Origin: Brachyhypopomus gauderio | Lineage: Eukaryota; Chordata; Actinopteri; Gymnotiformes; Hypopomidae | DNA: 64,000 bases | Reading direction: 5' to 3' | Assembly (NCBI RefSeq): GCF_052324685.1 | Contig: NC_135226.1 | Span: forward strand, 16,703,384-16,767,383 | Part shown: in pieces, positions 1 through 64,000 of the stretch | Numbering within the stretch: position 1 is the stretch's first letter | Layout of the letters: each line of letters begins with the position of its first letter | The notes under the pieces: generated by a model | Seen by the model: only the letters and a program-made list of their open reading frames with translations | Database searches by the model: none | What the model was told of the DNA's origin: nothing | Position numbers and translations under genes: made by a program

Positions 1-589
1 GAACATTGGATTTATAGTTGCACTTGAAAAAACATAAAAGCAACAGTATTAAGGGAATTACACAACGATATAGGACATCAGGACAGGACGACATAATCTA
101 TGCAAAAGGAAATAAAGCACAATGTTATAAGCTGCACTTGCCAAACAAAAAGCACTCAAGCCCCGCTTACTGGCATTGTCACTAAACAGTTATTTCAGTT
201 GGCTTCAGTCAACTTCCACCAGCTAGACAAATGCAAAAGTTGTCATGAATATATTAGCAATTATCAACCATTTTACTGGGTTTCCTCATACATATGTAAC
301 AACCAACAAATCAGGCAAATCAATTACAGACCTTGTTTTGCTTTCTTTAGAAAATTTATACTTTTCATATAAACATGCTTACTAATAAATACAGCCACAC
401 TTTTCCCTCTCATGATTTCATGGAAAACTCGTCGACTGTCATCCACTCCTCCAGAGCATCGATAACAACAAATAATTTTATGTGAAATAGCAAATAATTA
501 TTTCTTTTGGATTTTACTGTCCCAAGGAATGTCAATAGTGCCACACCCTTGACCAAATGTGGCACACCCTGATCCAAGACACTGGCCCA
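1..589. other. No gene recognised; AT-rich sequence
   Basis: I see no convincing coding region, RNA gene or transposon end here. The 90-residue open frame at 100-372 has no family resemblance I can name and is probably chance. Confidence 0.5.
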
Positions 590-676
590 TCATCAAGGTC
601 AAGGTCAAGGTCTGTTAATTTGTCATGCACATAGTTATACAGTAGTACAACATGCAGTGAAATGCTTGTTCACGAC
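590..676 (-). mobile_element. LINE 3' tail fragment (L2-like), reverse
   Basis: Read on the minus strand this resembles the end of common fish LINE 3' UTRs: a stretch about 'aagcatttcactg' followed by a short GACCTT-type repeat (AAGGTC on the + strand at 592-610). It is separated from the LINE reverse-transcriptase fragment at 900-1692 by LTR sequence, so the two may be pieces of one broken insertion. Placement is by resemblance only. Confidence 0.4.
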
Positions 677-899
677 TGTCATGTAGAGTTACGCCCCCCT
701 CTCTAGCTGTCACTTCGGTTCCCTGCTCCTTGTGTCTGTGTTGTTCCCTGCTTGTCTGTTCCCATGGTTTCCCTCTGTCTGCCACGCCCGTCATAGTCTC
801 CACCTGTGTCTTTTTAGTTCTGTGTATTTATAGTCCCTATGTTTCCCATGTCGGTTATCGGTTGTTTTGTTTCATTGGTTAGTGTGATTCAAGATTTGA
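677..899 (+). mobile_element. 5' LTR, first part (broken)
   Basis: The block starting TGTCATGTAG, followed by a pyrimidine-rich run, recurs at 3364 (TGTTACATAG...) and, reversed, at 5643-6080. This identifies it as the start of an LTR. It runs into LINE sequence near 900 and seems to resume near 1693. The LTR begins TG as expected. The exact breakpoint with the LINE is not resolved. Confidence 0.6.
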
Positions 900-1692
900 C
901 ATAAGATTTGACAGATCAATTTTAGGGTTGAGTCTCGTTTAGTGTCCGAATAGCCTGAGGGAAGAAACTCAGTCTCATCCTTTCCATGCTGGATTTCAAT
1001 AAGCTGTACCGTTTTAAAGCAGTAAAGCAAAAAGTCCATTGTTTGGATGACTGAGGTCCTTCACGATCTTTATGGCTTTTGACCAACACCGCTTGATGTA
1101 GGTAGTCTGCAGATCTGGAAGTGTGGTTCTCATGATGCGCTCAGCAGATTGCACCAAACCCTTCAGGGTCTGTCTGTCCTGTTTGGTGGTGTTCCCGAAC
1201 CAGGCCACACAGTACCTCGGAGCGCAGCCTGAAGGTGTCTGAGGACGGGCTTTATTCGCCAGGGTGTTGGTGTGGTAAGACCATGTAAGATCTTGCGAGC
1301 TGTGAACTACAAGGTATTTGAAACTTTCTACTCTCTCTACTGCTGCACCATTGCACTCCTGCCTCCTGCTGCAGCCCACTATCAGCTCCTTGGTTTTGCT
1401 GATGTTGAGTAGGAGGTTATTGCCCAGGCACCAGTTTTCTAGGCGCACAATCTCCTCCAGGTAGGCCTTCTCATCATTGTTGGAGATCAGGCCCACCACA
1501 ACTGTGTCGTCTGTGTAATGATGGTGTTGGAGCTTGAAGTGGTCATGCAGTCGTGGGAGTACAGCAGGGGTGATAAAACACAGACTTGAGGAGCACCAAT
1601 GCTGAGGGTCACAGTGGATGAGACATGGTTTCCCACTCTCACTGTTTGTGGTCTGTTAGTGAGGAAGCTGGAGATATAGTGACGCAGTTCGT
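900..1692 (-). pseudogene. LINE (L2/CR1-like) reverse transcriptase C-terminal fragment
   Basis: On the minus strand 1499-1014 encodes 161 residues ending in a stop, resembling the C-terminal reverse-transcriptase and thumb region of fish L2-type non-LTR retrotransposons. It shows a LENWCLGNNLLLNISKTKEL-type segment, then VESFKYLVVHSSQDLTW, then WFGNTTKQDRQTL and SAERIMRT. The catalytic YADD-type block would lie upstream (above 1500) and is not intact in the same frame. The fragment lies inside LTR sequence (677-899 and 1693-1866), so it is either an insertion into that LTR or a rearranged piece. It lacks the endonuclease and most of the RT, so it is dead. Confidence 0.75.
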
Positions 1693-1866
1693 CTTCTCTC
1701 AGTGCGTCTTCTCTCTGCGTTTCCCTGCCTTGTTTAGTGATGCCTATCTACCTGTCATGTTCTGAGTGCCCTCCCGATATGACCCATGCCATGACTATGG
1801 AATTCCCTTCATTAAATCTCGCTCTCCTCAGCGTTTGTGTCTGCCTCCTATCTCCGCAGCGCAAAA
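1693..1866 (+). mobile_element. 5' LTR, second part with poly(A) signal region
   Basis: The stretch about 'ctcgctctcctcagcgttt' matches the 3' part of the reversed solo LTR at 5643-6080, where the same place reads AATAAATCTCGC. It is therefore the R/U5 end of the LTR begun at 677. The boundary with the internal region near 1866 is approximate because no clear CA end or primer-binding site is visible. Confidence 0.55.
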
Positions 1867-3363
1867 AGCGTTATATAACAATCGATCGTACAAGGACACA
1901 GCGAGGGAGCGAGACTGGTAAGTTTAATCACTGTAATGAGATGTTGGCTGCTTCTGTTCAGTTTAACCAGAGACAGGAATTCCCCTTGCACTGTGGGTAC
2001 AGGAGAGTCTTGTCGCTTTAAGAACAAAGCGAAGTTACATTTGGTTTCTACTAGCTTTAGCAACAAGTTCCCTGATAAGCGCTATATGAATATGCAGACG
2101 AGCATTGGCTTGGCTCTTGGTTGGTTTTCAAAAGCCATTGTGAGCTCCCGATGCCTTCGGTGAGGTGGAGTCATCACAATGAAAGCCACCGAGAAGCGGT
2201 TGTGTCTGTATGTTCTTCCAGGTTCAAACCAGACCGGGGAAAGAGGACCACGCCCCCGAAGCTGAGCTCTGCCGCCCCAGCTCCTCAAGAGTTCAGTACC
2301 TTGTCTGATGAAGACCTCCCTCCTCTGATCCTGCCAGCCTCTCCCCTAGAGACGCCAAATAATTTTTTGAGTGGCTGGCTCCTCTCCCTGAGGACATCAA
2401 CTTGACGGCTCCGCCCACCGAGGATGTCAACTTGGCAGCTCCGCCACCCAAGGACGTCAGTTCGGCGGCTCTGCCCCCCCCGAGGATGTCAGTTCGGCGG
2501 TCCCGCTTCACGAGGACATCTCATCACCTCTGCCTCCTGTTCCCGCGACCCGGAGAGGGTCACTTCAGCCTCCTGTTCCTGCGACCCGGAAGTGGTCACC
2601 CGCGCCTCTTGTTCCCGCAACCCAGAAGTGGTCACCCATGCATCCTGTTCCTGCAGCCTGCCAGCGGACCCTGTCGGTCCTGCCGGTCCTCGCGGCACGT
2701 CAGCCTGTCTCGCCGGTCCCTGCGGCACATCCTGTTCCCACGGAGACTGTGTTGCCCACTTGTGGGCATGGACTCGATGTCTTGTCTGCTCCTCATATTG
2801 ATTATTCTGTCTCTGTGCCCAAGTTCCCTTTGATCCCTTGTCCCGTTCCTGGTTTTGTGTTGGTCCCTATTCCCGTAGATGTGTCTGTCCAAGTCCGTGT
2901 TCTGGTTCCCGTGTCCAGTGGTGTCGTCTCGGTTCCTGTCCCCATGTCTGTTCCCCAGATCATGACCAGATCGTGACCCACTTTGTGCGCGTGCCTGTCT
3001 CTGTTGTCCATGGTATTTTTGCCTCTGTGTTTGCCTCAGCCCCGTTCCCTGGCCCCGCTCCCGTGTCTGCTCCCAGTCCTGTCTTTTCCAACTCTGCTCC
3101 GGTACCTTGCCCTGGTCCTGTTTTTAATGTCATGTCCATGTCCAGTCCCTGGCCAGTCTCCACGTCTCTTCTCTCTGCCATGCCCCAGGTCCCACATCCT
3201 GTTTTGCCCGGTCCTGTCCCTCCGGTCTCTCCTGTGGTGTCCTGTCCCGTGTCCGCTGTCCCTGTCGCTCACCATGCCCCATGGTTCCCTGTCTTATCCT
3301 AGTCAGTTCCCCTGTCCTGTCTGCCTTTGCATGCCCCAGAGTGGTATGCATAGAGGGGGGTAC
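1867..3363 (+). mobile_element. LTR element internal region, gag-like remnant, with polypurine tract
   Basis: GC-rich region between two LTR copies. Overlapping frames (about 2121-2405, 2402-2833, 2638-2976, 2838-3302) are proline-rich and repetitive, and no single frame runs through. It looks like a decayed gag-like segment rather than a gene. No protease, reverse transcriptase or integrase motif is visible, so the element was non-autonomous or is heavily deleted. A purine run (agagggggg) at about 3351-3360 directly precedes the 3' LTR start, the expected place for a plus-strand polypurine primer. Confidence 0.55.
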
Positions 3364-3509
3364 TGTTACATAGGGCTACGCCCCCCTCTCTAGCTGTCAC
3401 TTCGGTTCCCTGCTCCTCGTGTCTATGATGTTCCCTGCTTGTCTATTCCCATGGGTTCCCTTCGTCTGCCATGCCTGTGTCGTCAGCGTCTCTACCTGTG
3501 TCTTGTTAG
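3364..3509 (+). mobile_element. 3' LTR fragment cut by a hAT insertion
   Basis: TGTTACATAGGGCTACGCCC at 3364 repeats the start of the LTR at 677 and follows a polypurine tract. The match continues to about 3509 (ctacctgtgtct), where hAT-like sequence beginning CAGAGATGTA takes over. The remaining LTR sequence is not found downstream in this orientation. Confidence 0.6.
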
Positions 3510-3553
3510 CAGAGATGTATAGTAACAAAGTAGAACTACTTCACTACTGTACT

Positions 3554-4605
3554 TAGGCCTGTGTTGAAAAAATCGATTTTCCGATTCAGAATCGATTCGC
3601 ATATGATGATCTGATTATCGATTCGTACGTCCAAAGATCGATTTTTTAGTGAACTTTTACCCCCGCCTCGTCACTGAATTCACGCAGGCGTGCTCGGTCT
3701 AACTAACTGTAAAACGACTTGGCGTCGGACAGTGCCGGTAACGACAATAGTCAAAAATCGGAAATCTAAAAACAGAAGGACAGTTTATCCAGTGTCAGTG
3801 ACTATTTACAGTTAGTCCGTGTCACTGACCGTTTACCCAGTGTTTTTACAGTTTAAAAAAAGTTTAAAATGTTCTTGTAACGTTGGGCGCAAGGCGATGG
3901 ACGAGACAGAATCCTTTGCACTTTCCAAATCGTTACGTTTATTACATTTACCGAAGCACAGACAGCGCACATAAAACACGTTTACATAGAACATGTGTGA
4001 CTCAAACAACGACGAGCACAGGACGCTGCGTGAGCGCAAATTAAATAGACAAACCACATCAACCCCACGTGATTACGAGACGAGCCACAGGTGAGGACTA
4101 TCACAAGACGCACCTGCACCCACGGAGATACACCGACGTAGACGATTAGACGCAGACGACGTTAACACGCCCAAAACGGAGGGGTCGGGGACCGTAACGT
4201 GAGAGTTCTGTTCTTATATTCTCACTTTAAAGAAAAATACACGTTTACATTTTATACTTTCAGTTTATTAAGTGTGAGCACTTTTAAAATAAAAATGCAT
4301 TTGGTAGCAACAGCTTTTGGGTGAATTCTTAATTATTTCAATCATAATAATAATGCACTGGTTAGTGTTCCAGTAGGAGCCCACTGTTGCAGATATAGAC
4401 ACCTCAAAGATGGCCTCTGTTTATTGTCCTGGATTACCTTTCTTGAAGGTAGATTTATGATGACCCTTTTCACCAGTCTTCCAGCCATCAGTAACTACCA
4501 ACTACCAGTAACTATTTGCTGATTAATATCGATATAATACTAGTTTTAACATGTTGCTTCTGTACACAGTCAGGAAACAGGAATTTGAATCAATACCCAG
4601 CCCTA
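3554..4605. mobile_element. Nested hAT-like element with 8-bp target duplication
   Basis: Flanked by perfect 8-bp direct repeats ACTGTACT (3546-3553 and 4606-4613), the hAT signature. The ends are imperfect inverted repeats: left TAGGCCTGTGTTGAAAAA, right end reversed TAGGGCTGGGTATTGATT. Removing it restores the outer element's 'ctgtacttaagtac'. No transposase frame was found inside, so it is non-autonomous. It hosts a solo LTR at 3876-4204. Confidence 0.85.
3876..4204 (-). mobile_element. Solo LTR (same family as the element at 19046-21267)
   Basis: 329 bp flanked by the 5-bp direct repeat GTTCT (3871-3875, 4205-4209). It begins TGTAACGTTGGG, like the LTR at 20932, and shares the order of landmarks: acgtttatta, gacgagcac, cgagacgag, cacaggtgag. 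In its transcriptional (minus) sense the AATAAACGT poly(A) region is visible. It ends TGAGA where TGACA is expected, a point change. It arose by recombination between two LTRs. Confidence 0.85.
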
Positions 4606-5218
4606 ACTGTACTTAAGTACTAAAATGCTGTATCTGTACTTTACTGGAGTATTATTTTTTTTCTCCTACTTCCACTTTTACTTCACTGCATATTTTCCAT
4701 CAGTTTAATACTTTTTCTTCGATAAAAAATTTTTTTTACGTGCTGTATAGTTACTCCTTATAATTATAAACGTTAGCTGGCGCTGTCACCGGGTCTTATG
4801 AGAAAACTGCGCATGCTCCGGTCGCGTCCCGCCTCTGCTGCTGCCTTCACTCAACACTTGAGCTTCGTAATCTAGGTTCACTTGACACGTTGTGACTGCC
4901 GCAAGGGTCCGCGCGGCAAAAATGACGTAATCGCGGTGGCTCTGCCCATGCGCGTGGTCGCGTCACCTCTCGATTTTTGTGCGTGCAAAGTTACAAGGTG
5001 GAATTCATGCACTTGTATGGCACTTTGAAGGTCCATTTTCAGTATTTTCCAGCACCTTCAGCTTAATTTACATATTTATTCAAATACACATATACTCGAA
5101 ATTATTTCAAATAAATCACTTTTTATCTCATTAAAAGAGATGGTACCGTGTTTGGTAACAGCAGAAGAGCAGCATAAGTGCTGCATAATACGCTTGTTGG
5201 CGTTTTAATGTACATATA

Positions 5219-5431
5219 TTGGCACCTTCCACACCTTCAACATTGAGTGATCGTGGCGGTGAGGAAGAAGACCATCCCTGGCCCTACCTAGAGACAGTGT
5301 TTGCGTTTGCTGGAGTGAAAGTAAATTCCTATATGATGAAGTGCCATCTCTGCCTCCCTAAAGAGGGTGAAATATTGGCCTTCAAAAATTCACCTTCGAA
5401 CTTGAAGAAACACATCAATGTACAAACATAA
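5219..5431 (+). pseudogene. BED-type zinc-finger exon of a hAT transposase (remnant)
   Basis: 70 open codons with an acidic leader (GEEEDHPWPYLETVFAF) and then a BED-like finger: MKCHLC (Cys-x2-Cys), an aromatic/hydrophobic stretch, and SNLKKHINV. BED fingers bind transposon ends at the N-terminus of many hAT transposases. The second C-terminal zinc ligand expected a few residues after KKH is missing, because the frame ends in NVQT then stop. The first codon of the open frame is TTG and there is no in-frame ATG, so this is probably an exon or a decayed fragment. No catalytic or dimerisation domain follows. Confidence 0.7.
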
Positions 5432-5450
5432 CACACAGAAGACACTCCTG

Positions 5451-5642
5451 CTTGAGCTATCAGTAAGGGCTAGTTAGGATAGATATCTTAGCTAACTAAC
5501 CTAATTATTGTAACGATCTGCTGTGTGATTGTAACAATCTGCTGTGTGTGATTGGTTGTCTGTGTTTACACAGCTGTGTTTACAATTGTAAACACAATTG
5601 TATCCTGATAAGGCGCTATATAAATTTAAACATTCATTCATT
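5451..5642. other. Unclassified sequence with SINE-like tail
   Basis: Contains a doubled 'gtaac(a/g)atctgctgtgtg' at about 5510-5550 and ends with ggcgctatataaa followed by repeated CATT, resembling the tails of small fish retroposons. No gene seen. Confidence 0.35.
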
Positions 5643-6080
5643 CACGCAGAGCAGGGAGGCGGACACAAACGCTGAGGAGAGCGAGATTTATTAAGTGAAA
5701 TTCCATAGACAGAGTCGAAATAGCAGGTGGGGGTCATATTGGGCAGGCAGTCCGAACATGTAATATAAACAGGCATACTAACAGGGAACAAAAACAACAA
5801 GGCGGGTTAACTACGGAAGGACATGCAAAACACACGGATGACGGAAAACACAAAAGAGCGAACTCACGAACAGCGGCAATCACAATGAACAGGAACGTAC
5901 AAAATACATTGAACTAGACTAGAATCAGGTGAAGACAATAATGACATGGGCGTGGCAGACGAGGGGAAACCATAGAAACAGACAAGCAGGGCGGGATCCA
6001 GGAGCAGGGAACAACACAGACACGAGGGAACAGGGAAACCGGAGTGACAGCTAGGAGAGGGGGCGTAGCCCTACGTGACA
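5643..6080 (-). mobile_element. Solo LTR, reverse orientation
   Basis: The reverse complement begins TGTCACGTAGGGCTACGCC at 6080 and reads through the same landmarks as the LTRs at 677 and 3364, ending with AATAAATCTCGC and 'ctcagcgtttgtg' near 5660. It is the most complete copy of this LTR in the window (about 440 bp). I could not find a clean target duplication, so the left end is approximate. Confidence 0.7.
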
Positions 6081-6621
6081 ATTATGTTCATGACGTGTTG
6101 CAGTATTCACTTAACATTAGCTGGCAATCATAAAGACGATGTCACGCTGAGTTGTGTTTTTAGCAACAGTAAGCCGTGTTTCTTTTCATGCTGACTAATC
6201 ATGTGCCCATTTTTATAGTGTAGTGCTTTTATAGGGTAAGGGCATTTATTGGGGGTAAACGCAGGGCAGTAGGCTCACCCTTAGAATCCGATGGATGGAC
6301 TTTACATCCAAAATACACCTCGTTTTCTCAGCTAAATTAAGGCAAATTTGTACTTGTGGTCTTTGACAGCTTTGATTTGTAAGTGATATATAAAGTGATA
6401 TATAAGTGATATAAGTGATATATAAAAACAATTGATAACCAAACTCCTAGCTCTGCAGCGCAAAAAGCATTACAACGACTGTCTTCACACAAAGATCAAT
6501 AAGGGAAGTAAGGAATAGTAATGCAAAATAAAAAATATCTGTATATACAAAAAGAGCATCCTATTTTCTGAAGAAAAAAGGAAGAGAAAAAATTTTATAA
6601 ACATATAAAGCGAAAATAAGC
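6081..6621. other. No gene; short tandem repeat
   Basis: AT-rich intergenic sequence. A small tandem repeat of 'aagtgatatat' lies at about 6378-6425. The phrase 'gcagcgcaaaaagc' at about 6455 also occurs at about 1857, suggesting a shared repeat scrap. No coding region supported. Confidence 0.5.
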
Positions 6622-7326
6622 TAAAATAACATCATAGATCTCAATAAAATGTTCAGGTAGTCTCATGCTACCACTATGGTGAGAGAACTGACTCATGCAA
6701 AAGTGACCAAAACATCAGCCAGAAAGGATGAGAACAGAGAAAGGGTCTGTGGTTAGCACCTGCAGAACCACTCCTTTATAGGGAGTGTCTTGCTAATTGC
6801 CTCATTTCTACCTGTTGTCTGTTCCATTTGCACAACAGCAGTTGAAATTGATTCACAATCAGTGTTGCTTCCACAGAAGTGTGGTTTGCTTGAAGTTAAA
6901 TTGTGTTGTTTTAAGTGTTCCATTTATTTTTTTAGTGCAGTGTATAACGAAAAGTAAAAAAATAAAATAAATAAAAGTCTTAAGTCATTTTTTTAAGTTC
7001 TAAGGACCCAAGATACAGTATACAGACAATGACTCATATTTTGAAAAAGAACTATCATTACATATGTAATTTCAGATTGTGAGCTCCTGAGGTTCTCTTC
7101 AGGGAAAAGGGGTTCCTGACTTCCTGACATCACACATAAGATGACACAAACCTATATATAGGTTGGAGTACTAAGAATGGGACTTAAGTGGCTGAGTGAT
7201 AGTTAGCAGCACTTACTATACAATCAGTTGTGGATCCTGTGGATATGTTACACTGATATTTCTGGGGAATTATGCTTTTAAATTTATTTCAAAGCTTGTT
7301 ATCCAGTTTTACATCCAAAAGGAGTA
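6622..7326 (+). promoter_or_regulatory. OR1 5' flank and promoter (TATA box 7152-7160)
   Basis: This block is duplicated almost unchanged before OR2 (from about 12396), and its last 500 bp before OR3. The TATA box CTATATATAGG is 175 bp before the ATG. The pattern TATA - GGAGTACTA - GGGACTTAAG is shared by all three genes. About 50 bp upstream of the TATA box, TCTTCAGGGAAAA is also conserved in all three; it is at best a degenerate Olf/EBF-type site. The predicted transcription start would be about 7180, giving a 5' leader of roughly 145 nt. A leader intron cannot be excluded. Confidence 0.65.
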
Positions 7327-8259
7327 ATGGAAAATTCTACTGGAGAGTTCATGTTTGTTCTTCATGGACTGAATGACACAAAGGCAAACAAACACATTTA
7401 CTTTGCAATTGGTCTTGTTGTGTATATAACAACCCTGTTTGTAAATTTGACACTAGTTATTATTGTTGTACTCGGCAAGACACTTCATGAGCCTATGTAT
7501 CTGTTCATATGTAATTTGTATATAAATGGTATAGGTGGTGCTTCGGCTTTCTATCCAAAGATCCTTGCTGATCTTTTTTCAGACATTCATGTAATTTCAT
7601 ATACTGGTTGTCTAACACAAATGTGTGCAATTTACTGGTATATTTTCTGTGAATTTACAAGTCTTACTATCATGGCATATGACAGATATCTAGCTATTTG
7701 TAAGCCCCTGGAATATCACTCTATTATGACACACCAGATGGTGGTGAAACTGTTGGTTTGTATCTGGCTTTTCACCTTTCTAGAAACATCTGTTGGGGCT
7801 GCATTGACATCTCGTCTAACCTTATGTGGTAATGAGATTGACAAGCTTTACTGCTTTAACTGGGATGTTGTAAAGCTTTCCTGTACAGATATCACTTTGA
7901 ACAGCTTATATGGGTACATTCTAATATTTTCTCATGCTTCTCAATTCATATTTATCATTATTTCATACATTCATATCATCAAAGCATCTTTGAAGTCCAA
8001 GACAGAGAGAGTCAAATTCATGCAGACCTGTCTGCCCCATTTAATAACTCTCAGTAATTTCACTTTTTCTCTGCTTCTTGACGTTTTGTGTGCTCGCTAT
8101 GGAAATGGAGAGAGACTTCAGGCTCTGCGCAATATTTTAGGTATAGAGTTTCTCGTGGTGCCTCCTCTCCTAAATCCCATCATATATGGGATCAGAATGA
8201 CGCAGATTCGTAGCCGGTTTGTAAAAATATACAATCAGAAAATTAAAGCTGTTGGGTGA
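7327..8259 (+). CDS. Olfactory receptor, class A GPCR (OR1)
   Basis: Intact single-exon 310-residue odorant receptor, a seven-helix G-protein-coupled receptor expected in the ciliary membrane of olfactory neurons. Visible hallmarks: N-terminal glycosylation sequon NST (residues 3-5); helix 1 about 24-49; LHEPMYLFICNL (53-64) entering helix 2; Cys95 at helix 3; MAYDRYLAIC (116-125) at the end of helix 3; extracellular loop 2 cysteines 167, 176 and 186; KFMQTCLPHL (230-239) entering helix 6; NPIIYGIR (283-290) at the end of helix 7. The first ATG follows the conserved GGAGTA, and the length is normal for ORs. Its N-terminal half is closest to OR2, and residues 192-255 resemble the broken OR4. 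Oddity: Gly50 where the three neighbours have Asp in VLDKTLHEP. The ligand cannot be told from sequence. Confidence 0.96.
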   Translation: MENSTGEFMFVLHGLNDTKANKHIYFAIGLVVYITTLFVNLTLVIIVVLGKTLHEPMYLFICNLYINGIGGASAFYPKILADLFSDIHVISYTGCLTQMCAIYWYIFCEFTSLTIMAYDRYLAICKPLEYHSIMTHQMVVKLLVCIWLFTFLETSVGAALTSRLTLCGNEIDKLYCFNWDVVKLSCTDITLNSLYGYILIFSHASQFIFIIISYIHIIKASLKSKTERVKFMQTCLPHLITLSNFTFSLLLDVLCARYGNGERLQALRNILGIEFLVVPPLLNPIIYGIRMTQIRSRFVKIYNQKIKAVG

Positions 8260-8328
8260 AACAGGATGACGGTTTTGTTTGTTGTTGGTTTTTGGTGGTT
8301 TTCTGCACTTTATAAATAATCCTGTAGT

Positions 8329-8334
8329 AATAAA
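8329..8334 (+). terminator. Candidate poly(A) signal of OR1
   Basis: AATAAA 70 nt after the stop codon. The same signal in the same context (GTAGTAATAAAGAAC) lies after OR2 at 14357-14362. Position and conservation suggest it is used. Confidence 0.5.
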
Positions 8335-9271
8335 GAACTATATTGGAAGGTACAGAAATGTTGATTTAAAAACAATACAATTACAAAAAGTTACTGGAGG
8401 TAGAATTTCTTATTGTGTCTCCACTTCTACATGCCTTCATTTATGGGACAAATTGAAATACACAGGTGGTTTGTGAAAAAATGCAGCTATTAATTGAGAT
8501 AAATTGTATCAGTTTTTTATAGCATTATAGCCAGTTTCACCACTATCTGAAGGTTTACACTTCAACTTGCATATAATGATTAAAGAAGTTTAGAAGCAGA
8601 TGCAGAAATCCGGAAATTTTTTATGGTAATGCATTTAAAATGTTAAATACATCTTTTTGGTAGTTTGCTCAGTAAAGCTTATTTTCACTAAAACATTCTG
8701 ACCTGATATATGTATTAGATTTTATTTTAACATAAGTCAAATTGAATATTATCTAAACTTCCACTATTTTGTAGATAATTTATGAGACTGAAAGCTTTAA
8801 GAACTGACTGGCACTTATAATAGTAAAATGGTCAAATTTTGCAGGTCAGGTTCACGAAAACATTTTGAACTTTATGTACGAATAACGAATTACAATTCTA
8901 ACACACAAAAAATGTGTCCTCATAAAAATTTGTTGTAGCTCTTAAACTGAATGTAGCTGGACAGAGCAACATAATCCATCATAACTTCCACTCTAAAGTG
9001 CATGAATGGTGTATGCCCATGAGGCTCCCTATCCTTCCTTATGGGCTGTGAATGAAGTGACAACACCAAGTAAGACTGTGAATTTTGGCAGACTTACATA
9101 AAAATGATACGTCTGTTGACTGTGAATGTACATGTTTGGTTCGATATGTTAACTGTCTCACTTGCTGCTATAATGTGTAGGTCCAAGTTAAGGAAATCTG
9201 TAGTTTTGATCTCTCCCTCTCTTCCCTTTCCTTTATTTCATGACTACCTCCGTGTTAATCATCTCTCAGCT
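8335..9271. other. OR1 3' flank, partly duplicated after OR2; no gene
   Basis: 8335-8945 matches the OR2 3' flank at 14363-14935 and 15185-15235 with indels, showing the duplication unit extended well past the genes. The following 8946-9271 is present here and not after OR2. No coding feature was supported in it. Confidence 0.6.
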
Positions 9272-9279
9272 GACTTAAC

Positions 9280-9457
9280 CAGAGGTGTATAATCCAGGTT
9301 CAGAAAGTAAAAGTCCTCACCAGGATTTTGCTCAGGCATCCTGGATTGTGTTGATTCCACTCATTTTACCTGGATTGCACTAATTAGAAAATTTAGCAAG
9401 CTTGAGCAAAATCCTGGTGAGGACTTTTACTTTCTGAACCTGGATTATACACCTCTG
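9280..9457. mobile_element. hAT-type MITE with long terminal inverted repeats
   Basis: 178-bp element flanked by the 8-bp duplication GACTTAAC (9272-9279, 9458-9465). Its ends are near-perfect inverted repeats of about 55 bp, beginning CAGAGGTGTATAATCCAGG, around a roughly 65-bp centre. The transcript would fold into a long hairpin. It has no coding capacity and would be mobilised by a hAT transposase in trans. It is absent from the duplicated OR2 flank. Confidence 0.9.
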
Positions 9458-9468
9458 GACTTAACCAT

Positions 9469-9510
9469 ATAGTATACTTGCTATAGCACGACACATAGCA
9501 AGTATACTAT
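9469..9510. repeat. Perfect 16-bp inverted repeat
   Basis: ATAGTATACTTGCTAT (9469-9484) and its exact complement (9495-9510) around a 10-nt loop, immediately after the MITE target duplication. Possibly a tiny separate foldback element. Confidence 0.7.
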
Positions 9511-9904
9511 ACATCAGTTACATCAGTTATGGTTATGTATGAGACTGGCTATATTGTGGTTGCCTTACAAATAGCAGTCCTGTGGTTCTGTACTACTACT
9601 ACTAATCCCAATCTAAACTCCTCTATTATTCTAACATACTTCATGCTTGTGGGCATAAATTCCAGTATAGTTGATTTCACGCCATTGAGTTTTCCTTGTC
9701 TGTTAAGACCTCCACCCCATACATGCACATAAACACTTTCACACAAGAACACATGCATGCACACACGTACACACACTCACACACACATACACGTATGTAC
9801 GAACACATTTGTTCACACATGCACATACAGTCCCTGACATAAGTTCTGTTGCTTATCCATGTTGTGGAAACAAAAGCTTATAACCTGACTTTTAATTAAT
9901 CGAT
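9511..9904. repeat. CA/CACA-rich sequence, no gene
   Basis: 9735-9835 is made of ACACAC/ACATGCACAC runs. The same stretch occurs after OR2 at 15236-15335, so it predates the duplication. No gene seen. Confidence 0.6.
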
Positions 9905-11470
9905 TGTAAGATACATCTCACGGATGCGCCGGGACACATCAGTGATGTAACCTGGGGTCATTGGGTGTTTCAGGTCTTTCAACATCAGATACCCTCGCCC
10001 AGGTGACCCGACCGGAGGTTATCAGTCTCTGGCCTGTGTCCCAGCAGCGCTCGCCCACGGATCTGCCCTCTTAATCCATAGCCACCTTGTGGCTTTCTCA
10101 GCGGCTTCAGTTGCAGTTCTGATGGCCTTTCGCTTCACCTCCCCTGTGAGGCCCAGCACTGAGAAAACTTTGCAGAGGGACCGCCCTGCAAAATCTCGGC
10201 AGCCCACCTCCAGAGTTTCACAGAAAGTTTTCCAGCCCTGCCTCCTGCACTCATCTGCCAGTTCCTGGTACTTGGCACGTTTCCTTTCGTTGGGCTTCTC
10301 CATACGCTCTTCCCAGGGAATGGTAAGTTCCAACATGATCAATTGCTTGGTGGATTCTGACAAATTGATCTTATCGGGTCATAGCCACATAGATGTTATC
10401 CTTGCAGGAAACTTTAGTGGTTTGCCTAGATGTACTTGCAGTTGCCTGTTGCCAATCAGCCGCGGTAGTGAGGAGACCTGACCTCGCCCGTGGTTGTTTG
10501 TTGGGCTTCTCTCCCGCTCTGTGGAACTTGATGGTCTGTACCCTTCAGGAGTGAAAGATCAACAAGATTATGCGGTATGGAGATGTACGCATTGGCTAGA
10601 TCCAGCCACAATACCATCAGGTCTCCCTTTCCTTCGCGTGCCTCCCTGATGAGCTGTGTCACCACTCCTGTGTGCTCCAGACAGCCAGGCACTCCAGGAA
10701 TCCCCCCTTTGGCACAGAGGTGTCAATGTAGCCATTCTTCAGGAGAAACTTTGTTAGCCGTCGTGACAAGATACTGAAAAATATCTTTCCATTAACGCTT
10801 AGCAGCGAGATAGTTCTGAACTGGTTGATTTCCGTTGAATTCTCTTCCTTTGGGATTCACACACCCTTTGCACATTGCCACTGGCCTGCAACTTTCCCCC
10901 TGCGCCAGATCACCCTCAAACTCTTCTACAGGTGTCGTAGAAGTTGAGGGCAGTGCTTGTACACTTTGTTTGGAACACCACTGGGGCCATGGGCTGAAGC
11001 TGTTCTTGCTTCCTTCACAACCTCCTGAACTTCCATCCAACTGGGCTCTCTCATTGTGAAATCCTCTGTTGGAGCTTGCGGGCTTATCAGGGCCCTCTGT
11101 GGTTCTAGCTCCTGATCTCTCTCCGGGTCGCTGAGGGTGTTGTGCAGAAAGGTATTTACCTCTGCAGATGAGCACATTAGGCTGCCACTACGCCTGGCCC
11201 CTAGCAGGTTCTTTGTGAAGGTGAAGGGGTTGGAGAGGAAGGCAGCACACTTCCTTGCTCGTTCCTTTGCCCGCCTTCAATGTCCCTCTGCCTGGTATAG
11301 CGTCATGAGCTTCTTCCTCAGTATGTTGCGGAGCTCAGCGAGTGGTTGTTTCTCTTCCTCTCTAACTACCTTGTACTGTTTCCTGAGACTCCGGAGTTCT
11401 TGGCATAGTCAAGTTTTTTTGATGTGGGGAGGGAGAGGACGCTGGCGTGGATTGCTCGCCGCTTCTCCAC
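9905..11470 (-). pseudogene. Non-LTR retrotransposon, probably RLE type (decayed copy 1)
   Basis: Minus-strand fragments in element order. 11177-10926 has a reverse-transcriptase start (PSWMEVQEVVKEARTASAHG, then GVPNKVYKHCP). About 10740-10575 has VVTQLIREAREGKGDL then LWLDLANAYISIPH, the RT motif with the first catalytic Asp. Most of the palm, with the second Asp pair, is deleted. 10363-10022 is the C-terminal domain (KQLIMLELTIPWEERMEK, then EVGCRDFAGRSLCKVF), which I associate with the restriction-like endonuclease of R2/NeSL-type LINEs. Frameshifts and deletions make it inactive. A shorter copy with the same 3' terminus lies at 15615-16318. Confidence 0.75.
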
Positions 11471-11576
11471 TTAAAGTCGACTTAAAGTTGTCTTAAAGCT
11501 AATTAAGAAGCTAATCGATTAATATAAATCGAAGTTAGTCGATTGAAATTAAATTAGAAATTGTATTTTACACGGG

Positions 11577-12395
11577 ATGTTACTTTCCCTATTATATGTT
11601 GTGTCCATTGCTGAGGTAGCGCTGTTTAGTACCGATACAATGTTGAGTTATTCCTTTGATCAGTTGATGAAATTCAACAACTACACAACTCTGTCGTGTT
11701 TACCAGTCATTAAAGAACTTGGACTACTTCGCCGACAGCATTATATGCACAGAGGCTCCTGGAGAAAGTTTGTTTATTAACGGACTGTCCACGCCATTCC
11801 TTCCTTCTGGTCAGCTGCGCATCCTGTCGCATCGCAAACACGTCATCAGTACACTGCTGCTTCTAGAACTAGTAGCGGTACAGTTTCTATGGCAACGCTA
11901 CTCACTGAGCAGAATGGAAAATATGGAGTGGATTTTAACCTTCTTCAACCAGTGCAAAGATTCAGAGACTCATCCAACATCAAAATCGAGCTGTTTAACG
12001 CACAATCGCTAACCAACAAATCCTACTTTATTCACAACCACATTCTGGCCAAGTCTCTAGATTTAATATGCATCACAGAAACCTGGCATCAATCAGAAGT
12101 GTATTCTGTTTTAAATGAGACCTGTCCCCCTGGCTACAGCTATCTACAGAAAGCCCATAATACTGGTTGTGGTGGAGGTCTGGCTGTCATTTACCGCAGT
12201 GATTTGGAGCTTAACCCTCTGCCCTTACCTGAACTGTCTTCCTTTGAAGGCCTGGCACTCAAACTTAAACGACCTTTGTCTGTGACAATGCTGCTCATAT
12301 ACCGACCACCGAAACCTAAACCAACTTTCATTTCTGAGATTTACAGCCTTCTCTCTACTTTTTGCACATCATCTACCAACATTTTAGTAATAACT
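11577..12395 (+). pseudogene. L2-like LINE endonuclease fragment
   Basis: 11889-12395 encodes the N-terminal apurinic-type endonuclease of an L2-family LINE: IELFNAQSLTNKSYFIHNHI, then SLDLICITETW with the catalytic Glu context, GCGGGLAVIYRS, and LLIYRPPKPKPTFISEI. The preceding frames (11577-11888) look like the ORF's leader and are shifted relative to it. The element stops at 12395, where the OR2 duplication block begins, so reverse transcriptase is absent. It lies in the opposite orientation to the RLE LINE before it. Confidence 0.8.
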
Positions 12396-13104
12396 AAAAT
12401 AACACATCCTAGATCTCAATGAATAAAATATTCAGGTAGTCTCATGCTACCGCTATGGTGAGAGAACTGACAAAATGCAAAAGTGACCAAAACATCAGCC
12501 AGAAAGGATGAGAACAGAGAAATGGTCTGTGGTCACCACCTGCAGAACCACTCCTTTAGAGGGAGTGTCTTGCTAATTGCCTCTCATTTCTACCTGTTGT
12601 CTGTTCCACTTGCACAACAGCAGTTGAAATTGATTCACAATCAGTGTTGCTTCCACACAAGTGTGGTTGACTTGGAGTTACATTGTGTTGTTTTAAGTGT
12701 TCCATTTATTTTTTGAGCATTGTATAATGAAAAGTAAAAAATAAAATAAAATAAAAGTCTTAATTATTATTTTTTTAAGTTCTAAGGGCCCAAGGTACAG
12801 TATACAGACAATGACTCATATATTGAAAAAGAACTATCATTATAGATGTAAATTCAGATTGTGAGCTCCTGAGGTTCTCTTCAGGGAAAAGGGGTTTGTG
12901 ACTTCCTGACATCATTTGTAAACATCACACTATATATAGGTTGGAGTACTAAGAATGGGACTTAAGTGGCTGAGTGATAGTTAGCAGCACTTACTATACA
13001 ATCAGTTGTGGATCCTGTGGATATGTTACACTGATATTTCTGGGGAATTATGCTTTTAAATTTATTTCAAAGCTTGTTATCCAGTTTTACATCCAAAAGG
13101 AGTA
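12396..13104 (+). promoter_or_regulatory. OR2 5' flank and promoter (TATA box 12931-12939)
   Basis: Duplicate of the OR1 flank. The TATA box (TATATATAGG) is 174 bp before the ATG, followed by GGAGTACTAAGAATGGGAC as in OR1. A 20-30 bp stretch present before the OR1 TATA box is deleted here, which leaves the TATA-to-ATG spacing intact. Confidence 0.65.
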
Positions 13105-14049
13105 ATGGAAAATTCTACTGGAGAGTTCATGTTTGTTCTTCATGGACTGAATGACACAAAGGCAAACAAACACATTTACTTTGCAATTAGTCTTGTTGTT
13201 TATATAACAACTCTGTTTGTAAATTTGATGCTAGTTATCATTGTTATACTTGACAAGACACTTCATGAGCCTATGTATCTGTTCATATGTAATTTGTATA
13301 TAAATGGTATAGGTGGTGCTTCTGCTTTCTATCCAAAGATCCTTGCTGATCTTTTTTCAGACATTCATGTAATTTCATATACTGGTTGTCTAACACAAAT
13401 GTGTGCAATTTACTGGTATCTTTTCTGTGAATTTACAAGTCTTACTATCATGGCATATGACAGATATCTAGCTATTTGTAAGCCTCTGGAATATCACTCT
13501 ATTATGACACACCAGATGGTGGTGAAACTGTTGGTTTGTACCTGGCTTTTCACCTTTCTAGAAACATCTGTTGGGGCTGCATTGACATCTCGTCTAACCT
13601 TATGTGGTAATGAGATTGACAAGCTTTACTGCTTTAACTGGGATGTTGTAAAGCTTTCCTGTACAGATATCACTTTGGACAATTTTTATGGATATATTTT
13701 AATTTTTTCTCATGCTTGCCAGTCTGGGTTCATCATTATTTCATATGTTCATATTGTCAATGCATCTTTGCGCTCCAAGACAGAGCAAGTGAAATTCATG
13801 CAGACATGCCTGCCCCATTTAATAACTCTCACTAACTTCTATGTTTCCCTGTTGCTTGACGTTTTGTGTGCTCGCTATGGCAGAGGAGAGAGACTTCAGG
13901 CTCTGCGCAATATTTTAGGCATAGAGTTTCTCGTGGTGCCTCCTCTCCTAAATCCCATCATATATGGGATCAGAATGACGCAGATTCGTAGCCGGTTTGT
14001 AAAAATATACAATCAGAAAATTAAAGCTGTTGGGCAGGGGCGAGGCTAG
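13105..14049 (+). CDS. Olfactory receptor (OR2), mosaic, with MITE-derived C-terminus
   Basis: Intact 314-residue odorant receptor: sequon NST 3-5, LHEPMYLFICNL 53-64, MAYDRYLAIC 116-125, loop-2 cysteines 167/176/186, KFMQTCLPHL 230-239 and NPIIYGIR 283-290. Residues 1-191 are almost OR1. Residues 192-255 (LDNFYGYILIFSHACQ, VNASLRSKTEQVKF, TLTNFYVSLLLD) match OR3 instead, which points to gene conversion. OR1 and OR3 end KAVG-stop. Here a MITE inserted exactly after codon 310 adds Gln-Gly-Arg-Gly and supplies the TAG stop. The short tail is probably tolerated. The ATG is the same as in OR1. Role: odorant detection through the olfactory G protein; ligand unknown. Confidence 0.95.
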   Translation: MENSTGEFMFVLHGLNDTKANKHIYFAISLVVYITTLFVNLMLVIIVILDKTLHEPMYLFICNLYINGIGGASAFYPKILADLFSDIHVISYTGCLTQMCAIYWYLFCEFTSLTIMAYDRYLAICKPLEYHSIMTHQMVVKLLVCTWLFTFLETSVGAALTSRLTLCGNEIDKLYCFNWDVVKLSCTDITLDNFYGYILIFSHACQSGFIIISYVHIVNASLRSKTEQVKFMQTCLPHLITLTNFYVSLLLDVLCARYGRGERLQALRNILGIEFLVVPPLLNPIIYGIRMTQIRSRFVKIYNQKIKAVGQGRG

Positions 14050-14232
14050 GGTATTTTTAGTGGTGCTAGAGCACCACCGTGAGGTTGCTCAGCACCCCCT
14101 GGCTCAACACATTTTTTAAATATTATATTATGCAAAAAACTTGCTCTGCACCTGCGCAATACTTTGGTATTGTGCCTCTGTGAGCACTGGGGGCTGGGCA
14201 CCCCTAAAGACCAGATCCTAAAATCGCCCCTG
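14035..14232. mobile_element. hAT-type MITE overlapping the OR2 stop codon
   Basis: 198 bp flanked by the 8-bp direct repeat CTGTTGGG (14027-14034, 14233-14240). The termini are inverted: CAGGGGCGA on the left, TCGCCCCTG on the right, with similar bases continuing inward. Excision would restore the OR1-like end GCTGTTGGGTGAAACAGG. The first 15 bp are read as OR2 codons. The interior is rich in GGTGCT/AGCACC motifs. Non-autonomous. Confidence 0.92.
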
Positions 14233-14356
14233 CTGTTGGGTGAAACAGGATGAGGGTTTTGTTTGTTGTTGGTTTTTGGTGTTGAACTACCCGAGTGACA
14301 CACTGTACAGTCAAACAAAACATTTATTTTCTGCACTTTATAAATAATCCTGTAGT

Positions 14357-14362
14357 AATAAA
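14357..14362 (+). terminator. Candidate poly(A) signal of OR2
   Basis: AATAAA in the context conserved with OR1 (8329-8334). The MITE insertion moved it from about 70 to about 310 nt downstream of the stop codon. Confidence 0.45.
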
Positions 14363-15495
14363 GAACTGTATTGGAAGGTACAGAAATGTTGGTTTAAAAA
14401 CAATACAATTACAAAATGTTACTGGAGGTGGAATTTCTTATTGTGTCTCCACTTCTACATGCCTTCATTTATGGGACAAATTGAAATACACAGGAGGTTT
14501 GTGAAAAAAATGCAGCTATTAATTGAGATAAATTGTATCAGTTTTTATAGCATTATAGCCAGTTTCACTACTATCTGAAGGTTTACACTTCAACTTGCAT
14601 ATAAGGATTAAAGAATTTTAGAACCAGATGCAGAAATCCGGGTTATAAATCTCGATTGTTTATGGTAATGCATTTAAAATGTTAAATACATTTTTTTGGT
14701 AGTTTGCTCAGTAAAGCTTAGGTTCACTAAAACATTCTGACATGATATATGTATTAGATTTTATTTTAACATAAGTCAAATTCAACTTCCACTATTTTGT
14801 AGGTAATTTATGAGACTGAAAGCTTTAAGAACTTTGACTGGCACTTATAATAGTAAAATGGTCAAATTTTGCAGGTCAGGTTCACAAAAACATTTTGACC
14901 TTCATGTACGAATAAAATTTACATACCAGTCTGTGGCACAAGAAGAAAGCAACTGAAGACAACAGTAGGCTTGCATATTCATACTATGTTAACTTATGTG
15001 AAGGAAAGCAGTACTAAAATAATTTTGTTTGCTTTATTAATTTCCTTTTTAGAACAAATTAAACTATAAGGTTTATTTATTTTTAAAGGTTTAGCTTATG
15101 GGTAGACCGATAAATTTGCTTACCCATTGAGTAAACAATACAATTTAATATTTAAATTGAAGGCAATTCCACGTTGTTGGTTGGTCTTACAATTCTAACA
15201 CAAAAAATGTGTCCTCATAAAAATTTGTTGTAGCTTTCACACAAGAACACATGCATGCACACACGTACACACACTCACACACACATCCACACGCATACAC
15301 ATATGTATGAACACATTTGTTCACACATGTACATATTCACATATAGACTTGGCTAGTAGTGCTGTTCTCCCTTCTTTTATAACTATTGTATTGTGCAGTT
15401 TGACTAATAAATTGTTTCTGTGTTGAATATTGTCATCTGTGTTGCTGTATTTCAGTTATAATCCTTATGTCTAAGTTATAGCTCAATGAGTTATA
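14363..15495. other. OR2 3' flank; no gene
   Basis: Mostly the counterpart of the OR1 3' flank. About 14930-15185 is unique to this copy (AT-rich, nothing recognised). 15236-15335 is the shared CA-rich stretch. 15340-15495 shows nothing I recognise. Confidence 0.55.
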
Positions 15496-15605
15496 GAGAT
15501 TGACAAGCTTTACTGTTTCAACTGGGATGTTGTAAAGCTTTCTTGCACAGATATCACTTTGCACAATTTTTATGGGTATATTTTAAATTCTCATGCTTGC
15601 CAATT
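15496..15605 (+). pseudogene. Olfactory receptor coding fragment
   Basis: About 110 bp encoding EIDKLYCFNWDVVKLSCTD and then ITLHNFYGYIL, i.e. extracellular loop 2 into helix 5 (residues about 170-206 of a full receptor). Third-position bases (TCTTGCACAG) match OR3 more than OR1. A small deletion near 15586 breaks the frame before SHACQ. It starts and ends abruptly, and the RLE LINE copy begins 10 bp later. It is a relic of a further duplicate or a partial duplication. Confidence 0.9.
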
Positions 15606-15614
15606 ATATAGCTG

Positions 15615-16318
15615 TTGTAAGATACATCTCACGTATGCGCCGGGACACATCATCAGTGATGTAACCTGGGGTCATTGGGTGTTTCAGGTCTTTCAACATC
15701 AGATACCCTCGCCCAGGTGACCCGACCGGAGGTTATCAGTCTCTGGCCTGTGTCCCAGCAGCGCTCGCCCACGGATCTGCCGTCTTAATCCATAGCCACC
15801 TTGTGGCTTTCTCGGCGGCTTCAGTTGCAGTTCTGATGGCCTTTCGCTTCACCTCCCCTGTGAGGCCCAGCACTGAGAAAACTTTGCAGAGGGACCGCCC
15901 TGCAAAATCTCGGCAGCCCACCTCCAGAGTTTCACAGAAAGTTTTCCAGCCCTGCCTCCTGCACTCATCTGCCAGTTCCTGGTACTTGCCACATTTCCTT
16001 TCGTTGGCCTTCTCCATACGCTCTTCCCAGGGAATGGTAAGTTCCAACATGATCAATTACTTGGTGGATTCTGACAAATGGATCATATCAGGTCTTAGTC
16101 ACATAGATGTCATCCTTGCAGGAAACGTTAGTGGTTTGTCTAGATCTACTTGCAGTTGCCAGTTGCCAATCAGCCGCGGTGGTGAGGAGACCTGACCATG
16201 CCCGTGGTTGTTTGTCAGGCTTCTCTCCCGCTCTGTGGAACTTGATTGTCTGCATCCTTTAGGAGTGAAAGCTCAACAAGCTTATGCAGTATGGAGACGT
16301 ACGCATTGGCTAGATCCA
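15615..16318 (-). pseudogene. Non-LTR retrotransposon, probably RLE type (copy 2, 3' part)
   Basis: Near-identical to 9905-10600: minus-strand 16056-15736 encodes ELTIPWEERMEK, then KYQELADECRRQGWKTFCET, then EVGCRDFAGRSLCKVF and KATRWLWIK. It ends (3' terminus, left side) at the same bases, 'gtaagatacatctcacg', as copy 1. It stops near 16318 (cgcattggctagatcca), so it keeps only the C-terminal domain. The reverse transcriptase is missing. Confidence 0.75.
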
Positions 16319-16800
16319 TTATCTAGTTCGTTATCCTGTGCCGATACCGTAAGGTCCTTCCGGTTGGGGCTCTCATTCTCCCCACCTCTCTGGCTCCCCT
16401 GGGGGTATATCTCAGAAGGCTTCTTCATAGTGTTTGTTGTGTTTCTCCCTCACGGGAGACTCAGGTTGGTGTGATGGGCCTTCCTGTCCCGTTCGCCATC
16501 TTTCCAAGCTGTCAGCTGTCTTTCCAGTTGTCACCAGACTGTCCCTGGTTGCCACCCAATCTGTTCCTGAGTGACCTGTCTGTCACTGGCTAGCTCAGTT
16601 ATAGCTCTGGACATGACCAAGGTCCAGAAAGGCATGGGTAAGAATACCAGAGGAGACAAACACCAGTACTCCATGAATGGTTAAAACAGGCACTCAAGAC
16701 TGTAGGACCAGAGAGAACAAAATGTGAGTAAGTGAGGAGGGGGACAGTGAGGACAAAAGGGGTGGAAGATGTGTGTGGTGAATGGCACAATAAATACATA
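16319..16800. other. No gene recognised
   Basis: GC-richer DNA of unknown origin between a LINE fragment and the OR3 promoter block. Short frames exist but show no family features. Confidence 0.5.
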
Positions 16801-17096
16801 TTGAAAGAGTACTATCATTGCACATGTTAATTCAGATGGTGAGCTCACAAAATTGTCTCTTCAGGGAAAAAGAGATCCGAACGTCATCATTTGTAAACAT
16901 AACACATAAAATGGCACAAACCTATATATTGGCTGGAGTACTAGGCATGGGACTTAAGTGAATGTGTGAAAGCAGCACTTACTATATAATCACACTTACA
17001 GTTGTGGATCCTGTGGATATGTTACACTGTGATATTTCTGAGGAATGGTGTTTTTAAGTTTATTTCAATTTATTTCAGTTGCATCCAAAAGGAGTA
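16801..17096 (+). promoter_or_regulatory. OR3 5' flank and promoter (TATA box 16922-16930)
   Basis: More diverged than OR1/OR2 but collinear: TCTTCAGGGAAAA at about 16859, TATA box CTATATATTGG, GGAGTACTAGGCATGGGAC, and the same 175-bp TATA-to-ATG distance. 'tttatttcag' at 17069-17078, just before the ATG, looks like a splice acceptor. The matching place in OR1 reads ttatccag, so a leader intron is possible. Confidence 0.6.
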
Positions 17097-18029
17097 ATGG
17101 AAAATTCTACTGGAGAGTTCATATTTTTTCTTCATGGACTGAATGACACAAAGGCAAACAAACACATTTACTTTGGAGTTGGTCTTGTTGTGTATGTAGC
17201 AACTCTGTTTGTAAATTTTACACTAGTTATTATTGTTGTACTTGACAAGACACTTCATGAGCCTATGTATCTGTTCATATGTAATTTGTATATAAATGCA
17301 TTAGTCGGTTCTTCTGCTTTCTATCCAAAGATACTTGCTGATCTTTTTTCAGACACTCATGTAATTTCATATACTGGTTGTCTTATACAAATATGTGCAA
17401 TTTACTGGTATCTTTTCTGTGAATTTACAAGTCTAACTATAATGGCATATGACAGATATCTAGCTATTTGTAAGCCTCTGGAATATCACTCTATTATGAC
17501 ACACCAAATGGTGGAGAAACTGTTGGTTTCTACCTGGCTTTTCTCATTTTTAGAAACATCTGTTGGGACTGTATTGACATCTCGACTAACCTTGTGTGGT
17601 AATGTGATTGACAAGCTTTACTGCTTTAACTGGGATGTTGTTAAGCTTTCTTGCACAGATATCACTTTGGACAATATTTATGGGTATATTTTAATTTTTT
17701 CTCATGCTTGCCAATCTGGGTTCATCTTTATTTCATATGTTCATATTGTTAATGCATCTTTGCACTCCAAGACAGAACAAGTCAAATTCATGCAGACATG
17801 TCTGCCCCATTTAATAACTCTCACTAACTTCTATGTTTCCCTGTTGCTTGACGTTTTGTGTGCTCGCTATGGCAGAGGAGAGAGACTTCAGGCTCTGCGC
17901 AATATTTTAGGCATAGAGTTTCTCGTGGTGCCTCCTCTCCTAAACCCCATCATATATGGGATCCGAATGACACAGATTCGCAGCCGATTTGTAAAAATAT
18001 ACAATCAGAAAATTAAAGCTGTTGGGTGA
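17097..18029 (+). CDS. Olfactory receptor (OR3)
   Basis: Intact 310-residue odorant receptor. I place the start at the ATG at 17097 (MENSTGEFIF), matching OR1/OR2. The upstream in-frame codon at 17079 is TTG and lies next to a possible splice acceptor. Hallmarks: NST sequon 3-5, VLDKTLHEPMYLFICNL 48-64, MAYDRYLAIC 116-125, loop-2 cysteines, KFMQTCLPHL 230-239, NPIIYGIR 283-290. It differs from OR1 at several places in helices 1, 2 and 4 (FGVGLVVYVATLF, INALVGSSAFYPK, TVLTSRLTLCGNV), so it may bind different ligands. It carries the probable donor-type sequence for the converted part of OR2. No AATAAA signal is seen close after the stop. Confidence 0.95.
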   Translation: MENSTGEFIFFLHGLNDTKANKHIYFGVGLVVYVATLFVNFTLVIIVVLDKTLHEPMYLFICNLYINALVGSSAFYPKILADLFSDTHVISYTGCLIQICAIYWYLFCEFTSLTIMAYDRYLAICKPLEYHSIMTHQMVEKLLVSTWLFSFLETSVGTVLTSRLTLCGNVIDKLYCFNWDVVKLSCTDITLDNIYGYILIFSHACQSGFIFISYVHIVNASLHSKTEQVKFMQTCLPHLITLTNFYVSLLLDVLCARYGRGERLQALRNILGIEFLVVPPLLNPIIYGIRMTQIRSRFVKIYNQKIKAVG

Positions 18030-18429
18030 AACAGGATAACAGTTTTGTTTGTTTGTTGCTATTTGGTGGTGAACTACCTGAGTGACCTAAAAATATGCAG
18101 CTCTTCATTCTGACTGAAATTTTGGCAGATGAAGTTGCATTTATAGCCAGTTTAGTTTCACTGCTAGCCAAAGAGATAGAGAAATGTTTTTTTTTTTTTT
18201 TTGTAATTCCTATACATTTAAAATTTGAAACACAATGTGTTGGTAGATTGCTCAGTAAAGCTTAGGGTCGCTAAAACATTATGACCCCATGTATGTACTA
18301 CATTTTATTTCTAAACCTCCACCATATGAGACTGAATACTAAGTTTGAGCAGCACCTACTATAGTAAAACTGTCCTTGTCCCTATGAACCCATTCCCTCT
18401 CTCAGCCCCGTTTGATCCCCTTCCTGCTG
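18030..18429. other. OR3 3' flank with poly-T run
   Basis: Diverged from the OR1/OR2 flanks; homology is patchy (gctcagtaaagctta at about 18250). A run of about 16 T lies at 18188-18203. No gene seen. Confidence 0.5.
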
Positions 18430-18728
18430 TCATGGGTACAAAGATCAGAGGATGCAGAGATGAGTTGCATACAATATGTAGGTTTATTTATACAAATGAT
18501 AGCTACAGAAGTAGCAGACATGTAACACTAGTGACGAAGACTTACAAAGACGAGCACGGAACAAGACTAACGCACATAATATATACTTAAAACATAACGA
18601 ACACCGCGTAAAACACATTACACTAACGAGATGCCATACAGCCATACCCTCAAGTAGTACATATATAGACACAGACTACATCAACACATGCCTGAAGGGA
18701 GAGGTCCAGGGCTGTATCATGACATGAC
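18430..18728 (-). mobile_element. Diverged solo LTR-like sequence
   Basis: It shares scattered landmarks in the same order with the LTR family at 20932: ggtttattta, agacgagcacgg, aacgcacata, and an end GGGCTGTATCATGACA versus GGGCTGTAGCGTGACA. It is much more diverged, and no target duplication could be confirmed. I regard it as an older relative. Confidence 0.5.
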
Positions 18729-19040
18729 ACCAGAATTTTGACTTTGATACAATCAGCATACATTTGTGATGATAAGATTACATACCGTAGCCGAATTTGA
18801 GATTTTAAAATATTTTTTCAAAGATTAATAATGATAATGCAACAACTTAACTTAAACAAGTCATTTATTATTAATGGACAGATGCATGTAAACGTATAAC
18901 AATTAAAAAATATATATGTAAAACAAAAATGTGACCATATGTCTGAATCACAATATTTATAAAAAAAAATGTAACTTGTATTAATCACATCAAAGACTGT
19001 GATGTTATTTTTTGTGTAAAAAACTCCACAGACAATAGTA
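18729..19040. other. AT-rich, no gene
   Basis: Nothing recognised; poly-A and ATATAT stretches. The minus-strand open frame at 18818-19156 crosses the LTR boundary and is not credible. Confidence 0.5.
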
Positions 19041-19156
19041 CTAACTGTAATGTCGGGTGCGTGGGAAGGACGAGGCTCGAAGTCCGATGCAATCACAAAC
19101 GTCACGTTTATTATGAGACAAAAATAGCGCAGACAGTGCACATATAACATATACAC

Positions 19157-19471
19157 CAGGTATCACCAAATGGCGGACCGCGGTCCGGATCCGGACCCGA
19201 ACGCCGTCCTGTCCGGACCCAATCACATTCCTGATTAACTGGATACGGACCCAAATGCCAAAAAAATTTTAACGGGAGACTATATTTTAAACCGGAGAAT
19301 TTATTTTCAGACGAGTGTTACGTTCACCACCCATTTGAGTGTTACGTTCGCGCCGCCCCCCCCCCCCCCCCCCCCCGCTCAACAACTTTCGTTCGCCACC
19401 GCGGATCCGGACCTAAGGTCTGAGCTATCTGCCAAAAATGGACCGCGGAAAGATTTAATTGATTACCCCTG
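19157..19471. mobile_element. hAT-type element nested in the LTR
   Basis: 315 bp flanked by the 8-bp direct repeat ATATACAC (19149-19156, 19472-19479). The ends are CAGGTATCACCAA and, reversed, CAGGGGTAATCAA. Internal short repeats of ggaccgcgg / cggatccggac lie near both ends, and a run of about 22 C lies at 19354-19375. It has no coding capacity. Removing it restores a collinear LTR. Confidence 0.88.
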
Positions 19472-19690
19472 ATATACACACTCACATGTGAGACTCAGAC
19501 AAAGACGAGCACGGGACACTGCGCAAACGCACATTAAATAGACTGACCACATAATTCCCGAGTGATCACGAGACGAGGCACAGGTGAGACTGATGAACAC
19601 ACTCACACATCCACACCCACAAAGATACACAGACGCAGACAAATAGACGTAGACATAAACACATGCCAGGTCAGGGGCTGTAGCGTGACA

Positions 19691-20931
19691 GAGCCCCCCA
19701 CCATGGGCACTACCCGTCCCGGGGTAGTGGGTAGAACCCACACCGATGGGCGGATCCGGAGCCCTCAGTCCTGTGTCTGGGAGATGACCGCCTTCGGTGG
19801 AGAGTCCGCCACGAACAGCCTAGAACACCCTCCCTGGGAAGACGGGGGAAAACACGTTAGACACACACAACGGCACGTTGACGAAAACACAAACAGGAAC
19901 AGTAACACACAGAGGTACAAAAGGGGAAAGGGGAATCGGGATGAACACTGTGACAGACACAAACACAGGTACTGGCAGACACACGGAACACATTTTTCAT
20001 GGTCAGAAGAGCTGTCAAGGGAGAAAATCCTCCCTGGCCTGCAGGCACTGCAGTGGGCGGTAGAACGCTCGCCCTTGGCGTGAATCCACCGCGCGCGGCG
20101 AACGCTCCGGCAGCCCTCTCGGTGGGAGCGCGACCAGTCGCTTGGGAAGCCGTCGGAGGACGCGGCGCAGGGTACACCTGCCGCCTTTCCGTCTCCTCCC
20201 TCCGAACTCCCCCCAGGGGACCCCCACTTCCCTCCACTTCGCTCCACCGACCGTGTCCCGTGTGATGGTTTCTCCAGCTCCATCTCTTCCTCCTCAGAGC
20301 CGCCCGAACTCCCCCTCATTGGCTCCTCTGGTGTTTCGCCCCGGGAGCAGTCCATTAGGCTGCCCTCGGGGCAGGAAAGAGGCACGCCTTCTCTTAAACG
20401 CCTCTTCTCCCTCACGGTCTCCCTGGAGTAATCAGTGGGCGTTGGGCTTTCCCTCTCCCTTGCGGTGCAGGACGCGCCCTCCGAGTACTCGGATGGAGGA
20501 GGGCTTGGAGTAGCTGGCTCCGCATTCTGTCTCCTCCTCTCCCGAGTCCTCACTCCCAAACTCTTCCTCAGGGGGAGTCACGCCCACCATCCCCGCGTAT
20601 ACCACCAACGGGTCTTCAGGGAGGCATGAAAACAACGTAGTGGGAAACTGCCAGCTGCCAGGGGAGAGGAGTCCCTCGTCAGGGAGCGGAATTCCACTCG
20701 CCAAGCCTGCTGGGCAGCCTGACGGTAATGTTCCACTTTCAACTCCTCTGTAACCTCTCTTGCATACCGTAGCAGAGCCGCACACACCGGGTCCTGCTCA
20801 AGCTCCGCCTATGTCGCGGGAGCATCATGGCGTCGCCCAGGGGAAGAGGGGTGGTGGTGTCGACTCACCCTCTTCCCCTTCTTGGCACGAGAAGACCTTC
20901 CTGGCATTTTCCACGTTTCGGCTCGTGTTTC
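19691..20931 (-). pseudogene. Gag-like remnant of the LTR element
   Basis: Reading from the 5' LTR, an ATG at about 20907 starts MPGRSSRAKKGKRVSRHHH (basic) but meets a stop within about 35 codons. A frame at 20787-20578 continues CAALLRYAREVTEELKVEHY, a helical gag-like stretch. Another at 20559-19765 (264 residues) is Ser/Glu/Pro-rich (GSSGGSEEEEMELEKP) and then basic, ending in low-complexity Cys/Leu/Val. No zinc knuckle or enzymatic motif is seen. This looks like a decayed structural gene. I cannot say whether it ever made functional Gag. Confidence 0.5.
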
Positions 20932-21272
20932 TGTAACGTTGGGAGCGTGGGAAAGGATGAGGCTCGAAGTCAGACGCATTCACGAACGTCACGTTTATTA
21001 TGACACAAAAATAGCACAGACAGCGCACATATAACATATACACACTCACGTGTGAGACTAAAACAAAGACGAGCACGGGACACTGCGCGAACGCACATTA
21101 ACTAGACTGACCACATAATTCCAGAGTGACCACGAGACGAGGCACAGGTGAGACTGATGAACACACTCACACATCCACACCCATGAAGATACACAGACGC
21201 AGACGACTAGACGTAGACCACATAAACACACGCCCAAAGGGGAAGGGTCAGGGGCTGTAGCGTGACACTAAC

Positions 21273-21531
21273 ATAATACATAATCTGCTTAGTAAGAGGT
21301 TCAGTCTTAAGGGAGATGTAAACCTCACATGATAGATTTCAAATCTGTATATAAGCAAGAATAACTTGCTGTGTGATCCAGTCAAAAAAATTTACCCTCA
21401 TCTGGATGTGGACAAATTTCAATCAAAAAATATTCAGTTGATTTTTCTCTTAATTTATTTTCATAGGAAATGATGCTGTTAAAAGTGGAAAGCTTGTCAT
21501 TTGGTTTTGTTCCTAAATGTACTGAAGAAAC
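21273..21531 (+). promoter_or_regulatory. OR4 5' flank with TATA box 21348-21355
   Basis: TATATAAG lies 184 bp before the OR4 ATG, close to the 174-175 bp spacing of OR1-OR3, though the surrounding sequence is not alignable with them by eye. OR4 is the most diverged of the four. Confidence 0.45.
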
Positions 21532-21660
21532 ATGGAAAATTATTCTTCAGAGTTTATGTTTGTGCTTCAAGGACTGAATGACACAAGAACACACAAACAA
21601 GTTTACTTTGCAATCGGTCTCGCTATGTATATTGTGACCCTGTTTGTAAATATGACACTA
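21532..21660 (+). pseudogene. Olfactory receptor OR4, 5' part (codons 1-43)
   Basis: Encodes MENYSSEFMFVLQGLNDTRT and on through helix 1 to VNMTL (residue 43), collinear with OR1-OR3. At 21661 the sequence switches mid-helix to AATATAGCCGCAAGCGGC, the start of a TAGCC-type repeat unit. The frame then continues only to a stop at 21721-21723. The remainder of the gene lies at 57266-58066. No stop or frameshift is found in either half, so the receptor was intact when the insertion occurred. Confidence 0.93.
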
Positions 21661-24137
21661 AATATAGCCGCAAGCGGCGATTGGCGGGTTCACACACAAA
21701 TAGGCATATTTTGGCCTCAATAGGCAAATGGAAGCCCAAAAGGTCCTTTAGACCTAAAAGTGAAAAGAAGCTGTTTGGGTTTGGCCAGTGTGTGCTCTAC
21801 AGATAGTGTGTGATGACATCTGCGTGTGTCAGAAAGGGAGACACAGAAATAGCACATCTGGCTAGGGCTGCATCTATGTGAACAATATAGGAAGGCCTGC
21901 ATGTGTCCATACATGATTGGGCCTGTATATCACCAACAGAGAGATTGAGGGAGCCAGAGACTATGCTTTGTTAATTCACTCCTTGCACACCTTGCACGCC
22001 TAACATGACTGCCCGTGTATTCAAAGTATGAATGTAGTCTGCAAAGCCTGCCATAACATGACTGACATGACTGGCATGACTGACATAACTGATATGACTG
22101 AAATGACATCACTGGCATGATGAACAAAAGTAACATGACTGATATGACTGACATAACTGGAATGAGTGACATGACTGGCATGACTGTAATGACATGACTG
22201 ATATGACTGACATGACTTATGTCTGACATGACTGGACTGACATGACTGATATGACTGGACTGACATGACTGACATGACTGGACTGACATGACTGTTATGA
22301 CTGTACAGATATGCATACAAACTATACATACATTTAGGTAGAAGTGTGTGTGTGTGTGTGTGGTAGTGTATGTACTCAAACTATGACAACATATACTAAT
22401 ACATACATACATAAGTATACATAGAAACTATACATACATATAGGTATAAAGGTGTGTGTGTGTGTCTGTGTGTTTGTGTGAGAGAGAGAGACAAAAAAGA
22501 AGCCAAATATCAGTTTGTATAAGCATGTGTTAGTCACTGAGATATGGGTGGGTATGGCTAGGGAAGTGTCATTGTGAATGCTATAGGAAGGCCTGCTTGC
22601 GCCTGTATGTGTGTGTGCCTGGTTAATAGACACAGAGAGATCTAGGTAGCCAGAGCAATGTTTACTTAGGGCACAGAGATGGGAGGGGGAATGTGGGTGA
22701 GAGTGTGAGAGAGACTGAGAGTGTGAGTTTCAGCTTGCGTGCGTGTGAGAAGGAGAAGGTGACAGAGGGACTTTACATGCATTTTTATGCATTGTATATA
22801 ATACTGCACTGTAGAGCCATACGATAACCGATTTAGATGAAACTTGACAAATTTGTTCAGGATGGGATTCTGAATGGGCTTGTGCATTTTGGTCAGAATT
22901 GGATAAAATATGAAAGAGCTTTAAGAATATGAATATTATATGTATCGATGCTGTCCATTAAAAAAATATTTAGCAGGTATAAGTGTCCTCAAATCCAAAA
23001 TCTTTGGATTGTTTTTTGATTTCACACTCTGTAGAGTATTATAAGACTTTGCTTGACATGATAGTATGAAAATCCTAGGAGCAGTATGAAAAGTGATGAT
23101 TTCAGACTATTATTAACTGTAAATAAACTGTGCATTTTTTAATAGGACATGTAATGGGAAAGTTGTTCGCACTACTGCAAGGAATCAAAAGAGTCCAATT
23201 GCATGTTCCCAAGTGGAATTATGTAGGGGATACACTTGCTTTTTTTGCAAGAGCGCCCCCCAGTGGCCAATCGACACCCGGCTGGATTATGTCATGGGGG
23301 GCGTGCACTTGTCCACACCCAAGAGGTTTCGTGCAGATCGACCAATGGTAAGCCTGTCAAACGCGTGCCGATCACTGATTGGCCGATTACGTCAGCCATT
23401 TTGGAAGTATGGCATGTCTGCTTTAGGACCTGGTTTCCAGAGGCCCATAGATGATGTCTGTCAAGTTTCATGTGGATCGGCCAATCTGAGTGCATGGGGC
23501 AAATTTTTGCATGTTATAGCGCCCCCTAGCAGGTGAGGTATGGCAACCTCTGCGAGCTGCCCCAGACCCTCACAGGGAAGCTGTCTGTGAAGTGCCATCT
23601 CATTACATGCAAGTTTTCTTAAGTTAGAGCTCCATATGTGCAAAATTTACTATTGAATTTACGCCCCCTCATTTGATTGGCTTATACTGACTAGGTAGTG
23701 AAGAAATTAGCATTTTTGTTGGATACATTTTAAAGTTCAGACTCTTCTGAACGTTTTGATACCACATATGTGCATGTATGTGAAAAATCCAGGGACTAGT
23801 TCGCGCTCAAAAATGTGTGTGATTTTGCACATTATGCAAATTAACTCGAAATCTAAGTGGGCGGAGCTTAATGGTTGTATATTAATTGTCCTATTGAATT
23901 TAGTCAAGGAATGTATAGGAACTGGAATTTTGGTTCTAGGACCTACGGTGTAGGAGATATGGACAAAAAGTCAATGTGGTCTGCTATAGCGCCACCATCA
24001 GGCCAATTTGGGTCCCTGTATGGGAATCTGGTCCTTGGAGTTAACTGAACCTTTTTGCCAAGTTTGGGGTTTCTAGGCATTACGGTCTAGGCTGCACAAT
24101 GCGTTTTAGGTCAAAAAATGGGACAAAGAATAAGAAA
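21661..24137 (+). repeat. TAGCC unit A1
   Basis: First unit, at the OR4 break. Order of parts (shared by all A units): 5' hairpin; GGGTTCACACACA; CATGACTG minisatellite (about 22050-22300); (TG)n at about 22348-22364; 'gagagag' stretch; GCGCCCCCCAGTGG box 23252; GCGCCCCCTAGCAGG box at about 23519; octamer-like TTTTGCACATTATGCAAATT at about 23824; GCGCCACCATCAGG box at about 23988; 3' block TTACGGTCTAGGCTGCA; A-rich tail. No terminal hairpin. Confidence 0.88.
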
Positions 24138-24839
24138 AAATATAGCCGCAAGCGGCGATTGGCGGGTTCACACACAAATAGGCATATTTTGGCCTCAATA
24201 GGCAAAAGGAAGCCCAAAAGGTCCTTTAGACCTAAAAGTGAAAAGAAGCTGTTTGGGTTTGGCCAGTGTGTGCTCTACAGATAGAGTGTGATGACATCTG
24301 CGTGTGTCAGAAAGGGAGACACAGAAATAGCACATCTGGCTAGGGCTGCATCTATGTGAACAATATAGGAAGGCCTGCATTTGTCTATACATGATTGGGC
24401 CTGTATATTACAGACAGAGAGAGATTGAGGGTGCCAGAGACTATGCTTTGTTAATTCACTCCTTGCACACCTTGCACGCCTAACATGACTGCCCGTGTAT
24501 TCAAAGTATGAATGTAGTCTGCAAAGCCTGGCATTACATGACTGACATGACTGGCATGACTGGCATGACTGACATAACTGATATGACTGGCATGACTGAA
24601 ATGACATCACTGGCATGATGAACAAAAGTAATATGACTGATATGACTGACATAACTGGAATGAGTGACATGACTGGCATGACTGTAATGACATGACTGAT
24701 ATGACTGACATGACTTATGTCTGACATGACTGGACTGACATGACTGATATGACTGGACTGAAATGACTGACATGACTGGACTGACATGACTGTTATGACT
24801 GGACAGATATGCATACAAACTATACATACATTTAGGTAG

Positions 24840-24881
<42 letters not shown>

Positions 24882-26647
24882 TAGTGTATGTACTCAAACT
24901 ATGACAACATATACTAATACATACATACATAAGTATACATAGAAACTATACATACATATAGGTATAAAGGTGTGTGTGTCTGTGTGTTTGTGTGAGAGAG
25001 AGACAAAAAAGAAGCCAAATATCAGTTTGTATGAGCATGTGTTAGTCACTGGGATATGGGTGGGTATGGCTAGGGAAGTGTCATTGTGAATGCTATAGGA
25101 AGGCCTGCTTGCGCCTGTATGTGTGTGTGCCTGGTTAATAGACACAGAGAGATCTAGGTAGCCAGAGCAATGTTTACTTAGGGCACAGAGATGGGAGGGG
25201 GAATGTGGGTGAGAGTGTGAGAGAGACTGAGAGTGTGAGTTTCAGCTTGCGTGCGTGTGAGAAGGAGAAGGTGACAGAGGGACTTTACATGCATTTTTAT
25301 GCATTGTATATAATACTGCACTGTAGAGCCATACGATAACCGATTTAGATGAAACTTGACAAATTTGTTCAGGATGGGATTCTGAATGGGCTTGTGCATT
25401 TTGGTCAGAATTGGATAAAATATGAAAGAGCTTTAAGAATATGAATATTATATGTATCGATGCTGTCCATTAAAAAAATATTTAGCAGGTATAAGTGTCC
25501 TCAAATCCAAAATCTTTGGATTGTTTTTTGATTTCACACTCTGTAGAGTATTATAAGACTTTGCTTGACATGATAGTATGAAAATCCTAGGAGGAGTATG
25601 AAAAGTGATGATTTCAAACTATTATTAACTGTAAATAAACTGTGCATTTTTTAATAGGACATGTAATGGGAAAGTTGTTCGCACTACTGCAAGGAATCAA
25701 AAGAGTCCAATTGCATGTTCCCAAGTGGAATTATGTAGAGGATACACTTGCTTTTTTTGCAATAGCGCCCCCCAGTGGCCAATCGACACCCAGCTGGATT
25801 ATGTCATAGGGGGCGTGCACTTGTCCACACCCAAGAGGTTTCGTGCAGATCGACCAATGGTAAGCCTGTCAAACGCGTGCCGATCACTGATTGGCCGATT
25901 ACGTCAGCCATTTTGGAAGTATGGCATGTCTGCTTTAGGACCTGGTTCCCAGAGGCCCATAGATGATGTCTGCCAAGTTTCATGTGGATCGGCCAATCTG
26001 AGTGCATGGGGCAAATTTTTGCATGTTATAGCGCCCCCTAGCAGGTGAGGTATGGCAACCTCTGCAAGCTGCCCCAGACCCTCACAGGGAAGCTGTCTGT
26101 GAAGTGCCATCTCATTACATGCAAGTTTTGTTAAGTTAGAGCTCCATATGCGCAAAATTTACTATTGAATTTACGCCCCCTCATTTGATTGGCTTATACT
26201 GACTAGGTAGTGAAGAAATTAGCATTTTTGTTGGATACATTTTAAAGTTCAGACTCTTCTGAACGTTTTGATACCACATATGTGCATGTATGTGAAAAAT
26301 CCAGGGACTAGTTCGCGCTCAAAGATGTGTGTGATTTTGCACATTATGCAAATTAACTCGAAATCTAAGTGGGCGGAGCTAAAGGGTCCTAGAGGCTTTT
26401 TTGTTTGGTTTGATCCAAGGAATCCATCAGAAGTGGAATTTCGTTTCTATGACCTACGGTGTAGGAGATATGGACCAAAACGCAAAATGCTGCGCTATAG
26501 CGCCACCATCAGGCCAATGTGGGTCATTGTCTGGGTTTCCCTCATTGCACCTCTGGTGCACCTGTCTGACAAGTTTGGTGTTTCTGGGCCTTACGGTCTA
26601 GGCTGCAGTATGCGTTTTACAGCCTGAAAAATAATAATAATAAGAAG
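24138..26647 (+). repeat. TAGCC unit A2
   Basis: Nearly identical to A7 at 61407 along its whole length, including an alternative 3' module (aagggtcctagaggctttttt ... gcagtatgcgttttacagcc) not found in A1, A3, A4, A5 or A6. The (TG)n tract at 24842-24880 is the main length difference from A7. Ends in AATAATAATAAGAAG without a hairpin. Confidence 0.88.
24534..24806. repeat. CATGACTG minisatellite (in A2; present in every A and B unit)
   Basis: About 270 bp of degenerate tandem 8-10 bp words, mostly ATGACTG plus AC, GG or AT (catgactgacatgactggcatgactg...). Equivalent tracts are at about 22058-22300, 26881-27030, 29373-29625, 32040-32275, 34910-35155, 37595-37815, 40730-40965, 51354-51595 and 61802-62070. 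On the minus strand it yields long Ser-Val-Met-type frames that are not genes. Confidence 0.85.
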
Positions 26648-27069
26648 AAATATAGCCGCAAGCGGCGATTGGCGGGTTCACACACAAATAGGCATATTTT
26701 GGCCTCAATAGGCAAAAGGAAGCCCAAAAGGTCCTTTAGACCTAAAAGTGAAAAGAAGCTGTTTGGGTTTGGCCAGTGTGTGCTCTACAGATAGTGTGTG
26801 ATGACATCTGCGTGTGTCAGAAAGGGAGACACAGAAATAGCACATCTGGCTAGGGCTGCATCTATGTGAACAATATAGGAATAACTGGAATGAGTGACAT
26901 GACTGGCATGACTGTAATGACATGACTGATATGACTGACATGACTTATGTCTGACATGACTGGACTGACATGACTGATATGACTGGACTGAAATGACTGA
27001 CATGACTGGACTGACATGACTGTTATGACTGGACAGATATGCATACAAACTATACATACATTTAGGTAG

Positions 27070-27103
<34 letters not shown>

Positions 27104-28983
27104 TAGTGTATGTACTGAAACTATGACAACATATACTAATACATACATACATAAGTATACATAGAAACTATACATACATATAGGTATAAAGGTGTGTGTG
27201 TCTGTGTGTTTGTGTGAGAGAGAGAGACAAAAAAGAAGCCAAATATCAGTTTGTATGAGCATGTGTTAGTCACTGAGATATGGGTGGGTATGGCTAGGGA
27301 AGTGTCATTGTGAATGCTATAGGAAGGCCTGCTTGTGCCTGTATGTGTGTGTGCCTGGTTAATAGACACAGAGAGATCTAGGTAGCCAGAGCAATGTTTA
27401 CTTAGGGCACAGAGATGGGAGGGGGAATGTGGGTGAGAGTGTGAGAGAGACTGAGAGTGTGAGTTTCAGCTTGCGTGCGTGTGAGAAGGAGAAGGTGACA
27501 GAGGGACTTTACATGCATTCTTATGCATTGTATATAATACTGCACTGTAGAGCCATACGATAACCGATTTAGATGAAACTTGACAAATTTGTTCAGGATG
27601 GGATTCTGAATGGGCTTGTGCATTTTGGTCAGAATTGGGTAAAATATGAAAGAGTTTTAAGAATATGAATATTATATGTATCGATGCTGTCCATTAAAAA
27701 AATATTTAGCAGGTATAAGTGTCCTCAAATCCAAACTCTTTGGATTGTTTTTTGATTTCACACTCTGTAGAGTATTATAAGACTTTGCTTGACATGATAG
27801 TATGAAAATCCTAGGAGCAGTATGAAAAGTGATGATTTCAAACTGTTATTAACTGTAAATAAACTGTGCATTTTTTAATAGGACTTGTAATGGGAAAGTT
27901 GTTCGCACTACTGCAAGGAATCAAAAGAGTCCAATTGCATGTTCCCAAGTGGAATTATGTAGGGGATACACTTGCTTTTTTTGCAATAGCGCCCCCCAGT
28001 GGCCAATCGACACCCGGCTGGATTATGTCATAGGGGGCATGCACTTGTCCACACCCAAGAGGTTTCGTGCAGATCGACCAATGGTAAGCCTGTCAAACGC
28101 GTGCCGATCACTGATTGGCCGATTACGTCAGCCATTTTGGAAGTATGGCATGTCTGCTTTAGGATCTGGTTTCCAGAGGCCCATAGATGATGTCTGTCAA
28201 GTTTCATGTGAATCGGCCAATCTGAGTGCATGGGGCAAATTTTTGCATGTTATAGCGCCCCCTAGCAGGTGAGGTATGGCAACCTCTGCGAGCTGCCCCA
28301 GACCCTCACACAGAAGCTGTCTGTGAAGTGCCATCTCATTACATGCAAGTTTTCTTAAGTTAGAGCTCCATATGTGCAAAATTTACTATTGAATTTACGC
28401 CCCCTCATTTGATTGGCTTATACTGACTAGGTAGTGAAGAAATTAGCATTTTTGTTGGATACATTTTAAAGTTCAGACTCTTCTGAACGTTTTGATACCA
28501 CATATGTGCATGTATGTGAAAAATCCAGGGACTAGTTCGCGCTCAAAGATGTGTGTGATTTTGCACATTATGCAAATTAACTCGAAATCTAAGTGGGCGG
28601 AGCTTAATGGTTGTATATTAATTGTCCTATTGAATTTAGTCAAGGAATGCATAGGAACTGGAATTTTGGTTCTAGGACCTACGGTGTAGGAGATATGGAC
28701 AAAAAGTCAATATGCTCTGCTATAGCGCCACCATCAGGCCAATTTGGGTCCCTGTATGGGAATCTGGTCCTTGGAGTTAACTGAACCTTTTTGCCAAGAT
28801 TGGGTTTTCTAGGCATTACGGTCTAGGCTGCACGATGCATTTTATGTCAAAAAATGGGCAAAAGAATAAGAAGAAAAATAAGAAAAATACCAGCAATTAC
28901 AATAGGGTTCCCACACTGTGTGTGTGAACCCTAAAAACTCGAGCAATTACAATAGGGTTCCCACACTATGTGTGTGAACCCTA
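26648..28983 (+). repeat. TAGCC unit A3 with two terminal hairpins
   Basis: A unit with an internal deletion of about 280 bp relative to A2 (junction at 26880: aatatagga|ataactgg). It shares private variants with A6 (for instance acatgcattcttatgc). It ends with two tandem terminal hairpins at 28904-28932 and 28954-28982. Confidence 0.88.
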
Positions 28984-31510
28984 ACAAGCGGCGATTGGCG
29001 GGTTCACACACAAATAGGCATATTTTGGCCTCAATAGGCAAAAGGAAGCCCAAAAGGTCCTTTAGACCTAAAAGTGAAAAGAAGCTGTTTGGGTTTGGCC
29101 AGTGTGTGCTCTACAGATAGTGTGTGATGACATCTGCGTGTGTCAGAAAGGGAGACACAGAAATAGCACATCTGGCTAGGGCTGCATCTATGTGAACAAT
29201 ATAGGAAGGCCTGCATGTGTCTATACATGATTGGGCCTGTATATTACAGACAGAGAGAGATTGAGGGTGCCAGAGACTATGCTTTGTTAATTCACTCCTT
29301 GCACACCTTGCACGCCTAACATGACTGCCCGTGTATTCAAAGTATGAATGTAGTCTGCAAAGCCTGGCATTACATGACTGACATGACTGGCATGACTGAC
29401 ATAACTGATATGACTGGCATGACTGAAATGACATCACTGGCATGATGAACAAAAGTAATATGACTGATATGACTGACATAACTGGAATTAGTGACATGAC
29501 TGGCATGACTGTAATGACATGACTGATATGACTGACATGACTTATGTCTGACATGACTGGACTGACATGACTGATATGACTGGACTGAAATGACTGACAT
29601 GACTGGACTGACATGACTGTTATGACTGTACAGATATGCATACAAACTATACATACATTTAGGTAGAAGTGTGTGTGTGTGTGTGTGGTAGTGTATGTAC
29701 TCAAACTATGACAACATATACTAATACATACATACATAAGTATACATAGAAACTATACATACATATAGGTATAAAGGTGTGTGTGTCTGTGTTTGTGTGA
29801 GAGAGAGACAAAAAAGAAGCCAAATATCAGTTTGTATAAGCATGTGTTAGTCACTGAGATATGGGTGGGTATGGCTAGGGAAGTGTCATTGTGAATGCTA
29901 TAGGAAGGCCTGCTTGCGCCTGTATGTGTGTGTGCCTGGTTAATAGACACAGAGAGATCTAGGTAGCCAGAGCAATGTTTACTTAGGGCACAGAGATGGG
30001 AGGGGGAATGTGGGTGAGAGTGTGAGAGAGACTGAGTGTCTGTGAGTTTCAGCTTGCGTGCGTGTGAGAAGGAGAAGGTGACAGAGGGACTTTACATGCA
30101 TTTTAATGCATTGTATATAATACTGCACTGTAGAGCCATACGATAACAGATTTAGATGAAACTTGACAAATTTGTTCAGGATGGGATTCTGAATGGGCTT
30201 GTGCATTTTGGTCAGAATTGGGTAAAATATGAAAGAGCTTTAAGAATATGAATATTATATGTATCGATGCTGTCCATTAAAAAAAATATTTAGCAGGTAT
30301 AAGTGTCCTCAAATCCAAAATCTTTGGATTGTTTTTTGATTTCACACTCTGTAGAGTATTATAAGACTTTGCTTGACATGATAGTATGAAAATCCTAGGA
30401 GGAGTATGAAAAGTGATGATTTCAAACTATTATTAACTGTAAATAAACTGTGCATTTTTTAATAGGACATGTAATGGGAAAGTTGTTCGCACTACTGCAA
30501 GGAATCAAAAGAGTCCAACTGCATGTTCCCAAGTGGAATTATGTAGGGGATACACTTGCTTTTTTTGCAATAGCGCCCCCCAGTGGCCAATCGACACCCG
30601 GCTGGATTATGTTATAGGGGGCGTGCACTTGTCCACACCCAAGAGGTTTCGTGCAGATCGACCAATGGTAAGCCTGTCAAACGCGTGCCGATCACTGATT
30701 GGCCGATTACGTCAGCCATTTTGGAAGTATGGCATGTCTGCTTTAGGACCTGGTTCCCAGAGGCCCATAGATGATGTCTGCCAAGTTTCATGTGGATCGG
30801 CCAATCTGAGTGCATGGGGCAAATTTTTGCATGTTATAGCGCCCCCTAGCAGGTGAGGTATGGCAACCTCTGCGAGCTGCTCCAGACCCTCACAGGGAAG
30901 CTGTCTGTGAAGTGCCATCTCATTACATGCAAGTTTTCTTAAGTTAGAGCTCCATATGCGCCAAATTTACTATTGAATTTACGCCCTCTCATTTGATTGG
31001 CTTATACTGACTAGGTAGTGAAGAAATTAGCATTTTTGTTGGATACGTTTTAAAGTTCAGACTCTTCTGAACGTTTTGATACCACATATGTGCATATATG
31101 TGAAAAATCCAGGGACTAGTTCGCGCTCAAAGATGTGTGTGATTTTGGACATTATGCAAATTAACTCGAAATCTAAGTGGGCGAAGCTTAATGGTTGTAT
31201 ATTAATTGTCCTATTGAATTTAGTCAAGGAATGTATAGGAACTGGAATTTTGGTTCTAGGACCTACGGTGTAGGAGATATGGACAAAAAGTCAATATGGT
31301 CTGCTATAGCGCCACCATCAGGCCAATTTGGGTCCCTGTATGGGAATCTGGTCCTTGGAGTTAACTGAACCTTTTTGCCAAGTTTGGGGTTTCTAGGCAT
31401 TACGGTCTAGGCTGCACAATACGTTTTAGGTCAAAAAATGGGACAAAGAATAAGAAAGAAAAATCCTAACAATTACAATAGGGTTCCCACACTATGTGTG
31501 TGTGAACCCT
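28984..31510 (+). repeat. TAGCC unit A4, missing its 5' hairpin arm
   Basis: It starts caagcggcgattggcggg directly after the A3 hairpin: the first ten bases (aatatagccg) of a normal unit are gone. It ends with a hairpin at 31480-31510. Confidence 0.87.
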
Positions 31511-32718
31511 AAATATAGCCGCAAGCGGCAATTGCGGGTTCACACACGAAAAAGGCAAAAAAGCCCAAAAAATTGGCAAAATGATTCAGATCAGAAGTAA
31601 ATCACATGCTGTGAGTAGCTTTGTGTGTATGTGTGTTTGTGTGTTTTTTTATTTAAGCAGTACATCTTGGCTTGAGCCAAGGAATACAATAGAAGTAGTA
31701 TTTTGTTTCTAGGCCCTACAGTGTGAAAGATATTGGAAAATAAAAGTGAAAAGAAGCTGTTTGGGTTTGGCCAGTGTGTACTCTACAGATAGTTTGTGAT
31801 GACATCTGCGTGTGTCAGAAAGGGAGACACAGAAATAGCACATCTGGCTAGGGCTGCATTTATGTGAACAATATAGGAAGGCCTGCATGTGTCTATACAT
31901 GATTGGGCCTGTATATTACCGACAGAGAGAGATTCAGGGAGCCAGAGACTATGCTTTGTTAATTCACTCCTTGCACACCTTGCACGCCTAACATGACTGT
32001 CCATGTATTCAAAGTATGAACGCAGTCTGCAAAGCCTGCCATAACATGACTGACATGACTGGCATGACTGACATAACTGATATGACTGGAATGACTTCAC
32101 TGGCATGATAAACAAAAATAACATGACTGATATGACTGACAACTGGCATGACTGGAATGAGTGACATGACTAGCATGACTGTAATGACATGACTGATATG
32201 AGTGACATGACTGGCATGACATGACTGATATGACTGACACGACTTATGTCTGACATGACTGGACTGACATGACTGACATCTGCTTGTGTCAGAAAAGGAG
32301 ACACAGAAATAGCACATCTGGCTAGGGCTGCATCTATGTGAACAATATAGGAAGGCCTGCATGTGTCTATACATAATTGGGCCTGTATATTACCGACAGA
32401 GAGAGATTGAGGGAGCCAGAGACTATGCTTTGTTAATTGACTCCTTGCACACCTTGCATGCCTAACATGACTGTCCGTGTATTCAAAGTATGAATGTGGA
32501 CTAACATGACTGATATGACTGACATAACTGGCATGACTGTAATGATTTGATTATTTGACTTATATGACTGACATGACTGATATGACTGATATGACTGGAC
32601 TGAAATGACTGGCATGGCATGCCTGATATGACTGATACGACTGACATTGCTGGCATGAATGACATATACTATACATATACTATAAATATGCATACAAACT
32701 ATACATACATTTTGGTAG

Positions 32719-32779
<61 letters not shown>

Positions 32780-32838
32780 AGTCAAAGAGTAATGGGTATA
32801 CATGGCTAGGGCAGTGTGTATGTTAAACCTATAAGTAG

Positions 32839-32883
<45 letters not shown>

Positions 32884-34509
32884 TGTGTTTTCAAAAACAG
32901 AAGCTAAACGTCAGTTTGTGTGTTTGTATCTGGGTTACTCATAGCGAAATGGGTAGGTATGGCAAGGGCAGTGTGAAAGCTACAGAGGCCTGTGTTTTTG
33001 TAAGTGCATGTGAAAGAGAGGGGGGGGAGGTAGAGCCCATGGGTTGTAAAGTGTTGGAAGCAAGGGGGAGTGTGAGGGGAGTGGAGGAGGGGGGGGCAGA
33101 GTGTGTGAGAAAGGCACGTGCGTGTGTGGCTTAGCAGCTGTGTATGCCTCCCTCCACTGCTTTGTATGGAAAATGAAAATATTCACTGTAGAGCTGTTTG
33201 TGGACGGATTTGGCTCAAAATTGGCACATCGCACCACAATGGTCATGTGAATGTGGATTTCAATTTGCATAACAATCAGACATACTATGGCGTAGTTATT
33301 GAACTGGGAATTTGATGTGTTATGATGGTAGCATTGTGATGCATATGAAAAATATTAATTTGTCAAAAACTTAGGATTTTTTCGCTAATCTTAGCATTTC
33401 AGAGTCTGCTGAGTATTACAAGGTGTGATTTAAGGTGATGGAGTTAAAATGCTAGGACTAGTATGAAAATGGCAAGTTATATATATTTGATAATAGTGAA
33501 AAAGTGGTACATTTTTGCAAAGCACATGTAATTACAAAGTTGCTAGGAATTCTGCATACAATCATATGAGTGCAAGCATTACTTGATAAGTGAAAATATG
33601 TAGGAGAAATTCTGGATTTTCTAGTATAGCGCCACCTAGTGGTGCAATTCCCTTCCAACATGGGTATGTCTTAGAGGGTGTGTACATGAACATACCATGT
33701 CAGTTTCATGTGTATGTACCTATGGTAAGTAGGTCAAATGGCCAATTAATTAAAATTAAAATTAATTGGCTTACGGCGGCCATGTTTTTTGAGTGATGAG
33801 GTCATCATTGTGTGTCTTGATACCACTTGACCCCATGATGATGCCTGTAAAGTTTTGGTTTGATGTGACTAATGGTTTCTGAGAAACAGTTTTTCCCATG
33901 TTATAGCGCCCCCTATTGGACAATCGTGGCCTGCTTTGACCTGTGACCTCTGAGTCATGTGTCCTAACAACTGATATATTTTCATGAAGATTGGTCAAAG
34001 CATTGCTGAGATATAGCTGCTGAAGTAAATTTGGCCACGCCTCAGAGCTATTGATTGACATGTGACAGCCAGGCTGTATGGAAATGTCACAATGTTGGCG
34101 ATGCGTTTTGATAATGAGATTCTTCTGAGTAGTTTGATACCAAGACTGTGGTGATCAGACGAAAAACCAAGGAGTAGTAGGCAAAAGTAGGTTTTGCATA
34201 TTATGCAAATTAGCAAAAAATCTAAGTAGGCGGAGCTTCATAGTTGTATATGAAATGTCCTATTGAATTGAGCCAAGGAATGCATAGGAAGTGGAATTTT
34301 GTTTCTATGACTTATGGTATGGGAGATATGGGCCAAAAAGTCACATAGTGTGTTATAGCGCCACCATCAGGCCGATGTGGGTCCCTATAAGTGAGTGTGG
34401 TCCTTTTGACCTAGAGACCAAGTTTGGCAAGTTTGGTGTGTCTAGGCCTTACGGTTTAGGCTGCAGAATGATTTATAGACAGCAAAATGGGAAAAAGAAT
34501 AATAATAAT
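31511..34509 (+). repeat. TAGCC unit B1
   Basis: B units start GGCAATTGCGGGTTCACACACG. They hold two A-like blocks with CATGACTG tracts (about 31742-32275 and 32280-32690), long (TG)n (about 32722-32776), a (GA)n run at about 32865-32882, then a second module with GCGCCACCTAGTGG at 33629, GCGCCCCCTATTGG at 33906 and GCGCCACCATCAGG at about 34358. The palindrome TTTGCATATTATGCAAA is at 34193-34209. Ends in AATAATAATA, no hairpin. Closest to B3. Confidence 0.87.
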
Positions 34510-35197
34510 AAATATAGCCGCAAGCGGCGATTGGCGGGTTCACACACAAATAGGCATATTTTGGCCTCAATAGGCAAAAGGAAGCCCAAAAGGTCCTTTA
34601 GACCTAAAAGTGAAAAGAAGCTGTTTGGGTTTGGCCAGTGTGTGCTCTACAGATAGTGTGTGATGACATCTGCGTGTGTCAGAAAGGGAGACACAGAAAT
34701 AGCACATCTGGCTAGGGCTGCATCTATGTGAACAATATAGGAAGGCCTGCATGTGTCTATACATGATTGGGCCTGTATATTACAGACAGAGAGAGATTGA
34801 GGGAGCCAGAGACTATGCTTTGTTAATTCACTCCTTGCACACCTTGCACGCCTAACATGACTGCCCGTGTATTCAAAGTATGAATGTAGTCTGCAAAGCC
34901 TGGCATTACATGACTGACATGACTGGCATGAATGACATAACTGATATGACTGGCATGACTGAAATGACATCACTGGCATGATGAACAAAAGTAATATGAC
35001 TGATATGACTGACATAACTGGAATGAGTGACATGACTGGCATGACTGTAATGACATGACTGATATGACTGACATGACTTATGTCTGACATGACTGGACTG
35101 ACATGACTGATATGACTGGACTGAAATAACTGACTGGACTGACATGACTGTTATGACTGGACAGATATGCATACAAACTATACATACATTTAGGTAG

Positions 35198-35245
<48 letters not shown>

Positions 35246-37078
35246 TAGTGTATGTACTCAAACTATGACAACATATACTAATACATACATACATAAGTAT
35301 ACATAGAAACTATACATACATATAGGTATAAAGGTGTGTGTGTCTGTGTGTTTGTGTGAGAGAGAGAGACAAAAAAGAAGCCAAATATCAGTTTGTATAA
35401 GCATGTGTTAGTCACTGAGATATGGGTGGGTATGGCTAGGGAAGTGTCATTGTGAATGCTATAGGAAGGCCTGCTTGCGCCTGTATGTGTGTGTGCCTGG
35501 TTAATAGACACAGAGAGATCTAGGTAGCCAGAGCAATGTTTACTTAGGGCACAGAGATGGGAGGGGGAATGTGGGTGAGAGTGTGAGAGAGACTGAGTGT
35601 GTGTGTGAGTTTCAGCTTGCGTGCGTGTGAGAAGGAGAAGGTGACAGAGGGACTTTACATGCATTTTTATGCATTGTAAATAATACTGCACTGTAGAGCC
35701 ATACGATAACCGATTTAGATTAAACTTGACAAATTTGTTCAGGATGGGATTCTGAATGGGCTTGTGCATTTTGGTCAGAATTGTATAAAATATGAAAGAG
35801 CTTTAAGAATATGAATATTATATGTATCGATGCTGTCCATTAAAAAAATATTTAGCAGGTATAAGTGTCCTCAAATCCAAAATCTTTGGATTGTTTTTTG
35901 ATTTCACACTCTGTAGAGTATTATAAGACTTTGCTTGACATGATAGTATGAAAATCCTAGGAGCAGTATGAAAAGTGATGATTTCAAACTATTATTAACT
36001 GTAAATAAACTGCATTTTTTAATAGGACATGTAATGGGAAAGTTGTTCGCACTACTGCAAGGAATCAAAAGAGTCCAATTGCATGTTCCCAAGTGGAATT
36101 ATGTAGGGGATACACTTGCTTTTTTTGCAATAGCGCCCCCCAGTGGCCAATCGACACCCGGCTGGATTATGTCATAGGGGGCGTGCACTTGTCCACACCC
36201 AAGAGGTTTTGTGCAGATCGACCAATGGTAAGCCTGTCAAACGCGTGCCGATCACTGATTGGCCGATTACGTCAGCCATTTTGGAAGTATGGCATGTCTG
36301 CTTTAGGACCTGGTTCCCAGAGGCCCATAGATGATGTCTGCCAAGTTTCATGTGGATCGGCCAATCTGAGTGCATGGGGCAAATTTTTGCATGTTATAGC
36401 GCCCCCTAGCAGGTGAGGTATGGCAACCTCTGCGAGCTGCCTCAGACCCTCACAGGGAAGCTGTCTGTGAAGTGCCATCTCATTACATGCAAGTTTTCTT
36501 AAGTTAGAGCTCCATATGTGCAAAATTTACTATTGAATTTACGCCCCCTCATTTGATTGGCTTATACTGACTAGGTAGTGAAGAAATTAGCATTTTTGTT
36601 GGATACATTTTAAAGTTCAGACTCTTCTGAACGTTTTGATACCACATATGTGCATGTATGTGAAAAATCCAGGGACTAGTTCGCGCTCAAAAATGTGTGT
36701 GATTTTGCACATTATGCAAATTAACTCGAAATCTAAGTGGGCGGAGCTTAATGGTTGTATATTAATTGTCCTATTGAATTTAGTCAAGGAATGTATAGGA
36801 ACTGGAATTTTGGTTCTAGGACCTACGGTGTAGGAGATATGGACAAAAAGTCAATGTGGTCTGCTATAGCGCCACCATCAGGCCAATTTGGGTCCCTGTA
36901 TGGGAATCTGGTCCTTGGAGTTAACTGAACCTTTTTGCCAAGTTTGGGGTTTCTAGGCATTACGGTCTAGGCTGCACAATGCATTTTAGGTCAAAAAATG
37001 GGACAAAGAATAAGAAAAATAAGAAAAATACCAGCAATTACAATAGGGTTCCCACACTATGTGTGTGTGAACCCTAAT
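34510..37078 (+). repeat. TAGCC unit A5
   Basis: A unit collinear with A1 and A4. (TG)n at about 35201-35244. One terminal hairpin at 37045-37075. Confidence 0.88.
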
Positions 37079-40205
<3,127 letters not shown>

Positions 40206-41400
40206 AAATATAGCCGCAAGCGGCGATTGCGGGTTCACACACGAAAAAGGCAAAAAAGCCCAAAAAATTGGCAAAATGATTCAGATCAGAAGTAAATCAC
40301 ATGCTGTGAGTAGCTTTGTGTGTATGTGTGTTTGTGTGTTTTTTTATTTAAGCAGTACATATTGGCTTGATCCAAGGAATGCAACAGAAGTAGAATTTTG
40401 TTTCTAGGCCCTACAGTGTGAAAGATATTGGAAAATAAAAGTGAAAAGAAGCTGTTTGGGTTTGGCCAGTGTGTGCTCTACAGATAGTGTGTGATGACAT
40501 CTGCATGTGTCAGAAAGGGAGACACAGAAACAGCACATCTGGCTAGGGCTGCATCTATGTGAACAATATAGGAAGGCCTGCATGTGTCCATACATGATTG
40601 GGACTGTATATTACCGACAGAGATTCAGGGAGCCAGAGACTATGCTTTGTTAATTCACTCCTTGCACGCCTAACATGACTGTCCGTGTATTCAAAGTATG
40701 AACGTAGTCTGCAAAGCCTGCCATAACATGACTGACATGACTGGCATGACTGACATAACTGATATGACTGGAATGACTTCACTGGCATGATGAACAAAAA
40801 TAACATGACTGATATGACTGACAACTGGCATGACTGGAATGAGTGACATGACTAGCATGACTGTAATGACATGACTGATATGAGTGACATGACTGGCATG
40901 ACATGACTGATATGACTGACACGACTTATGTCTGACATGACTGGACTGACATGACTGACATTTGCTTGTGTCAGAAAATGAGACACAGAAATAGCACATC
41001 TGGCTAGGGCTGCATCTATGTGAACAGTATAGGAAGGCCTGCATGTGTCTATACATAATTGGGCCTGTATATTACCGACAGAGAGAGATTGAGGGAGCCA
41101 GAGACTATGCTTTGTTAATTCACTCCTTGCACACCTTGCATGCCTAACATGACTGTCCGTGTATTCAAAGTATGAATGTGGACTAACATGACTGATTTGA
41201 CTGACATAACTGGCATGACTGTAATGATTTGATTATTTGACTTAAATGACTGACATGACTGATATGACTGATATGACTGGACTGAAATGACTGGCATGGC
41301 ATGCCTGATATGACTGATACGACTGACATTGCTGGCATGACTGACATATACTATACATATACTATAAATATGCATACAAACTATACATACATTTAGGTAG

Positions 41401-41437
<37 letters not shown>

Positions 41438-41493
41438 AGTCAAAGAGTAATGGGTATACATGGCTAGGGCAGTGTGTATGTTAAACCTATAAG

Positions 41494-41547
<54 letters not shown>

Positions 41548-43173
41548 TGTGTTTTCAAAAACAGAAGCTAAACGTCAGTTTGTGTGTTTGTATCTGGGTT
41601 ACTCATAGAGAAATGGGTAGGTATGGCAAGGGCAGTGTGAAAGCTACAGAGGCCTGTGTTTTTGTAAGTGCATGTGAAAGAGAGGGGGGGGAGGTAGAGC
41701 CCATGGGTTGTAAAGTGTTGGAAGCAAGGGGGAGTGTGAGGGGAGTGGAGGAGGGGGGGGCAGAGTGTGTGAGAAAGGCACGTGCGTGTGTGGCTTAGCA
41801 GCTGTGTATGCCTCCCTCCACTGCTTTGTATGGAAAATGAAAATATTCACTGTGGAGCTGTTTGTGGACGGATTTGGCTCAAAATTGGCACATCGCACCA
41901 CAATGGTCATGTGAATGTGGATTTCAATTTCCATAACAATCAGACATACTATGGCGTAGTTATTGAACTGGGAATTTGATGTGTTATGATGGTAGCATTG
42001 TGATGCATATGAAAAATATTAATTTGTCAAAAACTTAGGATTTTCTCGCTAATCTTAGCATTTCAAAGTCTGCTGAGTATTACAAGGTGTGATTTAAGGT
42101 GATGGAGTTAAAATGCTAGGACTAGTATGAAAATGACAAGTTATATATATTTGATGATAGTGAAAAAGTGGTACATTTTTGCAAAGCACATGTATTTACA
42201 AAGTTGCTAGGAATTCTGCATACAATCATATGAGTCCAAGCATTTCTTGATAAGTGAAAATATGTAGGAGAAATTCAGGATTTTCTAGTATAGCGCCACC
42301 TAGTGGTGCAATTCCCTTCTAACATGAGTATGTCTTAGAGGGTGTGTACATGAACATACCATGTCAGTTTCATGTGTATGTACCTATGGTAAGTCTGTCA
42401 AATGGCCAATAAATTCAAATTAAAATTAATTGGCTTATGGCGGCCATGTTTTTTGAGTGATGAGGTCATCATTGTGTGTCTTGATACCACTTGACCCCAT
42501 GATGATGCCTGTAAAGTTTTGGCTTGATGTGACTAATGGTTTCTGAGAAACAGTTTTTCCCATGTTATAGCGCCCCCTATTGGACAATCGTGGCCAGCTT
42601 TGACCTGTGACCTCCGAGTCATGTGCCCTAACAACTGATAAATTTGCATGAAGATTGGTCAAAGCATTGTTGAGATATAGCTGCTGAAGTAAAATTGGCC
42701 ACGCCTCAGAGCTATTGATTGACATGTGACAGCCAGGCTGTATGGAAATGTCACAATGTTGGCGATAAGTTTTGATAAGGAGATTCTTCTGAGTAGTTTG
42801 ATACCATGATTGTGGTGATCAGATGAAAAACCAAGGAGTAGTAGGCAAAAGTAGGTTTTGCATATTATGCAAATTAGCAAAAAATCTAAGTAGGCGGAGC
42901 TTCATAGTTGTATATGAAATGTCCTATTGAATTGAGCCAAGGAATGCATAGGAAGTGGAATTTTGTTTCTATGACTTATGGTATGGGAGATATGGGCCAA
43001 AAAGTCACATAGTGTGCTATAGCGCCACCATCAGGCCGATGTGGGTCCCTATAAGTGTGTGTGGTCCTTTTGACCTAGAGAACAAGTTTGGCAAGTTTGG
43101 TGTGTCTAGGCCTTACGGTTTAGGCTGCAGTATCATTTATAGACAGCAAAATGGGAAGAAGAATAATAATAAG
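40206..43173 (+). repeat. TAGCC unit B3
   Basis: Very similar to B1, sharing the doubled CATGACTG block and most private variants, without the extra segment of B2. (TG)n at about 41404-41434 and 41497-41534. Ends in AATAATAATAAG, no hairpin. Confidence 0.87.
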
Positions 43174-45060
43174 AATATAGCCGCAAGCGGCAATTACGGG
43201 GTCCAAGCGCAGGGTATGGGCACCATCTGGCACGCCTGAGATGCGTAAGCATGTGTGTGTAATCACTGGGTAGGTATGGGTGAAGCAATGTGTATATGAA
43301 ACCTATAGGTAGGCCATTGCATGTGTGTGCATGTGTAAGAAAGATGTAGGGGTAATTCAGGAAATTCTAGTATAGCGCCACCTAGTGGTGCAATTCCCGT
43401 CATACTTGAGCATGTCTTAGAGAGTGTGTAGATGAACATAATATGTGAGTTTCATGTTGATTGGCATATGATAAGCTTGTGAAATGTGAACTGAAAGCTG
43501 ATTGGTCGATAGCGGCGGCCATATTGGACATATGATGGTGCAGGTCAAGGACCTGTGTCATAGGTGCATATAGATGATGCGTACCAAGTTTGGAGTTATT
43601 TGGCCAATCGGTGTGGGCAGGAGAGTTTTTTGGCCGTTATAGCGCCACCTAGGTGTGCATGTCTGCCAAAATGTATGTACCGGTCTAGACACCTAATAGG
43701 TACATGTGTGTGAAATTTGGAGTGAATACATGAAAGTATGCCTGAGATACAGCAGAATATGTGGATTTTTGGCGAAGAAATTTTCTACGCTTCACTTGTG
43801 ATGCATGTGGCCACGCCCATGTGCAGAAATGTGCACTTTGGCTCCATAACAATTAAAGTTCAGACTCTTGTGAGCGCCTGGATACCACATATGTGCATGT
43901 ATGTGAAAAATCCAGGGACTAGTACGCGCTCAAAAATGTGTGCAAATTTGCATATTATGCAAATTAGCTCGACATGTAAGGGGCGGAGCATATGGCTTCA
44001 ATGGAACTTTTTTTAGATGAGCACATGCCTGATCAGGTGAAGTTTACATTTTGTCTCTAGGACATACGGTTTAGGAGAAACACCAGTTTAAACTTTTTCA
44101 TGCGTTTTTGTGCGCTATAGCGCCACCTATGGTCGGATAGGGCTGGCGTGTTGCGCCTGAGTAGCGGAGAGGAGTACTACAAGTTGGCCAAAGGAGAAGT
44201 CTGTAGGTCTTACGGTTTAGGCTGCACGAGTTTTAAGGCAGAAAAAAAATTGGCATATGAAAAGCTTGTGAAAGGTGTACTGAAAGCTGATTGGTCGATA
44301 GCGGCGGCCATATTGGACATATGATGGTGCAGGTCAAGGACCTGTGTCATAGGTGCATATAGATGATGCGTACCAAGTTTGGAGTTATTTGGCCAATCGG
44401 TGTGGGCAGGAGAGTTTTTTGGCCGTTATAGCGCCACCTAGATGTGCATGTCTGCCAAAATGCATGTGCAGGTCTAGACACCCAGTAGGTACATGTGTGT
44501 GAAATTTGGTATGAATACGTGAAAGAATGCCTGAGATATAGCAGAATATGTGGATTTTTGGCGAAGGAATTTTCTACGCTTGACTTGTGATGCATGTGGC
44601 CACGCCCATGTGCAGAAATGTGCACTTTGGCTCCATAACAATTAAAGTTCAGACTCTTCTGAGCGCCTGGATATCACATATGTGCATGTATGTGAAAAAT
44701 CCAGGGACTAGTACGCGCTCAAAAATGTGTGCAAATTTGCATATTATGCAAATTAGCTCGACATGTAAGGGGCGGAGCATATGGCTTCAATGGAACTTTT
44801 TTTAGATGAGCACATGCCTGATCAGATGAAGTTTACATTTTGTCTCTAGGACATACGGTTTAGGAGAAACACCAGTTTAAACTTTTTCATGCGTTTTTGT
44901 GCGCTATAGCGCCACCTAGGGTCGTATCGGGCTGGCGTGTTGCGCCTGAGTAGCGGAGAGGAGTACTACAAGTTGGCCAAAGGAGAAGTCTGTAGGTCTT
45001 ACGGTTTAGGCTGCACGATGCGTTTTAAGGCAGAAAAAAAATAATAATAATAATAATAAT
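43174..45060 (+). repeat. TAGCC composite C1 (full unit plus 5'-truncated unit)
   Basis: Begins AATATAGCCGCAAGCGGCAA then ttacggggtccaagcgc. The first part (43174-44249) is a complete C unit. The second (44250-45060) restarts at an internal point equivalent to about 43468 (ttggcatatg), so it is a 5'-truncated copy of the same unit. Boxes GCGCCACCTAGTGG (43376), GCGCCACCTAGGTG (about 43643) and GCGCCACCTATGG (about 44120) are visible. Octamer palindrome at 43947-43963. Ends in an AATAAT run. Confidence 0.87.
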
Positions 45061-46929
45061 AAATATAGCCGCAAGCGGCAATTACGGGGTCCAAGCGCAG
45101 GGTATGGGCACCATCTGGCACGCCTGAGATGCGTAAGCATGTGTGTGTAATCACTGGGTAGGTATGGGTGAAGCAATGTGTATATGAAACCTATAGGTAG
45201 GCCATTGCATGTGTGTGCATGTGTAAGAAAGATGTAGGGGTAATTCAGGAAATTCTAGTATAGCGCCACCTAGTGGTGCAATTCCCGTCATACTTGAGTA
45301 TGTCTTAGAGAGTGTGTAGATGAACATAATATGTGAGTTTCATGTTGATTGGCATATGATAAGCTTGTGAAATGTGAACTGAAAGCTGATTGGTCGATAG
45401 CGGCAGCCATATTGGACATATGATGGTGCAGGTCAAGGACCTGTGTCATAGGTGCATATAAATGATGCGTACCAAGTTTGGAGTTATTTGGCCAATCGGT
45501 GTGGGCAGGAGAGTTTTTTGGCCGTTATAGCGCCACCTAGGTGTGCATGTCTGCCAAAATGTATGTACCGGTCTAGACACCCAATAGGTACATGTGTGTG
45601 AAATTTGGAGTGAATACATGAAAGTATGCCTGAGATACAGCAGAATATGTGGATTTTTGGCGAAGAAATTTTCTACGCTTGACTTGTGATGCATGTGGCC
45701 ACGCCCATGTGCAGAAATGTGCACTTTGGCTCCATAACAATTAAAGTTCAGACTCTTGTGAGCGCCTGGATACCACATATGTGCATGTATGTGAAAAATC
45801 CAGGGACTAGTACGCGCTCAAAAATGTGTGCAAATTTGCATATTATGCAAATTAGCTCGACATGTAAGGGGCGGAGCATATGGCTTCAATGGAACTTTTT
45901 TTAGATGAGCACATGCCTGATCAGGTGAAGTTTACATTTTGTCTCTAGGACATACGGTTTAGGAGAAACACCAGTTTAAACTTTTTCATGCGTTTTTGTG
46001 CGCTATAGCGCCACCTATGGTCGGATCGGGCTGGCGTGTTGCGCCTGAGTAGCGGAGAGGAGTACTACAAGTTGGCCAAAGGAGAAGTCTGTAGGTCTTA
46101 CGGTTTAGGCTGCACAACAAGTTTTAAGGCAGAAAAAAAATTGGCATATGAAAAGCTTGTGAAAGGTGTACTGAAAGCTGATTGGTCGATAGCGGCGGCC
46201 ATATTGGACATATGATGGTGCAGGTCAAGGACCTGTGTCATAGGTGCATATAGATGATGCGTACCAAGTTTGGAGTTATTTGGCCAATCGGTGTGGGCAG
46301 GAGAGTTTTTTGGCCGTTATAGCGCCACCTAGATGTGCATGTCTGCCAAAATGCATGTGCAGGTCTAGACACCCAGTAGGTACATGTGTGTGAAATTTGG
46401 TATGAATACGTGAAAGAATGCCTGAGATATAGCAGAATATGTGGATTTTTGGCGAAGGAATTTTCTACGCTTGACTTGTGATGCATGTGGCCACGCCCAT
46501 GTGCAGAAATGTGCACTTTGGCTCCATAACTATTAAAGTTCAGACTCTTCTGAGCGCCTGGATATCACATATGTGCATGTATGTGAAAAATCCAGGGACT
46601 AGTACGCGCTCAAAAATTTGTGCAAATTTGCATATTATGCAAATTAGCTCGACATGTAAGGGGCGGAGCATATGGCTTCAATGGAACTTTTTTTAGATGA
46701 GCACATGCCTGATCAGATGAAGTTTACATTTTGTCTCTAGGACATACGGTTTAGGAGAAACACCAGTTTAAACTTTTTCATGCGTTTTTGTGCGCTATAG
46801 CGCCACCTATGGTCGGATCGGGCTGGCGTGTTGCGCCTGAGTAGCGGAGAGGAGTACTACAAGTTGGCCAAAGGAGAAGTCTGTAGGTCTTACGGTTTAG
46901 GCTGCACAACGCGTTTTAGCGGAGAAAAA

Positions 46930-46960
<31 letters not shown>
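45061..46960 (+). repeat. TAGCC composite C2, tandem copy of C1
   Basis: Repeats the C1 arrangement (full 45061-46139, truncated 46140-46960) with only scattered substitutions, so the two-part composite of about 1.9 kb was duplicated as one piece. Ends in an (AAT)n run of about 30 bp. Confidence 0.87.
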
Positions 46961-46965
<5 letters not shown>

Positions 46966-48817
46966 TAGCCGCAAGCGGCAATTGGCGGGTTCACACACGA
47001 ATAGGCTTCTTGGCCTCAATAGGCAGAGGCCCAAAAGGTCCTTTAGACCCCAAAATGTGAAAAGAAGCTGTTTGAGTGGAAAAAATGCACAAATAAATCA
47101 ATGTGCAAAAAAAGGTTCAATTGGGGCACTAAAGGCCCAAAAGGATCAAAATAATATGTATTGGCAAAATTATTCAGATCACAGAACTAAATCACATGCT
47201 GAGATCAGCTTTGTGTGTGTTTGTGTGGTGTTTCATGTGAGAAATAGTTTTCAGTCAGTTCCGGTGTTTGGCCACTAGATGGAGCCCAAGTACTATCATA
47301 CTGATATCTCATTAATCTCAGTAATGCAATGACATTTTGGTGAATTAAAAGGTTCATTTCTGGTCAGGCAGTGCACTTTTTGTTATGAGATGTAATTGCA
47401 ATGTTATAGACCTCATTGATCTGAATCATACAAGCCCCATTACTTGTCTGTATTCTGCATAACAAGATTGCTGCGTGAGTTTTTATGATTTCTCAGGTTT
47501 TTGGGTACTGTAGCGCCTCCGACAGGCCAATTTGAACCAAACTTGGCCTACCTCACAAGGACCTCAGTCTATAAAAGCCTTTCAAATTGGGAGTTGATCA
47601 CTTACATGGTTTATGAGTTATAGCAATAAAGGTCATTTATGGCATGGCCAGAAGGATATAATGGAAAAATTGACCAATCAGACAAGTAAAAATGCAACAT
47701 TTTTTCCTTATTTAGTTAACTACAGTGTCTACAGATTATGCTTATGCCATTTTTGACATCATTGGATCAAATTCCTAGGACTAGTTCTTAAAGAGCTATT
47801 TTCAAACAATTGATGAATGTGACAAAAGTATGCATTTTTTATTAGGACTTGTAATAGCAAAGTTGTCAGGTCTACTGCAAGGTATAAAATGAAACAAGTT
47901 GCATGTTCCTAAGTGAAAATTTGGAGGAGTTATGTATGATTTTCACAAATAGCGCCACCTAGTGGCCAAATGTTTCAACACTGCACAGTATGACACATAG
48001 TCCTGGGATATGTACAGTGATGAGGTTTCATGTTGATTGGCCAATGGTAAGTCTGTCAAATGGCCAATTAATTCAAATAAAAATTAATTGGCTCATGGCG
48101 GCCATGTTTTTTGAGTGATGAGGTCATCATTGTGTGCCTTGATACCACTTGGGCCCCTGATGATGCCTGTAAATTTTGGGCTTGATGTGACTAATGGTTT
48201 CTGAGAAACAAATTTCCCCATGTTATAGCGCCCCCTATTGGACAATCGTGGCCAGCTTTGACCTGTGACCTCTGAGTCATGTGCCCTAACAACTGATAAA
48301 TTTTCATAAAGATAGGTCAAAGCATTGCTGAGATATAGCTGCTGAAGTCAATTTGGCCACGCCTCAGAGCTATTGATTGACATGTGACAACCAGACGGTA
48401 TACCAATGTCACAGTTTTGTTGATGTTCCTTGATAATGAGATTCTTGTGAATATTTTGACACCAAGATTGTGGTGATCAGATGAAAAACCAGGGACTAGT
48501 ATAAAAAAGTAGGTTTTGCATATTATGCAAATTAGCAAAAAATCTAAGTAGGCGGAGCTTAATGGTTCTTGAGGCTTTTTTGTTTGTCTGGAGCCAAGGA
48601 ATGCACCTGAAGTGGAATTTTGTGTCTAGGACCTACGGGGTGGGAGATATGAATCCAAACGCAAAATGCTGCGCTATAGCGCCACCATGAGGCCAATTTG
48701 GGTGTCTGTACTTAAGCACGGTCCCGCAAACAGACTACACCAGTCTGCCAAGTTTGGTCTCCCTGCGCCTTACGGTTTAGGCTGCAGTATGCGTTTTATG
48801 CGGAGAAAAATAATAAT
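46961..48817 (+). repeat. TAGCC unit D
   Basis: 5' end resembles A (GGCAATTGGCGGGTTCACAC), the middle is unique, and the part after about 48000 matches B units. The last 250 bp (aatggttcttgaggctttttt ... gcagtatgcg) resemble the 3' module of A2 and A7. Octamer palindrome at about 48517. No hairpin. Confidence 0.82.
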
Positions 48818-50955
48818 AAATATAGCCGCAAGCGGCAATGAGCGGGCTCCTCGCAAGTGGCATAGGTACCGACTTGCATGCCTGCGGCGAAGGCATAGTA
48901 GATATGGCTAGGCCAGTGTGTATGTGAAACCTATTGGTAGGCTTGTGCATGTGTGTGCATGTGTAATAGAGAGAGAGAGGTTTGGTGTGATAATGTTTGT
49001 TTTCATCAGTTAGAGCTGTGTATGTGTGTGAGTGATTGCATATAATGGGCAGTCTTAGTTGTCACAGTGAACTCACACTGTCATGTCAGACATGTATGTG
49101 CTCAATCTGTGATGCATACACATAAGTAGGTGTATGTGTGTGTGTGTGTGAATTAGGTGTTTGTATGTGTTACTCTCTAATGTATGGGTAGGCATGGCTA
49201 AGGCAGTGTGTATGTGAAGCTTATAGGGAGGCCTGTTTTTTTGTGAGTGCATGTGAAATAGAGAGAGGGAGGGGGAGACAGAGACCATGGGTTGTTAAGT
49301 GTTAGAAGGTTGGGGGAGTGTGGGGGGAGTGGATGAGAGGGGCACTCTGCGTGTGTGAGAAGTGAGTGCATGTGAAATAGAGAGAGGGAGGGGGAGACAG
49401 AGACATGGGTTGTTAAGTGTTAGAAGGTTGGGGGAGTGGGGGGTGGGGAGTGGATGAGAGGGGCACTCTGCGTCTGCGAGAATGAGAGCGTGCGTGCCTG
49501 CAAACAGCTCTCTACCGCTCCTTGCACTGCTGAGTATGGAAAATGAAAATATTCACTGTAGAGTCATTTGTGGACGGATTTAGCTCAAACTTGGCAAATA
49601 TCACCTCAATGGTCATGTGAATGTGCATGTCAATTTTCATAAACATAGGACATACTATAGCGGAGTTATTAAAATATGAATTTGATGTGTTATGATGGTA
49701 CCATTGTGATGCATATGAAAAATATAAATTTGTGGAAATCTTAGGATTTTTTGCACAACATTTGCATTGCATAGTCTGCTAAGTATATCAAGGTGTGATT
49801 TGAGGTGATGGAGTGAAAATCCTAGGCGTAGTATGGAAAGTGGAAATTATACATATTTGATAATATGTGAAAATCCGTACATTTTTGTAAAGCACTTGCA
49901 ATTACAAAGTTGTTAAGGATTCTACGTAGAATCATATGAGTCCAAGTTTGTTGTTTTATGTCATACTATGTGGGCGTAATTCAGGAGTTTCTAGTATAGC
50001 GCCACCTAGTGGTGCAATTGCCATCATACCCCAGTATGTCTTAGAGGGTGTGCACCTGAACATGCCATGTGAGTTTCAGGTCAATTGACATATGTAAAGC
50101 TTGTAAAGCTTGTGAAATTGTATACTGACAGCTAATTGGTCGATGGTGGCGGCCATATTGGACATATGATGGTGCAGACCTAGGACCTGTCTCAGAGGTG
50201 CATGTAGATGATGCATACCAAGTTTTGTGTTATTTGGCCAATCGGTGTGTGCAGGAGAGTTTTTTGGCAGTTATAGCGCCCCCTAGGTGTGAATGTGTGC
50301 CAAAATGTATGGGCAGGTGTAGACGCCCAACAGGTACATGTATATGAAATTTGGTGTGAATATGTAAAAGTATGCATGAGATACAGCAGAAAATGTGCAT
50401 TTTTGGCTGTGAAATTTTTGCCCCTTGACTTGTGTGGCATGTGGCCACGCCCATGTGCAGAAATGTGCATTTTTTGTTAAAGATTATTAAAGTTCAGACT
50501 CTTCTGAACGTTTTGATACCACATATGTGCATGTATGTGAAAAATCCAGGGACTAGTTAACTCTCAAAAATGTGTGCGATTTTGCATATTATGCAAATTA
50601 GCTCGAAAACGAAGTAGGCGGAGCTTATGGGTTCTTGAGGCTTTTTGGTAGGTTTGGAGACAAGGAACATGTATATGAAAGAATTTTAAATTTAGGACAT
50701 ACGTGGTACTGGCAATTTACTTGAATGCGTTTGCGTGCGCTGTAGCGCCACCTATGGGCGGATTTGGCTGGCGTCTTGCGCCTGAGTAGCGGGAGGGACT
50801 ACTACCTATTGACCAAGTTTCAAGTCTGTAGGCCTTACGGTTTGGGCTGTGCGAACCGTTTTAAGGCAGAAAAAGAATAATAATAATAAGAACATGAAGG
50901 AGAAAAATCCTAACAATTACAATAGGCCTCCAGCACCTTTGGTGCTCGGAGCCCT
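48818..50955 (+). repeat. TAGCC unit E with its own hairpin type
   Basis: 5' end GGCAATGAGCGGGCTCCTCG; 3' hairpin 50924-50955 with arms AGGCCTCCAGCACC and GGTGCTCGGAGCCCT. A tandem duplicate of about 110 bp (agtgcatgtgaaatagagag) lies at about 49247-49465. The C-like second half contains GCGCCACCTAGTGG (about 49999) and GCGCCCCCTAGG (about 50275). The 3' block is TTACGGTTTGGGCTGTG. Confidence 0.85.
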
Positions 50956-51150
50956 AATAATAAGAAAGAAAAATCCGAGCAATAACAATAGGTTTCCCAC
51001 ACTATGTGTGTGAACCCTAAAAAGAAGAAAAAAGAAAAATCCTAGCAATTACAATAGGGTTCCCACACTATGTGTGTGAACCCTAAAAAGAAGAAAAAAG
51101 AAAAATCCTAGCAATTACAATAGGGTTCCCACACTATGTGTGTGAACCCT
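50924..51150 (+). repeat. Array of four tandem terminal hairpins
   Basis: Hairpins at 50924-50955 (E type), 50990-51018, 51056-51084 and 51122-51150 (A/B type), spaced about 66 bp, each preceded by gaaaaatcc(t/g)agcaat(t/a)acaat. The A/B type is AGGGTTCCCACAC, loop TAT, then GTGTGTGAACCCT: a 13-bp stem with one mismatch. The intervening unit bodies are missing. Confidence 0.9.
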
Positions 51151-51638
51151 AATAACTAGGGCTGCATCTATGTGAACAATATAGGAAGGCCTATATTGTG
51201 TCTATACATGATTGGGCCTGTATATTACAGACAGAGAGAGATTGAGGGTGCCAGAGACTATGCTTTGTTAATTCACTCCTTGCACACCTTGCACGCCTAA
51301 CATGACTGCCCGTGTATTCAAAGTATGAATGTAGTCTGCAAAGCCTGGCATTACATGACTGACATGACTGGCATGACTGACATAACTGATATGACTGAAA
51401 TGACATCACTGGCATGATGAACAAAAGTAATATGACTGATATGACTGACATAACTGGAATGAGTGACATGACTGGCATGACTGTAATGACATGACTGATA
51501 TGACTGACATGACTTATGTCTGACATGACTGGACTGACATGACTGATATGACTGGACTGAAATGACTGACATGACTGGACTGACATGACTGTTATGACTG
51601 GACAGATATGCATACAAACTATACATACATTTAGGTAG

Positions 51639-51682
<44 letters not shown>

Positions 51683-53516
51683 TAGTGTATGTACTGAAAC
51701 TATGACAACATATACTAATACATACATACATAAGTATACATAGAAACTATACATACATATAGGTATAAAGGTGTGTGTGTCTGTGTGTTTGTGTGAGAGA
51801 GAGAGACAAAAAAGAAGCCAAATATCAGTTTGTATGAGCATGTGTTAGTCACTGAGATATGGGTGGGTATGGCTAGGGAAGTGTCATTGTGAATGCTATA
51901 GGAAGGCCTGCTTGTGCCTGTATGTGTGTGTGCCTGGTTAATAGACACAGAGAGATCTAGGTAGCCAGAGCAATGTTTACTTAGGGCACAGAGATGGGAG
52001 GGGGAATGTGGGTGAGAGTGTGAGAGAGACTGAGAGTGTGAGTTTCAGCTTGCGTGCGTGTGAGAAGGAGAAGGTGACAGAGGGACTTTACATGCATTCT
52101 TATGCATTGTATATAATACTGCACTGTAGAGCCATACGATAACCGATTTAGATGAAACTTGACAAATTTGTTCAGGATGGGATTCTGAATGGGCTTGTGC
52201 ATTTTGGTCAGAATTGGGTAAAATATGAAAGAGCTTTAAGAATATGAATATTATATGTATCGATGCTGTCCATTAAAAAAATATTTAGCAGGTATAAGTG
52301 TCCTCAAATTCAAAATCTTTGGATTGTTTTTTGATTTCACACTCTGTAGAGTATTATAAGACTTTGCTTGACATGATAGTATGAAAATCCTAGGAGGAGT
52401 ATGAAAAATGATGATTTCAAACTATTATTAACTGTAAATAAACTGTGCATTTTTTAATAGGACATGTAATGGGAAAATTGTTCGCACTACTGCAAGGAAT
52501 CAAAAGAGTCCAATTGCATGTTCCCAAGTGGAATTATGTAGGGGATACACTTGCTTTTTTTGCAATAGCGCCCCCCAGTGGCCAATCGACACCCGGCTGG
52601 ATTATGTCATAGGGGGCGTGCACTTGTCCACACCCAAGAGGTTTCGTGCAGATCGACCAATGGTAAGCCTGTCAAACGCGTGCCGATCACTGATTGGCCG
52701 ATTACGTCAGCCATTTTGGAAGTATGGCATGTCTGCTTTAGGACCTGGTTTCCAGAGGCCCATAGATGATGTCTGTCAAGTTTCATGTGGATCGGCCAAT
52801 CTGAGTGCATGGGGCAAATTTTTGCATGTTATAGCGCCCCCTAGCAGGTGAGGTATGGCAACCACTGCGAGCTGCCCCAGACCCTCACACGGAAGCTGTC
52901 TGTGAAGTGCCATCTCATTACATGCAAGTTTTCTTAAGTTAGAGTTCCATATGTGCAAAATTTACTATTGAATTTACGCCCCCTCATTTGATTGGCTTAT
53001 ACTGACTAGGTAGTGAAGAAATTAGCATTTTTGTTGGATACATTTTAAAGTTCAGACTCTTCTGAACGTTTTGATACCACATATGTGCACGTATGTGAAA
53101 AATCCAGGGACTAGTTCGCGCTCAAAGATGTGTGTGATTTTGCACATTATGCAAATTAACTCGAAATCTAAGTGGGCGGAGCTTAATGGTTGTATATTAA
53201 TTGTCCTATTGAATTTAGTCAAGGAATGCATAGGAACTGGAATTTTGGTTCTAGTACCTACGGTGTAGGAGATATGGACAAAAAGTCAATATGGTCTGCT
53301 ATAGCGCCACCATCAGGCCAATTTGGGGTCCCTGTATGGGAATCTGGTCCTTGGAGGTAACTGAACCTTTTTGCCAAGATTGGGTTTTCTAGGCATTACG
53401 GTCTAGGCTGCACGATGCATTTTATGTCAAAAAATGGGCAAAAGAATAAGAAAAATAAGAAAAATACCAGCAATTACAATAGGGTTCCCACACTATGTGT
53501 GTGTGAACCCTAAAAA
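51151..53516 (+). repeat. TAGCC unit A6, 5'-truncated
   Basis: Starts inside the unit (ctagggctgcatctatg), lacking the first roughly 180 bp. Shares private variants with A3. (TG)n at about 51641-51681. Its terminal hairpin is the first of a four-hairpin run. Confidence 0.87.
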
Positions 53517-53698
53517 ACCCTAACAATTACAATAGGGTTCCCACACTATGTGTGTGTGAACCCTAAAAAGAAGAAAAATTCGAGCAATTACAATAGGTTT
53601 CCCACACTACGTGTGTGAACCCTAATAAGAAGAAAAAAAAAAAAGAAGAAAAATTCGAGCAATTACAATAGGTTTCCCACACTACGTGTGTGAACCCT
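53481..53698 (+). repeat. Second array of four tandem terminal hairpins
   Basis: Hairpins at 53481-53511, 53534-53564, 53595-53623 and 53670-53698. The last two carry the same two variants (GGTTTC arm, TAC loop) and the same long A/AG-rich spacer, so they duplicated together. Confidence 0.9.
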
Positions 53699-56600
53699 AA
53701 AAAAGGCACAAAAGCCCAAAGGGTCTTTTAGACCAACAAGTGATATGAAGCTACTTCAGTCCAAAAAATGGACAGATAAAGTAATTTGCAAAAAATTATT
53801 CAACTGGGGCAATAAAGGCCCAAAAGATCAAAACAAAATGTAATGGCAAAATGATTCAGATCATAGAAGTTAATCAGTGCTGTGATTAGCTTTGTATTTG
53901 TGTGTTTGTGTGTTTTTTCATGTATGCAGTAAGGGCTTCTTGAGGCTTTTTTGGTTGGCTTGAGCAAAGGAATACAGCTGAAGTAGAATTTTGTTTCTAG
54001 GCCATACAGTGTGGAAGATATTAGCAAAATGATTCAGACCATACAACTAAATCAAATGCTGAGATTAGGTTAAAAGCACTGACACACTGACACACATTGT
54101 GTGTCAGCACTAAAAGCACTGACACACAATTTGTCAGAAGTTGTGAACATAGCAGCAGGAGAGCTCTTGTTAATGCCCCACATGTAAACCCCACTATTTA
54201 ACCCTTTTCATTTAGCTGACAAAATCTGTCACATGTGAATCTCAAACAAACCAAAGAGTGATGGCTTACTATACAATAAAATAACACAAATATTCTTATC
54301 TTTGCCTGTTCATGATGTTCTCATCCCTACTCTGACATGTTCTCACTGTTGTGCCCATAGTAGGGAGGCCACTAGGAATGTGTATCTAACAAGACTTTGA
54401 TGATAAGTAAAGCATGCAGTTATATAGAGGTTGTGTGTGAAATGTGAATTACATATCTCTGTCCTCTCTTATGTCATTTCAGGATGTATAGAGGGCATGA
54501 GTTGAGAGTGTGGATGGAAAAATGAAGCTAAATATCAGTTAGTGTGTTGGAAATGGCAAGAGAAATGTATATATGAAGCATATAGGAAGTCCTGTGTGAG
54601 GGTGTGTGGAAAAAAAGAAGCTAAATATCTGTATATTAGTCACTGGGTAATTGGTAGTAATGGCTAGAATTAGTGTGTATGTGAAACCTATAGGCCAGAG
54701 AGGCCTTTGTTTTTGTGAGTGCATGTGAAGGAGAGAGAGGGAGGAGGGAGAGCCCAAGGGTTGTAAAGTGTTAGAAGCATGGGGGAGTGGAGGAGGGGGG
54801 CAGCGTGTGTGAGAATGGCAAACGTGCGTGTCTTATTCAACTGAGGCAATAAAGGCCCAAAAGATCAAAACAAAATGTATTGGCAAAATGATTCAGATCA
54901 TAGAAGTTAATCAAATGCTGTGATTAGCTTTGTATGTGTGTGTGTGTTTTTTCATGTATGCAGTAAGGGCTTCTTGAGGCTTTTTTGGTTGGCTTGAGCA
55001 AAGGAATACAGCTGAAGTACAATTTTGTTTCTAGGCCATACAGTGTGGAAGATATTAGCAAAATGATTCAGACAATACAACTAAATCAAATGCTGAGATT
55101 AGGTTAAAAGTACTGACACACTGACCCAGGGGCCTAGTCAAATAAATATACCTTTGGCTGAATTTGACTGATGTTGTGAACATAGCAGCAGGAGAGCTCT
55201 GGTTAATGCCCCACATGTAAACACCACTCTTTAACCCTTTTCATTTAGCTGACAAAATATGTCACATGTGATTCTCAAACAAACCAGAGTGATGGGTTAC
55301 TATACAATAAAATAACACAAATATTCTTATCTTTGCCTGTTCATGATGTTCTCATCCCTACTCTGACATGTTCTCACTGTTGTGCCCATAGTAGGGAGGC
55401 CACTAGGAATGTGTATCTAACAAGACTTTGATGATAAGTAAAGCATGCAGTTATATAGAGGTTGTGTGTGAAATGTGAATTACATATCTCTGTCCTCTCT
55501 TATGTCATTTCAGGATGTATAGAGGGCATGAGTTGAGAGTGTGGATGGAAAAATGAAGCTAAATATCAGTTAGTGTGTTGGAAATGGCAAGAGAAATGTA
55601 TATATGAAGCATATAGGAAGTCCTGTGTGAGGGTGTGTGGAAAAAAAGAAGCTAAATATCTGTATATTAGTCACTGGGTAATTGGTAGTAATGGCTAGAA
55701 TTAGTGTGTATGTGAAACCTATAGGCCAGAGAGGCCTTTGTTTTTGTGAGTGCATGTGAAGGAGAGAGAGGGAAGAGGGAGAGCCCAAGGGTTGTAAAGT
55801 GTTAGAAGCATGGGGGAGTGGAGGAGGGGGGCAGCGTGTGTGAGAATGTGCGTGTCTTAGCAGCTGTCTATGCCTCCCTGCACTGGTCAGTATGGAAAAT
55901 GAAAATATTCACTGTAGAGCCGTTTGCAGGCGGATTTGGCTCAAACTTGGCACACTTAACCACAATGGTCATGTGAATGTGGATGTCAGTTTTCATAACA
56001 ATCAGACATACTATGGCGTAGTTATTGAACTGTGAATTTGATGTGTTACGATGGTAGCATTGTGATGTATATGAAAAATATTAATTTGTGAAAACCTTAG
56101 GATTTTCTTGCTAATCTTAGCATTTCAGAGTCTGCTGAGTATTACAAGGTGTGATTTAAAGGTGATGGAGTTAAAATGCTAGGACTAGTATGAAAATGAC
56201 AAGTTATATATATTTGATAATAGTGAAAAAGTGGTACATTTTTGCAAAGCACATGTAATTAGAAAGTTGCTAGGAATTCTGCATACAATCATATGAGTGC
56301 AAGCATTTCTTGATAAGTGAAAATATGTAGGAGAAATTCTGGATTTTCTAGTATAGCGCCACCTAGTGGTGCAATTCCCTTCTAACATGAGTATGTCTTA
56401 GAGGGTGTGTACATGAACATACCATGTCAGTTTCATGTGTATGTACCTATGGTAAGTCTGTCAAATGGCCAATTAATTAAAATTAAAATTAATTGGCTTA
56501 TGGTGGCCATGTTTTTTGAGTGATGAGGTCATCATTGTGTGCCTTGATACCACTTGGGCCCCTGATGACGTCTGTAAAGTTTGGGCTTGATGTGACTAAT

Positions 56601-57265
56601 GGTTTCTGAGAAACAAATTTCCCCATGTTATAGCACCCCCTATTGGACAATCGTGGCCAGCTTTGACCTGTGACCTCTGAGTCATGTGCCCTAACAACTG
56701 ATAAATTTTCATGAAGATTGGTCAAAGCATTGCTGAGATATAGCTGCTGAAGTAAATTTAGCCACGCCTCAGAGCTATTGATTGACATGTGACAGTCAGA
56801 CTGTATACCAATGTCACAGTTTTGTTGATATTCATTGACAATGAGATTCTTGTGAATATTTTGACACCAAGATTGTGGTGATCAGATAAAAAACCAGGGA
56901 CTAGTATAAAAAAATAGGTTTTGCATATTATGCAAATTAGCAAAAAATCTAAGTAGGCGGAGCTTAATGGTTGTATATGAATAGTCCTATTGAATTTTGC
57001 CAAGGAATCCATAAAAAGTGGAATTTTGTTTCTATGACTTACGGATTGGGAGATATGGACCAAACGACAAAATGGTGCGCTATAGCGCCACCATCAGGCC
57101 AATGTGGGTCTCTGTACTTGAGTCTGGTCCTTGGACCATACATTATCAATTTGCCAAGTTTGGTGTTTCTAGGCCTTACGGTCTAGGCTGCACAATGCGT
57201 TTTAGGTCAAAAAATGGGCAAAAGAATAATAATAATAAGAAGAAGAAGAAAGAAAAATCCTAACA
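53699..57265 (+). repeat. TAGCC-related segment F with internal 1.03-kb tandem duplication
   Basis: 5'-truncated (starts aaaaaggcacaaaagccc). A stretch at about 53806-54833 is repeated at about 54834-55860 with few differences (offset about 1030). From 55861 it follows the second module of B units: GCGCCACCTAGTGG at about 56356, GCACCCCCTATTGG at about 56633, octamer palindrome at about 56921, GCGCCACCATCAGG at about 57083, TTACGGTCTAGGCTGCA at about 57176. It ends at the OR4 junction in AATAATAATAAG and aatcctaacaattaca, just short of where a hairpin would start. Confidence 0.83.
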
Positions 57266-58066
57266 ATTACAGTCTTTCTGGATAAGACACTTCATGAACC
57301 TATATATCTGTTCATATGTAATTTATATGTAAATGGAATTGGGGGTGCTTCTGCTTTCTATCCAAAGTTCCTGGCTGATCTTTTCTCAGGCTCTCACATT
57401 ATCTCATATTCAGGGTGTCTGTCACAAATATGCAGTATATACTGGTATATTTTTTGTGAATTTACAAGTCTAACAGTCATGGCATATGACAGATATATAG
57501 CCATCTGTAAGCCTTTGGAATATCATTGCATTATGACACACCAGATGGTGATAAAACTGTTGCTTTGTATTTGGCTATTCTCTTTTCTAGAAACATCTAT
57601 TGGAGTTTCACTGACAGCTCAGCTGTCCTTATGTGGTAATGAGATTGACAAGCTTTACTGTTTTAACTGGGATGTTGTAAAGCTTTCCTGTACAGATGCC
57701 ACGGTGATCAACCTATATGGATACATAGTAATGTTTTCTCATACGTCTCAAGCTGTGTTCATCATGTTTTCATACATTCGCATCATCAAAGCATCTTTGA
57801 AGTCCAGGACAGAGAGAGTCAAATTCATGCAGACTTGTATGCCCCATTTAGTAACTCTCAGTAATTTCACTTTTTCCCTGCTTCTTGACATTTTGTGTGC
57901 TCGCTATGGCAGAGGAGAGAGACTTCAGGCTCTGCGTAATATTTTAGGTATAGAGTTTCTTGTGGTGCCTCCTCTCCTAAACCCCATCATATATGGGATC
58001 AGAATGACACGAATTCGCAGTCGGTTTGTGAAAATGTACAGTCATACAATTAACACCCTTAGGTAA
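57266..58066 (+). pseudogene. Olfactory receptor OR4, 3' part (codons 45-310)
   Basis: 266 uninterrupted codons from ITVFLDKTLHEPIYLFICNL to the stop at 58064, covering helices 2-7: VMAYDRYIAICKPLEY, the loop-2 cysteines, KFMQTCMPHLVTL and NPIIYGIRMTRIRSR. Together with codons 1-43 at 21532 this makes exactly the 310-codon frame of OR1 and OR3, minus one codon at the joint. The downstream part from the internal ATG at 57479 cannot make a receptor by itself because helices 1-2 are lost. OR4 differs from its paralogs at many sites (FSGSHIISYSGCLSQICSI, ATVINLYGYIVMFSHTSQ). As assembled it is a disrupted pseudogene; I see no phase-matched splice pair at the joints. Confidence 0.93.
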
Positions 58067-59038
58067 GTAGGCATGAAAAGGTGGAAACTGTGTGTTAACC
58101 TTCGTCAGCCATTTCATTTGTACCTGTCTTCTACTCAGTTAGATGTTAAATGGATGTGTATAGAGATAATAACTATCTCTTTTCAACAAGATATTCTTAT
58201 TTTAGCTGAATCCTGAACAACTTTAATATAAGATGTATTTTTGTGTGTGGTTTATAAATCACCTAATATAACAATAAAACCAGTATGTTAAAATGAACAC
58301 CCGGGTGAGTAACAAAGCAGAAATATAATTTTTATTTTCTAAAAAATGTATGTGTATAGACAGATGATCACTTACCAACCTATGGAATATTGTGATTTGA
58401 AGCTCTTTTTCACATATGATGTTTTAATATATACTATAACCGATTTCCCTTCGGTTCCTTTGTAAATATAGGGTGTTAAACACAATCATGCATAGAGGCC
58501 GGATTTATTAGCAGTATCAGCGATGTACAGAGACAACATTCAAAGAGCTTACATGCTGCAACATTCAAATGAAAATTCAACCTGAAAATAAAAGTTGCCC
58601 AAGTCCTAGCAAATGAAAAAGATGAAGTTCAAGATGTTGGAACATAGCAGCAGGTCCTCCTGTGTTACCTGTTGGATGGTGCTTAGATATAAAAATAAAG
58701 CTGCTATGCACTAAAAGACTTTCAGACAAGGAGAATACTTTTCTGTAATATATAGTTCTCTCCGCACATGCTTACAGTAACTGGCTCTAAGTTAGATTTC
58801 ATGTTATCTTCTGATCATATTGCATTTTATTCTGTATTTCTGGCAAGTGATGTGTTATATAATGCAAGATCTGGCTGTAGCTGGTATCATGTGCTTGGAA
58901 GCAACACATACAGTATCTGATATGTCATTTACATATTTACTATCAAAGTAATCTATTTGGCCATCTATATATACTCTGCTGTTTACTGAATAAAGTGTGA
59001 GTGCTGCTCAATATATTTCATATTGACAACTTGTGTAC
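58067..59038. other. OR4 3' flank; no gene
   Basis: AT-rich sequence with an AATAAA at 58273-58278 (about 210 nt after the OR4 stop), which could be its poly(A) signal. Nothing else recognised. Confidence 0.5.
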
Positions 59039-59046
59039 CCCATGGC

Positions 59047-59224
59047 CAGGGTTGCAACTACATACTTTCTGAGGTGTATGCAAACATACTATCGGCGCCC
59101 CCTGCACTCCACCCCCCACCCCACCCCAACTCGGCAAATAATTTTCTGGCATCGATTTGGCGCCCCCTCTAGTGCAGCGCCCCTATGCGTCGCATACGCT
59201 GCATACCCCCTTTTTGCGCCACTG
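59047..59224. mobile_element. hAT-type MITE
   Basis: 178 bp flanked by the 8-bp direct repeat CCCATGGC (59039-59046, 59225-59232). Termini are CAGGGTTGC and, reversed, CAGTGGCGC; further in, AGGTGTATGC on the left pairs imperfectly with GCTGCATACCCCC on the right. The interior is GC-rich. Non-autonomous. Confidence 0.82.
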
Positions 59225-59232
59225 CCCATGGC

Positions 59233-60003
59233 GCGAAGGAGGACTAACCAGGCAAGTCAAGCAGACATTGGGACTAGAAGGGCAGGTTAAGGAAAACTGG
59301 AAATGTATCAGGTTCAGGAAATCTCATACTTGTTGCCACAGTGCAATTAGAATGAGTGTAGTGGAGACAGCTAAAAGCCATCTCACTATGACGCCCAACA
59401 TGGAATCCTTTGCCTGCTGAACGTGAAAGACTGACTCACCCAAATCTCTTTGATTGTATGTAAAGATAAACACTGATTCTTTACCCAGCAACAGGCCCCA
59501 AAGGAACCACATTCATAATGTTGTTTGTCTCCCAAAGCTTAGGATTCTGACCTTATCTGACTTCCTGAGCTTAGGAGAGAGAGGCCATCTAAGAGTTCTG
59601 GTCAAAATCAACCTTCTTTGGAGGACACTGGGACCACAGTCAGGAAGGACCTACACTCATAAAACTCTAAATTCCAACCTTATCTGATTGATTAAGGATT
59701 CAACCAAAGTTACAACACCTCGGGAGTCATGTGTTAAAATCCAGAACTGAAGATGCAAATATTTCAGAGATCTTTGTAACTCCAAATTGGGACGTAGCAT
59801 ACTGGAACAAGCTTGGTGAACTCAGTCTAGAGACACCAAACTTGACAACATTTCATACAAGGAAAGATTAATTATTCTTGAGGCCATTATTCAGCTTTCC
59901 AGCCCTTAAGGACAAAGGACCACAGGACCATGTGCCTCTAAATGTGAACACTGTGATATAAAGACACAACTTATGATCTTTCATGTATTCAGTATTAAGT
60001 GAT
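59233..60003. other. No gene recognised
   Basis: Unique-looking sequence with short frames only, none with recognisable features. Confidence 0.5.
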
Positions 60004-60928
60004 TGTCACATCCAGCTCCGCCCTCCTTCCCAGTCTTGTGTCGTCTGCCCTAGCCCCGCCCTGGTTTTCCTGTTACCTGTCCGTCACGCCCCATCCTCTG
60101 TGTTTCACCTGCGTCTCATTTCTCCTCCCTGTCCCAAGGTATTTAATTCCCTCTGTCTTATCCTCTCGTTGTCAGTCATTGTGTTTCCAAGGTTTTCAGT
60201 ATGGTGCTGTGTTCTTGTGTCTCCGCGTCCTCTAGCATAATCTTCCCCGTTTTCTGGTCTGGTTCGTGTTGTTTAGTCTTCCTTGTGTGCTCTCTCTCTT
60301 GTTTCTCTTTGCCCCTCCTTTCATCTAGTGTTCTCCAGTGATTTCCATCCATCCATTATCCGAACCGCTTAATCCCGCTAGTCGGGGTCACGGGGGGCTG
60401 GAGCCAATCCCAGCAATTCCAGGCGAAGGCAGGGTACACCATGGGCAGGTCGCCAGTCCACCGCATGGCCAACACACACGCACGCACACCTACGGGCAAT
60501 TTAGAGTGAACAATCAACCTAACACGCATGTCTTTGGACCGCGGGAGGAATCCGGAGTACCCGGAGAAAACCCATACAGGCACAGGGAGAACATGCAAAC
60601 TCCACACAGAGCAGCCCAGACCGAGAATCAAACCCAGACCGCCTTGTTGTGAGGCGACAGCGCTAACCACCACACCACTGTGCCGCCAGTGATTTCCATA
60701 TTGGTTTCATGTTGTTCCTTGTCCTGCTTATTCCCCTCGTCGAGAATTTCCCCCTTGCGTAGGGTTCTCTGTTGTGCATTTTCTGCGGCTGCATTTGTTT
60801 CCCCTGTCAGTCCTGTCTCCCGATGTATGTTAGTTTAGCGTAGCGTTCGTTTTATATTCCCAGGTTCTTGTGTCGTTTTTTCTAGTACGTTGTTTAACGT
60901 TATGTTTGTCTGGTTATTATTGTTATGA
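60004..60928 (+). mobile_element. LTR-like element (solo), with insert
   Basis: Begins TGTCACATCCAGCTCCGCC and is strongly pyrimidine-rich in the manner of the other fish LTRs here (ctgtgtttcacctgcgtctc). It continues on both sides of the retroposon at 60349-60686 and appears to end near ttatgaca at about 60928. No target duplication confirmed; the right end is approximate. Confidence 0.5.
60349..60686 (-). mobile_element. Non-LTR retroposon tail flanked by a 13-bp target duplication
   Basis: 338 bp between direct repeats CAGTGATTTCCAT (60336-60348, 60687-60699). The sequence is the very common fish repeat with CCATCCATTATCC at one end, then GGAGAAAACCCA, GGGAGAACATGCAAACTCC and CACTGTGCCGCC at the other. 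The CATC repeat at the left and the long target duplication mark retroposition, with the 3' end at left. It has no coding capacity; I believe it is a LINE 3' tail or related SINE. Confidence 0.82.
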
Positions 60929-61406
60929 CAATGTTAGTTAATACAATATTTATAAACAAGGTGTTACTACATTGTAATTACATTATTATTACAATGTGTG
61001 ATTATAATGTGTTATTACATTGTAAATACATAGTTATTACAACATTGTTTGGTTTTCAGATTAATTTGATTTAAATACATCTGAAAATCATTTCTTTGTG
61101 AATCACTACCAAGAACAAGAACCTCAGTCTGTATTTAACTGCAGAAAATTGTTAGACATTCATGTCTGAATATCACCTATCATCTCTGAAACCAGGCTTC
61201 AAAGTGTAATCTATTTGGTTTGCTTTAACATAATCATTCAACTGCACTGTAAACCCGGATTTGATTTTAATAAATTATTTTAGTAATCATTAATAATTAT
61301 TTCATGTTTTGTAAAAAAATATTTCCATTACTAAATAAAACTAGTTGTTATTATTATTGAGCTGAAATAGGCATTGCAATGATCATGTTAAGTAAAGATA
61401 AAATAT
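60929..61406. other. AT-rich sequence with short palindromic repeats
   Basis: At about 60960-61050, words such as ttacattgtaa and attacaatgtg repeat and invert. No gene seen. Unit A7 inserts at the AT-rich end. Confidence 0.5.
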
Positions 61407-62108
61407 AAATATAGCCGCAAGCGGCGATTGGCGGGTTCACACACAAATAGGCATATTTTGGCCTCAATAGGCAAAAGGAAGCCCAAAAGGTCCTTTAGAC
61501 CTAAAAGTGAAAAGAAGCTGTTTGGGTTTGGCCAGTGTGTGCTCTACAGATAGAGTGTGATGACATCTGCGTGTGTCAGAAAGGGAGACACAGAAATAGC
61601 ACATCTGGCTAGGGCTGCATCTATGTGAACAATATAGGAAGGCCTGCATTTGTCTATACATGATTGGGCCTGTATATTACAGACAGAGAGAGATTGAGGG
61701 TGCCAGAGACTATGCTTTGTTAATTCACTCCTTGCACACCTTGCACGCCTAACATGACTGCCCGTGTATTCAAAGTATGAATGTAGTCTGCAAAGCCTGG
61801 CATTACATGACTGACATGACTGGCATGACTGGCATGACTGACATAACTGATATGACTGGCATGACTGAAATGACATCACTGGCATGATGAACAAAAGTAA
61901 TATGACTGATATGACTGACATAACTGGAATGAGTGACATGACTGGCATGACTGTAATGACATGACTGATATGACTGACATGACTTATGTCTGACATGACT
62001 GGACTGACATGACTGATATGACTGGACTGAAATGACTGACATGACTGGACTGACATGACTGTTATGACTGGACAGATATGCATACAAACTATACATACAT
62101 TTAGGTAG

Positions 62109-62166
<58 letters not shown>

Positions 62167-64000
62167 TAGTGTATGTACTCAAACTATGACAACATATACT
62201 AATACATACATACATAAGTATACATAGAAACTATACATACATATAGGTATAAAGGTGTGTGTGTCTGTGTGTTTGTGTGAGAGAGAGACAAAAAAGAAGC
62301 CAAATATCAGTTTGTATGAGCATGTGTTAGTCACTGGGATATGGGTGGGTATGGCTAGGGAAGTGTCATTGTGAATGCTATAGGAAGGCCTGCTTGCGCC
62401 TGTATGTGTGTGTGCCTGGTTAATAGACACAGAGAGATCTAGGTAGCCAGAGCAATGTTTACTTAGGGCACAGAGATGGGAGGGGGAATGTGGGTGAGAG
62501 TGTGAGAGAGACTGAGAGTGTGAGTTTCAGCTTGCGTGCGTGTGAGAAGGAGAAGGTGACAGAGGGACTTTACATGCATTTTTATGCATTGTATATAATA
62601 CTGCACTGTAGAGCCATACGATAACCGATTTAGATGAAACTTGACAAATTTGTTGAGGATGGGATTCTGAATGGGCTTGTGCATTTTGGTCAGAATTGGA
62701 TAAAATATGAAAGAGCTTTAAGAATATGAATATTATATGTATCGATGCTGTCCATTAAAAAAATATTTAGCAGGTATAAGTGTCCTCAAATCCAAAATCT
62801 TTGGATTGTTTTTTGATTTCACACTCTGTAGAGTATTATAAGACTTTGCTTGACATGATAGTATGAAAATCCTAGGAGGAGTATGAAAAGTGATGATTTC
62901 AAACTATTATTAACTGTAAATAAACTGTGCATTTTTTAATAGGACATGTAATGGGAAAGTTGTTCGCACTACTGCAAGGAATCAAAAGAGTCCAATTGCA
63001 TGTTCCCAAGTGGAATTATGTAGGGGATACACTTGCTTTTTTTGCAATAGCGCCCCCCAGTGGCCAATCGACACCCGGCTGGATTATGTCATAGGGGGCG
63101 TGCACTTGTCCACACCCAAGAGGTTTCGTGCAGATCGACCAATGGTAAGCCTGTCAAACGCGTGCCGATCACTGATTGGCCGATTACGTCAGCCATTTTG
63201 GAAGTATGGCATGTCTGCTTTAGGACCTGGTTCCCAGAGGCCCATAGATGATGTCTGCCAAGTTTCATGTGGATCGGCCAATCTGAGTGCATGGGGCAAA
63301 TTTTTGCATGTTATAGCGCCCCCTAGCAGGTGAGGTATGGCAACCTCTGCAAGCTGCCCCAGACCCTCACAGGGAAGCTGTCTGTGAAGTGCCATCTCAT
63401 TACATGCAAGTTTTGTTAAGTTAGAGCTCCATATGCGCAAAATTTACTATTGAATTTACGCCCCCTCATTTGATTGGCTTATACTGACTAGGTAGTGAAG
63501 AAATTAGCATTTTTGTTGGATACATTTTAAAGTTCAGACTCTTCTGAACGTTTTGATACCACATATGTGCATGTATGTGAAAAATCCAGGGACTAGTTCG
63601 CGCTCAAAGATGTGTGTGATTTTGCACATTATGCAAATTAACTCGAAATCTAAGTGGGCGGAGCTAAAGGGTCCTAGAGGCTTTTTTGTTTGGTTTGATC
63701 CAAGGAATCCATCAGAAGTGGAATTTCGTTTCTATGACCTACGGTGTAGGAGATATGGACCAAAACGCAAAATGCTGCGCTATAGCGCCACCATCAGGCC
63801 AATGTGGGTCATTGTCTGGGTTTCCCTCATTGCACCTCTGGTGCACCTGTCTGACAAGTTTGGTGTTTCTGGGCCTTACGGTCTAGGCTGCAGTATGCGT
63901 TTTACAGCCTGAAAAATAATAATAATAAGAAGAAAAACTCGAGCAATTACAATAGGGTTCCCACACTATGTGTGTGAACCCTAAAAAACCCTAACAATTA
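61407..64000 (+). repeat. TAGCC unit A7 (solitary, outside OR4), to window end
   Basis: Near-identical to A2 throughout, including the alternative 3' module, with a longer (TG)n tract at about 62111-62164. Terminal hairpin at 63954-63982, followed by aaaaaaccctaacaatta, the start of another hairpin repeat cut by the window edge. It shows the unit can sit in ordinary intergenic DNA with a complete 5' end (AAATATAGCCGCAAGCGGC). Confidence 0.88.

Follow-up and report, generated by a model that had tools for sequence, protein, structure and literature searches.

Arrays of probable Helentron-derived units, one of them within an olfactory receptor gene, in the genome of Brachyhypopomus gauderio

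An array of hairpin-ended units within an olfactory receptor gene

All four long ORFs of the window (the whole 64,000-nucleotide stretch of B. gauderio DNA analysed here, NC_135226.1 positions 16,703,384 to 16,767,383) match Pfam 'Olfactory receptor'. Receptor paralogues are located at 7282-8259, 13060-14049 and 17058-18029, and a further receptor gene is split into a left part (21532-21660, + strand) and a right part (57278-58066) by an array of repeated units at 21661-57265, which sits within an olfactory receptor gene cluster. The left edge of the array breaks the gene after GACACTA, and the two parts match the copy at 7282 at 83% and 86%.

The array comprises 14 unit bodies in a single orientation (Helentron 5' to 3' on the - strand), of which 11 carry the full short hairpin, one has it truncated (28985) and two have lost this end (~51157 and ~53704). 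The sequence TAGCCGCAAGCGGC is present 12 times in the window, always exactly and on the + strand, with 0.12 matches expected per shuffled window even at 2 mismatches; the twelfth match (61412) belongs to a separate unit outside the array. A body closes with the conserved stretch TTACGGTCTAGGCTGCA and its variants, followed by an A-rich leader ((AAT)n, GAAGAAAAA) and a palindrome ending in CCCTAA, and abutting units are joined directly as CCCTAA-ATATAGCC. There are 13 palindromes between 21661 and 57265, together with one that is broken, at the right end.

Read on the - strand, a unit opens with TTAGGGTTCACACACA, the palindromic repeat lying 3 nt from the end (TTA-GGG...), and closes with ...TGTGTGTGAACCC-GCCAATC-GCCGC-TT-GCGGC-TATATT, where the 3' subTIR and the hairpin are 25 nt and 6 nt from the unit end; in the outermost unit this Helentron-type 3' end, with the TATATT terminus, the GCCGC-TT-GCGGC hairpin and the subTIR at the same 25 nt, occupies 21661-21698 (- strand). 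The order is that printed for HINEs and Helentrons in the available part of PMC4067079 (palindromic 5' subTIR, 3' subTIR, short 3' palindrome and T-rich end), and the initial annotation of this DNA therefore had the ends swapped: its 3' palindrome is the Helentron 5' end and its 5' hairpin the Helentron 3' end. Nor does the A-type palindrome form the clean 13-bp stem first described: its fold has 8+5 bp and a mismatch, with a stability far above that of shuffled sequences (z -5.0; three palindrome examples range from -4.0 to -5.0). The GCCGC-AA-GCGGC reported as the unit start is indeed a perfect inverted repeat, found in 11 array units, but its 40-nt end shows no more folding stability than shuffles (z -0.13).

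Three types of unit (A, B and E) occupy the array. An A-type unit (24140-26649) has its leader interrupted by a second A-type unit (26650-28934) with an exact 13-bp match between subTIR and outer palindrome arm; the palindrome of the inner unit lies at 28896-28934 and that of the interrupted unit is the second one, at 28946-28984. The A-type unit at 28985-31512 has a truncated 3' hairpin and starts at CAAGCGGC. Two B-type units (43175-46962; subTIR GGGGTCCAAGC) have no palindromes of their own type within the array, the A-type unit at 46963-48819 aligns to both ends of the autonomous element described below, and the E-type unit at 48820-50957 has the subTIR GGGCTCC and the outer palindrome arm GGAGCCC. 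Three more A-type palindromes stand in tandem at 50982-51152; we read these as leftover 5' ends of interrupted outer units, but two of the three mismatch the type of the B-type units that need closure. Four tandem palindromes are found at 53473-53700, and the last unit (53704-57265) has lost its hairpin end and has a palindrome broken just inside. All of these features are on the - strand, as is the separate A-type unit at 61409-63984, whose leader and palindrome are intact and which provides an empty-site reference for the nested insertion at 26650.

Several departures from simple unit structure were also observed. The B-type units at 43175-46962 contain an internal ~790-bp duplication (repeats 43460/44249 and 45348/46140). 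Truncated starts are shared between loci, with CAAGCGGC at ~28985 in the window and near 1634 in the fetched locus L018, and CTAGGGCTGCAT at ~51157 in the window and near 8246 in L018, which suggests that units may be moved or copied in truncated form. The final palindrome (57256-57270) is lost exactly at CCTAACAATTACA, where receptor and leader sequences resemble each other, and our guess is that it was deleted between short direct repeats.

In the genome (796.5 Mb, 840 contigs) there are 3,941 exact copies of TATAGCCGCAAGCGGC, the Helentron-type 3' end of the units. The B-type end has 921 exact copies and hence marks a common subfamily. Contig C1 alone has 25 clusters among the first 100 places listed.

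Co-variation of the ends and a long-gene partner element

The relationship between the two ends was examined in 37 uninterrupted units with both ends in one body, drawn from the window and the fetched loci. Complementarity of GGGTTCACACACA and TGTGTGTGAACCC is exact in 13 of these, and the perfect complementary run between subTIR and outer arm is 11-13 bp long in all A-type units but one (33 of 34); in L028 it is 6 bp. The run is 11 bp in both B-type units (GGGGTCCAAGC and GCTTGGACCCC) and 7 bp in the single E-type unit available, which has changed on both sides (GGGCTCC and GGAGCCC). Complementarity of the repeat after the short hairpin to the outer arm in A-type units, and joint change in the E-type unit, were claims of the initial annotation that are borne out here, and the co-variation extends to the B subfamily, which that annotation did not list. 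In HINEs both ends carry an inverted subTIR of 11-15 bp, and the 5' subTIR is palindromic and lies 2-4 nt from the end; the inverted subTIRs of all but one A-type unit and of both B-type units reach this span and those of the E-type unit only 7 bp. Co-variation of A/G with T/C at subTIR position 13 is suggestive only. Both ends keep one sequence in inverted orientation, and the match of subTIR to outer arm in three subfamilies reveals which terminal feature is conserved.

The subTIR agrees with the outer palindrome arm more closely than the palindrome arms agree with each other in all four examples compared, and this more exact preservation of end-to-end complementarity than of the palindrome's own stem is what might be expected if the co-variation arose from base-pairing of the ends during transposition, rather than from two copies of one Rep binding site. 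However, the same pattern is expected if one protein binds an inverted site at each end, and published Helentron families likewise differ by the subTIRs common to both ends (PMC4067079, in the part available). Because a single Rep site at both ends and annealing of the ends both require co-variation, it cannot by itself separate these readings; the ends have changed together as first claimed, but that they must pair is not established, and we consider pairing an unlikely source of the pattern.

The initial annotation supposed that the units are mobilised in trans, and elements that code for Rep and have these kinds of end are indeed present elsewhere in the genome. PF14214 has 85 genome matches, 61 of them in open frames that are 2,265 aa or longer, and a search for a full-length Rep/helicase relative found an autonomous Helentron partner of ~27.9 kb on C1 (38751007-38778869), which has both kinds of end on one contiguous stretch of 28,901 bp, with the end bearing the short hairpin at 38751007 and the end of the palindrome near 38778869. 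Its 2,652-aa ORF contains Herpes_teg_N, OTU (3.3e-07), DUF6570, Helitron_like_N, PIF1 and Exo_endo_phos domains; Helitron_like_N (6.7e-22) and PIF1 (5.6e-22) lie in the two halves of the same open frame and Exo_endo_phos (AP-type endonuclease, 1.5e-09) is near the C-terminus. There are further ORFs in this stretch, one of which resembles a reverse transcriptase by eye, and as these may be later insertions, 27.9 kb may overstate the length of the partner itself. Accessory genes for an OTU protease and an RPA-like protein are frequent but not universal in Helentrons. Upstream of the Rep gene, an ORF of 273 aa (L039:1131-1949, - strand) has no Pfam match and only a faint resemblance to single-stranded DNA-binding proteins (E 0.52); it is possibly an RPA-like accessory gene. 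With respect to the ends, the partner Rep ORF is transcribed in the reverse of the usual direction, as previously reported for a Danio Helentron (available text of PMC5148889).

A 1,093-bp query from the left end of the C1 partner gave at least 42 matches, four of them full length, with 40 of 1,762 candidates scored. Each of the four full-length left ends among the matches listed has a same-strand Rep ORF 17.1-18.3 kb downstream, where the chance expectation is ~0.0008 per marker. Among the 36 matches of ~548 bp listed, five precede a Rep ORF, three of them by 11.8-12.0 kb and the others by 16.0 and 26.9 kb, and several have the nearest Rep on the opposite side. Approximately 9.5 kb past the Rep start, the expected leader is present in nine of ten longer-class Rep copies tested, with a palindrome in four and interrupted by another unit in five; the Rep copy of L051 has neither leader nor palindrome within the 0.9 kb searched.

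The window unit at 46967-48819 aligns to the C1 partner across its left 0.4 kb (91.1%) and its right 1.7 kb (92.5%) with the middle absent, and these end alignments identify it as a deletion derivative of the C1 partner's lineage. Derivation from an autonomous Helentron is seen for this A-type unit; for the B- and E-type units, the Rep copies examined included no autonomous partner with matching ends. Rep copies on contigs C5 and C3 with upstream B ends were rejected as a B-type autonomous element, having A-type leaders downstream. Rep ORFs of another, often clustered class are located on contigs C2, C4, C291 and others, 21 of these 26 having frames of 2,265-2,421 aa; in one 6-kb stretch downstream of one copy of this shorter class (L048) none of the ends studied here is present. 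The partner elements link thousands of hairpin-ended repeats to long-gene elements in one genome.

Insertion sites and array order

Removal of (A)TATAGCC...CCCT(AA) (the unit at 26650) from the unit at 24140 restores the leader that is intact at 63893-63959, without duplication, and an independent nested insertion, in the C1:17835-17868k array, likewise leaves a net three A's. A known leader is restored without target duplication at seven of ten nested sites, five of them up to the AAT repeat number, which supports the initial report that target duplications are lacking; the other three sites have a one-base difference (L013), two leader types joined, and one extra palindrome. To the left of 11 outer insertions the A content is 62% in 20 nt, as against 36% in the next 17 nt. 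Two familiar classes were rejected: a classic TIR/TSD transposon or MITE, as the repeats are subterminal and asymmetric and there is no duplication at nested sites, and a canonical Helitron (5'-TC, CTRR-3', A/T insertion), the observed ends being TTAGGG... and ...TATATT.

Among the first 100 places listed, all 75 neighbouring pairs less than 15 kb apart agree in strand, as do 10 of 24 pairs farther apart. Units and palindromes were tallied in the nine arrays with both outer flanks (C1:9889k, C1:14470k and L019 are cut by the fetched ends and were excluded), and number 14/13 (+1 broken), 7/8, 2/2, 5/5, 11/12, 5/4, 6/5, 3/2 and 2/1, a total of 55 units and 52 palindromes that are never more than one apart. 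The eighth palindrome in the C1:916-935k array (7/8) was added by a wider palindrome pattern, and the six units at C1:34478700-34493000 were counted by hairpins, the body marker having found only four. A perfectly balanced bracket grammar was rejected, with three of the nine arrays in balance (that of the window only on counting the broken palindrome) and six off by one. A palindrome is recognised in six of 11 single-unit loci, and none is present in the fetched stretch of the other five (L009, L012, L020, L032 and L033).

Leader remnants were compared with the nesting in 24 interrupted pairs, including those of incomplete arrays and one mispaired case (C1:9889k, 9300/11494) in which the marker of the inner unit was missed. 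Shuffling over all arrays gave a fit as good in one of 5,000 shuffles, a strong fit, and shuffling within arrays in 283 of 5,000, a weak fit. In the arrays C1:42917k, C1:34478k and C1:916k, B-type palindromes accompany B-type units, three and three, and the window's two B-type units are paired only with A-type palindromes.

Identity, array growth and relationship to known elements

Given the shared ends and end-proximal sequence, the partner with Rep, PIF1 and AP-endonuclease, the absence of duplication at nested sites, the A-rich flanks and the uniform orientation, the units are very probably HINEs, that is, internally deleted, non-autonomous relatives of Helentrons (Helitron2-type), with a long-gene Helentron in the same genome. 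Points against this identity are the closeness of the 3' subTIR and hairpin to the end, the ordinary folding stability of the short hairpin, the reversed Rep ORF, the imperfect balance of the arrays, the pairing of two B-type units with A-type palindromes, and the failure to find an autonomous element with B or E ends among the Rep copies examined. The early preference for single-strand (HUH/Helitron-like) mobility over a TIR transposon accords with the Helentron-type ends, the Rep partner and the lack of duplication.

Rep from autonomous copies would recognise the subterminal repeat, inverted at both ends, start at the palindromic 5' end and stop at the short 3' hairpin, and the copy would be re-inserted into T-rich DNA (A-rich on the + strand). 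The A-rich leader ((AAT)n, GAAGAAAAA) that each element would carry directly inside the palindrome may often be where a new copy lands in an older unit, in the same orientation. The older palindrome would then be stranded behind the newer one, and arrays would grow head-to-tail with palindrome-less junctions and surplus palindromes, a new unit inside an older leader giving the order unit, unit, palindrome, palindrome. Deletion, recombination, or transposition of units with two 5' ends, the last proposed in PMC5148889 (in part), could add noise.

The restoration of nested sites and the near-equal numbers of units and palindromes favour self-insertion over concatemers, and self-insertion into the A-rich leader is probably the main array-forming process. 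The fuller proposal, in which the leader is a landing platform, self-insertion is of fixed orientation, the array is a bracket-like record of insertion order, and B- and E-type units join likewise, is one that we put forward tentatively; if true, it would explain head-to-tail Helitron arrays without rolling-circle concatemers.

Head-to-tail order and direct abutment of units (CCCTAA-ATATAGCC) are also features of concatemers, which the same Helentron family could produce through rolling-circle replication or end bypass and insert as whole blocks, and the accessible text of PMC5148889 reports both circles and tandem copies of Helitrons. Concatemers, however, predict neither palindrome-less junctions at varied leader points with matching surplus palindromes downstream nor the mixing of subfamilies within arrays, and this origin seems to us distinctly unlikely. 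Recombination or duplication does happen, as near-identical neighbouring units and identical breakpoints in different loci (the CAAGCGGC and CTAGGGCTGCAT starts) attest, and these could point to a satellite, an old Helentron copy having been expanded through unequal crossing-over while transposition contributed little in recent times; against this are the exact 3' ends fused to many leader positions and single-copy flanks, the mixed subfamilies, and the fact that the first 100 places listed form 25 clusters on C1 alone, which make a satellite very improbable. A separate, undescribed single-strand system that merely resembles Helentrons, to which the spacing between the end and its subTIR and hairpin (unlike that of mite HINEs) might point, is scarcely credible and largely refuted by the partner, given that the genome contains Rep/Hel/endonuclease elements whose ends are the same and whose flanking sequence is homologous.

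The description of the units as an undescribed mobile system is therefore not sustained, their anatomy matching published Helentron, Helitron2 and HINE features and Rep elements being present in the same genome. The mechanism class is already known (Helentron/Helitron2/HINE), and the family itself may well be catalogued already, although no description of the present lineage or of long nested arrays was found in the available portions of the open-licence PubMed Central literature. Self-insertion into leaders bears on a point that PMC5148889, in the part available, leaves open for Helitron2 elements, namely the origin of arrays; for three tandem Metarhizium copies, self-insertion and circle replication are both entertained there. 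The units, palindromes, subfamily order and leader remnants described here provide a countable test of the origin of head-to-tail rolling-circle arrays.

HINE/DINE-1 elements and Helentrons, as described in the available part of PMC4067079, share with the present units the inverted subTIRs, the palindromic 5' subTIR, the short 3' palindrome, T-rich boundaries, the absence of target duplication, families distinguished by subTIRs, and deletion derivatives that outnumber a Rep/Hel/endonuclease partner. The same source places the 3' subTIR of mite HINEs 38-60 nt and the 3' palindrome 8-35 nt from the end, whereas in the present units both are closer (25 and 6 nt); these distances describe mite families and are not a stated requirement. 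For other Helitron2 elements ~20-40 bp from the end is given (PMC5148889, in part). Further differences from HINE/DINE-1 elements in the PMC4067079 text are the A-rich/AAT leader between body and palindrome and the long nested arrays of one orientation, and, with respect to Helentrons also, the reversed Rep ORF of the partner and its stretch of ~27.9 kb.

The Fusarium Helitron2 elements FoHeli1 and FoHeli2 resemble the units in having an asymmetric terminal inverted repeat, hairpins at both termini (at the 3' end of the units a perfect inverted repeat), a 3' end of ATATTTT, tandem copies, and some copies with several 5' termini, but differ in lacking an endonuclease, in a 3' repeat 38-51 bp from the end, and in having few tandem or nested cases (PMC5148889, as far as its available text extends). 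The partner's coding content resembles that of zebrafish Helentrons, in which, according to the accessible part of PMC9741609, the Helitron ORF likewise contains tegument-like deubiquitinase and OTU domains and a C-terminal AP-type endonuclease.
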